Source: Mytilus galloprovincialis (taxonomy: Eukaryota; Mollusca; Bivalvia; Mytilida; Mytilidae). From it: DNA of 64,000 nucleotides. The notes below the pieces were generated by a model. The model worked only from the letters and a program-made list of their open reading frames with translations. It was not told the DNA's origin and searched no databases. A program made the translations under genes and the position numbers. This document shows, piece after piece, positions 1 to 64,000 of the stretch (position 1 is its first letter; every line of letters starts with the position of its first letter). The DNA lies in assembly GCF_965363235.1 (NCBI RefSeq), contig NC_134846.1:5337001-5401000 (forward strand), written 5' to 3'.

Positions 1-410
1 ATGAACTAGACCACGAACACTAAACCTTGTTCACTTATCCATGAAATGAGGTCGAGGTCAAATGCAAATTGTACATGTATGATGAGCATGAGGACCTTGT
101 AAGATACGCTCATACTAAATATATGTATCCTATTACTCATTATTAAGAAAGAAATTATCATTACAAAAAAAGACTGACTTTTTTCAAGTAGTCACTGAAC
201 CATGAAAATGAAGTCAAGGACAATGGACATACGATAGACAAAAACTTCATAACAAAAGGCATCTAAATACAAAATATGAAGCGTCCAGGACTACCACCTT
301 AAACAAATCAAATTTTTAAGATGTTAACTGACGACGACGCCGCTGCCATTGCCAGATCACTATCCCGTAGCCGAGCTTTCTGTGTCTAAAGTCGACGGCA
401 CGAAAAAAAA
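1..410 (-). repeat. dispersed repeat, inverted relative to 53096-53300
   Basis: Read on the minus strand, this block matches the segment near 53250-53310: both have a stretch like 'ttgac(t/c)tcattttcat' followed by 'ggt(t/c)agtga(c/t)t(a/g)cttg'. A GC-richer end with 'gacgacgccgctgcc' lies at 330-350. I recognise this as a common molluscan dispersed repeat. It is not coding, and its boundaries are approximate. Confidence 0.6.
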
Positions 411-973
411 ACATGGCAAATGCATACAAAAACAGTATCTTCTGAGTTGTGTGCGATTTTACAAGGAATAAAAGGGAAACATTGCAGTGTTAAGAATTGT
501 CATTTCAAAGCATTTTCATTTAGATATAAAAGATCATCTTAATTGTTGTTTTACCGTTCCTGCTCTTTTTGTAGTTCATGTTTTTTTACTCACGTTGATG
601 ACTCTTCTTGAATCGATTTACCCAATTTTAAATTATGTAAACGAATATCGCCTTTATTCAAATTTAAGAAGGGAAAACTTATTTATTTATTCATTTAACT
701 TTAAAGCAGTTATTCTGAATTCTGAATATGCGAATCAAGCGATTAATACGTGTTTTTCCTTTTAAAAAAATACTTCTACGTTTCTATTTTAACTCGCAAT
801 CGTAAAATTCATTGCTCGATGATTCAAGCAAGTGAAATTACATAGAAACAAGTTACTTAAGTTCGTAACCGGAATGTATATCTAACTACTACTTATTCAA
901 CTTCCTGCAAAGTTTCATCAAACAAGGAAATATATTTCGTATACTGAATGTTGACGACATACAATATCTGAAC
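411..973. other. 5' flank of gene A, no gene seen
   Basis: AT-rich sequence upstream of the first exon of gene A. Short open frames occur (for example 487-765), but they have no family signature and no splice context. A promoter must lie here if gene A is transcribed, but I cannot point to a convincing core element. Confidence 0.4.
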
Positions 974-1034
974 ATGATGAATGCTTTCTACTACTTTATT
1001 CTAAATATTATGGGTGTACGGTACGTAATCGGGG
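974..1034 (+). pseudogene. gene A exon 1, signal peptide
   Basis: Two adjacent ATGs (974 and 977) open a hydrophobic leader, MMNAFYYFILNIMGVRYVIG, which ends in a phase-1 donor (G|gtaagt). It matches the leaders at 13329 (MTMIAAYCLILNTFVMRYAK) and 24203 (MFDVFYCVILNTIVYRFVNG), sharing the core Y-x-x-I-L-N and a final R-(Y/F). The exon itself is intact. Confidence 0.75.
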
Positions 1035-2099
1035 GTAAGTCTACATTCTATACAATTGGAAGTGTAATTCCATTTTGTCTGGCTTTTTATACAAATTAAA
1101 TGGATCCGTGTACTAGTATGCTAACAACATTCTACATGTTTAAGTGGATTGAATGCAAATTAACTGAATTCCAGAGCTCAATTTTTTATTTTTTTTTACA
1201 ATGTTAACATCTGTTATTCATCCGAATTTGTGCAATGCCCGATACTGATCTTTTGATTAAGTATCTATTTGAATTCCTGTTGATTTTTTAAATAAGCAGG
1301 CAAATCGATCGATATAATGGATGCACCAGAGATTGAATACATTTTTAGATTAAAACAGCTGCTAATGTTGCCTTACTTATGTATTACATTTGCTTGATAG
1401 ATAAAAAAAAATAATCATGAATATACGTTTTTGGTTCGAATTGAATATATAATATATCATCGTTTCGTGTGTATTTTAAAGTATTCGCCATATAATAAAG
1501 TATAAAGATGACATCTGAAGACTGCCGATGGTCATATAAGCGATATACAATAGGGATGTCCTCGACTCCAAAAGAGTTAAAAAAAAAAAAAGGCCAAAAT
1601 TAAGTACGAAGTTGAACATGTTGAAGAGCACTGAGGCCAAGACAAAACGTACAAATACAAATACAGCTAAGGTAATCTATTCCTGAGGTAACTGGACATT
1701 GTGCATGCAATTAATTCACAGAACTAACAGATTTTTTGAAAATACAAATTTAAAAGGTTGTTACATTAAAATAGAGAATATGTATTTTAACAAATGCTAT
1801 AAACATATTCCCATTTTGCTTTGTATTAGGGTTAGTTTTATCTGATTTTCAATGAATGTAATAGCATGTATACATTATATTACGAAGTGGATATAATTTA
1901 TAAATTTTAATTAGAGACATCTGTTATTGGTCGGGCTTTGAATCTGGACAATTAATTTCAATATGTAAACCAAGTGTAAACAATTAAAAGTGGCAGACTA
2001 TGTGTTTTACTTAGTCAAAATATCACTGCAGGGAAAAAGCTACAATCGGTAAATTTACTTATCGACAAATCTTAGTTATATATATGACGTTTATTTTAG

Positions 2100-2321
2100 A
2101 GCAGCTGAATCTCATGGTAAATGAGCATACCTCGATATGGACAGATGCGTTTGTTTTTTGTAAAAATAGAACATACTGGCAACAACTATTACGTGACTGT
2201 CAGCCTGAATCATGCAACGTCAATAGTATCGCTGACAGTATTATTAACAGGCCAAAGCTCAGGAATCAACAATATTGGATATATGGATACATATTAAGAT
2301 CACCTGTCATTGTCAATATAG
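2100..2321 (+). pseudogene. gene A exon 2, N-terminal half of first CTLD
   Basis: 222 nt, phase 1 to phase 1, after ttattttag and before G|gtaatc. It encodes a W-x-x-A-x-x-x-C start (IWTDAFVFC), then C-Q-P-E-S-C and the YWIYGYILRSPVIVNIG block that corresponds to the W-x-G region in the middle of C-type-lectin-like domains. The exon has the same length as exon 2 of gene B. The CTLD assignment is by pattern only. Confidence 0.65.
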
Positions 2322-2824
2322 GTAATCAGAAATGAAAAAATGTGGTATGAGTGTGAATAAGACAAAACTTTAGTTTAATCATATTTTTGAAATAAGGGAC
2401 TGCAAAATATTACGTTATAGATTTTCCTGATAATTCCTTGTAAAACAAGGATTATCTCAGTATGTTGTAAGCTGATAAGTGAACGCATCAAACGAAGCAA
2501 TTTTCTTTTTTTCATGAGCACAAGACTTGTTTCGGATAACCAAAACAAACAAACAGAATTGTATGTGCAGCTAAAAAGACGAAGAATGTACCCACAATCA
2601 GAACATATACTGCGAAAACACACAAAAAGCAAAAAGGAAACAATAATATATCAGCACGGGAAACAACCGCGTGTTATTAAATGTCTTATGATGAGATTGG
2701 TCCGATTGATACACCAATATCTTTCAAAAAGGCGTTTAATCATTTATTTATTTTTAAGTCTGTTTACTGGAAAAGTAGTTTATATTCATGAAATAATCAT
2801 TTGTATTATTTTACATGGTTTTAG

Positions 2825-2952
2825 GATGTGTCAGTTTAATTGCCAACTTCAGGAATACCTTTCATCAAAGCAACTTCTCATTTTTACACAATTCAGCTTA
2901 TGAATGCTCTAGGGCGTGTAAAAATAACAGCGTGTAGTACATGTTCCTAAAG
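2825..2952 (+). pseudogene. gene A exon 3, first half of WSC domain, with in-frame stop
   Basis: 128 nt, phase 1 in and phase 0 out, identical in length to gene B exon 3. It encodes G-C-V-S...Y-E-C-S-R-A-C, the first three cysteines of a WSC domain. The codon at 2935-2937 is TAG; gene B has GAC (Asp) there, and the residues after it (YMFLK against YIFLR) stay aligned. This is the clearest lesion in gene A. Confidence 0.7.
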
Positions 2953-3314
2953 GTATATTTTTCCCATTGTTCAACACCTAATGCATTATATTTAACCACC
3001 GTTTAGGCATAGATCTGTTTATTACTTCACAAAATGTATTTATCTAATTTGTTCTGTTTATTCATTTATTTTTGTGTTTGATTTAAGATGCGAGTTTTTA
3101 TACAGAATATTTTTCGAGAAATAATTGTGTACACCAGATTCAAATTATCCTAGTATATAGACAATGATAAAACAAAATGTATAGACCCTTCTGAAACTTT
3201 CTTACGTTTGATGTATTGCAAGTGAAATATTCAGTGAAAAATGTTGTTTATATTGAAAAAAAAAATGTGCGTTTCACACACTGTACATTTTTATAGGGGT
3301 ATATGATATTTTAG

Positions 3315-3492
3315 GGTAGTGAATGTCTGTGTATTACTGATCAAAGATTCTCCGAAGAGATAACGAATAGTTATACAACAGTAAATATTGATGCTTGTAA
3401 CATTAGCTGTATTGGAAACCATGGAGATATATGCGGTGGTGATTCGTCTACTTATGGAAAAGTGTTATACAGTGTATACAAAATTATAAACA
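3315..3492 (+). pseudogene. gene A exon 4, second half of WSC domain
   Basis: 178 nt, phase 0 in and phase 1 out. It encodes S-E-C-L-C-I, then D-A-C-N-I-S-C-I-G-N-H-G-D-I-C-G-G and a closing Y-S-V-Y, the standard end of a WSC domain (C-x3-C-x-GN-x3-CGG-x-YS). With exon 3 this gives eight cysteines. No stop is seen in this exon. Confidence 0.8.
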
Positions 3493-3654
3493 GTATGTAT
3501 TTACAATCCACTACAAATGTATCATTCAAGAACAAGAAGAAAAAAAACAATACATGCATACATGTACAACATTTACATATATACATGTTATAGACAGTGA
3601 TCAATAAGTTTTTTGTTTTAAATTCACTATCCAAAAATAATCATTATTGTTCAT

Positions 3655-3800
3655 CTTGTAGTAGTAGTAGTATTATAATCCTTTTATTTTTATTATAATT
3701 ATTATTATTTGAAGTAGTAGTATTTATTTCTTTTTTATATTATTATTTTCATTCTAATTATCATTATTATTATTAATATAATTCCTATTATTATTAGGAC
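3655..3800. repeat. TAG/ATT trinucleotide low-complexity tract
   Basis: Runs of tag and att/tat trinucleotides within intron 4 of gene A. Simple sequence, no gene. Confidence 0.8.
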
Positions 3801-3917
3801 TATATATTCAGCATAAAATATTAGTTGAAAAATAAAAGCATAATGCATTCCATCAATTAGTTGAAAACAGGTTTGTTATCATTAAATAGTAATATGTAGT
3901 GATTTGTTTTATTTCAG

Positions 3918-4055
3918 GAACCGAGTCTGACGGAATGCAGTTTGGGAGTACTTGTTCAGCAATTCAGTTTGATGAATCAATGAAAAAAAGTCAAAGCAAA
4001 TACACAAAATGCAGTTCAACTTTGAACTATATTTGTGAAGGCTATAACAAGACAA
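3918..4055 (+). pseudogene. gene A exon 5, C-terminal half of first CTLD
   Basis: 138 nt, phase 1 to 1, the same length as gene B exon 5. It encodes S-T-C-S-A-I-Q, then K-Y-T-K-C-S-S-T-L-N-Y-I-C-E-G-Y-N-K-T. The C...C....YIC-E pattern is the usual end of a C-type-lectin-like domain. It is separated from its N-terminal half (exon 2) by the two WSC exons. Confidence 0.7.
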
Positions 4056-5133
4056 GTACGTTTCAAAATGCCTTGGTACAAATCTCAAAATGTGGCTACT
4101 TATATTTAGTGTTTTATTCTATTTAAAAAAAAACAAGATATCAATTTTGCATGATGGTTATATGAGGAGATTATATACAAAAGGAAATAATTAGATAATA
4201 GTAACGATGAAATGAATATGCAAACTGAAATAGGTACGTCATTCTGGTTGATAAACAATGATTGTTTTGGAAATAAGTGCAACCAGAACGTATGTTGCAA
4301 TTCCAACCTTTTAAAAAATGAATAATCCGTCACGCAATTTCCGCGAAATGTCCAACAATATCATAAAGACATAAGAGCTACATGTCCGCAGATAAGTAGC
4401 AATTTACATGTTTAACGTGTTATCAAATGCCTCATGAAAGAATCTGGCAATGTTTGTATCATACAGAATAAAATGTGTTGCTCTAGACGTACTACAGTGT
4501 TAGTAATTAAATGCAAACCACCTTCCTAGTGTGTGAGATACAAAAAAAACAGTTCGATAAAATATAACACACGTATGATTTGTTATTTGGATTGCAATTC
4601 TATTATGGCTGTTTTTACTTCAAACATATTTGAATCCCAAATCGATTTTCTTTTCTTCTTCTTGCTTATTTAAGTGGCATAGATTTGATATTCAGGGCTG
4701 TATATGGACATTGTAGAGTATGAATGAGACATTAATGTATTCGATAAGTATAAGTTAAACGCATTATATATAAAGTGTAAAAAGAACTAAATATGCATGT
4801 TGTGACATACTTGTTGGTAGCTATATAAACCTCTCCGTTGTTTTTATTGCATGGCTAATCATAAAAAATGAATGGACTATCAGCGAAAGTTCAGTTTAAA
4901 TAACATGAACCAGTTTGATTTTTCTTCTTTCGCCCTTTTGATGTGTCCTAAAAATTGGTATTTGTCTGGACTGAAACCTTTTTGATTCTGGAGTGAAATA
5001 AGTAACGTTGTATAATCTTTTATATAATAATAGATACAGAATTATTTGTTTTGCTTTTTGTGACGATTAATTAACTGATACGTTATAAGTAGGTTAAGAC
5101 ATTTATATATCAATATGCTTCTATATATTTTAG
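4056..5133. other. intron 5 of gene A
   Basis: AT-rich intron. I see no repeat family I can name and no coding signal. Confidence 0.5.
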
Positions 5134-5313
5134 ATGGAATATACCCCAAAGAGTGTAATACGGATAGAGTTTCTTGGTATACCGCTCAGCAAAACTGTAA
5201 AGAAAAGGGTATGCAACTGACTAGTTATTTACCTGATACTAAATGTCTGCGAAAAAGAGATTTGTTTTGGGTTGGAAATCATGCTGATGAAAACATACAA
5301 TGGGGAGAAAACA
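5134..5313 (+). pseudogene. gene A exon 6, N-terminal half of second CTLD
   Basis: 180 nt, phase 1 to 1. It encodes S-W-Y-T-A-Q-Q-N-C followed by D-L-F-W-V-G-N and I-Q-W-G-E-N, the usual W-x-x-A-x-x-x-C and W-x-G landmarks of a CTLD. Gene B exon 6 is three codons shorter. Confidence 0.75.
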
Positions 5314-5385
5314 GTAAGTGCCTACCTATGTGTCATTCACCAGTAAAAACAAACGCATGATTTACAAATTTTAACCAATATTTAC

Positions 5386-5540
5386 ATAATAGTTATTGAA
5401 AAACTGGTCATTATCGTGATATATGGACTGCCCACAGGACAGTGGTATTGACTGAGACAGCGATAATGACTGAGCCAAAGGCCACCGTCCTACGGGCTGT
5501 CCATATATCACGATAATGACCAGTTTTCAATAACTATTAT
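5386..5540. mobile_element. foldback (MITE-like) element, 155 bp
   Basis: The two ends are inverted copies over about 45 bp: ATAATAGTTATTGAAAA at the left matches TTTTCAATAACTATTAT at the right, and both continue into ctggtcattatcgtgatata. The centre is also partly self-complementary, so nearly the whole unit could fold into one hairpin. A TA target duplication is possible but cannot be told from the inverted repeat itself. Lies in intron 6 of gene A. Confidence 0.8.
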
Positions 5541-6380
5541 CTTTAAGCTTGTCTACTGACAACAGTCGTAATCAATTCGGTTAAAGACATACTTTTTTAG
5601 GGTTTTTGTTCAGGAATGACTTATGAACCGTTGAACCAATACTATTCGATATAATATGTTGTTACTGATGTTATAATGGAAGTCAAAGATTTACTACCGG
5701 TCAGTTGTCATGATCCTTTATACATTTGTATACGACATAGATACTTTATGTCATTTCCATTCACTAACGCTTGACGCAGTCAACCAATGCTTATTCAAAT
5801 TTTGATATACATTTATTGGTTTTGAAGAAAAAAAGAACATTGTGTACGACATTGACAATGTTCACTTTTGCCGTTCAGAACATTGATAAATTGGATAATA
5901 AGTACAGAACGCGGAAGGTCACACAAATTTGAAAGCGCTATATATACCTGTCACATTATATCAATTTTTTTTACTAGATGCACTTCTTAGTGATTACCTT
6001 TAAGATATAGAAAAAAATAGATGCTGTTACTTGACAGCTCATTGCATGTTAAAAATACTTTTACTTTGTCTGTACCAATCTGAATACTTAATGCTCCTCT
6101 ACTATGTTTTTTATTCACTCTATCAAAACGAATCTACGGAATCAATATTTTCAATAAAAACTAAATAAACAATCACAGAGACTGATTACTAAAAAAGAAA
6201 CGTAAGCATAACTGTAACTCTCTATCCTTTTAAATATAGCATAGATATTTCAAAACTTTAGGAATTGCTTAGTGATTGATTATTTTTTTTTTTTTTGTAT
6301 ATCTGTGTATTTCTTTACTAATCATTACACATATATTTTTTCTTATGTGTGTCAAATCTCGTTTTCACATTATCATTCAG

Positions 6381-6482
6381 GACATTTACCAGATAATGCG
6401 CTTTGTCTCAAGATAGTAATTAATGGATCTGAAATTCGATTAGAAACAGAGAAGTGCAGGAGTCGACTAGGTTCTCTTTGTT
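6381..6482 (+). pseudogene. gene A exon 7, C-terminal half of second CTLD
   Basis: 102 nt, phase 1 to 1, the same length as gene B exon 7. It encodes A-L-C-L-K-I, then R-L-E-T-E-K-C and S-L-C, the last three cysteines of the CTLD. I see none of the EPN, QPD or WND calcium/sugar motifs, so binding is probably not of the classical mannose or galactose type. Confidence 0.7.
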
Positions 6483-6876
6483 GTGAGTTCATAATTTATT
6501 TCATTTGATCACTGTATGTATTCATTTTATCAAATTTTATCAAATTGGCCTACTTAAAAGTTACCATAAAGATTTGAAGATATTGATTACAAATTACATT
6601 CAAAACAAACAAATAGGCCTCGATAAGGTGTTCCCAATTTTAAGGATACACATTGTAAAAACCTAGGCAATCTAGCATGTTGCAGTTAATAACTAATGTT
6701 TGTTTTTATTGAATTACTTAAACTGTTGGGATTGATAAATAATATATCTTTTTGACCTTAATGTTTGAAATGGTAATTTCAATCATGATAAAATAAGTTT
6801 TCAAGAACTCAAGTCAATATTAAATCCTTTAGTTCTTGGTCAGCTTAACATTCAAAAACCTTAAATGTACCAAAAA

Positions 6877-7215
6877 CAGTCCTGGCATGTAATGTTGTCA
6901 TTTAAGTATTATATTTTACATGGCCAAAAAGGCGGAAGGTTTGACTAGCCATAAACTATATTTAACCAACCATTTTTGTTTTCTTAAAATGTCCTGTACC
7001 AAGGAAAATGACAATTGTAATCTTATAATTCGTTTCTGTGTATGTTGCATTGTCGTATGGTTTTTTGTTGCACTTTTAGTGTTTCTGTTGCTTTCCCTTC
7101 TATATTTGATATGTTTGCCTCATTTTTAGTGTGTAACCCTAATTTGTTTTCTCTCAATGGATATTTTGACATTCGAACTGCAGTAACTACTGTTGCCTTT
7201 TCTATAGCATATGTA
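6877..7215 (+). repeat. dispersed repeat, same family as 18004-18310 and 56651-56971
   Basis: Shares 'cctg(g/c)catgtaatgttgtcatt', 'atgtcctgtaccaag' and the 'tttctctcaat' block with 18004-18310, and in inverted form with 56651-56971. Short open frames inside it are by-products of the repeat. Confidence 0.75.
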
Positions 7216-7404
7216 TTTCCGATATTGACATAATTATTTCTGGTGCTAGTTTTTGACCGCATTATATTCATTTGGTTGTTTAACATTAATATCGAGCTTT
7301 ATGCCGGTCAGTTCTTTGAATTAGATTGATGTTTTTTTAATTTGTTTTTATTTTTTCATTGATCAAAATAAGACTGGTGCATCAGTTTTTCATTGAGACT
7401 GCAA

Positions 7405-7625
7405 CAAACGATTAATATCAAATTATACCTGATCCTCATTTTTTGTCAATATACTTTTTGGACCTTTTAGATTATAGCTCTTCACTTTTTATATAAACTT
7501 TGGATTTCAAATATTTTGGCCACGAGCATCACTGAAAATACATGTATTGTCGAAATGCGCATCTGGTGCAGGAAAATTGGTACCGTTAATGTTATTACTA
7601 TCGATAAAACACAATTGTTTGGCAT
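7405..7625 (+). repeat. fragment of the repeat family seen three times at 57851-58790
   Basis: Contains 'atagctcttcac', 'ggatttcaaatattttggcc' and 'gagc(a/g)t(c/g)', matching the 57851-58790 units in decayed form. Boundaries are approximate. Confidence 0.5.
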
Positions 7626-8045
7626 ATTGGTAAACAAGTGTGTGGTCACGTCTACGTACAAACATATACATTCTTAATCCAATGTCATCCAAAATAGGTT
7701 TTACGGGAATAAATGTGTTTATTGCTATGTTTTCCCTTTTTATATAAGTCATCTGTTAAGGTTATTTTGTCATACCCTGTAGTTCTCTTTATTCTTTTTT
7801 TTTGTTGTTATAGAATTAAAGTGTGTCTTTACATCTATACAAGAAGACGCAAAGTCTAACGTATTGTTTTCATTTTTTAAAAGCCCATATTTCCGATTGA
7901 TAAATGGATTGGAAGGATATTTTTTTATGGAATTGAATGTTGGTAATAGACATTCATATGATAACAAAACTCTGTTTGATTTCATATAGTTTTTGCCTTT
8001 GCTTTAACATGTTTAATGATTTATATCATGTATATTTTGACGCAG

Positions 8046-8130
8046 ATACTTTCAACACCTCATTATGGCGACAAGGGAACTACGAACCCATACAGTTCAA
8101 CCATTTCAGCGGTAGAAAATAGTTCTACAG
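8046..8130 (+). pseudogene. gene A exon 8, Ser/Thr stalk, out of frame
   Basis: 85 nt between gacgcag and the donor G|gtgagt. The Ser/Thr-rich frame that reaches the donor in phase 1 (ending TISAVENSSTG) is not the frame entered from exon 7, whereas gene B exon 8 is 72 nt and in frame. Either the exon has slipped by one base or a different acceptor is used. Confidence 0.5.
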
Positions 8131-8311
8131 GTGAGTGCTGTATATAAAAAAATGTAATTTAAAGTTATTTTCCATTTGTATTTTTTGTAATACCACCAAA
8201 TCATGGTACGTCACATACGGTTATATACGAAAATAGGTCGAAAAAAATGTAACTTTGAGATACGGTGGTATTGTCACTAAATAGAAACTCTTCATAAAAT
8301 TGGATGTTACT

Positions 8312-8894
8312 AAAGGAGTAGGTCCGGCAAGGCCGATTTTGGCCTCAAATTTCAGATTCATCCTACAAAAGATTTTGGAAATTTTTTTAACACTTTAGTG
8401 TCTATTTCAATCGATTCAATTAGTTTAGGTGAAAGATTTTAACTGATTTAGTCATTAAAAACGCTCTGATTTAAGCTTAGATATGACAAATCTATCAAAT
8501 ATGCCAAAAAACGTAATTTTTCCGATGGTTTTTGTCAAAATTGAAAGTGGCCACATCCGTGTTAATCCTCAACCTTTATATATGTTATGCAATATCATCA
8601 AATACAACTTACATTTCAATATTATGCATGAACACAAATGCGGACACTTTCATTTCAGACGGAAACCGTCTAAAATTGAACTAAAATGCTAAAATTGTGA
8701 AGATTTCAGTAATTTAGCATGAATAAATGATTCTAGTTCCCGGTATATGTGCATTGTATTGTCAAAAACAGCCCATATTTATGTAGCAGAAGCATTCTAC
8801 TTTTCAGTTAATAGCTAGAAGATTACATTTTCACAATTTTGTAAATCTGCTATATTTTGGGGCCAAAAAGGGGTATTACTGAACCTACTCCTTT
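8312..8894. mobile_element. inverted-repeat element, AAAGGAGTAGGT family, copy 1
   Basis: Starts AAAGGAGTAGGTCC and ends with ACCTACTCCTTT. Related copies lie at 26192-26626, 30320-30754 and 37582-38859 (opposite orientation). Internal landmarks shared by all are 'gacaaatctatcaaatatgcc' type sequence and 'ttggggccaaaa' near the right end. Non-coding, so a MITE-like non-autonomous element. Confidence 0.75.
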
Positions 8895-9662
8895 GTTTCT
8901 TGCAAAAGAAAGGATATAGAATAGTTGTTCCAACATGACAGATGATATGGCATTGTAGATGAAAACGTGTGCAAATGTAAGACTGAACTCTTATATCCTG
9001 GCAGTGTTATGATCGAACAAAATAGTTAACGGAAAAGAATGACAGTATTTTTTATAAGTTCGTATGCAATCTTTCAAGTTTTTGTCGATGCTACAGACTG
9101 GCAATAATTAGTCGAAAACTGTGTGCGTTTAGGTACATCAAGATTCAACAGCATTCGTTCATTTATAGAACCGATGTATCAAGATCGATCTATTCCTCAA
9201 AATATCATGATTTTGTAATTGTACTTGTTTACACAAAAAAAGAATCTAGACTTCAATCATAAAAACTTTGTTCAATAATATATTAAAACATGATTTACGT
9301 TTATATACTAATAAAATTCAAAAAGGTGCATTCAATGCTTCAATGTCTAATTAAACTATAAGATAATAAGAAAAATAAAATGTAAAAGTAATATTACAGA
9401 AAGCTATATTTCTTGAATATTGCTCACCAAGAATGATCTACACCAATCTTTTGGAAGTAGAAAAAATAACAAAGAAGCTACCAAAAAGGAATACAAAATA
9501 TAATTAAAGGTATTATGTTGTTGAAAACCATCTATTGAAACTTGATATTTTTTAATTCCAAGATGACCATTTTGATGTTTACGTAATGTTGTCGTATGAA
9601 TATCTCTACCAGACTTTAAATGATACAGCAAGACAAACAATCCTCTTTTTATCGTTCTTTAG

Positions 9663-9709
9663 GTCGTACCGCTAATTCTTGTATAATTCAATTAATACTA
9701 AGCGTGGAG
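9663..9709 (+). pseudogene. possible decayed stalk exon of gene A
   Basis: After tttag comes GTCGTAC, the same start as gene B exon 9 at 48855 (GTCGTACAACC). The Asp-rich continuation of gene B is not kept, and the apparent donor (gaggtaata) is in a different place. Probably a degraded counterpart. Confidence 0.3.
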
Positions 9710-9871
9710 GTAATACGCATTTTTTTTAAATAATGTAAACCAGAGTCAGCCATTTCATTTTTTTAGCAAAGTGTTTATAGCAGAAAATTTTAATAAGATA
9801 ATTATGATTGCTAAATTAAACTTTATCTTTACCATGAAATTTCATAAGAAATCTTTATATTTTTGTTTTAG

Positions 9872-9950
9872 TTCCAATTGTAGCTGGAAGTGTAGGGGAA
9901 ATTCTAGGAATTGTGATCATCCTAGTGATTTTGATAGTTATCAAAAGAAG
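9872..9950 (+). pseudogene. gene A exon 10, transmembrane helix
   Basis: 79 nt, phase 1 in and phase 2 out, the same length as gene B exon 10. It encodes VPIVAGSVGEILGIVIILV then ILIVIKRR: a single hydrophobic helix followed by a basic stop-transfer end, as in a type I membrane protein. Confidence 0.8.
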
Positions 9951-11104
9951 GTATGCATTCCCAGTATGTTAGTTTGGCAAATTATATCATCGATAGGGGA
10001 GTTATATATTATTTGACTGCTTTTATTGGTCGTGTAGAAGTTTGTATTTCAGTCTCAATTTACCTTGCTTGTATTAAAAAGAATTCAAAATTAAGAATAA
10101 ATACATTCATCTATAAGTTAAACACAAACCTACATTACAGCACTTTAGTCTAAATTGAATGTTCTGACTGACTTACAGTTAACTATGATACATTTAGTAT
10201 AACAATGTTTTAAAGATAAATGTACTGAATAAAATGCCATTGAGACACTGAACATTGTATAATTCTAATATCATTTGCATATCTAAAATTGGATAGGTCA
10301 ATTCTGAAATTGACCAATCCAATACTGAAATTGAATTGGTCAATTCGAATTTTTCTCTTGGTTTACACTCCGATAACAAATGTTTCCTAAATTACTTTCG
10401 TAATCTATTTATGCGCGATACACATTCTTGCAGGGATACTGGGATTTTCAGCAAATTGCGATTACAAAACAATTGCATAACAGTTGTTTCTATTCTAATG
10501 CATATATAACCAAAAAAAATAGAAATAAAACAAATGCACTAAAGCTTCGAAAATGTATAAAAATAAGATTTAAATAAAATTCAGCGAAATTTTATGAAGG
10601 ATTTGCCGATTTTACGTTTTGGCATAACACGACGTCATACGGGTGAACATTTTCAAGGGAAAGATTATTTCGTTACGTGTGCGCTTCAAATTCGGATAGT
10701 TATATTTAATAAAAGTTTTTGTGTTAGGAGCTATTTCATTTTAGATTCTGATGCATTTATCAGACATTTATTGTTTTTAGAAAGTTAAGATGGCGGCGTA
10801 CTCCTTAGTTACTCTCGTACTCACAAACTTAACATAAAAGTCCTTATTAATCCTATAATAAGTATATTTGTGCTTTTGAAAACATTCTAAATATATATTG
10901 TTGTGGATAATAAACAAAGTGCGAGCTCAATAAACAAACAGGTAACACATTATTGAAGAAGCTGTTTGATTATTCTAAAACGCATTAGAAACATGTGCAA
11001 AATACATTACAATTAAAATAATTTAATAAACAACTTGGAATAGACAGTAAAATTAGAAATCATACTTATAACACTACAAAATTCATCTTTTTGACTTAAC
11101 TTCT

Positions 11105-11275
11105 TTTTGATATGTTCGTGTTGCATAGTATTATTCTTCTATGTTGTGTCAGTTGTACTATTAATTATCTGTTGTTTTTATTTTCTTTGTTAAGCCATGG
11201 CGTTGTCAGTTTATTTCCGATCTATGCGCTTGACTGTTCCTCCGGTATATTTTACTGATGTTCTTGTCATTTTCT
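11105..11275 (+). repeat. 3' tail of a dispersed repeat ('agccatggcgttgtcag' family)
   Basis: Contains 'ttctatgttgtgtcag', 'gccatggcgttgtcagttta' and 'ttgactgt(t/c)cct'. The same tail recurs at 18458-18790, 25862-26040, 29990-30168 and 54462-54885. See the 54462 entry for its possible origin. Confidence 0.75.
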
Positions 11276-11716
11276 ATTTGACAATAGGATACATATTTGG
11301 AAATGAACAAACATACAACAACGCTGGACAAATGTAATATAAATTGAATTTTTCAGCCATCCGATATTCTAAAGTACTTATTGTACAATTCCACTGGTCG
11401 ATTTATTTTGTCTACCATTGTGAGGCATAATTCATGCATACCTTTTCAGAACAGATCATGACGTTCCGATAGACTGTGGATTATCATGGTGGGTAATGCA
11501 ACCATATATGGAGAGGTTTATACTTTCCATGGACCCAAATTCTTTCCTTTTCGAAACTATCCGATTCCTCTGTGTCGTTTCTTACCTTCAAGTTTATCTT
11601 TTTTTTTTTAGATTTATCATTTTTATGTATTTTTCGTGTGAGATTATTTTAGTTTCTTGTTGTAGTGATTTTCAAATAATAATAAACTGAATAGTTTTCA
11701 TTGTTTTTTAAAACAG

Positions 11717-12078
11717 AAAAAATCAAAACCACAAACCTATGAATACAACTGTTGATCAGAGACAGCCTCATTCTTACTCGGAGCCAGTCAAGAATACCAT
11801 TCAAGAGGACAGTCGGAAATTAGTCAATGTTACAGAAGAAGGAATCTATAATCATTTGGGAGACTCAGAAAAAAATGAGTGAGATGAAACCACAAGATTC
11901 GTCAATATATGATGTAACAGGAGATGATGAATACCATGTGTTTACTGTGAGTGGAAAACAGACCATAAAACACGATGATGACCTGTACGATCATGGTGCC
12001 GCAAGTGATGTTTACAACACATTGAATGACACTGTGACGACAAATAGACCTGAATCAGACACATACAATGTTAAATGA
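11717..12078 (+). pseudogene. gene A exon 11, cytoplasmic tail, frame-slipped
   Basis: The exon enters from phase 2 and encodes the tail up to EEGIYNHLGDSEK. A run of seven A (gene B has gagaaaa) then shifts the frame and a TGA follows at 11880-11882. Beyond it the other frame continues with the conserved tail: SSIYDVTGDDEYHVF, LYDHG, DVYNTLND and DTYNVK-stop at 12078. Conservation after the slip suggests the break is recent, or a homopolymer error in the assembly. Confidence 0.7.
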
Positions 12079-12310
12079 ACTGAGCTGAGACGGCATCTTC
12101 AATTTTTAATTGCTTGATTATTATGATATATAGGGTACAGAGATGATTTTTCAATTGTACAGACATATGATATATTAATTTGCTTTTTTAAACCTTCATT
12201 TGTATAAAATTTTAAAAAGGGTTAGGAAATCAGCGTAAAACAAGAAAGTTTGTAAAAAATACATACTAAAATAAATATATTTCGTTTAATTCATCCAATA
12301 ATGTTAGATA

Positions 12311-12316
12311 AATAAA
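12311..12316 (+). terminator. candidate polyadenylation signal of gene A
   Basis: AATAAA 233 nt after the end of the tail exon. Another lies near 12588. The choice is not resolvable from sequence alone. Confidence 0.35.
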
Positions 12317-12659
12317 ATTATATATAGCAATATCTAATTTAATTAGGAAATATTATTTAATAAAAAAAAAATCAACAACGATGAAAACGGTGACCATTTC
12401 ACACATGCTAGTTTTCTGCTACTCCTATAAAAAACAAGTATTACCTTTTTTACATTTCATGAAATATCATCAGTTAAAAAAGCACACATGCAGGTCATGT
12501 ATATGTAATATTTTGATACAAAACACTGTTAGTTGTGATGTAACGTTACTTTATAAAATTGTAAAACTATGCACTGTAAGCAGTAGAATAAAGTTTCTTA
12601 TCAAAAAAAACGGTGTTGTCCTCAAAGTAACATGCATTTTTGAGTGACATAATTAGATG

Positions 12660-12955
12660 AGCTTTTTAGGCTCCATTTATGGGCATTACATGTATGTTTT
12701 CTGATCTGTGCGTCCGTTCGTCTGTTCGTTCGTCTGTCTGTCCAGCTCAAGGTGGAAGTTTTTGGTCGAGGAAGTTTCTGATGAAGTTGAAATAAATTCA
12801 CATCAAACTTAGTACACATATTCCCTGTAATATGATCTTTCTAATTTCAATGCCAAATTAGAGTTTGTAACCCATTTTTACGGTCCACTGAACATTAAAA
12901 AATTATAGTGCGGATAGGGAATCCGTGTACTATGGACACAATATTGGTTTGATAT
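12660..12955 (+). repeat. dispersed repeat, same family as 39468-39905
   Basis: Shares 'gggcatta', the cgtccgttcgtc/tgtctg run, 'gatgaagttgaa', 'atgatctttctaat' and 'tactatggacaca' with 39468-39905. A common molluscan repeat. It lies just downstream of gene A. Confidence 0.75.
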
Positions 12956-13328
12956 AAAATTGTGATATCAAGTTGAACAATTGCGTATAAATTCTCCTAA
13001 TGATATAGTCGGTAATATAAATTCGTTTAACAATGTGTTAGTGACATAAGAAGTTCCTTACTATAAAAAAAAACATATCTAATTTATAAGTACGTGGAAG
13101 TATTATTATTTGATAAAACACTCAGTTTCATTAAGAAAGCTCAAAATGGACCGGAATATGCATCTCACAGCTTTACACTGAACATTTCACATCCTCTATA
13201 ATTTAATGTTAAACCGGAGAAACTATTTTCCCTCGGTTTTAATTTGTAACACTGATTTGTTTTCTCTCAATTGATTTATGACTTTTGAAAAGTGGTGTGC
13301 TCATCAGTGGATGTGGACCTGAACAAAA

Positions 13329-13392
13329 ATGACAATGATTGCTGCCTATTGTTTAATTCTAAATACCTTTGTAATGAGATATGCAAAAGGAG
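13329..13392 (+). CDS. orphan signal-peptide exon of the receptor family
   Basis: ATG ACA ATG... encodes MTMIAAYCLILNTFVMRYAK plus G, ending in a phase-1 donor (G|gtaagt). It aligns with gene A exon 1 and the exon at 24203. No matching exon 2 is visible before the next leader exon at 24203, so it is either a far-upstream alternative first exon of gene B or the only remnant of a third gene. The exon is intact; which transcript uses it is unknown. Confidence 0.55.
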
Positions 13393-13429
13393 GTAAGTCT
13401 TTTCGAATTCATTATATATATATTATAAG

Positions 13430-13640
13430 TTCAAACACTTCTGTGTCGACATGAATTATTATTGATATGATCATAACTATAAATAAGCTGTTAAAATAAC
13501 TATGAATATTTTGAAAAAATATATATTTCCTATTATAGCATGTATAGGGATTTATTTCTTTAAATGTATTAGGCAAAAACTTTCTGATTTTTCCCTCAAT
13601 GCTTCTCAACTTCGCTTTTTAATTGGCTTTTTCTCTTTTT
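13430..13640 (+). repeat. decayed dispersed repeat related to 32836-33080
   Basis: Shares 'tgtcgacatgaattat(t/c)attgatatg', 'aggcaaaaactttc' and 'ctcaatgcttctcaacttcg' with 32836-33080. Boundaries are approximate. Confidence 0.55.
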
Positions 13641-15285
13641 TTTTGCATGTCACTGAAAACCCGTTTGTAGACGTTTGGACCCAGTTTCTCGGTTATATAT
13701 ATCACTTGGTTTAACATAACTCAGGATTCATTTTTCAACCGGAGTTTAGTAACCAGAAGTTTAAACTCTGTTGGACAACTTCTTTTTACTCTTTATTACT
13801 TTACCGATGGTTACATTTCAATCAGAAATATCTGCTCAATATGATTACTTATTCAAACAATGCACTTTAAGTTAAGTCTTACTTTTTTTTAATTAGTAAA
13901 AATAACGCGGACGTGACAGAGAAAACCTTTTATTTTGTTTGAAAAGAAGCGAGGATCGTAGAATTATATTTCATTAGATAAATACATATTTTACCTAAAA
14001 TATTTTGTTGTATCAATTTGATTGTTGACATAGAAGATGACAGGGTGAAAAAATGATGATTTCAGGTAGACACAATGAACGAAGATCTAGATGGAAAAAG
14101 GGGAGGACTATCAAACAGTTTGTGGCCCTCCCATTCTAGTTGTCAACAGGGAATCTTACTTTCAGCCAAAACCATTCCGTGGTTTGACTTTGAACGTAGG
14201 TCCGAAGCAAGGTTAAATATTTATAATTTAACCGCGAATTATACAGTTATACAAAGGGTTAAATTAAACCACAGGATGTGAAAAAAAAACCTTGGGTTAA
14301 TATTGTAAGGGATGAACACCCGGGCCTAGTGTATTAAATCATATTTATGCGTGTATTTTGTGATTATTTTATATTTTGTGCATTTACAGAGCTAAAACAA
14401 TTACAAAATATTTACATTTTTTAACCAATGTCATGTAGCGGGAGCTAGCCATTAAACCAGGTTCAACCTGCCATTTTATCTTTAAATGTTCTGTACCAAG
14501 TCATGACTATTTTTGTACCTGACATGTGTTTCTGTATTTTGCTGTATCTCTAGAGATTCTTGTTGTATATTTAAGGAGATGTTGTATGCTTGCCAATCAA
14601 CAAACGATAACATCTTTTTTTAACCTAGTTATATTAGTAAACACTGTGCTTGTTGTATTCTTCTACTTGTCTTAATAAAAAAAAAATATTTTATAACATT
14701 GTGTCTTAATCATATTGAATCACTTGTAATCAGTTGAATGTAATTAATGTTGATTGTTCTGCTCCTTGTGGGCGCTTTGATTAGCAATAAAATATATTTG
14801 AATTTGAATTTGTCCTTTGATAAACAAATACTTATTTATACATCGGCTACAAGAACAACAACATTTTGACAAAACAGTTTATCAATAAGTTGTATGTATT
14901 GAACCCGGTACAGATTGGTATTCCATTTATCACAGCAGAATTGTTCCTGTGTAGCTATTAAAGATTTACTTCTATCACTCATTACTATTACAATGAATAA
15001 ATATTTGTAAAGAAAATGTCTATAAGTGTCAGATAAGGAAATAGTCGAGTGTGGGTGTGCGTTGATCAAGTATCAGGAAGTACTAATACTTCTGAAGTGG
15101 TAGGATTTACTATTGACTTTTGTGTGGTTCTATATGTGTATGTCAAGTTTGTATCATAAATGCTTGGACTCCCTTATATTGTTTAAGTCTTAAGTTTCAA
15201 GTCTCTGTAGATATTTAATGGAATAAATTCTAAGCAAATTAGAATAAGCTTTTTACTTTATTTGTGTGCCCTTAATTATTTCAAT
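13641..15285. other. intergenic stretch with repeat fragments
   Basis: Contains a fragment of the 6877-type repeat near 14430-14560 ('gctagccattaaaccagg', 'tgttctgtaccaag') and a retroposed-looking end at 14690-14815 ('gctccttgtgggcgctttga', then aataaaatatatttgaatttgaattt). Open frames at 14075-14281 and 14836-15069 (minus) have no recognisable features. I see no gene. Confidence 0.45.
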
Positions 15286-15289
15286 TTTA

Positions 15290-15460
15290 CATAGATACTC
15301 TCGCTATGTGTACATAGGGCCGTAGGGGCCAGCTGAAGGACACCTACGGATGCGGGAGTTTCTCGCTAAATTGAAGACCCATTGGTGGCTTGCGGATGTT
15401 GTCTGCTCTATGGTCGGGTTGTTGTCGCTTTGACACATTCCACATTTCCTTTCTCGATTT
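15290..15460 (+). repeat. dispersed repeat with 'ttggtggcttgcggatgttg' core
   Basis: Contains 'gaagacccattggtggc', 'gttgtctgctct', 'ggtcgggttgttgtcgcttt' and 'gacacattccacatttcc', recognised from memory as a frequent Mytilus repeat. Single copy in this window. Confidence 0.6.
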
Positions 15461-15976
15461 TATTTAATGCTCTACAACTTTGTACTGTTTTTCAAACTAT
15501 TTTAATCTGAGCGTCACTCAATTGTCTTATAAAGACAAAACGTGTATTATAACCTTGGTACCTTTGATGACTCTAAGATGCTCTCGCTATGTATAAATAT
15601 ACAATCTAACCTTTAAATTATTAAAACACACTTCCATTCAGGATAAAGAATAACATGCCAAACTATATTACAAAAATAAGAAAAATATTTATTCAGTATT
15701 CTACCGATATTCTTATATCACCAAAATGCAATCGGTTGGGAACATACCACCAAAGGTGAAAAGTTAAAACTTCGGTCATTGTACGACGCGTATATTTTGT
15801 AAATAATGTCTTCAATCAACCAATTTGTTAACATGACCGTGAGTAGAGAATTATGTAATTCTACTTGAAAACTTATGAATTATATATGGATACAAACCCT
15901 GTTACTTATAATTTTCCGCGTTTCGAAATATAGAGGAAAATTATTGTACTAACGGTTCTTTCAATATATGCATGGA

Positions 15977-16004
15977 CACGTGATATTAATTGTAATATCA
16001 CGTG
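15977..16004. repeat. perfect 28-bp palindrome
   Basis: CACGTGATATTA, a 4-nt loop (ATTG), then TAATATCACGTG: two 12-base arms, each carrying the E-box-like word CACGTG. It is not part of any longer repeat that I can see here. Confidence 0.85.
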
Positions 16005-16660
16005 ATTAGTCATTTTTCGTGGGTTAATTTCCCTATCAGACCATTCTCTCGCCAACTTCGAACTGGTCAAGTTCAGATTTAATGTTGGTTCATTATTGTT
16101 TGATTTTCTTGTTTTTGTACTATATATTGGTATTTTTGTTTGCTATTACACATTTTGATGATATTTTGTTTTTTATAAACATAAGCTAACTTTCAGTATT
16201 GTCCAAGTACACCTCTCGAGACGATCTTCCGAGCATTAGGGTTTGGACACAGGTTTCCATATCGACTAAGGTAACTTGGTTGTTGGTTTTTCCTGGCCGG
16301 CGGGTTCGTTTATGACGGAGTCAATGTTTTCATTTCGTATTGAAAGCATTGTTTATATGTAGATACATATTATTGCATAAAATATTATGTTTGTTATGAT
16401 AGATTATAATAAAATCCGGTGTCCTTCTAGTCTTGTGGGCGATCAGCAATTATAAATTGTGTTTAATATATTTATTGTTATATATAAGTATAGTGTGTAC
16501 TTTAATATACACACCACTCATAAAAAATTATAAGTATTTATAACTTAAAAATATGTGGAGTAGATTTTTGGGAATCAGAAATAAACAGCATAGTCAAATA
16601 TTTCCGCAAACTTTTACAATGTAAGGATACTAATCATACACATGTGACATGAATTTAAGA

Positions 16661-16661
<1 letters not shown>

Positions 16662-16700
<39 letters not shown>

Positions 16701-16701
16701 A
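16662..16701. repeat. (AT)n microsatellite
   Basis: About 17-18 AT dinucleotides in a row. The open frame passing through it is meaningless. Confidence 0.9.
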
Positions 16702-16844
16702 GACTCGAATGATTTTTCTTCTCCTGATTCATTTTTTGTTTGAAATGGTGACAACTGTGTACATTCCATCTTTTAATCTCCTTAACATAGAAATTACAGT
16801 TAAGGCAACCATGTCATTTGATTCGACAGCAATGAAACACATAT

Positions 16845-17060
16845 AAATCTTCCGTGATGTACGGAACTCCATGTATGCAAATCTTCCGTGTGGTACGAAA
16901 TGACATACATGTAAATCTTCTATGAAGTACGAAAAGGTAAACATACAGACCTTCTTTTAGGTACGAAAAAGGCTGCCATCAAGTACGAAATGGTATACTT
17001 GTTAATATTCCATGGGTACGACATGGTCAAGACACAAAAGGGTCAGGGTACGAAATGACT
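16845..17060 (+). repeat. degenerate minisatellite, 32-36-bp units
   Basis: Repeated cores 'aaatcttcc(g/a)tg' followed by 'gtacgaaatg' and 'atacatg' recur at 16845, 16879, 16913 and more weakly up to about 17060. The first two units differ at few positions. Non-coding. Confidence 0.7.
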
Positions 17061-17164
17061 TTTTCAAGAATCAGAGAACGAAATGACTATAATTCGACAT
17101 GACCACAATCTTGTTTTGTTTTTTGCCTTAATGGTTTATTAATACATTCATATTTGTTAAGTGT

Positions 17165-17370
17165 CAATAGACAATTGATATTGACATGCTAAAAAGTAAA
17201 ATCACAAAAATACTGAACTTAGAGGAAGATCAATTGGGAAAGTCCATAATCACATGGCAAAATCAAATAACAAAACGCATAAAAAACGAATGGACAAAAA
17301 CTGTCATATTCCTGACTTGGTACAGGCATTTTCAAATGTAGAAAATGGTGGATTAAACCTGGCTAACCAA
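17165..17370 (-). repeat. dispersed repeat, related to 43600-43770 (opposite strand) and 50390-50560
   Basis: Contains 'acaaaaatactgaact', 'aactgtcatattcctgac' and 'atggtggattaaacctgg'. The plus-strand version occurs at 43600-43770 ('tttaatccaccatttgc') and partial versions at 33725-33790, 56222-56280 and 60420-60530. Confidence 0.65.
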
Positions 17371-17689
17371 CTTTGTCCCTATGCTTGTCTACTTGGTCGT
17401 ATATTGTTATGAGGCAAATTTCATACATAAGCTTCGAAACGATGTAAAAATCTGGCTATTCCCCCAAAATTCACTCATCTTTTGTTGTCATGTTGTAAGT
17501 CTAAGTTTAAACTTACATATAGTATCGTCCTTTGCTATATTCTTTCTCTTTATAACTCATGATTATGTCATGTCGAATTGTATTTGAATTAAATCTTCAT
17601 CTGAGGGGAACATATACTTTAAAACAATGACATCAGAAATCGCAAAAAAATATTGCACAGTAAAATGACCATCTCTCAAAAAAACACAA

Positions 17690-17880
17690 AACAAATCAAC
17701 AATAAAAGAGAGGCGCATGAGGACATTCAAATTCATAGAAAGAAAATAAAATTACAAAGTTGCTAAAATAAGAAAATGATCAACAGACAACCAACATAAG
17801 AATGTAAAGACTGAGGGAAGCAAACAGCAGGGATTGATCTCAAGTTCTCCGGATGGGTAAAGATATCTTGCTCCAATTCA
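17690..17880 (-). repeat. decayed dispersed repeat, minus orientation
   Basis: Resembles 36470-36650 and the reverse of the 18458-type tail ('gatctcaagttctccgga' against 'gatctcaggtgctcagga'). Heavily diverged. Confidence 0.45.
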
Positions 17881-17934
17881 GATCACATTTGAGGAAAAGG
17901 GGACGGGATTACAGTTACTTGTTTGGCTTTCTTT

Positions 17935-18310
17935 ACTTTTTCATCTGAGCGTCACTGGTGTGTCTTATGTAGACGAAACTCACGTATGGCATTTATTTGT
18001 ACTGTAGTCCTGCCATGTAATGTTGTCATTTTAGTGTTATATTTAACATTGCCATGAAAGCGCAAGGTTTGGCTAGTCACAAAACCAGGTTCAAACCACA
18101 TTTTTTTTCTTATAATGTCCTGTACCAAGTCAGTAAAATGGCAATTGTTATCTTATAGTTCGTTTTGTTTTTTGTTGCACTTAAGTGTTTCTGTTGTTTC
18201 GTTGTTTTCCTCTTATAGTTGATGTGTTTACCTCAGTTTTAGTTTGTAACCAGGATTTGATTTCTCTCAATCGATTTATGACTTTCGAACAGCGGTATAC
18301 TACTGTTGTG
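17935..18310 (+). repeat. two adjacent dispersed repeats
   Basis: 17935-17990 is a fragment of the 'gagcgtcact...gacgaaac' family (see 32685). 18004-18310 is a copy of the 6877-type family, ending 'aacagcggtatactactgttg'. Confidence 0.65.
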
Positions 18311-18457
18311 TTTATTTACGACAAATGGAAGATATAAGCTATCATGTGTGATATCTTCAGGAAACCGATTTTTTTAAAAAACACGTTCTTCAAATTAACA
18401 AATATGTTCTCCATCAAGAAATCAAGCTTCTCACTAATGTCAGTATCAGAGACAAGA

Positions 18458-18790
18458 TACTTGGAATATCCGTTTCACAGATAATATCGTATATTTTCCT
18501 TATCCCGAAGCAACAATCCCATTCCCTTTTCCGACATTTGACTGGGTTCGTAATGACATGAGCAACATGACGGATGTCAATTGTGGAGCAAGCTCTTCTT
18601 ACTCCTCCGGAGCACCCAAAGTCATCCCCCATTTTTTTTGGTAGTGTTCGTGTTGCTTAGTCCTTAGTTTTCTGTGTTGTGTCTTGTGTACTATTGTTTG
18701 TCTTTTCCTATGTTAAACAGCGTTGTGTGTTTATTTGGATCTATGAGTTTGACTGTCCCTCTGGTATCTTTGGCCCACTTTTGTGTTTAC
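18458..18790 (+). repeat. 3' tail of a dispersed repeat, same family as 54462-54885
   Basis: Shares 'ccgtttcacagataatatc', 'atgacatgagcaacatgacg', 'gttcgtgttgcttagtcctt' and 'gtttgactgtccctctggta' with 54462-54885. The minus-strand open frame 18414-18632 is a by-product. Confidence 0.7.
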
Positions 18791-19586
18791 AGTGACCATT
18801 CCTTTTTGTTAAACAAAACATGACCAACTAATCGAATGTGCCTTACTAACTTTGAAGTACGGCTTAGATTTCTGATAACATTGATGTTAATAATGGCGCT
18901 AGAGGTTTCATGGAGTATTTGGGAAATCCAGAAATACAACGTTGTTTGTCAGGACACTATTGTAGTTTAGGTAGTTAGTAATGGAAGATCCAGTTCTTCA
19001 TCTTTGGTTGACATCTTAAAGGAACATAAAACAAGGCTATGACTTCCTCCTTGGTATGTTATTGTGGATATAAGTTGAGTTTCAAAGCGAATTGTCGATA
19101 TCCAATTCATGTCAATGTGTTTTAAACACAGATACGATGTTTATTTGCAGAGACTGGTCAAAATAGCACGACTTGGTAGAGTGAAAATGTATAACAGATT
19201 AGTCAAAACCATGTACACAAAAACCATTCCACTCGCCTTTCTAAATTCGGAGATCAGTATTTTTGTGATTAAATTTTTTCCATAAGCCAAACAATTCTTA
19301 GCCATGTTGTACACGGAAAAACAACAAGCACCTGATTTTTTGTGTAAAGTTAAAATGTCCTTGCTACTTCCAATATGTTTAAGAATGCATTCAAACACGA
19401 CTACTGGTTGGATACGGTGGCTGAGGAAAAACAAAAATAGTTAGCACATTACATTATGTTACAGGTATTGCGTAGAATTGTTAAATACTCAATATGCCAT
19501 GCTTGAATGACTATTTGATTCTTACTTATGTCGTACTTGACTTTCAGCCTATGACATCTGGACTATGTCATCTGGACTTTAGCTGG
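18791..19586. other. unassigned stretch
   Basis: No recognisable gene. A 97-codon minus-strand frame at 19141-19434 has no known domain and no splice context, so I leave it unannotated. Confidence 0.4.
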
Positions 19587-19650
19587 CCTGGTTAAAACGA
19601 AGAATTCCAAAATAACTATATTTTATTACAACTGAGATCTCATGGCAACT
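19587..19650 (+). repeat. 64-bp direct repeat, copy 1
   Basis: Starts cctggttaaaacgaagaatt and ends gcaact. A second copy at 20210-20273 differs by a single base that I can see. Copy 2 coincides with one end of the LTR-like block of the Ty3/gypsy fossil, so this copy may be a remnant of another LTR end. Confidence 0.75.
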
Positions 19651-20209
19651 CTTATAATACAATTTCAAATAAATGCATACAATATATTTCACAATATATA
19701 GTTCATCCTACATAGATAATATTGTCAATCTGTAATATATGAAATGTTTCTTTTGTTTAACATAATACGCAAATATTTCTTTTCTGGAGATCAATCCTGC
19801 ATCGGTACGATTTCAATATACATGAAACAACGAATATTTTCATTATGTTCTGTTGCGTTGTCAAGGTAAACCAAAGCGACAAACAAAGATTTCTCTAAAC
19901 TTTGTTGAATATTAAATATAACCAAATAACAGAATTAATCTTTACTACGAATAAATTATGCTTCAAATTAACAAATCTCCTGTAAACAAATTCGCATGTA
20001 ATAATGAATATTAATGAAATAAATAACATTTAGGGAATTAATGTTTACTGTACATTTTCACTTAAAAATCATCTATATTAATCGTAATGTAATAAACTAA
20101 AAACGCTCATTTTAAATAAATAAAATTAAATAAATAAAACTAAATTAAATAGTAAATGTGAAATGTAATTTTCATAAAAAGAAGGCTTTAAAATATTAAA
20201 TATGAATTA

Positions 20210-20273
20210 CCTGGTTAAAACGAAGAATTCCAAAATAACTATATTTTATTACAACTGAGATCTCATAGCAACT
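20210..20273 (+). repeat. 64-bp direct repeat, copy 2
   Basis: Near-identical to 19587-19650, with a spacer of 559 bp between the copies. It forms the outer edge of the LTR-like block. Confidence 0.75.
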
Positions 20274-23020
20274 GACGAATAGCCCAAAACACTAGCTTAA
20301 AAAGGTCGTTGCTCACGTGCTTAGAGATCCCAGGTTTTCTTCGTTTTACCAATGAAAATTATCGTTACATAATTTCGTAGCTGACCACAACATTTTAATT
20401 GGTCACTCATAATTTTGTCTTGTCAACCAAGCTGACACTTTAATCTAAATTATTGATTTTCGTATACCTATGTTACGACAATCTATATAATTTTGACAAT
20501 AGGCCTAATTGCCTACACTCTTTCTTTTATTCAAAATATAGCATGTATAATTAATGAATGAATAATTATCAATATTTGTCAAATATCTGTAAAATCTATT
20601 TTCTTCTAAATTGTCCACTTTTACAAATTCATTTTGAGAATAAAAAATAAAATATTTAAGAAAAGAAAGTTTGCAAAGCTGTTATATTTCTTATTTTGCA
20701 AATTCGGAATTTCAAAATATATCTATAACATCTCCCCTCTGCCTTAATTGGCTTTGACCCCAAAGCCACATAACATCAACTACAAATATAAGACATATAA
20801 GATTAGAAAATCAAGTTAATCAATTTTATATACACTCATAAAATATATATACATTGTCACAAATATAATGTTCTATTGTTTTCTGCTATTGTTGTGTAAG
20901 GTAGTATGCTCATTGAGCCACATTAATAGGTGCTGAATAAATGCCATTTATGTTTGAAAAAAATATCGTGAGTTTGCTGAATTTAAGCCAATATATAAGA
21001 TACTTTAAAAACTCCTACTCTGCATTGCTGGACATGGGTATCGTGAAATCTGACATTTGACAATTTACTCACTTTTGTCAATACAATGTTATAAATACAG
21101 TGAGGTTTAATAGTAAAATAGGATGGACACAGAGGCAGAATAAGGACTGGTACTGTAACACATGTACTATCCACGGAATTTTTGTTTTGTTTTCTGAAAA
21201 CAAATTTGAATTTGGTTCTACACGCAGTTTGCCAAAAAAAATCAACCAAACTAAACCAAAATAAAATAGTCAGTTGAATATTAGCATTGTTGCTCAAAAT
21301 TATAGAACCAATGGCTCGGAAGGAAAAGCCGTCCCGGCTTGCAAAAATAAAAGAAGGTACAAACGCACATGTTGCTTTCTTTTGCACTGTAAAATAACAA
21401 GTGTTGCAGTAAACGTTCTTGCTTTTGAAACACAAAAATAAAAGAAAATTATCATATTATATACAAATAAATTAAACGAAAACGTAATTCAACGTTAGTC
21501 ATGACTCTATGTAGGTCTTCGCTAAAAAAAAAAAACTGTTCACTATGTTTGTGTACTTTCTCTTTATGCTTTGGCTTTCAGTCTGTATCATTCAAGAAAA
21601 TATTAACACAATAAAAAAAAAACTGTCATCAGTGAAAAGTTTCTAAGTGTCCTTTAACCTTAACATATAAAAAATGAAAAAAAAATGTGATGAGTTGTTA
21701 TATGAGCATGCGTATACTCCTAGAACTATTAGACAACAGATATAAATCTGTCAAGGGTAACAAAACACCACAATTTTGAATAAATAATTTATGGTTTTTG
21801 AGAACAATCTAAAGTTCCTAAAAGATATAATCTCGAGAATAACACTATAAAAACAATTCAAAGACTTTAGCACTGGTGCAAAAGAAAAAAATGTGTATAT
21901 GCTAATGTGCTTTATTATATTTTTTTCTTTTATTTCAAGGAATGAAAAATACTTTAATAGTTTTGTGTGACTAGTTTTGCCGTATGCATGTTTTTCTCTT
22001 TCGTTTAGCTCCTGTATTTGTATGTGTGCTGAAATATACTCTGATTAAATGTTCTGAAACATATTCCTCTGGTTCCCATGTGGGTTTTGAGCCGTCCGCC
22101 CATTTTACAAGGAAATGTCGTTTACCTTGTAAGCGCTTTAACTTCAAAAGTTTTTCCGCTTTATAAAACTGATGATCATCATTACCATCAGTGGTTTCAT
22201 TCTCCCTATTTTGTGCTTGAGGCACATTCTCATCACCTTGATCATGCTGATCTACCCTATCAGCATTATTAGCTTGATTTTGTACCCCCTCATTGGGTTG
22301 CAGCTGATGATCTCTTGGATCCTTGAAAAGGATTATTTCTTTTGCATTGATCATCGATTTTACCTCTTTATTAATGCTGCACATTCTCAATTTGTATGTG
22401 TACTTTGGTCCCAACTCAGTTATGTAATAAGGCCCTTTGTACTTGTCTACCAATTTCGGTGAGCGACCGACGGGAACCACATGTTGCCGAAGTGAAACTA
22501 AATCCCTTACTTTAAATTGTGGAATTTTTGAATTTCGGTCGTATCGCTCTTTAGATTTTAACTGTTTTTCTAACATATTTTTAGTGGCAAGATCTTATGT
22601 GATCTTTAGATTTGATAGAACTTCTTCCATTTGAAGCTTGGCATCTGATGACAAATTCTGTTTAGGTGTAACAGAAGTGTCAAAAGGTAGATTCATTTCT
22701 CTACCAAACAGCAAATGAAAGGGAGAATTGCGTAAAGCCATTAAAATTCCGGGTAATTTATCGGGCCAATTATTTTGAGCCTTATCACAGTATGCTCTGA
22801 AAGACTTTATCAGAGTTGAGTTGCACCTTTCTACTAACCCATTTGTTTGAGGATGGTACGAGCTAGTATGATATCTTGTAACATCAAATATCTCACATAA
22901 CGACAGACCTAAGTTATTCATGAAGCTTTTTCCACGATCACTAACCAAAAACCTTGCTGCACCAAATCTAGAGAAAACCTCTTTGAACAAGACCTTTGCA
23001 ACTTCATAAGCCTCTTGTGC
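20210..23020 (-). mobile_element. broken Ty3/gypsy (chromodomain) retrotransposon fossil
   Basis: On the minus strand, 22990-22595 holds an integrase core (motif YHPQTNGLVERCNSTL) and 22576-21971 the integrase C-terminal region ending in a chromodomain (HFLVKWADGSKPTWEPEE), which places it with the chromodomain-bearing Ty3/gypsy group. Only the 3' part is present; gag, protease, reverse transcriptase and RNase H are not seen. A purine-rich tract (minus strand, 20743-20731) adjoins an LTR-like block at about 20730-20210 that begins TG and ends CA. The copy is broken, with more than one break and a missing 5' portion, so it is an old, inactive fossil. The stretch 20744-21970 has no domain I recognise. 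It lies between the orphan leader exon and gene B. Confidence 0.8.
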
Positions 23021-23321
23021 AAAATAAGAAATATATCACTTACTTCACCCCAGACGATAGTTGGAGAATATTTGATTATTTAAAAATTTAATTGTGCCAC
23101 ATACATCACAATTAAATCGAAATTATCTCAGAAATATTTTAATGTCTCATTCATTAATTTGTAACGTGAGTAACAAGGATAAGATTATTTAATTAACCTG
23201 TTTTGGCAAACTTTTTTTTTAAATTTCGGGTTCCCAATGTTTTTCAACTTCGCACGTTATTTTCCCACCATTACTTTACGTTATCTTGATCGTCTCCGAT
23301 AATTCATTTCTAGAGGAAACG

Positions 23322-23469
23322 CAGGGGCGGATTCAGCCATTTGAAAAAGGGGGGTCCCAACCCAGGACAAAGGGGGGTTCCAACTATATGTCCCCATTCA
23401 AATGCATTGATCGTCCAAACAAAGGGGGTGTTCCAACCCTCCCGAACCCTCCCCCTGGATCCGCCACTG
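23322..23469. mobile_element. 148-bp MITE with 5-bp target duplication
   Basis: Left end CAGGGGCGGATTCAGCC, right end CCCCCTGGATCCGCCACTG: imperfect terminal inverted repeats of the form CAG(T/G)GGCGGAT. The element is flanked on both sides by AAACG (23317-23321 and 23470-23474). The interior is G-rich with repeated 'aaaggggg' words. The family cannot be fixed without an autonomous relative. Confidence 0.85.
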
Positions 23470-23474
23470 AAACG

Positions 23475-23993
23475 CGCGTAAACGACTTAGGTTATCTTAG
23501 TTTATTTTTTGTTTATTTTACTTGACGATTGTATTGCATGCACTCGTGGTCTGTCTCATATAATATGTGGGACAGTCATATTTTACATTTGACTATTAAA
23601 ACGTTTTTAAAAGACAGTTTGTAAATAATGCATTTCTGACAGGAAACAAAAGACAATTTTACCGTTAAAATCGTTAAATGTGTTTGTTTAAAAACATTAA
23701 GTCAGAATTTTTCTGACGATCAAAATGAAGAAATCTTTTTCACTTTTTACGATACGTTATTCCTAACATGCATAAGATGATTGTGTAGAACCACTGATAC
23801 CCGATTATTTTGAAGATAGCCTAATTGTACAAAAGGGACATCGTTGTCTGATAACTCACAAATGATATATGGGTTTAAAATAAGACTATTATTTGCGATT
23901 ATGTGATAGCATATTTTTATACTCTGACATTTATTTTTTTTCTAACAGGTTGATATATTCATAAAATAATACAACACCTTTGATCTTTGTTTC
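23475..23993. other. 5' flank before the tandem duplication
   Basis: AT-rich, no recognisable gene or repeat. This is the sequence that sits upstream of the first leader exon at 24203 and is not duplicated. Confidence 0.4.
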
Positions 23994-24202
23994 ATTTCCT
24001 GTCTATCTGCCAATATTTGTGTTAGTAAAGTGAAATGACATGAATCGCTTCATTGCATTTGTTCCTGGGAAGGTCAGAGATGGACCGGAAAATATCACTT
24101 ATAAATAGTGAGCATAAAACTTCCTGGTTGTATGCATTTCTGATTTAATGGACGACAATAATATTTTGATATCTGAATGAGGACTAAACACATGTTTCGA
24201 TT

Positions 24203-24263
24203 ATGTTTGATGTTTTCTATTGTGTTATTCTTAACACCATTGTATATAGATTTGTAAATGGGG
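24203..24263 (+). CDS. signal-peptide exon, duplication unit 1
   Basis: ATG at 24203 opens MFDVFYCVILNTIVYRFVNG plus G, ending at a phase-1 donor (G|gtaagt). Length 61 nt, as in gene A exon 1, with the shared Y-x-x-I-L-N core. It is identical to the exon at 28331-28391. It may serve as an alternative first exon of gene B or belong to the truncated upstream copy. Confidence 0.65.
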
Positions 24264-24763
24264 GTAAGTTTACAGAATTTCAATATTTACATATACTATA
24301 TATGTAGGTTAAATCACCAAATATTTTTTTAATGGGATGGTTCATGTGATTGGTAAATATAAAAATGATATCAAATGGGTTTTATATCAGTTATCTATAG
24401 TATGTTTTCATACGGACAATCAATTGTGAACCTTCAAATATTATCTTGAAAAGATTAAATTTAGAAAAAAGATATAATAAGAAAATAGATATTTTTATGT
24501 AAATAGAATGTCATATCATGTACTTGATACTTGTATACAACATGGATTTTATTTAAATCCGTAATTTTTGGTTTGTTTCTAAAGTATTACGATCATACCT
24601 ATACGATAGGAAAAGAGTTATATAAAGAAAAAAAATCTAAATATCAAAGCTATTGTAATCAAAGTTTTAAATTTCACAGACGTAGACTAGGAGGTTTCAA
24701 ATACACGCCCTCGACATTTTCCTGATAAACTTCATAGTATCATCATTATATATATATTTTTAA

Positions 24764-24964
24764 TGGACAAAACTCAAAGATTTGTCTACTGTTTCAATTC
24801 AAACCACAACATTTGTTTGGTTCTCTTTCGAAGTATACTTTTGTGCAATACATATAAATTGCACAAAAATATCTATATATTGTACAAACGTATATTTCGA
24901 AAGAGTACCGATTTAATTATTTGTTTTGAATTGAAACAGTAGACAAATCTTTGGGTTTTGTCCA
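24764..24964. mobile_element. foldback element flanked by TTAA
   Basis: The left arm starts TGGACAAAACTCAAAGATTT and the right arm ends as its inverse (aaatctttgggttttgtcca), about 40 bp with few differences. Inner arms around tctttcgaagtata / tatatttcgaaaga also pair. TTAA stands on both sides, which suits piggyBac-like or Kolobok-like target choice. TTAA is its own complement, so it could also simply extend the inverted repeat. Identical copy at 28892-29092. Confidence 0.7.
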
Positions 24965-25308
24965 TTAAACGACCATACGTTCATTTGATTTCTAATAAAA
25001 GTATTATTTATAAAGTGCCTTATTTTAACATCTTACCTTTAATTAGTTTACGAACCAAAAAATCGACAATAAAATATGTAAGTGGTTTTTTTTTCAATAC
25101 CAACCTCCTTATATATCAATAGTCATGATTTTAAAGTAAAATGACACAATAAACACTTAATTGTCTCTGTTCGTAAGAAAGTAATAGATGAACCGGAAAA
25201 ACTCTTGTTACTACATTTCTATATTCAACATCCGTATAATGTATGAAAACATGTGAAACCGGAAGAAATAACTTGATCATTATTTGTGGATGACACACAT
25301 TTCCAAAA

Positions 25309-25369
25309 ATTATTGATGTTTTCTCTACCTTGATTCTTATTATTATTGTATACAGATATTCGAATGGGG
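25309..25369 (+). pseudogene. decayed signal-peptide exon, unit 1
   Basis: The homologous frame reads IDVFSTLILIIIVYRYSNG plus G before a gtaggt donor, clearly related to the exon at 24203. However, the start codon position holds ATT and a TGA lies a few codons upstream. Repeated at 29437-29497. Confidence 0.6.
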
Positions 25370-25861
25370 GTAGGTAAACACTACACATATTCTATATTAA
25401 TCTTATATCTTGTTTTTCTGTTTTGTTTTTCTTAAAGAGATAATACATGTGACAGGTAAACAATACATTGACATCAGTTGGTTTTAGCGTTATTTTAAGC
25501 CTGATTTATATGATGAACCTATCTATCTATATAACCTGGTTAGCAATCAAATGATAAGCGTCAGTTATTGTCCGAAAATGGTCATATTAAAGTAGTAGAT
25601 GGAATCATAAAATAGATAATGGTATATTAATAAAATGCATAGGAAAATTTAAATGTCCTAGTTCAGATGCCGTTAAAATTAAACTCAACACCTTTTTAAA
25701 CAACTTAAATTTTGTTTACTTTCGTAATTCTTTTTTGTTGAAGGTATTTTTGATTCAACCCATAAAATAGAGAGAGAAAAAATGTAGTAACTGCATAAAC
25801 GGGTCGTTGCGAGTATGAATGTTTACAATGTGAAACATTCATTGTACACATGCATTATCCA

Positions 25862-26040
25862 GATTTAGGAAGGGTCCTTGTTACTTAGTCTTTGGTTTTT
25901 TATGTTGTGTCTTGTGTACTATATAATTTATATTATTTGTCTGTCTGTCTTTTAATTTTTAGCCATGGCGTTGTCAGTTTATTTACGATCAATGACATTG
26001 AATGTAACTCTGGTATCTTTTGCCCCTCTTTTGTGAAATA
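25862..26040 (+). repeat. dispersed repeat tail, unit 1
   Basis: Same 'gccatggcgttgtcagttta' tail as 11105 and 54462. An open frame inside (25892-26104) is a by-product. Confidence 0.75.
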
Positions 26041-26191
26041 TGGGTGTTTTTTTGAGATTTTTTATTGGATAATTTGTAACGAGACAAGCATGCAGACCAA
26101 ATAAACTAGATCCATAACCGTTATGGAATGATTAAATCTTTCATAATGAATTCATTGTACAATTATTGAAGTTGGTCTCATATTTACCACT

Positions 26192-26626
26192 AAAGGAGTA
26201 GGTCCTCATTAAAAATGCCCCGATTCCAGCTTAAATATGAAAAATCTATCAAATATGCCAAAAAACGTCACTTTTCAGATGTTTTTTGTCAAGATTGAAA
26301 GTGGCCGCATCTGTATATATGTTATGTAATAACATTAAATACGACTTACATTTCAATATTATGAATGAACACGAATGCGGCCAATTTCATTTAAGACGAA
26401 AACCGTCTAAAATTTAACTAAAATGCTAAAATTGGGAAGATTTCAGTCATTTATCATGACTTAATGATGCTAGTACCCGATATATGTGCATTGTATAGTC
26501 AAAAACAGCCAATATTTATGTAGCAGAAGCATTCTACTTTCCAGTAAATAGAGATTACATGTTCTCAATTTTGTAAAACTGCTATATTTTGGGGCCAAAA
26601 AAGGGTCTTACTGAATCTACTCCTTT
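26192..26626. mobile_element. inverted-repeat element, AAAGGAGTAGGT family, copy 2
   Basis: Begins AAAGGAGTAGGTCC and ends in CTACTCCTTT. Shorter than copy 1, with the same internal landmarks. Copied at 30320-30754 by the tandem duplication. Confidence 0.75.
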
Positions 26627-27059
26627 AAAATAAAGCTTACCATAGGTACATGTACAGTTTCATCAGTTACATTATCTTACCTTACTTTCTGCCACTGACA
26701 TTGAACCTTGGATGTGAAAAAGCCTTTTCAACAAAAGGGATGCCTGTAATCAGTTTTCCTATTGTCATTTTTCAATTTTAGTGCATAAATATTCAAAGCA
26801 ACGGTGAATGAAGTATAACCTTATACAGAGTCTTGAATATCTATTGAGAATGTTGTTCACTATCAAACTTTTTAACGAAGAGTAGTCATGAAAAAGGCGA
26901 GGTTTCCTCGGCGCATTTTAAGGACTCGATTTTGTTTTTTGCCGTTGTTGCATATCATATGATTGACACATATATTCTTTTCTTTTTTTTTGTCGTTTGT
27001 TATAGTTACAAAGCATGTCAGTTCCTAGTTTGATTTACTGATACAAAGCATATTAGTTA

Positions 27060-27410
27060 TTTATAAATGTTATTGGCTCTCAACTAGTTGTCAGTAACAT
27101 CGAGTATACTCAGAACTGTATCTTTTTGGTTATTGTAAGGGATGTATATGTATGGATACCCTACAATGTCCGGTCTGTCTTTTTGTGCTAAATTTTTTAT
27201 GATGTTGTACTGTTAAGCCACTGTTCGAGATTATATTAGGGTTGATGCCTTTGAAAATGTTAAGCCCTGACATATTCTTCATGTTGCCTGTTCGAATTCA
27301 GGATCCTGTAGTTCGGTGTTTGTCGTTAGTTCATGGCTATTGTATTTATTTTTCGTAAATAGTTCGTTATACATTTTGTCCTTAGTTACTCGGGTCATAT
27401 TAAAGCCTAT
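27060..27410 (+). repeat. dispersed repeat related to 41430-41830, unit 1
   Basis: Shares 'ggct(c/t)t(c/g)aactagttgtcagt', 'atgttgtactgt', 'gttaagcc' and 'cagga(t/g)cctgta' with 41430-41830. Present again at 31188-31538. Confidence 0.6.
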
Positions 27411-27981
27411 TCTATGGAACGGGTGTTTGTGATTGTTGATTTTGTTAATTGCCTACAATTTCTTAAAAACCACTACATTTGAACATGGTAGTTATCTCCT
27501 TGTTATTCATACCACATCTCAATGTTTTTTTTATAACAGTTGATTAATATGTAAACATTTGATGGTGATAGAAATCAATTTTAATTATTACCAAAGCTGT
27601 TTTACGTAGTATTATGTTTAACTATATGTTAGACGTGCAGCGCCTTCGAAAATTAAAGTTCCAATGAACTTGACATGAACATGTTTTAAATTACTTGAAT
27701 ATCAATATTGTTTCGGAAATGTAAATATCAAACATTCGAGTAAATTTTATTTTGAAGTTAAATAGTTAACGACACTATGTCAAAAATGAAACATTAAAAT
27801 ATAGTAGAGTTTATAATAGCATGTGAAAAAAATGATTGCAGTTCAAACATATTCTTAAAATTGTCATTTGGCATCGTAGGTGTTTTATATTGTATATTGC
27901 CAAATGTTCAATGATATTAGTTTATTAAAAAAATAATAATTTCAATACACATGTACATGACAATACATGGTTTATTTTCAG

Positions 27982-28166
27982 ATCAACTGAGTCTTGAAGT
28001 GAGTGCTGTTCAATCAGAATGGAAAAAATCTTTTGATTCCTGTAGTAATCCTACATACTGGCATCAGATATTCAATGACTGTCAGCCTGAATCATGCAAT
28101 GTCTCAAGTGTCGCAGATAAAATTTCCTGTCTATCTGCCAATATTTGTGTTAGTAAAGTGAAATGA
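27982..28166 (+). pseudogene. truncated exon 2 of gene B at the duplication junction
   Basis: The exon starts after ttattttcag and is identical to gene B exon 2 through SCNVSSVADKI, then crosses the duplication joint into unrelated sequence (SCLSANICVSKVK, stop at 28164-28166). The W-I-Y-G block and the donor are lost, so it can only act as a truncated terminal exon or be skipped. Confidence 0.8.
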
Positions 28167-28330
28167 CATGAATCGCTTCATTGCATTTGTTCCTGGGAAG
28201 GTCAGAGATGGACCGGAAAATATCACTTATAAATAGTGAGCATAAAACTTCCTGGTTGTATGCATTTCTGATTTAATGGACGACAATAATATTTTGATAT
28301 CTGAATGAGGACTAAACACATGTTTCGATT

Positions 28331-28391
28331 ATGTTTGATGTTTTCTATTGTGTTATTCTTAACACCATTGTATATAGATTTGTAAATGGGG
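28331..28391 (+). CDS. gene B exon 1, signal peptide
   Basis: Identical to 24203-24263 (MFDVFYCVILNTIVYRFVNG). It is the closest intact leader upstream of full exon 2, with a phase-1 donor that fits. Confidence 0.65.
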
Positions 28392-31300
28392 GTAAGTTTA
28401 CAGAATTTCAATATTTACATATACTATATATGTAGGTTAAATCACCAAATATTTTTTTAATGGGATGGTTCATGTGATTGGTAAATATAAAAATGATATC
28501 AAATGGGTTTTATATCAGTTATCTATAGTATGTTTTCATACGGACAATCAATTGTGAACCTTCAAATATTATCTTGAAAAGATTAAATTTAGAAAAAAGA
28601 TATAATAAGAAAATAGATATTTTTATGTAAATAGAATGTCATATCATGTACTTGATACTTGTATACAACATGGATTTTATTTAAATCCGTAATTTTTGGT
28701 TTGTTTCTAAAGTATTACGATCATACCTATACGATAGGAAAAGAGTTATATAAAGAAAAAAAATCTAAATATCAAAGCTATTGTAATCAAAGTTTTAAAT
28801 TTCACAGACGTAGACTAGGAGGTTTCAAATACACGCCCTCGACATTTTCCTGATAAACTTCATAGTATCATCATTATATATATATTTTTAATGGACAAAA
28901 CTCAAAGATTTGTCTACTGTTTCAATTCAAACCACAACATTTGTTTGGTTCTCTTTCGAAGTATACTTTTGTGCAATACATATAAATTGCACAAAAATAT
29001 CTATATATTGTACAAACGTATATTTCGAAAGAGTACCGATTTAATTATTTGTTTTGAATTGAAACAGTAGACAAATCTTTGGGTTTTGTCCATTAAACGA
29101 CCATACGTTCATTTGATTTCTAATAAAAGTATTATTTATAAAGTGCCTTATTTTAACATCTTACCTTTAATTAGTTTACGAACCAAAAAATCGACAATAA
29201 AATATGTAAGTGGTTTTTTTTTCAATACCAACCTCCTTATATATCAATAGTCATGATTTTAAAGTAAAATGACACAATAAACACTTAATTGTCTCTGTTC
29301 GTAAGAAAGTAATAGATGAACCGGAAAAACTCTTGTTACTACATTTCTATATTCAACATCCGTATAATGTATGAAAACATGTGAAACCGGAAGAAATAAC
29401 TTGATCATTATTTGTGGATGACACACATTTCCAAAAATTATTGATGTTTTCTCTACCTTGATTCTTATTATTATTGTATACAGATATTCGAATGGGGGTA
29501 GGTAAACACTACACATATTCTATATTAATCTTATATCTTGTTTTTCTGTTTTGTTTTTCTTAAAGAGATAATACATGTGACAGGTAAACAATACATTGAC
29601 ATCAGTTGGTTTTAGCGTTATTTTAAGCCTGATTTATATGATGAACCTATCTATCTATATAACCTGGTTAGCAATCAAATGATAAGCGTCAGTTATTGTC
29701 CGAAAATGGTCATATTAAAGTAGTAGATGGAATCATAAAATAGATAATGGTATATTAATAAAATGCATAGGAAAATTTAAATGTCCTAGTTCAGATGCCG
29801 TTAAAATTAAACTCAACACCTTTTTAAACAACTTAAATTTTGTTTACTTTCGTAATTCTTTTTTGTTGAAGGTATTTTTGATTCAACCCATAAAATAGAG
29901 AGAGAAAAAATGTAGTAACTGCATAAACGGGTCGTTGCGAGTATGAATGTTTACAATGTGAAACATTCATTGTACACATGCATTATCCAGATTTAGGAAG
30001 GGTCCTTGTTACTTAGTCTTTGGTTTTTTATGTTGTGTCTTGTGTACTATATAATTTATATTATTTGTCTGTCTGTCTTTTAATTTTTAGCCATGGCGTT
30101 GTCAGTTTATTTACGATCAATGACATTGAATGTAACTCTGGTATCTTTTGCCCCTCTTTTGTGAAATATGGGTGTTTTTTTGAGATTTTTTATTGGATAA
30201 TTTGTAACGAGACAAGCATGCAGACCAAATAAACTAGATCCATAACCGTTATGGAATGATTAAATCTTTCATAATGAATTCATTGTACAATTATTGAAGT
30301 TGGTCTCATATTTACCACTAAAGGAGTAGGTCCTCATTAAAAATGCCCCGATTCCAGCTTAAATATGAAAAATCTATCAAATATGCCAAAAAACGTCACT
30401 TTTCAGATGTTTTTTGTCAAGATTGAAAGTGGCCGCATCTGTATATATGTTATGTAATAACATTAAATACGACTTACATTTCAATATTATGAATGAACAC
30501 GAATGCGGCCAATTTCATTTAAGACGAAAACCGTCTAAAATTTAACTAAAATGCTAAAATTGGGAAGATTTCAGTCATTTATCATGACTTAATGATGCTA
30601 GTACCCGATATATGTGCATTGTATAGTCAAAAACAGCCAATATTTATGTAGCAGAAGCATTCTACTTTCCAGTAAATAGAGATTACATGTTCTCAATTTT
30701 GTAAAACTGCTATATTTTGGGGCCAAAAAAGGGTCTTACTGAATCTACTCCTTTAAAATAAAGCTTACCATAGGTACATGTACAGTTTCATCAGTTACAT
30801 TATCTTACCTTACTTTCTGCCACTGACATTGAACCTTGGATGTGAAAAAGCCTTTTCAACAAAAGGGATGCCTGTAATCAGTTTTCCTATTGTCATTTTT
30901 CAATTTTAGTGCATAAATATTCAAAGCAACGGTGAATGAAGTATAACCTTATACAGAGTCTTGAATATCTATTGAGAATGTTGTTCACTATCAAACTTTT
31001 TAACGAAGAGTAGTCATGAAAAAGGCGAGGTTTCCTCGGCGCATTTTAAGGACTCGATTTTGTTTTTTGCCGTTGTTGCATATCATATGATTGACACATA
31101 TATTCTTTTCTTTTTTTTTGTCGTTTGTTATAGTTACAAAGCATGTCAGTTCCTAGTTTGATTTACTGATACAAAGCATATTAGTTATTTATAAATGTTA
31201 TTGGCTCTCAACTAGTTGTCAGTAACATCGAGTATACTCAGAACTGTATCTTTTTGGTTATTGTAAGGGATGTATATGTATGGATACCCTACAATGTCCG

Positions 31301-34300
31301 GTCTGTCTTTTTGTGCTAAATTTTTTATGATGTTGTACTGTTAAGCCACTGTTCGAGATTATATTAGGGTTGATGCCTTTGAAAATGTTAAGCCCTGACA
31401 TATTCTTCATGTTGCCTGTTCGAATTCAGGATCCTGTAGTTCGGTGTTTGTCGTTAGTTCATGGCTATTGTATTTATTTTTCGTAAATAGTTCGTTATAC
31501 ATTTTGTCCTTAGTTACTCGGGTCATATTAAAGCCTATTCTATGGAACGGGTGTTTGTGATTGTTGATTTTGTTAATTGCCTACAATTTCTTAAAAACCA
31601 CTACATTTGAACATGGTAGTTATCTCCTTGTTATTCATACCACATCTCAATGTTTTTTTTATAACAGTTGATTAATATGTAAACATTTGATGGTGATAGA
31701 AATCAATTTTAATTATTACCAAAGCTGTTTTACGTAGTATTATGTTTAACTATATGTTAGACGTGCAGCGCCTTCGAAAATTAAAGTTCCAATGAACTTG
31801 ACATGAACATGTTTTAAATTACTTGAATATCAATATTGTTTCGGAAATGTAAATATCAAACATTCGAGTAAATTTTATTTTGAAGTTAAATAGTTAACGA
31901 CACTATGTCAAAAATGAAACATTAAAATATAGTAGAGTTTATAATAGCATGTGAAAAAAATGATTGCAGTTCAAACATATTCTTAAAATTGTCATTTGGC
32001 ATCGTAGGTGTTTTATATTGTATATTGCCAAATGTTCAATGATATTAGTTTATTAAAAAATTAATAATTTCAATACACATGTACATGACAATACATGGTT
32101 TATTTTCAGATCAACTGAGTCTTGAAGTGAGTGCTGTTCAATCAGAATGGAAAAAATCTTTTGATTCCTGTAGTAATCCTACATACTGGCATCAGATATT
32201 CAATGACTGTCAGCCTGAATCATGCAATGTCTCAAGTGTCGCAGATAAAATTATTAGGAAGCCAACTGTCGGACGGCACCAGTATTGGATCTATGGTTAT
32301 GTACTACGATCACCTGTTATCGTCAATATAGGTATTGTTTACAATTTGTAGGTGTTATGTTAATTTAATGGTTTACAAATGGTTAACTGGTCGAACAGAT
32401 TTTAAATTTGTTTTCTCTTATGTTGTTTTAGTTTAAAAGGAATGTGTCACCATTTATTGCTAATAGCCAACTTGATAAAATTATGATTACAAGCATATCT
32501 GCAATTTAGCAGTATACTACTAACTACAATATCAAATAATATTCAACAATAGGACGATATTTATATTCTATTAAGGTAGTTTGGGAATCTTCCTCTATAT
32601 TCGATTTGATTTCGGTTTTGATTTCGATTTGATGCAATATGCAAATATGAAGAGTAGTTAGTAATTCATGTGTTAATAATTATCAAAGGAACCAGGATTA
32701 TAATTTAATACACCAGAAATGCGTTTCGTAAACTTTTTTGGATTCGAGCGTCACTGATGAGTCTTTTGTAGACGAAACGCGCGTCTGGTGTATAAACAAA
32801 ATTTAGTCCTGGTATCTATGATGAGTTTATTTGCTACCACGTGGTCGATGCCACTGCTGGTGGAGATTTATTTCCCCGAGGGTATCACCAGCCCAGTAGT
32901 CGGCACTTTTGTGCTGACATGAATTATCATTGATATGGCTATATTTATAAATTGACTGTTCTCAAAATTTATAATTTTTTAAATACTAAGGTTTTTCTAC
33001 CTCAGGCATAGATTACCTTAGCTGTATTTGGCAAAACTTTTAGGAATTTTTGTCCTCAATGCTCTTCAACTTCGTACTTTATTAAAGGTACCAGGATTAT
33101 AATTTAATACACCAGAAATGCGTTTCGTAAACTTTTTTGGATTCGAGCGTCAGTGATGAGTCTTTTGTAGACGAAACGCGCGTCTGGCGTATATACAAAA
33201 TTTAGTCCTGGTATCTATGATGAGTTTATTCGTCTACATAAGACTCATCAGTGACGCTTAGATCAAAAAAGTTATAAAGCCAAACAAGTCAATAGTGAGG
33301 CTTTTTATTTTAATAAAGAATGTTTTAGAAATACTTTATTCATGTCATGATTTATGCTCTTTTGTCGATATTTCACACTGAGAATTAGCAAGGTGTTAAT
33401 TGTGGTCAAATATAATGCCTACCCATTTAAAAAGGAGCATAGAGCATGGCATAAATGATTTATATCGGTTCGAATAGGACAAATACAGTATTGTATATGC
33501 CGAAACGTACGAAAGTAACTTCAAACTGTTTGACGGTTCTCGTTTCCTCCCTGTTTGGTTAGTACATTATTGATTGACAAGGAGATTATTATGTACTTAA
33601 TAAGTTTAAAAACTAAAAGGAGGGTAAATATATGTTGTTTTACAATATATAATAAAAGTGTATGCTAAAACGTATAAATGTTTTCGGAGGTTTATCTAGC
33701 TGTACAACACATAATTTGTTTTATTGCCTATACCAAGTCAGAAATATGACAGTGGTTTTTCACTCGTTTGATGGTTGATAATATTATGTCATTTTTATGG
33801 ACTTCACCTTTTTGAATTTAACTAAAAGTTCGACCTTTTTTTTATTGAGCCTTATTAACAAAAATGTGTATCCTTGTTTAGTTTTCTTTATTCGAGGTCA
33901 AGTTTGGATTGAATGAATTATTTGCCACAGATCACAGATCATTATGTTGATATAATTAAATTAGATGTATGATTCATTATAATACGTTACTCTGGTTGGC
34001 TAACTGCAATCTCGCGTTATTCTTCAATCAACTTCATTTCAAAATGAATGTTAACATTCATGTTGACGGAAAAACTTGATAGGAATCGTGTTTTCATGAT
34101 CATAGCGAAAAAATGTAATTATAAGATAAGATAAGATTGGATTTTTAGTTACATAGTGTGCTAGTGACCTAATACGGTATATATGGGGTCAGTAAATTCC
34201 ATATGGGGTAAGAGGAAGGTATTAGAACAGGTCATTCTTCATTAAGTGGCAATAACTTATATATAAAAGCGTACAACGATCTGAGTCTAGTGTAGGTGAT

Positions 34301-37300
34301 ATATTTGAAGTGTTGATATCTTTACATAATGATAAGCTCAAAACCGCTACAATACTATATTGTAGAAAGAAAGATGGAATTGTTTGCATTAAACAAAACA
34401 AAAAGTTTACTTATTGATTAGACTGACCATACTGTACTAATTGTTTTCCATTTGCATGCAACATAGTAAAGGAAAATTACATAATCAAAACCTAAATGAA
34501 CATTTACATTACTATTGTGTAGGACCTTATGCATCTAGGTCAGTTCGATTAAAAGTTTTGAAATGAGCTTTTAAATGACTTATAGTTGGAAGAGGTTTTT
34601 TTACTGTTTCCATATGTTTTGGTCTTAACGAATCTATATCATAAATACAAAATGTTATAATGTAAACATTATAGTGATTCTTTTTTCTTCTGTAAAATCA
34701 AATTACGTAGACTATTTGACCGTTTTAGGCCGTGTTCACACCAAACTCCGTGTAGAGTAAACATGTTTACAATTAGTTTAGTGTAGTGTGCACTGGTTTC
34801 ACATTACATTTGTTCACATCTATACACCTTGTTTAGCTACCTGTACATAAGATTTGTTCTCACTTGTAAAACTATGTGTCATTTAAATGTTCATTACGTA
34901 GAACTGAATTCAAAATTTTGGGACAATTTTTCTAGCGGTAAGGGAACAACCATTTGACTTCAAAAGGGTGGGGGAGGGGGGTGGGGGTGGGAATGGAAAT
35001 ATTCCGATCCCCAATTTGATAAAAAAAAATGATCATACAGATGATAAAAGAAATATTCTGAATCAAAAGGTTTCCCCATACATTATAGTGTTGAATATTG
35101 AAAAAAAAATGTATTTGATCACCAGCATCGAAAAAAAAGGAATAAAAACGTACGCGCGAAAAAAAAATCTTACTCAGATAAAAAAAAAAATAACCCTCCC
35201 CCTTTTTAAGTTAAGTGGTTACTACTTTATGAAAGCCATTTTTATAATTTGCAGTAGTTTGAATATACTAGAGATGTCTCGATTACGCACTAGAAAACGT
35301 TAGCTGCAGCAGCGTGCTTACAGCCGAAAAAAAGGATTGAGTTATTAGGGATCTCTAAATTTTTATCTTTTCTGTTAGTTTCAAATGGTATTTCTTTTCC
35401 AAGGAGTATTTGGTAAAAAATAGGGTCACGTTTTTTTTAATTTATTTTAAGTATTATTTAACGGATCTGAGATACTAGACAAACATATCATTTACCCCAC
35501 ACTTTTTTTAGTCATGCATTTATGCGTGAATCGTTGTTTAAGTAAAGACCAGTGGCAAATATTTCTATGTACGTCAAGTCGATTCGGGAAGACCTTTTCA
35601 AATGAATTAGGCAGCAACTATTTACTTCATTTTTTAGGGAGGGAAAAGGGGGGGTAGAGGGGCGTGGGCTATTGATTTTTCCAGGACAAATTTTGGTGAC
35701 AAGTCGAAATCAATTTTAGCATTATATATATATAGTGGCAGCTGAGGGTGAAACAAACAAATTTTTTTTCAGGGCCAAAAACTGGAAACATTTTTTGTTT
35801 CCAAAACAAAATCCATAGCTCACCACCCACCCCCACCCCCTTGCCTTTATGTTTTATACTCAACTATAATAGCCCCATCCCCATGCCTTTATGTTTTATA
35901 CTCAACTATAATAGCCCCCCCATGCCTTTATGTTTTATACTCAACTATAATAGCCCCCCCCCCCCGAAAATCAATTGGTTCCTGCCTTCTGGGTTCGGCA
36001 ATGATGCTGCTTTGAGTCTTAATCAGGGGTTAATAAAGTACGTGAATTTGTTTTTAACAAAAAAAAATCTGTAAAATTTAGACAACAATTTCTGTAAAGA
36101 ACTATACTAATAATTATCAAAAATATCAATTTTACTCAAAAATAGTTTCCTCCTTAAATATATACACGGTAAAACTAATGTCCTAAATGCCTAGTTTTGT
36201 GTACACTTAACCTACACAAGGCCTACATTGACTATCGACTGTGTGTAGATAAAACATGATTTAAACTACATGTAAACATTGAGTTTTATCAATGGGAACG
36301 CAATTGTGTTTAGTTTACGTGTGAGTTACACTAACACAACACCGAATTTAGGTCAATGTGAACACGGCCTTAGTCAAAGTCTCATATTTAACTCAAAAAT
36401 AGCCTTTGCTTAAAAATGAAATCAAATCAAAATTCGGAAAAAAACAGTACTTCTAATGATTAAAGATAGAGGCGAAAGTACCAAAGGGTAATTCACACTC
36501 ACATGTCGAAAACAACTTAAAAAGCCATTACAAAAAAAAACAAAAAAAACCCGTATACAAACATGACAAAACAATACAAAGAAAATAAAGACAAAGTCAC
36601 ATCGAACAAATCAAACACAGGACGTGATCTCAGGTGCTCAGGAAGGGTAAGCTTATTAGCCAAATTATTTATTCAAGATATAAGCTTAGTTCCTTTTTTG
36701 GTGTTCTATAAATTTATAATGCTAATTTTTGTTCTTTAGGATGTTATAGTTTGAAATCTAGTGTAAAGAATGAATTTCATCGTGGTATGTTTTTATCTGA
36801 GCACAATTCTGCTTTGGAATGTTCACGGGCCTGTCCGAATGCTTTAACAGACTACATCTTTCTAAGGGTGAGGGAAGTAGTAACAAATACGTCTTTATCT
36901 AAGGTTATGATTTTGTACAAATATATTAAGAATGGAAATGGTGAATTTGTCAAAGAGACAACAACGCGATCAAAGAGAAGCTGAAGGCCACTATGTTTCA
37001 ATATTGAATTTTACCTTCATCCATTTTCAATTGCTGCATGAGCATGTCAAATAAATCAAGGCAATAGCAGTGAACCGTTGTTCAAAAGTAATAGTGTTGT
37101 CAGTTTATTTTCGACTTATGAGGTTGAATGTGTCACTGATCGCATCTATTTCACAAAATTGCACGAAAAATATATGTAACAGAATTATCAACTCTAATAA
37201 GAAGGTATTTGTTTTCGCTTAAAACTACTCTGATTTACAATTGTGAAGAAATAAATAAATTGATTAGGGAAAAAAGAAATTCTGATTATTTTTCCTTAAA

Positions 37301-40300
37301 TGTAACGGTAATTTCTGAGGAAAAGATTAAGCAACAAAAACAGTTAATAATGAGATGCTTGCGTGAAAATTTCAAAACAAATAAAAATATATTAAAAATA
37401 GTCATTCCCTTAGCGAACAAATATATTATTATTGTTCAAAGAATCATAATTCTGGAATAACATCCCAGTAAATCCAATACAAATATTCATTCACCAATCA
37501 AAATACAAATTTAAAATCTGTAGTAATTTAATCTTACAACATACTAGAGATAAAGCATAAATATGACATTTTATTAATGACAAAGGAGTAGGTTCAGTAA
37601 TACCCCTTTTTGGCCCCAAAATATAGCGGTTTTACAAAATTGTTAAAGTGTATACTTTTAGTTATTTATTGGACAGTAGAATGCTTCTGCTACATAAATA
37701 TGGACTGTTTTTGACAATACAATGCACATATATCGGGTACTAGCATCATTAAGTCATGCTAAATTACTGAAATCTTCACAATTTTAGCATTTTATTTAAA
37801 TTTCAGACGGTTTCCATCTTAAATGAAAGTGGCGGCATTCGTGTTCATCCTTAATACTGATATTAAGTTGTATTTGATGATAATACATACCATATATAAA
37901 GGTTGAGGATGAACACGGATGCGGCCACTTTCATTTTTGACAAAAACCAACTGAAAAGTGACATTTTTGGGCATATTTGATAGATTTGTCATTTTTAAGG
38001 TAGCACAATACAAAGATGTTTTTTACTTCCAATCACTAACCTTTAAAATGCTGTAACTTTCTAATGAATGCATACAAAATAATAAAAGAGGTCTATATAA
38101 TAGTTAATAGATTAAACTTTTAAATGAATGCAATATTTTTATTATGCAATCATTATGTAATCAATAATTATGTAATTAGTGGCAAAATCTCGGTCAGTTC
38201 ACTTGAACGAATTTAGCTCTTTCATCTCTTAAACTATACAGAAAATTTTAACGAGATCTTACTCAACACATCACGGGCTTCAAAAACGTGTCTCAAATTG
38301 TCCCTATGGTATTTCATTCTCTCATAAATCTCTAATTAGTGTGAACATCATAACCACATAAAAGAAGATAATGTTTAATTAAGTGTAATATTTGTTCTAT
38401 ACATTCTATCTGAAATCTGAGACATGTTTTTGTAGATAATGACCATAGGAACAACATATAATAAAAATCAATCCTCTTGGAATACCTCTGAGGAAGCTAA
38501 TTTCAATTGAAAGTAGAAATTTGAGGGAAAATATTTTAGACACAGTTAACATTATAATTGGTTACATAATTGTTGCATCATACTAAAGTTGCATTTATTT
38601 GAAAGAGTAATATGTTAGCTATCCATAACTACCACTTTTATAAATTTACAGGCATTATTAAAAAAGTAAGAGCATTTTAAAACTTGGGAGTTGGAGTTAC
38701 AACATCTTTGTATTGTGCTACCTTAAGCTAAAATCGGAGCGTTTTTTGTGAGTTAATCAGTCAAAATATCTTATATACTTATCGAATCAACTTAAAATCT
38801 TTCGTTAAATGAACTTGAAATTTGAGGCCAAAATCGGCCCTTACCGGACCTACTTCTTTTATCAAATCAAATGATAACTTACTTTTAACAGTAAATCAAC
38901 CCAAGCATACTCACTGTAAGTTACAGGCTATGAAAGATTCACTCAAATGTGAAGTTACAGTCCCATATCTCTTAGATAATCATGATCACCAACAAGCTTC
39001 TAGTATATTCCAGTTTTTACCGCCTTTGTCAATAAATCTTAAGTGATCAATACTGGTTGATTGCATATTTTGATGTGCTCTTTACTATTTATTCTAATAA
39101 AACAAAATTCAGAGGTAAATCATTCACATTTTGTTTCTTTAACATAAATCAAATATAACAATTTATTATTAACAGATCTTATATAACTTGCTTTATTTGA
39201 TTTGTATTCAGCAGTGTGAAGAAATTCTCGATATGTTTATACTCGACGCAGAGTCCGATATGTACTTATATAGTTATCAAATGCACCAGGCTTAAAACTT
39301 AATACGCCAGATGAACGTTTCGTCTTCATAAAACTCACCAGTGACGCTCAGATTAATATAGTTAGAAAGCTTAGTTGTCGGTTACAATTACCTCTAACGG
39401 AAATGCACATTTAATGTCACCTTTGCGCAAACATTTTTTGTCACTATGTATATTTTGGGTTTTTTTATGCCCCACCTACGACATTAGAGGGGCATTATGT
39501 TTTCTGGTCTGTGGCTCCGTTCGTCCGTTCGTCCGTCCGTCTGTGCGTCCGTTCAGGTTAAAGTTTTTAGTCAAGGTATTTTTTGATGAAGCTGAAGTCT
39601 AATCAACTTGAAACTTAGTACACTTGTTGCTTTTGATACGATCTTTCTAATTTTAAAGCCAAATTAGACTTTTTCACAGTCCACTGAACATAGCAAATGA
39701 AAGTGGGAGTTTCAGGTTAAAGTTTTTGGTCAAGGTAGTTTTTGATGAAATTGAAGTCCAATCAACTTGAAACTTAGTACATATGTTCCCTATAGTATAA
39801 TCTTTCTAATTTTAATGCCAAATTAGATTATTACCCAATTTCACGGTCAATGGAACATGGAAAAGGATAGTGCGAGTGGGGCATCCATGTACTTTGGACA
39901 CATTCTTGTTATGAAATAAATCTTTTTATGTATTATTTGCTGTGTATAAATTGAAATTGAAAAACAAACTAAGAAACCGCTATTCTTTTATCAAAATATA
40001 AAAAAAAATGCTAAAATGCTTGAAAAAAATGTGTGCCATAATTTTTTTACAAATAAATAATATTTTGTCTTTCAAAATGTGTCAGTGACATGCTCTGTAA
40101 ATGTTGGTCTTTTGAGACAGAATAAAACAGAAATAAAATTGTGAATTACTTTTTAATTTTCATTTTTAGATGGTTGCTATGGATACAATCTATAATGTTA
40201 TTTTGTTTGTCTACAATGTCAAAGTACCTACTGCATTTAATGATTTCGTTTTTTTTAACGTATTTTATGATTCCTCTATTTTTCAATTTTTTAAATGCAC

Positions 40301-43300
40301 TTTTTGCACGTATTTCAGCAAAATATTGTGTTGTATGTTCCGCTGGAAACAAGGGTCAAAAGAAAAACAATGTATATGAAATTTTACTTTATACCGTACC
40401 TTCTTCAATCACAAAATATAAAGATATTTGAAGCGGGTTTATGAACCTTTAATCGACAGAAACCTGTATGATTCTTACCAAGAGCTCTACTTAGTTTAAT
40501 GATTTTGTGATTATTTTAGAAAACCGAATGCCTTTGTATTCCTGAAGTAACATTTTACGGTATGCAGAGCATTTATTCAGAGGAAAATATGAAACCTTGC
40601 ACAATGCGTTGTCCGGGAAACAATGGAGACATATGCGGTGGTGTTTCAACTGTCGAAGGGGTAGAGCTTTACAGCGCCTATAGTATAGTAAACAGTATGC
40701 ATTGACCTTCTTATACACACACAAATGAATAAAATATTTATTAAAGAAATTAAAGATAAAACATGTATTTTCTGAAAATATATTATGACATTTATACCAT
40801 TTTACGTTTAATAAAGCAATATTTGTACATTGTTTAAGTTAACTGTATAATAGATAGAAACCCACTTTTCAGAAAACATTGGACTGTCAAAATATATATT
40901 GACATTTCATTTAAAATATCAGATAAATCTTTAGAAGAAGGCTTATAAAAAAAGAAGATGTGGTATGATTGCCAATGAGACAACTCTTCACAACAGACCA
41001 AAATGACACAGATTTAACAATAGAGGTCACCGTACGGACTTCAACAATGAGAAAAGCCCATACCGCATAATCAGCTATTAAAAGCCCCGAAATGACGATG
41101 TAAAACAATTTAAAAGAGAAAACTAACGGCCTTATTTATATAAAAAAATTTAAAAATCATGCATCTAAGACTAAATTATATAAAACTATATAAGATCATT
41201 GAAAATTATTTTTATTGGTATAAATATTATTTTTGTAATCAGTGAATTAAAAGCAAATTTAATAATACTTGTATATTATATACATATACACATACATAGA
41301 TCTGCAATCTGTCGATACATGTATCTTTGCATTGCACAAAGTCATGTTTTTCTCTGACTGTTTATGACGTCTTTACACTAAATCCATTAGATGTAGGATG
41401 TGAACGGATTGATAATTTAGTCTTAGATGCATGATTTTTATAAGTTGTTAGTGGCTTTGAACTAGCTGTCAGTTAATTGCGAGTACAGATTTGTACCTAG
41501 TGTCTTTTTGTTGTTCGAACGTATTAGTATCCGGCCACGTCCACTTGTATTTTTGTTCATCTGATGAGTTAAGCCTTTTTCAACTCATTTTAATAGTTCG
41601 TTCTTATGTTGTACTGTCATACAACTGTCCAAGGTTAGGGGGAGTGTTGGGATCCCGCTAACATGTTAAACCCAGCCACAATATGTATGTATGTGCCTGT
41701 CCAAAGTCAGGAGCCTGTAATTCATTGGTAATTTAGTTTGTTTATGTGTTACATATTTGTTTTTCTTCATTTTTGTACATAAATAAGGCCGTTAGCTTAT
41801 TACAGTGTTGAATTTTTTTAAAGGGCGATAAGTTTGCCAGGATCATTTCTAAATTACCTTGCTTTAGTTTTATATTTATATATACATAAAGAGAGAGAGT
41901 CACATATGAAACCTTTCTCTAGAATAGGGTTGAAAGTCAGCTGTTTCTGCTCAAATCAAATAATAACTTATTTCACAATAATTAAACAAATCGAAGGTGT
42001 ATCTGAATGATTGGACCAAGTCAAAATCCGGTCTACAACTTATGGAACAAACGGATAGGGATTTATTTTACTTTTTTGATTAACACAAAAGCCTTTTTAT
42101 CACCTCTTAAAATATAAAGTTTAAAGTTAGATTCACCAACTTTCAGGAAAATACATTCATGATAACATAGAATTTCGAAAATTCCTTCCCCAATGAAACG
42201 TCATGAAACAACAAGGAAAATATAATAGACAAGTTGAAGATTCTCGTAAAAATTGTCAAACTGTCGTCGATTAGATTAATGCTGACTATTATACTTCAGT
42301 TACATGAGACGTCAGTATAGAATTCTCTTTAAAACAGAGGGTCGAAAAAAATTGAGACTGTGAGTCATCAGTTTATGAATATAATTTCTGTGGTCATGTC
42401 ATTAAAGTCGATCTCAGCATAGTTAAAAGCCTACATTTTCACAATTATTGGAGTGCAAACGATTCTTTTGATGTTTTAGATAATATCTTAAAGCAAAAGT
42501 ACTTACAACAATGTACAATATGCATTGTTATCGTGAAAACTAAAAGAAAAAAACCTGCTGACACGCTTTTTTTTAATGATGATTTTGTTAAAACATGCTG
42601 TTCGAAATATGTTCATGTAGTTTATGTTTTAGGAAAAACAAGTACCGAACCACAGCTTGAGAATGCTTGTTTATCAGCTTACTGGGACCATAACAGCAGT
42701 AAATATCGATTCGTTAACCAAATTTGTAGTACAAGTATGATGTACATATGCCAAGGTTATAACAAGACAAGTAGGTTGCAAAGTATACTGTTTTAATCAT
42801 ATTTTCCTATGTTCAATAGTTTACCAGGTTTAGAAATTTGATAATACTTAAAGACAATTTTGTATATATCCATATTCAATATTTCTACATTATTTAAAGT
42901 TACCGTTTACTTTGAAAATAAGAATAGGGGTAAAAGTAGTATACGGCTATTCATTAGTCAAAAATCTTTTAAGCAAAAACAAATCCGGGTAACAAACTTA
43001 AATAAAGAAAACAATAGAACAACAAATACACTGAACTGAAACAAAAACAATCGCCAGCACACGCAGGAACTCGGGGGTATTGTCCCTATTTAAAAAAAAT
43101 CTAAGAAAGCAATTTTGATGCATCATAAGAATATTTTGAGACAAAAATGTCTTTCATATGTAAATCCAAAACATTAAAAACTGAATTTGCACGATTATTA
43201 CCAGAAACTAGTTCTCCAATAGAATACTTATATGTTTAAATGAATCTTTTTGGATATATTGCCTTAAGTAGAAATCATAATTGTATCATCACTAAGATGA

Positions 43301-46300
43301 AATCCTTCCATCTTTCATTGTATTTTGTCTATGAAGTTTTTTAAAACATGTATTTGTTTCATCCCGAAACGTTTTTATATGCAATATATTCTAAACCTCA
43401 ATCTATTTTATCCTAGATTTGTTGACATAAAAATATTCAGTCGAAACAAAACATTTGAGGAATTTCATATTGCTACTGTTAAATATGAAATTCAAACAAA
43501 CGTAATGTCATGGTAAAATATGAGGTGATCTAACTTTTTTAATGTTGTATGTATTTCTTGATTGCAAGCAATGCATCTTGTTTATGAATATATGAATATA
43601 TGAAGGTTTAATCCACCATTTGCTACATAAGGATTGCCTCTACCAAATCAGAAATATGACAGTTGTTGTCAATTCGTTTGATGTGTTTGATGTGTTCGAG
43701 CTCTTGATTTTGCATTTGTTCGGATACTTTCCGTTTCGAATTTTCCTCGGAGTTCAGTATTTTTGTGATTTTACATTTAATATACATTTATATGCCTATT
43801 GTTTTTCTTCATTGATTTTTAGGTAAATCATACGTCGCAGACGTCTGTAACAAAGACACTGTATCTTGGTTCGACGCCAGACAACTGTGTTATGAAAAAA
43901 ATTTGAGGCTTTCTAGTACCATTCAAAATTCTTGTCCACCAAATCATTACTGGACTGGGATGCATGTCGTTGAAAGAATAACGTGGGGGAACGGTATGTT
44001 CCTCTTTTTTTAACTACAAGGCAATTATTCAAAATGAACGATTAACTATAAAAATGTATAAGAAAACCTTATTAAAAATATATCCAATATCTTCATTAAA
44101 ATGACGTTTGAAGCTAAAATATTACTTACGAATAGATCTTGCTTGCGGGTCGCACTGGAAGGTTTTTTTTTGTCCTTCCAAACATTTTAACCAGAAGTGT
44201 AGGATGCAAAATGAAAATAGTTGCTTTGCGTCGTCTTTTTGTTTTGTATTATTTAGTTTTACTTTTGCCATATACTTTTCGGTTCTGTTATAAAGGAGCA
44301 CTTTGTACAATGTCAAATAAAAGGTTTATAAAACCTTTAAAGATATCTAGGTACCCTTCGAGGTATAAGTTTTAATTACTATCAGATATATTTACGTTTA
44401 CTAGGGGAAAGACCTTTGATTATACGAGTCCGTATTCAGTGTAGAGCAAAGCTGACAGTGTATTCTATAGTGTAGAAAGCACCAGTTCATTTGCAACCAT
44501 AATAATTCTTTAATTTGTCACATTTAGAAGAAGTTAACTTTTTAATTGCTTGCTTCCAGGAAGCAATTCGCCGACATATTTTCCGTATTCAAAGTGACCT
44601 AAGCGTGACCTTCACTAATATAACGGTGATCGCAATACGCATTGAACTGTCACTGAAATAAACCATTTTCTGATTGTACATGTTATACACGTGATCAATA
44701 TCCATGCTATTTTGTTGAATGTATTTAAGGTGGAATTTGGTAAATTACGGCTTCAAAACACGACAATTAATGAGTTGCCATATTTTCACTTCATAACAGT
44801 CAGAGATAGAAAAAGATGACGATTACACGATATTTTGCGTAAAAAAATAATAAAATGGTGCACAGAAGACTAAGTTTATGATAAAGATACATGCATTGGT
44901 TAAAGAATTGGATAAACATTATTTTTCACCAGTCACTGGTTTCATTTGACTTTAATGCTCAATTATTTGATTGCTTATGCATAAGTTTTTTTTATCTTAA
45001 TTTCTTTAACAATACATAGTGTACAAAAAATTCAAAACATATGCATGATAAGTTTTATCAATACATTTTGATACTATAATTCAGAATATCTATTTAGTTA
45101 CTTTGCCAAGTGATGCATTATGCCTGATGCTAGTAATTGATGGATCTAGGATTAGACTTGAAACTGAAAAGTGCAACAGTAGTTTTTATTCTTTATGCTG
45201 TGAGTAATTATATAATTGTTGTAAACATTTAGCCCGCTTTTATTCGTAACAGTCGAGATAAGATTGCTAATATCAAATACAATTTCGAATGTTAAATACA
45301 TGTATATAAATTGCAAATCAAAACAGGACAATTACACCATGATTCGGGAAAGAAACATCATATCCTTTAACTTATAAGACACATAGAACGATTGATGACA
45401 CCTGAATATAATTTTTGTGGATATAATTTTTCATGGATACTCGTACATTCTTGTACAAACCCAACTACATTCCACACAATGATGAAAAGCTTTTTTGATT
45501 TTGAAGATTAGTCTTTTATGGTTCCAGTGATTTATAACGTTAATGAAGGCAATTTTGTATCCGTCTTTTTATTAAGCTAGCTGTACTCGAATTATGTGAA
45601 AAATACTATTAAGAGACTAATTGAAATAACTCTGTTTTACCTTTACGTTTTTTGCAAACAGGTTATGTGACATTCATAAAAAAAAAATTAAATGGTACTG
45701 GTTGTATAAAAGAGGGACAAAAGATACCAAAGGGACAGTCAAACTCATAAATCTAAAATAAACTGACTACGTCATGGCTAAAAATGAAAAAGACAAACAG
45801 ACAAACAATAGGACACATGACACAACATAGAAAACTAAAGAATAACGTCACTGAAAAGTATAAGGATCTCAATAATAATTTACATAGTTTTGTTCATTTA
45901 AAAATATGTGTTAATTCTACATACACTCACCATTCTCGCTGATTTGTATTCCGACATGAAATGCGCGTTTTTTTTTTATTGATTGTTCTAACTTACTTCA
46001 ATAGATTTTACCGCACATTTTTGTTTTAAATATTTTCGATAGTAATCATGAAGCATTCAGAAATTACAGATGACCTATTAATAGACATTTCTATAGCCAT
46101 TAACTCCTTTCTCTGACGTCAGTCTATTGTTCTAACAGTGGTTTATTTTTTTACAAGAATCCACTTAACCACTAAGTTAACTTAAGATAACTTATAACAA
46201 AACTTTACACTTTTAAATTACGATATTTTATCTTCTCAAAAACGAGTGACAAATGAAAGATTCTAACTCGCGCGTATTTTCGTAAGTTTAGTCTGTAGAC

Positions 46301-49300
46301 TATGTATGCTACCACTAGACCACGAGTGCTGATATAAAATAATATTTAATTAACACCCTTATAGCGTATATCTGTCAATAGATGTCCATAAACTGTTGGG
46401 TTTTTTTGTCTTTTTGTTATCGTATAAAACATATGAAACACTATTGAATCAAGGAATTGTAAATATAACTTATTTAGTACAATTCCTTCATAAATAAACA
46501 TCCATGTACACATTACACTTATAACTTTTAACGTACGAGGCCTTTTCCTTTTCATCGTAGCAAATGCTTACTTTTGGTTTAGTATTATAATGATATCATA
46601 CCATTATTAAGTTTTTCTATGTTTGATTATAGATGGTCAAAATATACATCAATATTTAACTGATTCTTATATGAATAAAGTGTGATAGGCTTCGACTGTA
46701 AAGCTACTTCTTTGACTGTAAAACCAGAAACAAAATCGGCAACTACATATAAAAAATGAAATATAAATACCTCTTAGATTAAAAAAAATGTTTTTGGTAG
46801 AGAAAAACATTACAATAAGAAAAAAATCATTCCGGGTACTAGACTTGAACTTGGCACTGTTAATATTACAATCATTTTTTTTCGGTACCAACAACTAGAC
46901 GATCACGGCTATGAACAGCTAACACGTTTCACTTTAAAATTGACACAATTATATATTGTACATTTGTAACCGGAACAATTCTGCTTGGGTTTTATAATGT
47001 GTACCACAAATAATACTAGTTTATTGACTGATTAAAGATGGATGCCAAATGTAATTACGTTAAAATAATCTAAAAATTATGAAAGAGAACCATTTAATAC
47101 AACATGTATATGTAATTGTTCAATTAAGACAATTATTTGCATGGTATCATAACCAACAGATGTATGGTAAAGTCGTTTTTACTGTTCATTTACAACTTGA
47201 ATGCCCTTAGTCGTTTAGGTATTTATAACAGATTCTTGGTTGACTATTCAGTTACAGCAGTTGCTAAATACTATATGAATAAATAGAAAAAAGGTTTCTA
47301 AATGTTGGTAATTATTTTTTTTTAACTTTTCAAAAAAGATCTAATCAATTGAAATAATTTGTTATGATTAAACATTGAATGAAAGAATTATTTCCGAATA
47401 TAAAATCTGGTATTAAAAAGGGGAGATAACAACATATTTAAGTTAAATTTAACTTATATTAAGTTAAATACAAATGTGAACCGTGTGGATCTAATTATTT
47501 CCAGCTATTAGAGAATGAAACAGACAAAATACAAAATTATTTTCATGAAATTCTGTTGAATTATTGTCAGATCATACAACAGACTAAAGTCGCTCGTTGA
47601 TTATCGTTTACGAATCCACTACTTCTTATCAATTCTCTACTACATATTTATTTTTTTTAATTTTCATTTTTTATTGAAATCTTTACATTTGCTAGTATGG
47701 AAAACATCGAATACACAGGCAAACGTGCCATGCATGATATACGCATGTAGGCTATAACATGCGAAAGTCAGGCTTGAATCATGCGATAATCATGCAAAAT
47801 ATGAAGTATTCGTAAATCGCACAATCTTCACATTCGGTTTTCGTACGTTTTAAACATGCATGTATCGCATATTTTTAACGCATGATTTTCGCACGATTAT
47901 CATGCTTGGTACATTTACTAGTGTACGGTACATTATTCCGGCCTCTTAAATGTTAGCAATATAACATGTAAATATATATTTGTAAGCCAATATTTTAGTT
48001 TGACAAAAGGAATGGTTTTTTTTATCATAAATATGATAATGATTTTACTCTTTATGCTATTTAAACTTTGAGCAGTGTTCGCTCTTTTATTACTTTTGCT
48101 CTTTTACTTTTTGCACACAGATGTGTCACAGCACACGTCTAGTCAACAAGAAAACAGTGAAGCAACAAGCAAACCATCAACTATTACAGCAGGTACGTTT
48201 AGTATGGTAATCTTTCAGCAAGACTTATTTGACCTGCAATTGTACACGGACGTTTTAAGAAAGGTCTGTTATTGATATAGTTCAGTATCAAAGTACAAAC
48301 TACTCCCGACGGAATGTTCTTGATTTAGATTAGATGTTTGCTGTTCCATTTCAATCATTGCGTCTCGTAATTTGTCGGATGATATTCATATTTGCCAGAA
48401 AAAGAAAAACAAACTGCTTTCAAATTCTCAAACATCAGAAGTGCATGACTCAGTTGACTCGTTAAATACTATATATACTAGATTTGTTTTAATTTGAGGT
48501 ATAGCAATATATTATAGAATAATAGTTAATTTTACATGATGTTGATTCTGTTAATTGCACTCATCTGTCTGATACGAAACTTTTTACTCTTAGCGCCTAA
48601 AACGCTTAATACATGTATGTGTTATGTGTATGTTTTTTTTATATAATAATAACATCTTTTAAACTAAACTTTGTATTTGCAAAGCAACAACAGAACCAGA
48701 TTATGTTACTGAACTATTACAGATAAATGTGAAAGCTTTCTTAGTGGAGTTTCCGATGAGTTAACGAGTTTAAGGTTAAAGGACTAAAAAATATATCAGT
48801 GTAAATGACCTATTTGAATAACAAAGGCTTAACGAATTTGCATTATATTTTAAGGTCGTACAACCCTAAGAGGTCCAGTAAACGCAGAGTCTGATTCAGA
48901 TGACGATAAACCAGATTTGAGTAAGTCTTTAATTATGTATCGTTGTACAATGTTTTACGTATGCAACTTTGATGAGAGAGGTTAAGAGAAATACGTGTAC
49001 AATTGTAAAACACCTCAAAATATTTATGAGATAAATAAAAAAGTTGCAATTACGAGAACAGTGGTTAATGATATTTTGTTCATCTTTAATTTCGTACAAA
49101 GTGCACAATTTCTGCATATATAAAAAAGCGACAATTTGCTTTCAAGATACTAATCTTTTCGAAAATTAATTAAATAAAGATTATATCATTTCTGTTGAAA
49201 TTTTATAGTCAGTGTATGTTTGTTTTATCAAATAGTTAGCACAAAATCCGTAGATAGAAAACAATGCTTACGTAAGAAATCATGTAGAATTAATGAACAT

Positions 49301-51779
49301 CAACAGTGAATAATAATTGGTTTTCCATCGGTCACAATTTGTATATTACACCTGTTTATCACTAGAAATTGCCATACACAAGACATGAATAAAATAATGA
49401 AAACATTAATCTAACTGTTTTCAATTTTTTTATTTATCATTTACATCAATATCAATTAAATATAACAGTAATTTGAAAGTGATTTTTAGGATGTAATATT
49501 TCTACTGGTTGACTAAAAAAAAAATCAAACAAAATATTTCAAACAAATGATATGAATTGGTGCAAAATCAAACTGAAATATACTAGACGTAGAATGTTCA
49601 TGGGATGGCCTAGGTTTTTTACAATTATTCTTTCCATATCCTCGTTTTAAACCATGTATCAAATAAATTGTGTATTTTTTGTTTTGACGCAAAAAAAAAG
49701 TTAAACTTTTTCTTTTAGTTCCAATTGTAGCCGGGAGCGTTGGAGGATTTGTAGCACTTGTGATTGTCGTATTTATTGTGTGTATCGTTCAGAGAAGGTA
49801 TGCATTAATGCATTCTATTTCACTAATGATTTCAATCGTAACGATATCATACGTGTATTATTAAAATGATGATACATTGATATGTATTGCCATACATTAT
49901 TGTGAACAATGATTTCATTCGTAACGATCTCATACGTGTATTATCAAAATGAATTACCATACATTACATGTTCCAATTCATCTAGTTTCCTTTAAGATAT
50001 AAGACTTATCATTTTGTACACCAGACGCGCATTTTATATATATAAGACTAATCAGTTCTGATTGAATCCCAACATTCGGATAACATAAAGTTTTATATCA
50101 TACGTGCATTTCATTTGCATAAGACTCATCAGTTATGATCGAATCAAAACGGTCGGAATACCAAAACAAACATGATTTTTAAGAACAGCGGTATACTACT
50201 GTTGCATTTATTAAGAGCATAAAATTCAAAAATTCAAAGACATTATGCCAAATAAGGTTTTTGCCATCTAAAACCTTAAACTTTGCATTTTAAATCATAT
50301 CACCTTTTCCATTTTGTTATTAACGTATTTTGTTCTTAGTCTATATTTAATTTGTTGGATTTTGTGATGTTCAAAGGAAAAATGTAACATGAAAAAGTAA
50401 AAAAAAAACATCGAACTCCGATAGAAATTCAAAACGGAAAGTCCCTTATCGAATGGCAAATTCAAAAGCCCTATCACATCAAATGAATTCAAACTACTGT
50501 CATATCCCTGACATTGTTAATGCATGAACAAAATGGTGGATTAAACCTGGTTTAATAGCTAGCTAAACTTCTCACTAGTATGACCGTCGCATAAAATTCC
50601 ACTATATTGACAACGATGTGTAAACAAAAAACAAACATAATAGGCTAAAATGTCATAAAAGGGTACAGCAATCAACATTGTCTTATAATTTTAATCACTA
50701 TTAACCAAACAACTATGTCAAAGGATATCTCTATTTACTTGTGACACACAACTTCTCAATAAAGGCGCGTTCTGTGTTTCTCTTCGTCTCGGTTAAGTCT
50801 TCATGAATGTACAAAGATTATGCAAATCTCCTTAAACAAGGCATAGAATTGAACGTTCCCATACAGATGTTAAATTAATCATTAAACACAACGGATACAA
50901 CGGATACAACGCGTTTGCAAACTTCAAAGGTATTGTTTCAAGACGGAAGAAGCCCTTTGATTAACATATTTCTATACCTAATTCAATACTAAAGATTTAT
51001 TTCACGAATATATTGAATATAGTTTTATAATTCAAGATTTAATTCCGTTATGGTCTTTTATAATAATATTTTAATAAAATGTAATGGAACATTATAAACT
51101 GGACATGACTTATTCCTAGAAATATCACAATATAATTAAATATAGCATAATATCGCTCATTTTCAAAGAAATTTTTACCGAAAAAACGTATTTTGGAGCA
51201 AAGTATATTCATATCGTTTACTTTTGAACTATTGAAAATATTGATTTTAGCGTTGTATATTTCTTGTTCTTTTGTCGTCGGGTTAGAGTGACTGGATTTG
51301 CTCTGTGAACCACATGTGTTTTCTTATTCGAACCACTTTGTATTAAGCTACTTTTTATTTCAAACAGGAAAAAATCCAACAACAAGCACTTGAATACAGC
51401 TGTTGATGAGGGAGAGCCTGAAACTTACTCAGAACCAATCAAGAATACCGTTGCAGAAGAAAGTAGGAAGTTAGTAGTCGAGAATACCATTCCAGAAGAA
51501 AATACAAAATTAGTAAACGTTACAGAAGAGGGAATTTACAATCATTTGGGAGACTCAGAGAAAATGATTGAGATGAAACCACAAGATTCCTCAATATATG
51601 ATGTAACGGGAGATGATGAATACCACGTGTTTACAGGGAATGGAAAACAACAGATATTAAAAGACGATGATGACCTGTATGATCATGGAGCAGCAAGTGA
51701 TGTTTACAACACATTAAATGACACAGTGACACCAAACAGACCGGAATCAGACACATACAATGTTATCAATGCAAAATGA
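28331..51779 (+). CDS. gene B: CTLD/WSC/CTLD single-pass receptor with tyrosine-rich tail
   Basis: Eleven exons with GT/AG borders sum to 1626 nt, giving about 541 residues with no stop. Approximate order: signal peptide 1-20; CTLD first half 21-94; WSC 95-195 with eight cysteines; CTLD second half 196-241; second CTLD 242-332; Ser/Thr then Asp-rich stalk 333-378; transmembrane helix about 380-402; tail to 541. The tail has seven tyrosines (TYSEP, IYNHL, IYDVT, EYHVF, LYDHG, VYNTL, TYNVI), of which three are Y-x-x-(L/I). This layout fits a surface recognition receptor that is phosphorylated and recruits SH2 proteins; the ligand is unknown, and I see no EPN, QPD or WND sugar motif. The WSC exons interrupt the first CTLD, as in gene A. 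Exon 1 was chosen as the nearest intact leader; 24203 or 13329 could substitute, since all end in phase 1. Confidence 0.75.
28892..29092. mobile_element. TTAA-flanked foldback, unit 2 copy
   Basis: Copy of 24764-24964 made by the tandem duplication, now in intron 1 of gene B. Confidence 0.7.
29437..29497 (+). pseudogene. decayed signal-peptide exon, unit 2
   Basis: Copy of 25309-25369, with no start codon in the homologous frame. Confidence 0.55.
29990..30168 (+). repeat. dispersed repeat tail, unit 2
   Basis: Copy of 25862-26040. Confidence 0.7.
30320..30754. mobile_element. inverted-repeat element, AAAGGAGTAGGT family, copy 3
   Basis: Copy of 26192-26626, carried by the tandem duplication. 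Confidence 0.75.
32110..32331 (+). CDS. gene B exon 2, N-terminal half of first CTLD
   Basis: 222 nt, phase 1 to 1. It encodes SEWKKSFDSC, then NDCQPESCNV and HQYWIYGYVLRSPVIVNIG. The W-x-x-(A/S)-F-x-x-C and Y-W-I-Y-G landmarks match the first half of a CTLD. The right edge of the tandem duplication (32252) lies within it. Confidence 0.7.
32685..32829 (+). repeat. 'gacgaaacgcgcgtctgg' dispersed repeat, copy 1
   Basis: Begins 'aaggaaccaggattataatt' and ends 'tggtatctatgatgagttta'. Near-identical to 33084-33230, with fragments at 15505, 17935, 39280 and 50020. A hallmark Mytilus repeat, by memory. Confidence 0.8.
32836..33080 (+). repeat. dispersed repeat with 'gccactgctggtgga' core
   Basis: Contains 'tgctggtggagatt', 'gagggtatcaccagcccagt' and 'ctcaatgctcttcaacttcg'. 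Related to 57851-58790 and 13430-13640. Confidence 0.65.
33084..33230 (+). repeat. 'gacgaaacgcgcgtctgg' dispersed repeat, copy 2
   Basis: Near-identical to 32685-32829. The pair encloses another repeat, so the two may come from one duplication event. Confidence 0.8.
33231..34727. other. intron 2 sequence with repeat fragments
   Basis: A fragment of the 43600-type repeat lies at 33725-33790. At 34160-34230 there is a phrase 'tatatggggtcagtaaattc' that I recognise from other mussel repeats. Nothing coding is seen. Confidence 0.4.
34728..36369. mobile_element. non-autonomous Harbinger-like element with TTA duplications
   Basis: Both ends read GGCCGTGTTCACA inward (left at 34728, right ending 36369), and TTA flanks both sides (34725-34727 and 36370-36372). 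A 3-bp TTA target and GGCC ends suit the PIF/Harbinger group. The interior holds G- and C-rich runs and a short tandem array but no transposase that I can see. The open frames at 34968-35303 and 35748-36074 are low-complexity. Sits in intron 2 of gene B. Confidence 0.75.
35838..35965 (+). repeat. three tandem units inside the Harbinger-like element
   Basis: The unit 'atgcctttatgttttatact' followed by caactataatagccccc occurs three times with variable C runs. Confidence 0.85.
36470..36650 (-). repeat. dispersed repeat, minus orientation
   Basis: Contains 'gatctcaggtgctcaggaag' and 'taccaaagg', the reverse of the family at 18458 and 54462. Comparable to 45690-45855. Confidence 0.5.
36740..36867 (+). 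CDS. gene B exon 3, first half of WSC domain
   Basis: 128 nt, phase 1 in and phase 0 out (AGG|gtgagg). It encodes G-C-Y-S-L...A-L-E-C-S-R-A-C-P-N-A-L-T-D-Y-I-F-L-R, the first three WSC cysteines. Confidence 0.8.
37582..38859 (-). mobile_element. inverted-repeat element, AAAGGAGTAGGT family, copy 4, interrupted
   Basis: Opposite orientation to copies 1-3. It begins AAAGGAGTAGGTTC at 37582 and ends near 38859 (ggacctacttcttt). The body matches copy 1 but is split by a second element at 37999-38722. Confidence 0.75.
37999..38722. mobile_element. TTAA-flanked element nested in copy 4
   Basis: The ends GGTAGCACAATACAAAGATG and its inverse (catctttgtattgtgctacc) are perfect inverted repeats of at least 20 bp, flanked by TTAA on both sides (37995-37998 and 38723-38726). 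Removing it would rejoin the outer element cleanly. TTAA duplication suggests a piggyBac-like or Kolobok-like non-autonomous element. No coding capacity seen. Confidence 0.85.
39280..39365 (+). repeat. fragment of the 'gacgaaacgcgcg' repeat
   Basis: 'caccaggcttaaaacttaat', 'cgccaga' and 'cagtgacgctcaga' match the 32685 family in diverged form. Confidence 0.55.
39468..39905 (+). repeat. dispersed repeat, same family as 12660-12955
   Basis: Begins 'tgccccacctacgacattag', has a cgtccg-rich run and two internal copies of 'gttaaagtttttgg/agtcaagg', and ends 'tactttggacacattcttg'. The open frame at 39375-39602 is repeat-derived. Confidence 0.75.
40520..40694 (+). CDS. gene B exon 4, second half of WSC domain
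   Basis: 175 nt, phase 0 in and phase 1 out. It encodes T-E-C-L-C-I-P, then K-P-C-T-M-R-C-P-G-N-N-G-D-I-C-G-G and L-Y-S-A-Y-S, a textbook WSC ending. WSC domains occur in polycystin-1, Kremen and fungal wall sensors and are thought to bind carbohydrate. Confidence 0.85.
40945..41130 (-). repeat. dispersed repeat with 'gattgccaatgagacaac' core
   Basis: 'gatgtggtatgattgccaat', 'gaggtcaccgtacgg' and 'aaagcccataccgca' are the inverse of the family at 62115-62240. Well known to me from Mytilus sequence. Confidence 0.75.
41146..41442. repeat. inverted repeat pair in intron 4 of gene B
   Basis: 'aatcatgcatctaagactaa' at about 41155 is answered by 'ttagtcttagatgcatgatt' at about 41417, with the inverse words 'aactaacggccttattta' at 41122 and 'aaataaggccgttag' near 41782 further out. 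The arms suggest an inserted foldback or two insertions in opposite directions. Confidence 0.6.
41430..41830 (+). repeat. dispersed repeat related to 27060-27410
   Basis: Contains 'gaactagctgtcagtt', 'atgttgtactgtcatacaac', 'gtcaggagcctgtaattc' and 'aataaggccgttag'. Diverged from the 27060 copies. Confidence 0.6.
42633..42770 (+). CDS. gene B exon 5, C-terminal half of first CTLD
   Basis: 138 nt, phase 1 to 1. It encodes E-N-A-C-L-S-A-Y-W, then N-Q-I-C-S-T-S-M-M-Y-I-C-Q-G-Y-N-K-T, the usual CTLD ending with two late cysteines, followed by an N-K-T glycosylation site shared with gene A. Confidence 0.75.
43600..43770 (+). repeat. dispersed repeat, inverse of 17165-17370
   Basis: 'gaaggtttaatccaccattt', 'agaaatatgacagttgttgt' and 'tcggagttcagtatttttgt'. 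It lies just before exon 6; its open frame (43620-43826) is not coding. Confidence 0.7.
43823..43993 (+). CDS. gene B exon 6, N-terminal half of second CTLD
   Basis: 171 nt, phase 1 to 1. It encodes A-D-V-C, S-W-F-D-A-R-Q-L-C-Y, then H-Y-W-T-G-M and I-T-W-G-N-G, the CTLD W-x-x-A-x-x-x-C and W-x-G landmarks. Confidence 0.8.
45098..45199 (+). CDS. gene B exon 7, C-terminal half of second CTLD
   Basis: 102 nt, phase 1 to 1. It encodes L-P-S-D-A-L-C, then R-L-E-T-E-K-C and Y-S-L-C. R-L-E-T-E-K-C is identical in gene A. Confidence 0.8.
45690..45855 (-). repeat. dispersed repeat, minus orientation of the 11105/54462 tail
   Basis: 'agataccaaagggacagtca', 'aactcataaatc' and 'acacatgacacaacatagaa' are the inverse of the 'gactgtccctctggtatctt' and 'ttgtgt' tail sequence. 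Confidence 0.7.
46258..46332 (-). repeat. tRNA-like (SINE head or tRNA pseudogene)
   Basis: On the minus strand it reads gcactcgtggtctagtggta (box A-like, as in Glu/Gly tRNAs), then a spacer and gcgagttagaatc (weak box B). The acceptor stem does not pair well, so it is not a working tRNA gene. Confidence 0.45.
46831..46911 (-). repeat. tRNA-like (SINE head or tRNA pseudogene), His/Asp type
   Basis: On the minus strand, agccgtgatcgtctagttgt is very close to the 5' half of a tRNA-His or tRNA-Asp. The second half holds 'agttcaagtctagtacccgg', a decayed box B. The stems are imperfect. Confidence 0.5.
46912..48120. other. intron 7 of gene B, 3' part
   Basis: AT-rich. At 47695-47930 the words catgc/gcatg and tcgcac recur many times with partial dyad symmetry. 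No gene seen. Confidence 0.45.
48121..48192 (+). CDS. gene B exon 8, Ser/Thr stalk
   Basis: 72 nt, phase 1 to 1. It encodes VSQHTSSQQENSEATSKPST then I-T-A: a Ser/Thr/Gln-rich, probably O-glycosylated spacer between the second CTLD and the membrane. Confidence 0.7.
48855..48920 (+). CDS. gene B exon 9, acidic stalk
   Basis: 66 nt, phase 1 to 1, after tttaag. It encodes G-R-T-T-L-R-G-P-V-N-A-E-S-D-S-D-D-D-K-P. Including it keeps the whole model in frame; so would skipping it, so it could be an optional exon. Confidence 0.6.
49719..49797 (+). CDS. gene B exon 10, transmembrane helix
   Basis: 79 nt, phase 1 in and phase 2 out. It encodes VPIVAGSVGGFVALVIVVF then IVCIVQRR: one membrane helix with a basic end facing the cytoplasm. 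The first nine residues are identical to gene A. Confidence 0.85.
49825..49985 (+). repeat. two tandem copies of an 83-bp unit
   Basis: 'aatgatttcaatcgtaacga' at 49825 recurs as 'aatgatttcattcgtaacga' at 49908, and both continue through atcatacgtgtatta/ctcatacgtgtatta. Confidence 0.8.
50020..50160 (+). repeat. two diverged units of the 'cagacgcgca...actcatcag' repeat
   Basis: 'caccagacgcgcattt', 'ataagacta' and 'aatcag' are followed by a second unit with 'cataagactcatcagt'. Same family as 32685. Confidence 0.6.
50390..50560 (-). repeat. dispersed repeat, same orientation as 17165-17370
   Basis: 'attcaaaacggaaagtccct', 'gaatggcaaattcaaaagc' and 'aaatggtggattaaacctgg'. Confidence 0.7.
51368..51779 (+). 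CDS. gene B exon 11, cytoplasmic tail and stop
   Basis: 412 nt from a phase-2 entry to TGA at 51777-51779. Seven tyrosines lie in acidic surroundings: TYSEP, GIYNHLGD, SSIYDVTGDDEYHVF, DLYDHG, SDVYNTLND and DTYNVINAK. YNTL and YNVI are 13 residues apart, slightly wider than a classical ITAM; no strict ITIM is present. Compared with gene A there is an extra copy of an N-T-(V/I)-x-E-E-x-x-K-L-V motif near the start of the tail. The tail is far better conserved between the paralogues than the ectodomain. Confidence 0.85.
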
Positions 51780-52215
51780 TGTGAACTAGCAATACGGTTG
51801 CCTGGTCTTCTTGGTTGACCGTGTAGGATTTCCAAAGAACCACATTCCTGTACGAACAATGGAGACGGCTATTCTTCATTTAAGTTCATACGGCTTTAAA
51901 GCTTTATAAATCATTCCTCTTTTAATCCTTTTAACTGATATGTTTAAGATAAATCTTTTCATTTTATAGAAGATATATAAATGGCAATAAGTGTGAATTA
52001 AAGGAGATGCTGGCAGAGACCGGGAACAAATGAAAAGATGTATATGTATAGTTCATTTTATGTAAAGGCACCCCATACATATTTTTACATTTCATATTCT
52101 TTTTATTTGTTTTACTAAAGCATATAGATTCCACAATTTTGAAAGTGTATATAGAAAATTGTGAAAAGCTGTTTTATTGTTATTGTCTGTGAAATTATGA
52201 TGTAAACTAGATGAA

Positions 52216-52221
52216 AATAAA
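52216..52221 (+). terminator. candidate polyadenylation signal of gene B
   Basis: AATAAA 437 nt after the stop codon, the first good match in the 3' flank. Confidence 0.45.
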
Positions 52222-52429
52222 TCTCATATCATGCAACATTAAATGTACGCAGATGGCTTCAATTGTGATCTCACAGAATTTTTTTTTTTTTTGTCTTGTA
52301 ATTGTATCTTGAAGGCATCTGGAATAATCACTGTGCGCGCAACTTGCACTTTAAAATTAATACTGATCTTGGCCATGTAAGGTGACATACAATTTGAAAA
52401 GACAAGGGCTTAAATTTTTGTTTTTACTC

Positions 52430-52770
52430 TTCGCGACCTACAAAAGACTGACAAAAACCATTTAAGATCAATGACACAACTTTCCATCTAAGTAACAATT
52501 CATAAGAGTAAAACATTAAAGGCCAAGGTACGGCCTTCAACACAGAGTCTTGGCTCACACCAAACAGCAAGTTATAAAGGGCCCCAAATTACCAGTGTAA
52601 AACCATTCAAACTGGAAAACCAACGTTTTAATCTATATAAAAAGAGAAACGAGAAACACTAATGAACCACATAAACAGAGGAGAAACCATTGAACATCAG
52701 ATTCTTGACTTAGGACAAGTGCAAACAATTGCAGCGGGATTAAACGTTTTAATGGTACCAAACCTTCTCC
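52430..52770 (-). repeat. dispersed repeat, minus orientation
   Basis: 'aaacattaaaggccaaggta', 'cggccttcaacacagag', 'gagaaacgagaaacac' and 'gattaaacgttttaatggta' match a common mussel repeat related to 40945-41130 and 41430-41830. Confidence 0.65.
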
Positions 52771-53095
52771 CTTTTCTAACAAGAGTATAACATCACAACA
52801 TAGAAAGACAGAGGGTATGACTAATTTTTGAATTACTAATAAAATAGTGAAAAAATTGTCTGAATACCTCAATGTTTTAAATCACCTATATTTAACTTCC
52901 CTGTGAGATTATAACATTCTTCCATCATGGCATTGAATGATAAAATTGTCCCACCCAAGGGTCCACATTTTCAATGAGAAAGGTTGATTGATTGAGAAAA
53001 ATTGTTTAGTTAGCTAACTATGCACTTGGTTACAAGATTAATCCACCATTTTTTGTTGTTGATATACAACTTTTACATTTTGATTTAATTCTCGC

Positions 53096-53560
53096 GGCGA
53101 AAGTCGCAGTAAACGAGACTAAGGTATTACTATCCGCTGGCAGCGGCGGCATAAACTATTTGTATAAAGCTATAAAGCTATATACACAAGGTAGAAGACA
53201 TGCATTCTTCATATCTTGTATGCAGATACCTTAATTTGTGTTACAAAGTTTCCAGTTTTCATATGTTCATCGCCTTTGACCTCATTTTCATTGGTCAGTG
53301 ATTGCTTGCTCTAAAGTGCCTGTGTCTCTCACCTTGGTCTATGTGCATATTCAACAACGGAAACTTACCAACACTGAAGACAACAATATAAATCTTGGCA
53401 AAAATCAGTTTAGATGATCTTGTATATACTTATCATTAAGCCAGTTTAGATTATTTTTAACTTCTTTAGTTTTTGCTCAAACACAAAAGAGGATAGATAA
53501 ACAAAATCCTCATTTATGGGCAACCACTCCTATAAAGAGTCAGTCTTCATAACTATATCG
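53096..53560 (+). repeat. dispersed repeat, inverted relative to 1-410
   Basis: Begins 'cgcggcgaaagtcgcagt', has 'ccgctggcagcggcggcata' and then 'gcctttgacctcattttcat'. This is the plus-oriented copy of the block at the window start. Confidence 0.65.
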
Positions 53561-53579
53561 GCAAAATTTGAATTGTTAG

Positions 53580-54340
53580 TAGATCTTGACTCACTGATCA
53601 TTTTGTGGTTTTAAACTAGATGCATTTAGAATGGTTTAGGCCAAATTTGGATAAATTGGGCCCAGCTGTTCCAGTCTTCAAGATTTTTGTAAAAGCACAG
53701 ATATATCTTCACCTGATGAACATGTGTACCCCATGTGAGATTGGCTTTAAATGCTTAAGGTTAGAGATATAAGTAAAAAACTTCATTTTACCCCCATGTC
53801 CTATTTTTAGCCATTGTGGCCATCTACGTTGATGGTCAAGGTCATCTGATACAGTTTCTAAACTAGATACCCTAAGAATGATTTAGGCTAAATTTGGATT
53901 AAATTGGCCATACAGTTTCAGTGTAGAAGATTTTTGTTAAAGACTTTAAAGGGCATTAACTCATTATGAGGTCAATTGACAACTTTGCTTTGCTGAACAA
54001 ATTTTGATGTTTACAGTTTATCTCCATCTATTATAATGTTCAAGATAGTAATCAAAAACTGCAAAAGTTCCTTAAAATTTCAAATTCAGGGGCAGCAACC
54101 CAAAAACGGGTTGTCTGATGCGTGAAAAGTTCGGCACATATAGATCTTCACCTGATGAACAATTTTCCCCATGTCAGATTTGCTCTAAATGCTTTAGTTT
54201 AAGAGATATAAACTAAAACATTTGCATTTTACCCTCATGTTCTATTTTTAGTCATGGCGGCCATCTTGGTTGATGAACATGATCTTCGGATATAATTTTT
54301 AAACTAGTTACCGTAAGGATAATATAGACCCCTCGTGACA
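53580..54340 (+). repeat. dispersed repeat with two internal units
   Basis: 'cttcacctgatgaaca', 'ccccatgt', 'ttaccctcatgt' and 'ggccatc' recur at about 53700-53840 and 54150-54280. The phrase 'aaagggcattaactca' is a common molluscan repeat and reappears as 'aaagggcaataactcc' at 55440. Confidence 0.65.
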
Positions 54341-54461
54341 TATCTAAAAAAGTGAGTGATGAGAGATCGGTTTTTAATAAGATTAATGGAATGATTGTAC
54401 GAAGTGTATTCCCTATCACGATGTCATTGAAAGAGAGTTACTGCTCACTAGAAAGCTATTA

Positions 54462-54885
54462 AACCAAAAGTTCCAAATGGTGAAGTTGAAATCATCACTT
54501 CGTAAATTTTGCAGACGCCATCACGAGTTCGTTGACCGTCATGGAATAACCTTTTCACAGGTGATATTGAATGTTTTCTTTATATCGTAACTACAATCCC
54601 CTTCCCTTTTCACGAATGTGACCTACGAAATTATATTATTTCCTTGGTTTGTAATAACATGAGCAACAAGACGTATGTTCAGCAGGATCTGCTTGCTCTT
54701 CAGAAGCACCTGAGATCACCCCAGTGTTTTATGGGGTTCGTGTTTTTAAGTCTTTAGTTTTCGTTGTGTACAATTATTTGTCTGTTTGTGTTTTTCTTTT
54801 TTAGCCATGGCGTTGTTAGTTTAATTTCGATCAATGAGTTTGACTGTCCCTCTGATATCTTTCGCCCCTCTTTTGTATATGTCTG
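54462..54885 (+). mobile_element. 3' end of a retroposon-like dispersed repeat
   Basis: Carries a short frame reading VKLKSSLRKFCRRHHEFVDR then HGITFSQ, and next a non-coding tail with 'gccatggcgttgttagttta' and 'gactgtccctctgatatctt'. The tail alone is the repeat at 11105, 18458 and 25862. The coding remnant looks like the C-terminus of a reverse-transcriptase-type ORF of an abundant mussel element; that family link is from memory and uncertain. 5'-truncated. Confidence 0.5.
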
Positions 54886-56200
54886 TCTGGCAGTCAAATT
54901 CAACTTTGACCTCATTTGCGTGCTTTTGTTTTTCAATACCATAAGCACTATGTCAACTATGTTTGGTATATTGAATAATAATTGTAAGGTGTAAATGTCT
55001 GTCAGACAGGATTATCTAACCTTGACTCCATTTGAAAATGTAAAGTTTTTGTAATACTCGTAGTAAAACTTTTATCTTTGAGACTTTTTATAAACTATCA
55101 ATGTTCAGTAAAGCAGGAGAGACATTTCAACTTGTGTACTCCTGTTGATTTATCAATGAAAAGTAATAATCTTTAACATATTTTTGGTTTCAGAAGATTA
55201 ATATGTTTACAAATCTTAAAGAGCTTTTGTTTAATCATGTTACAGCTAATGAAATCTTTATTACTAGTTCTAAATAAAAACGATAACGAAACGCAATTAT
55301 GCAAATAATATAATCACGAGAGTATTAAAACGGGGTTTTATGCATATTTTTAACAAGAGGCTCTCAAGCGCCTGAATCGGTCACCTGTTTTTTTTTTTAC
55401 TTAAATCTTTACATAAACAAATTGTGTAAAATTGTCTTTAAAGGGCAATAACTCCTTAAGGGGTCAATTGACAATATTGGTCATACAATAAATGACGAAT
55501 TCACCGCTATATCCTGTTATCCTGATATCTTAGGTTATGAAAATCACATATTTTTCAAGTTCATTATCTTAGAAAACCGAAACGGGTGTTGCGAGGTCAA
55601 AACAAACAAAAAATAATAAAAACTCTTCTATCAAATACAAGCAGATTTTGTTACGTTTATACGGTTTAAACGTTATTGCCTTCGCAATTAAGGGTGAAAA
55701 TAAGCTTTTTAAAAGAAAAACATGAAAGATTTCCCCTACAATACCATATGCATAAAGCTATTGATAGATAGCAAACTTTGTTAAAATGTGCGATATCAAT
55801 ATAGAAATTGTCGGATTGTTGACTAGCTGAAGGTACCTTTATTGTTATTTATAAATTCGCCATAAATCCAACATGTCCTAGAAGACGATTACTGATTTTT
55901 TTGGGAAGAAAATATGGATTTTGTAGAAAAATCATGAAAAACTGGAGATGACATGTTACACACTCCCCTATCAAAATACAAGCAGAATTGGTTAGGTCAA
56001 TAAGAAAAAAAACGTTCTTGTCGTCGATTCCAATACAATTATTTGCAATCAAACGCAATAGTGTTGCAATTTTGGGTGAAAATAAGCTTTTCTTAGCAGA
56101 AAATCATGAAAAATTGGGAATTTCCCTATACTCTCTTAAAGTAAAATAACCAGCAAACTTGGTTAGTATATGCAATATTGATGTAGAAACTGTATTTCAA
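54886..56200. other. intergenic, repeat fragments only
   Basis: At 55350-55500 is 'caagaggctctcaagcgcct' with 'aaagggcaataactcctta', a common molluscan repeat. At 55690-56110 a phrase with 'gtgaaaataagctttt' and 'aaaatcatgaaa' occurs at least twice. No gene seen. Confidence 0.45.
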
Positions 56201-56650
56201 AATTATTAAGTGATACAAAAAGAAAATAATCACAAAAACACTGAACTCTGAGGAAAATTCAAAACGGGAATGTTCGCCGTCTTAACATGTCCTATTTAAT
56301 GTGAAAGATTCAATACTAATTCGTTCAAGGTTTGTTAATATCGTGACCTAATTGAGAATAGTAACAAATATATGTATAGAAAAAGGAAGAGGAAAGATCA
56401 AAGGTCATTTTTATCCCCGCACTTGTTTCTTGAATAAGATATCAGACAATTTGTCATAAATCGGAACAAAAATAAATATCCTTCACAATAATGTGTGTAA
56501 ACTGTTCCTGGCATATTTCTATAAGTTATTAAGGGTAAAACATTGTGTGCGCTCATTTCAGCGTCAGGGATTTTAAAAGTCTTTTTTCATAACAGCTAGT
56601 TCTTGTTTGTATTTAACATACAGCTACACATCTTGTTATGTATTAATAAA

Positions 56651-56971
56651 GGCAACAGTAGTTTACCGCTGTTAAAAAGTTATAAATCGATTGAGAGAAA
56701 AGAAAAATCCTGGTAACAAACTTAAACCGAGGGAAACACATCAACAACAATGGGAAAACAACAAAACAAAAGAAACACTGAAGTGCCACAAAAACAAACG
56801 ACAACGCAACATACATACATAGAAACGAACTATAAGATTACAACTGCCATTTTTCTGACTTGTTACAGGACATTTTAAGAAAATAAATGGTGGGTTGAAC
56901 CTGGTTTTATTGCTAGCCAAACCTCGCGCTTTTGTGGCAATGTAAAATATACCACTAAAATGACAACGTTT
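56651..56971 (-). repeat. dispersed repeat, inverse of 6877-7215
   Basis: 'ggcaacagtagtttaccgct', 'atcgattgagagaaaag' and 'ttgctagccaaacctcgcgc'. A fragment of the 17165-type repeat lies upstream at 56222-56280. The minus-strand frame 56741-56983 is repeat-derived. Confidence 0.7.
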
Positions 56972-57850
56972 TTCAAGTTTCATTAATTTATTTTGACATA
57001 AACGAGGTATTTCTAATGCAATTCAAACATAATGGAAATGTAAATTTTTTTTAGACTGAATATCATACTTGTACATGTTATTCCATTTGTAGTTTTGGTA
57101 ATAATTTTAAAAAAAATATCCCTAGCATCTAAGAGCATGACATATTGTTTAAGGTTAAGGAACAGTAAATGGACTATGTCACAGATTTTTAAAAAGTTTG
57201 ACATTCAACTTTGGCTCGATGAACTTAAACTGAAAATTAAAAAAAAAATATGCATTTATCTTTTTTATCATTTGAAATATTACTGATTGAATACTTTGAA
57301 AATGGGTAATGATTTGTATAGGAAGCGCATGAAATCTGTCAAAAAATCATCAATACGTATTTATAACACATAGACATTTCTTGCAAAAAAATATATGTTG
57401 TTGACACATAAATTTCTGTTTTTATGATCATTAGAAATTTGATTATAACGTTGAATAATAAACCTACAAATGTTTTTAATGTTATACATAAAGGCCAAAT
57501 ATTGAAGTAGAAAGTATATGTGTTTACCCTGATCCGTGCAGGAGATCTAGTAATTTCAGTATTGACTCATATAATTAAGAGAATACGCTATGCTTTCGGT
57601 TCAGCAGCGTTAAAAACGGTTTCTTTCAAATCAGTACATCGATAAAATTGTTGTTTTCGAATTTTCAGCAATGTTCAGTGCCAGGTAAATCTATCGATTT
57701 TGACATAAAAGAGATTTATTATGTTTGTCTCACTTCATTCGCGCTTTGATGATTATTTTCAGTAAATTGATTGATTTCTTAATGATTTCGATTTATTTTT
57801 TATGAAAAATAATTTTGCTTTGTTTAATTATTCAAAATGAAATGTGTTTA
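56972..57850. other. unassigned AT-rich stretch
   Basis: Nothing recognisable. The open frames at 57013-57204 (minus) and 57095-57286 (plus) overlap each other and have no features. Confidence 0.4.
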
Positions 57851-58790
57851 ACATCACTGGGTCGATACCTCTGCTGGTGGACTATCAGTCCACGACGGTA
57901 TCATCAGCTCAGTAGTTAGTACTTCGGTACCGACATGATTTAACAAACTTTACTAAAATTGTCCGTTTATAAATTTATGAAATTATTAAGAAACTAAGGT
58001 TTCCACTTCCTCAGGCAAAGTTGACTTTAGATGAATTTGGCTATTTATTTAAGGTATTTTTTGTTATATAGCTCTTCGACGGTTTCGGTACTTATACATC
58101 CTCGGATTTCAAATGTTTGGCCTTGAGCGTGCCTGTTGAAGGTAAATCCAGAAAAGCGCTTTGGACGCATGGACTTATTTAACTTGTTGTTTTCAATTTT
58201 TTAAAATTTGAAATTATTAAGAAACTAAGGTTTCAAAACCCTCAGGCAAATGTTTACTTTGGGTGAATTTGGCTAATTATTTTAAATATTTTTCTTATAT
58301 AGCTTTTCAATGGTTTAGGTATTTATACATCCTCTGATTTCAAATGTTTGGCTTTGAGCGTTCCTAGTGAAGGTCAATCCAGAATAGCGCTTCGGACGCA
58401 TGGAATTATTAAACGTGTTGTTTTCAATTTTTGACATCACTGGGTTGATACCTCTGCTGGTGGACTATTAGTCCCCGAGGGTATCATCAGCTCAGTAGTC
58501 AGTACATCGGTATCGACATGATTCAACAAACTTTTCTAAAATTGGCCGTTTATACGTTTTGAAATTATTAAAAAACTAAAGTTACAACTCCCTCAGGCAA
58601 AGTTGACTTTAGATGAATTTGGCTATTTATTTTAGGTATTTTTGTCATAAAGCCATTCAGTGGTTTCGGTACTATATGTATACATCCTCGGATTTCAAAT
58701 GTTTGGCTTTGAACGTTCCTGATGAAGGTAAATACAGAAAGGCGCTTTTGGACGCATGGAATAATTAAACGTGTTGTTTTCAATTTTGAA
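57851..58790 (+). repeat. repeat family in three units
   Basis: A full unit starts at 57851 ('acatcactgggtcgatacct', 'tctgctggtggactatcagt') and another at 58434. A unit lacking this 5' part lies between them (about 58195-58433). All carry 'gaaattattaagaaactaag' or a close variant and 'gcgctt...gacgcatgga'. Fragments occur at 7405 and 32836. Confidence 0.75.
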
Positions 58791-59035
58791 AACGCAAACC
58801 TTTAAACTGGAAATTTTACTATATATCTTGCTGAATAAATCGCTAATGTCAAATTTGTTTGTTATTGTAAATATAAATTTTCTCTGTGACTGTGACACGT
58901 AGATTTATGATGTAACAACAAACAAAAGAGCTCTGTCAATTTGACAAGCTGTGATTACTAAAACTCTCCATGAGTTTTTATTAGATAACATGTGTTTTCG
59001 CTTTGGAGATTCTGTATGTCGTCAATTAAATACAA

Positions 59036-59561
59036 CTGCTTCTCAAACCACGCCTCTTTTGGGGAGATATACAATATTCATAGATAATTAATTTTGTTTC
59101 ATACTGGTTCCCAGTTATGATCTCTATGTTTCACCTCAGTAAATATACATATGTATATTGTTTATATTGAAATCTGTAGTAATCCTACAGGTAAGGGTAG
59201 TTAGGAAATTTAGCGTAAGTTAAAACTCTTATAAGTTCGGGGTAAATAAACGTTGAAAATATGCTGCATAGCGAGTCCTATATAATTGAAACAAAATAGT
59301 AGTGCATATAAACTTTCTATTCTAGGATATGATTTTTTTTCAAAACTTCATAGCAAAAGTGTTACAGTGTTAGCCTTAGCCGTAAAAGGAGTTCCTATGA
59401 GAAATTGTATTTCAATATTTACAGAAAGGCAACCTATATTGGGTGAAAAAAGTTTGGTTTATCTCACAGATTTTAAAGAATTTAACTTAAATATGACGTT
59501 TTACAAATATTTCATAAAGATTGAGAAAATCCTGGGCCTTAACTATGATGACTCATCATAA
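59036..59561 (+). pseudogene. copy 1 of an unrecognised exon (family Y), interrupted upstream
   Basis: The intron end 'cttctcaaaccacgcctctt' (59040) and the exon from 59354 (C|AAA AGT GTT ACA GTG) match copy 2 at 60762-61101. The exon encodes KSVTVLALAVKGVPMRNC, then diverges to a stop at 59559-59561. Between intron end and exon lies about 270 bp bounded by TTCATAG at 59077-59083 and 59347-59353, so an insertion seems to have landed at the acceptor. The product is not recognised. Confidence 0.45.
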
Positions 59562-60761
59562 ATTCTCAGTTTACAGTATGCATAGTTTACTTAAAGCCCT
59601 GAATGCAAAATTTTTTATAATATATGCATATTTGTAAGTTGAATTGTTTAGAAGTGCTTATATTTTCGCTTCATTGTCATTGAAACTCATAGATCCTTCT
59701 TCAATATTATTGGTGAGGTGTTTTTGTCCTGTCGATAACCCAAAAGTAAGCCGCAACACCTAAATCTGCTTTTTTGGCCACCGCGACATAAAAAAAAATA
59801 CAATCTAGAAATACAAAAATATCACAACAAAACTTACAAAATTGTGCCCTATCCTGAATATGTACTAAATATTCCATTTTGCTAGAAACAGCAGAATAAT
59901 TTAGGAAATTTGAGGCCCCAGGGGAAACAAACAGGGAAAATTGCATACCCCCTGGGTCATAAAACAAATAATTTAATTTGTAAATGTTATGATTTTTTTT
60001 ATCTTAAAGGTCTTTATATAGAAAACAATAACTGTGCTTAGAAGTTTTGCAAAAATCAGATGTTAGCAGTTATTTCCATAAAACATTGAAGTGAATTTGT
60101 ACATCAGACTGGTATTTACATGCATACATCTATTGCAAATATGGCTTTGTTTTAACACTTCTAGTTCATATATTAAATAAATTATGTCAGATATATGGTT
60201 AGAGACGATACTGTTGTGACAAAAATTCTAAACTGACCATTTGAGGCAGAAATTGTGAACTTTCATTGACAAATAATCATACAGTAAGATGTGGACTGGA
60301 AACAGAGGCAGGATTGGATTCTTTATATAATCTTGAATGTTGGAATGATTGACTGCTAAACATTACATTTACAGTATTCTTGAATGATTTCAATTTGCTA
60401 TCAGATCAGTTTTAAACAGGTTTGATGTGTTTTGTCATTTGATTTTGCCATGTGATTAGGGACTTTCCGATTGAATTTTCATCGGAGTTCAGTATGTTTG
60501 TGATTTTACTTTGTTCTATGCATTTCATGTCAAAATACATGCAAATAGGGAATGCGGCAATTATTAAAGTCTTGTTTTCAAATCCTTAAATAAAATGAAA
60601 CAGGGGAGGGGACATAAAATGTACAGTTACAGAAAACTTATGAGTATATGCAGTGATTTCTTTCATGCTATAATTCTGATAAATAAGTAAAAATGTGAGA
60701 AAAGTATTTTTAGAGATTTTTCTTTTTGAATAAATGTATAGGTGGTACTTTGTAATTACAG

Positions 60762-61101
60762 CTGTTTCTCAAACCACGTCTCTTTTGTATATATATAGAA
60801 TATTCGTAGTAAAAGTGATACAGTTTTAGCCGTAAAAGGAGTTCCTATGGGAAATTGCATTGTCAATATTTACAGAAATATGACTTTAAAATACGGCCAA
60901 GTGTCGACGTCCCCCTTGCATAAATTCGACGTTATAGTTACCAAAGACTACAGAAACTTGAGCAAAAGGATCTATGAAGTAAATCTCAATCAATCAATGC
61001 TCCTCATAAAGTCAACTCCACAAAAATAAAATTTAAAAGTCATTGTGTGGATGGACCAGCATCTTCAGTGTATGACACATTTTGCGATCCAAGTGTGGAG
61101 T
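60762..61101 (+). pseudogene. copy 2 of the unrecognised exon (family Y)
   Basis: The acceptor attcgtag precedes T|AAA AGT GAT; the exon runs 60810-61101 to a T|gtaagt donor. The first frame encodes KSDTVLAVKGVPMGNCIVNI onward to 61029. A second frame, overlapping near a (tcaa)3 run at about 60986, carries SHCVDGPASSVYDTFCDPSV to the donor. Three spaced cysteines and the good donor suggest a real exon with one frame slip at the tetranucleotide run. No known domain recognised; secreted or surface role inferred only from the nearby leader exons. Confidence 0.5.
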
Positions 61102-61561
61102 GTAAGTAAATTATACATACAGAGACTACCAAACACTCAACCTTTTATTTATGTAAAATAATTACAACAAACAACTGATTCAGCGTCGTGTTTATAGTTT
61201 CCTTAAAGTTTCAATATACGTTGTATGATATTGTCCGATAAGACTTTATATCCATAAGAGCCAAAACCAAATAATGGGAAATCTAATATTTAACTTGTTG
61301 AGCTGTATTAATAATTTAAACCACAACAAAACTCGCTATAATATAGGATTCATACATCTTATTCTTGCGAAATGTATTATAATAGTAATTGTGAATGGGT
61401 GCAATATACCTAAAACTGTGTACCTTTATCGTGTACCTGTATTACCTGCACCATTAATACCTCGTTAAAAGAACTTGAAGTTGCTATTTTTAACACAATT
61501 GATAACAACTAAACTGCGCAAACCCAAGTATTTATTTTATTATTAGATATTGAGATCAAAA

Positions 61562-61610
61562 ATGGCGATTGGTAATTATCTTACCTGGTTTACCGTCTTC
61601 GGAGTGATAG
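61562..61610 (+). CDS. signal-peptide exon of the unrecognised family (first)
   Basis: ATG at 61562 opens MAIGNYLTWFTVFGVI plus G and ends at a phase-1 donor (G|gtaaag). Resembles the leader at 63346 in length and in its V-I-G end. Likely first exon of a small secreted or membrane protein gene. Confidence 0.5.
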
Positions 61611-61696
61611 GTAAAGTTTCCTTTTATTTTTCTATTTTTTTAATATTTATTTAATATACTTATTCTCTAATGTAATTAACATGCGTTTTTATGCAG

Positions 61697-61735
61697 AAGC
61701 AAGAACTGGTCTTTCATCTTCTTTTGTAAATCCAG
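61697..61735 (+). CDS. possible small second exon
   Basis: 39 nt between atgcag and CAG|gtgcc, phase 1 to 1, encoding A-R-T-G-L-S-S-S-F-V-N-P. Its phases fit the leader at 61562 and the exon at 62377. Short, so uncertain. Confidence 0.35.
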
Positions 61736-62114
61736 GTGCCAATGATAATGTCCAGACAAAATTATCGATCAGCTGAGCATAAAAGTTACTTTACGCGCGT
61801 AATTTTTGACAATTTCTATGAATTTTTAAGGGGCACTATCTGTCAAATTCATGTTTATGATTTGAATTAAGTTCTAACATTTGATTTATAAATACTTTTA
61901 AAAACTATTTTAAAATTTATAAAAAGTTTTAAAAAATATATATATATAACACATGGTGTATCGACATTTCATGTAAATTTTAGTCCAGACGCCATCTAAT
62001 AAACCATCGAGTTGTCCGCTAAAGACTACCGACGGTCACATATCCCGATATAAACATAAACATAGATATAAATATATAGCAAACTCGAGCAATTCGATTT
62101 TTCTTCCTTTTTAG

Positions 62115-62240
62115 CTGACTGTGCGGTAAAGGCATTGCTCATTGTCGAAGGCCAAACGATGGTCTATAGTGGTCAATTTCTGTGCCAAGCGGTCTCTAGG
62201 GGAGAGTTGTCTAATCGGCAATCATACCACAAATTGGAAA
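62115..62240 (+). repeat. dispersed repeat, inverse of 40945-41130
   Basis: 'gcggtaaaggcattgctcat', 'tcgaaggccaaacgatgg', 'gagttgtctaatcggcaatc' and 'ataccaca'. It has an open frame with splice-like edges, but this is repeat sequence. Confidence 0.75.
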
Positions 62241-62376
62241 AGACTTCTGTGGACGCTTACATGAGAGTGAGACCTTCTTGATTTTATAAGATCTATACAA
62301 TTTGGGTCACAGTTAGGCAAGGCATTGACATTATAACAATTGAAAAAAAATATATATCTAAACAGTTTTATTTTAG

Positions 62377-62480
62377 GGGAACTAAAAGTTTCGATTTTCT
62401 TTTTTAAAAATCAACGGAAAATGGCCAGAGGCATTTGACGGATCCCCTGATCTTGCAATCGTCATGACATTTAGCAAAGA
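62377..62480 (+). pseudogene. unrecognised exon (family X), one frame slip
   Basis: After ttttattttag the entry frame reads GELKVSIFFFK. After a T6A5 run the good frame is INGKWPEAFDGSPDLAIVMT then FSK, ending AAA GA|gtaagt in phase 2. That phase fits the family Y exon, which begins with one base followed by K-S. The exon length (104) is one base off the expected frame, consistent with a homopolymer slip or assembly error. Confidence 0.4.
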
Positions 62481-63345
62481 GTAAGTTTATATGTAATTAC
62501 CGATTGATTTCTTTTGGGGAAACTGTTTTCCTTTAATATGTATCGAGGGCTCAATAATGTATTACTTCATGAAAAAGAAGAAAAAAGATATAAAAACTCA
62601 ACATTCGTCTCTGATTTTATCCGTGAATAAGTCGTTGGTATCCGTGTATAACTCGTCAGAGCTATTCATACACTCGCAGAAACTCTAGATAGGAGTCAGT
62701 TTTTTTACATGCCAAAAACCTTCTAAAGATTGTTAACGGATTGATTTCCCGTTAATAATTTGTACCATCTGTTCGCAAATCGTAAGCAACAAACCTGTAC
62801 CATCCGTAAACTGATCGCACGAAATAATAAATTAGTTTACGTTTTATTTTCAGATTGTTTACGGATTATTCCGAGTTCTTATATGTAGTTTACGATTTCA
62901 TTTGGGTCGATCACGATGGCTTTATGGATTATAACTAGTTATTATGACCTTTTTATTGGTAGTCACGAAAACTTTGCAAATCATGAGATACGTTTACTTT
63001 AAAAATCATCAGTTTCTGGGGGAAAAGTTGATGAACCAGGGTTATGTCAAATACAATCATCATAGATACCAGGATTCTTATATGTCGAATAATAGTATAT
63101 CAATTTAATCAAATAAATGCTTGAGTAAATCATATTAATAAGTTGACAAACAAGTTAAGTAATCTTTATTCAACGTACACCAGTAACACATATGATATCT
63201 TACAATTAAACAATAATTTACATATGTTCGACTGCGTTTTAAAGATCTTTAAGCATATTAAAGAAATCGGTCAATGTCAAATTTGTTTTTAAATAAGTAG
63301 GTGCTTTTAATTTATTAAAGAAATCTATCAAGATCGATTCCTACG
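62481..63345. other. no family Y exon found here
   Basis: AT-rich. The phrase 'catcatagataccagg' at 63058 is a fragment of the 32685 repeat. I searched for the family Y words ('gtaaaaggagttcctatg') and did not find them, so the 61562 gene looks incomplete. Confidence 0.4.
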
Positions 63346-63391
63346 ATGGAGTTACAATTACGATACTTGGCTTTTGTCTCCACAGTAATAG
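63346..63391 (+). CDS. signal-peptide exon of the unrecognised family (second)
   Basis: ATG at 63346 opens MELQLRYLAFVSTVI plus G, with a phase-1 donor (G|gtaaga). The downstream exons would lie beyond the window. Confidence 0.45.
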
Positions 63392-63848
63392 GTAAGATTT
63401 TATATTTTGAAATTACTTTCAAGGTAGTACAAAGGAAATTGCAGTACATAGAACTGTAGTCCTCCATTATGAAATATCGATCTGTTTACCTGTTTAAACA
63501 CTACAAGTATGACTGACCTGCACAGTATAAAATGTTTGCACGTATGTGCTTGTGAGTTCGTGAGTTCATATTTTTAATAGAAAATGATAACACCTTTGTA
63601 TTGTAACCGACCTCTGTCTACGTTTTTAAACAAGTTAACACTTCATTAGTATAATAAACAGGTAGACATAAGTATAGGGTATAATAACTGAAATGAAATT
63701 TAAACTTAAATATACTTCATGTTTCTATCATTCCTTTTTTCAAAATACAGAGGTTAACTGAAATGGTCCTGACTTGTTTTGAACCTGTGACACAGAAATA
63801 TTTTTGTTAAAAAAGAAAACTTTAAGAAATGTACGAACTAATCTGCAG

Positions 63849-63941
63849 TCTAAGTGGGCGAGTGGTCTAGAGTGATGGACACAGTATAGGTGGTGTTGTT
63901 TCGATATCCCAATAGCATGAGTTTGAATCCAGTCGAGGGAA
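63849..63941 (+). repeat. tRNA-Ser-like SINE head
   Basis: 'agtgggcgagtggtctagag' and 'tgatggac' resemble the 5' half of a tRNA-Ser, and 'gagtttgaatccagtcgagg' supplies a box B. The middle ('aggtggtgttgtttcgatat') is recognised from memory in mussel SINE-like repeats. Confidence 0.6.
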
Positions 63942-64000
63942 CAACAAGCTATTTAAAATCCAAAATAATTAATAAATCGTTTTCTACATTTAAGGTATAT

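What the first reader, a model, noticed from the sequence alone, without database searches (positions are those of the whole stretch)
28331..51779. WSC domain encoded between the two halves of a C-type-lectin-like domain
In gene B the exon with the first CTLD half (W-x-x-S-F-x-x-C ... YWIYG) is followed by two WSC exons with all eight cysteines, and only then by an exon with a CTLD ending (C...C....YIC). A second, uninterrupted CTLD follows. WSC and CTLD occur side by side in polycystin-1, but a nested arrangement is not one I know. Unless the first half is a separate small domain, this is a domain-in-domain receptor.
Basis: partly seen in the sequence, partly recalled or inferred. Interest (0 to 1): 0.75.

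Follow-up and report, generated by a model that had tools for sequence, protein, structure and literature searches.

The report
Sugar-binding domain nested inside lectin domain
A small mollusc-like receptor gene family on one chromosome appears to carry a complete WSC (probably sugar-binding) domain inside the variable loop of a lectin-like domain, an arrangement repeated in several gene copies and apparently absent from one, which suggests the lectin fold can serve as a socket for whole extra domains.

Summary
Gene B (28331-51779) has ten consistent exons coding 519 residues: signal, CTLD-like N-half, WSC in two exons (eight Cys), CTLD-like C-half, a second CTLD in two exons, stalk, transmembrane, tyrosine-rich tail. 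The same order recurs in 6 of the 7 copies whose downstream DNA I read, 27-59% identical to B. Gene E has the same N-half followed by a C-half of the kind that completes the second CTLD, with no WSC exon seen between: a natural uninterrupted version. In 12 of 12 N-half exons the exon ends 15 residues after the Trp of the WIGL-like motif; in the second CTLD 14-15 after, same phase. So WSC sits where the CTLD long loop begins. Both halves show purifying selection in the B/D pair.

Weak point: exon 2 is not recognised as CTLD by Pfam, and its profile match is marginal. The spliced protein was not folded here and no transcript was available. I judge nesting likely (about 0.65): a new variant of known lectin receptors.

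The parts
28331..28391 (+). gene B exon 1, signal-like peptide MFDVFYCVILNTIVYRFVNG, phase 0/1 (identical copy at 24203-24263)
   Evidence: duplicate copy
32110..32331 (+). gene B exon 2, N-half of first CTLD-like domain, phase 1/1, ends 15 residues after Trp of YWIYG
   Evidence: 13 other places with related sequence on the same chromosome, one of them the truncated duplicate of this exon
36740..36867 (+). gene B exon 3, WSC first part (3 Cys), phase 1/0
40520..40694 (+). gene B exon 4, WSC second part (5 Cys, CGG motif), phase 0/1
42633..42770 (+). gene B exon 5, C-half of first CTLD-like domain (C...C...YIC), phase 1/1
   Evidence: profile match to canonical CTLD ends over 16 columns, 0 of 200 shuffles as good
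43823..43993 (+). gene B exon 6, N-half of second CTLD, phase 1/1
45098..45199 (+). gene B exon 7, C-half of second CTLD, phase 1/1, donor GTGAGT
48121..48192 (+). gene B exon 8, Ser/Thr-rich stalk, phase 1/1
   Evidence: no second copy seen in the window, not searched in the other copies
49719..49797 (+). gene B exon 9, transmembrane helix, phase 1/2
   Evidence: 85% identical in gene D
51368..51779 (+). gene B exon 10, cytoplasmic tail with seven Tyr (YNHL, YNTL, YNVI among them) and stop
974..12078 (+). gene A, paralogue with the same exon order (exons 974-1034, 2100-2321, 2825-2952, 3315-3492, 3918-4055, 5134-5313, 6381-6482, TM 9872-9950, tail from 11717); in-frame TAG in WSC exon near 2935 and frame change in the tail exon; stalk exon not found
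23994..32249 (+). tandem duplication, unit 4128 bp, near 100% identical, carrying exon 1 and a truncated exon 2

Best explanation
Gene B codes a type I membrane receptor with two CTLD-like domains, a stalk, one transmembrane helix and a tyrosine-rich tail. In the first CTLD a whole WSC domain is inserted after the WIGL-like strand, where the long loop region of a CTLD starts; exon 5 returns the chain to the CTLD core. The likely origin is exon shuffling: a WSC cassette of two exons with outer phase 1 entered the phase-1 intron that splits the CTLD at that point (order and phases shown; the event is inferred). The likely work is recognition: WSC takes the place of the ligand-binding loop and presents its own binding face on the CTLD scaffold, and ligand clustering leads to phosphorylation of tail tyrosines (inferred, not shown). 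Because exons 3+4 together are symmetric, skipping both keeps frame, so forms with and without WSC are possible (inferred).
For: Exon borders and phases. Same order in A, B, C, D, F, G, 6 of 7 copies read. Gene E: e2 is followed after 4 kb by an e7-type C-half; profiles of e3-e6 match nothing better than E 0.1 in the 50 kb read; no phase 1/1 exon of 60-260 nt with 3 or more Cys and no WSCa-shaped exon lies between, and the one WSCb-shaped open frame is unlike WSC. As control the same scan finds the WSC exons of A, B, D, F, G (A's first cut short by its stop) and exon 5 of A, B, D, F, not of G. A transmembrane-like exon with the phases of B's lies downstream of E. The exon ends 15 residues after the motif Trp, followed by G|GTA, in 12 of 12 e2 exons, 14 in 4 of 6 and 15 in 2 of 6 e6 exons. 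Second CTLD: CD94 over nearly its whole length at E=0.0024, the 8 listed PDB hits are all named C-type lectin-type proteins; 0 of 200 shuffles as good against nine canonical CTLDs of the same genome. e5 against the same: 0 of 200. Cys: e2 odd in 10 of 12, e5 three in 6 of 6, WSC eight in 5 of 5. pN below pS in B/D for e2, WSC, e5, e6+e7 and tail, one-sided P 0.0018, 1.8e-5, 0.02, 0.046, 4.9e-5, not corrected for number of tests. WSC strands 1 and 5 are neighbours (PMC9024836, passages), and the CTLD long loop has been suggested to be an independently evolving part (PMC7618208, passages); both fit an insertion.
Against: No Pfam CTLD hit for the joined first domain in any of 7 members (one search has border errors in three rows) nor for 5 single e2 exons. 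PDB hits of the joined profile are not significant (best E 0.2). Joined halves without gene E: against canonical CTLDs 1 of 200 shuffles as good, 18 columns, at the end of e5 in the alignment printed (uncorrected rows); against the second CTLD 5 of 200, 26 columns, all in the N-half. Reversing the halves gives the same or a slightly higher local score. Twelve e2 exons against the second CTLD: 10 of 200. Even in the second CTLD the match to canonical CTLDs covers 37 columns of its N-half and e7 alone matches nothing. e5 shows no constraint in A/B (ratio 1.08), F/D (1.24) or clearly in C/D (0.61, P=0.16); C/D e6+e7 0.97. Two e2 exons (I, K) have an even Cys number. Gene G's e5 has a poor polypyrimidine tract and is missed by the stricter scan. 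No transmembrane or tail exon of C and no tail of E was found. Exon 2 alone gave a meaningless fold, mean pLDDT 40.7 with two sequences. No transcript was seen.
Confidence: 0.65

Rival explanations
1. Exon 2 is a separate small Cys domain or an N-terminal cap of the WSC, not half of a CTLD; exon 5 is a leftover or a linker domain. The receptor is then a plain chain of modules.
For: Exon 2 has no CTLD hit in Pfam; its strongest conserved stretch, around W-I-x-G-Y-V-x-R-S-P-V, lies right before the WSC; profile support for CTLD is marginal.
Against: Gene E keeps exon 2 without any seen WSC and has a CTLD C-half next; exon-end distance and phase are like those of the second CTLD; odd Cys numbers in both halves in most copies; e5 matches CTLD ends.
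Confidence: 0.2
2. The WSC exons are an alternative cassette: the main product joins exon 2 directly to exon 5 (or to exon 7, as in gene E) and the nested form is minor or absent.
For: Exons 3+4 together are symmetric, outer phase 1 on both sides; gene E lacks seen WSC exons.
Against: WSC exons have pN below pS in B/D, F/D and C/D with all eight Cys kept in 5 of 5 copies, and are present in 6 of 7 copies read; they are thus probably used in some product.
Confidence: 0.1
3. The exons do not form one working gene: decayed copies or exons of different genes lie side by side by tandem duplication.
For: Genes A and C each carry breaks; no transmembrane or tail exon of C was found; the window has a fresh 4128-bp duplication.
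Against: In B every exon used is open with proper splice sites and phases; in D exons e2-e7, transmembrane and tail are open (its signal exon was not found and its stalk not searched); B/D show pN below pS in every exon group; order is kept in the distant copies F and G.
Confidence: 0.05

Closest known systems
Group V C-type lectin-like receptors (CD94/KLRD1, KLRB1, NKG2D)
   Same: second CTLD best matches CD94 (E=0.0024); CTLD-like heads on a single-pass membrane protein; no EPN, QPD or WND motif in the exons compared
   Different: here type I with signal-like peptide, two CTLDs, a WSC within the first, long tail; vertebrate group V are type II with one CTLD (recalled)
Polycystin-1 and its relatives (WSC and CTLD in one chain)
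   Same: WSC and CTLD in one protein
   Different: there WSC and CTLD are separate successive domains (recalled); here WSC lies between CTLD halves; no LRR, PKD or channel part
Bivalve-specific CTLD-containing proteins with WSC and other extra domains (PMC10140915)
   Same: the paper's discussion names WSC among the extra domains of bivalve CTLD proteins (passages read)
   Different: no nested arrangement is described in the passages that I saw; no word beginning with insert occurs in the main text; figures and supplements not seen
Kremen / yeast Wsc1 WSC domain (PF01822)
   Same: eight Cys, CGG motif, Pfam hit
   Different: solved Wsc1 only a chance-level hit by sequence (E 2.5); host context differs
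CTLDs with an intron after the WIGL motif (antifreeze-protein-like, same positions in groups VII and XII; PMC514892 passages)
   Same: intron downstream of WIGL
   Different: no domain inserted there in what I read

Membership tests
WSC domain (PF01822) | profile score over Pfam cut-off | tested here: met
   32.8 bits whole protein, 36.2 bits exons 3+4, cut-off 27.8; gene D 32.4 bits
WSC domain (PF01822) | eight conserved Cys and CGG motif | tested here: met
   invariant in 5 of 5 aligned copies; features as in PMC9024836 passages
C-type lectin-like domain, second (exons 6+7) | profile similarity to known CTLDs | tested here: met
   CD94 alignment over positions 10-90 of 91, E=0.0024; 0 of 200 shuffles as good against canonical CTLDs, in the N-half; Pfam Lectin_C always below cut-off: 3 of 6 members (one row with a wrong border), 3 of 4 given, none for gene B
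C-type lectin-like domain, first (exons 2+5) | profile similarity to known CTLDs | tested here: inconclusive
   no Pfam CTLD hit; PDB E 0.2 at best; 1 of 200 shuffles as good against canonical CTLDs
C-type lectin-like domain, first (exons 2+5) | Trp and Cys of helix 1, WIGL-like motif, two Cys then terminal Cys | tested here: met
   W14, C21, W60, I61, G63, C87, C106, C114 invariant in 6 of 6 rows; which features define the fold is partly recalled, WIGL motif in PMC7618208. In e2 exons K, M, N the Trp of helix 1 is missing
C-type lectin-like domain, first (exons 2+5) | double-loop fold | not testable with these tools
Canonical Ca-dependent C-type lectin | EPN/QPD and WND motifs | tested here: not met
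   absent from gene B and from the e2, e5, e6, e7 sequences of the other copies
ITAM receptor | YxxI/L, 6-12 residues, YxxI/L | tested here: not met
   no match in the tail; YNTL and YNVI are 13 residues apart
Polycystin-1 family | PKD repeats, multi-pass channel part | tested here: not met
   519-residue protein with one transmembrane exon in the model, no such Pfam hit

The most novel reading that the evidence does not exclude
The start of the CTLD long loop is used in this family as a socket: whole folded domains can be plugged in through a phase-1 intron. WSC is plugged into the first CTLD of most members read, gene E has an empty socket, and the second CTLD has a very short loop. Since the plug is a symmetric exon pair, one gene could make lectin heads with and without WSC.
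Probability: 0.4. Interest if true: 0.78.

Novelty: new variant of a known kind. Interest (0 to 1): 0.62.

Why it matters
CTLDs vary mainly in the long loop; replacing that loop with a second complete recognition domain would be a large step in how invertebrates diversify receptors, and it gives a natural test of how much insertion the fold tolerates. My ten searches of the held library (mostly seen as listings, passages read from five papers) brought up no description of it; the library covers open-licence papers only.

Tried and rejected
Pfam on single exons and joined halves: no CTLD hit for exon 2 or 2+5. PDB with a single joined sequence: chance only. PDB with the joined profile: not significant. 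Structure of exon 2 alone (two rows): meaningless, pLDDT 40.7. Natural against reversed order of halves: no gain in local score, so order itself is not supported by profiles. Including gene E raises the match to the second CTLD to E 0.0017 over 80 columns (0.0024 over 82 columns), but E holds an e7-type exon, so this is partly by construction and I do not count it. Literature: no paper found on the nested form; PMC4581086 (passages) only lists a WSC protein among mussel gill transcripts. WSC arrays elsewhere looked at and left: the unit printed holds stops and only fragments of possible halves. An exon 7 end with donor GTAATT was first used and replaced by GTGAGT, which restores phase 1.

Full report
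WHAT IS THERE. Window GC is about 31%. Gene B has ten exons with GT/AG borders coding 519 residues: signal-like peptide, exon 2, two WSC exons, exon 5, exons 6 and 7, a stalk, a transmembrane helix and a tail with seven Tyr. The borders inside the extracellular part are phase 1 except the one within WSC (phase 0).

IT IS A FAMILY. Sequences related to exon 2 occur at 14 places, all on this chromosome, with E of 0.001 or better in at least one of three searches; one is the truncated duplicate within the window. Four hits on other chromosomes had E of 0.038 or worse and were not counted. I read the DNA downstream of seven: A, B, C, D, E, F, G. Six of seven have exon 2, WSC first part, WSC second part, exon 5, exon 6, exon 7 in this order. 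The joined first-domain halves are 27% to 53% identical to B in A, D, F and G, the second domain 28% to 59% in A, C, D, F and G, the WSC 27% to 56% in C, D, F and G. Six further exon 2 places were read only at the exon itself. Exon 5 of F and G and the first WSC exon of G were found by splice-site scan or weak profile match rather than by strong similarity.

THE UNINTERRUPTED COPY. Gene E has a signal-like exon (55% identical, E 0.03), an exon 2 59% identical to that of B, and then an exon that resembles exon 7 (50%), the C-half of the second CTLD. Between them lie 4 kb; profiles of exons 3 to 6 match nothing better than E 0.1 in the 50 kb read. No possible phase 1/1 exon of 60-260 nt with three Cys and no WSCa-shaped exon lies there; one open frame of WSCb shape has an unrelated sequence. 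The same scan recovers the WSC exons of A, B, D, F and G (A's first cut short by its stop) and exon 5 of A, B, D and F but misses exon 5 of G, so it is not perfect. A transmembrane-like exon with the same phases as in B follows; no tail like that of B was found. In B exon 7 is completed by exon 6, which is a CTLD N-half. In E exon 2 stands in that place. This is the best evidence that exon 2 is a CTLD N-half. E could be the older form or a deletion; I cannot tell.

POSITION OF THE INSERT. In 12 of 12 readable exon 2 sequences (gene C left out for its frame break) the exon ends 15 residues after the Trp of the W-x-x-G-like motif, followed by G|GTA; in exon 6 it ends 14 residues after in 4 of 6 and 15 in 2 of 6, in the same phase. 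A CTLD intron downstream of WIGL is known in fish antifreeze-like lectins (PMC514892, passages). In canonical CTLDs of this genome the long loop begins soon after this point (alignment; which residues bound the loop is recalled). The long loop is described as variable and has been suggested to be an independent part for adaptation (PMC7618208, passages). WSC has the sheet order 1-5-3-4-2, so first and last strands are neighbours (PMC9024836, passages); that its ends therefore lie close is my inference.

HOW GOOD IS THE CTLD CLAIM. Exons 6+7: CD94 is the best PDB match, nearly full length, E=0.0024, and the eight listed hits are all C-type lectin-type proteins by name; against nine canonical CTLDs of the same genome no shuffle of 200 scored as high (29.0 against at most 27.2), with 37 columns aligned, in the N-half; exon 7 alone matches nothing. 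Exon 5 alone: 0 of 200 shuffles as good, 16 columns. Exons 2+5 joined: 1 of 200 as good against canonical CTLDs, 18 columns, in exon 5 in the printed alignment; against the second CTLD 5 of 200, with the match in exon 2 only (26 columns); twelve exon 2 sequences alone 10 of 200; reversed order scores the same or slightly higher. The PDB profile search gave five hits with E 0.2 or worse, four of them C-type lectin proteins. Pfam gave no CTLD. So exon 5 is fairly well supported, exon 2 only by position, Cys and Trp pattern and gene E.

CYSTEINES. Exon 2 has three Cys in 9 of 12, five in one and four in two copies; exon 5 three in 6 of 6; exon 6 three in 6 of 6 and exon 7 three in 7 of 7; WSC first part three in 5 of 5 and second part five in 6 of 6. 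Odd numbers in both halves fit bonds across the insert. Bonds were not observed.

IS IT USED. B is open from signal to stop. In D exons 2-7, transmembrane and tail are open; its signal exon was not found and its stalk not searched. Between B and D pN is below pS for exon 2 (P=0.0018), WSC (1.8e-5), exon 5 (0.02), exons 6+7 (0.046) and tail (4.9e-5), one-sided and uncorrected; exon 5 alone shows no constraint in A/B and F/D (ratios 1.08 and 1.24), and in C/D only WSC does (P=0.017; exon 5 P=0.16, exons 6+7 ratio 0.97). A and C are broken, and no transmembrane or tail exon of C was found.

FUNCTION. Inferred: a recognition receptor with a CTLD-WSC head and a CTLD, signalling by tail tyrosines. 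The tail has YNHL, YNTL and YNVI but no standard ITAM or ITIM. WSC is called carbohydrate-binding in the bivalve lectin paper (PMC10140915, passages); the Wsc1 paper cites such a role but sees no apparent ligand pocket in Wsc1. The exons carry no EPN, QPD or WND motif, so Ca-dependent sugar binding by the CTLDs is unlikely.

NOVELTY. WSC together with CTLD is known, also in bivalves. Nesting was not described in the passages or listings seen. Ten library searches (one search listed 15 of 22 papers) brought up none; this covers only open-licence papers. I call it a new variant of a known kind.

Noticed in passing
23994-28121 and 28122-32249: Head-to-tail duplication of 4128 bp at near 100% identity with its break inside exon 2; very recent or an assembly effect.
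   Followed up: partly
25309-25368, 29437-29496, 13347-13391: Further signal-exon-like sequences, followed by GTAGGT or GTAAGT; possible alternative first exons.
   Followed up: no
974-12078: Gene A, same family, with a TAG in the first WSC exon and a frame change in the tail exon.
   Followed up: partly
8452-8894, 26206-26626, 30334-30754, inverted 37580-37956: Interspersed repeat of about 440 bp; stretches of the direct copies 87-92% identical, the inverted one 71-91%.
   Followed up: no
57847-58787: Cluster of short tandem-like repeats.
   Followed up: no
L005-L008 (C5:70.90-70.92 Mb and C9:90.97 Mb): Tandem units of about 3 kb with two WSC exons, preceded by a fragment like a CTLD first helix (F-x-L-A-K-T-M-C) and, in L007, followed by N-E-L-K-Y-I-C-K; stops interrupt the halves; the nested layout may be wider than this family.
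   Followed up: partly
G000 C3:78.2-78.6 Mb, C5:82.09-82.19 Mb, C13:67.1-67.6 Mb: Large clusters of WSC exons in this genome; 129 WSC matches in all, a lower bound since 150 of 370 candidates were scored.
   Followed up: no
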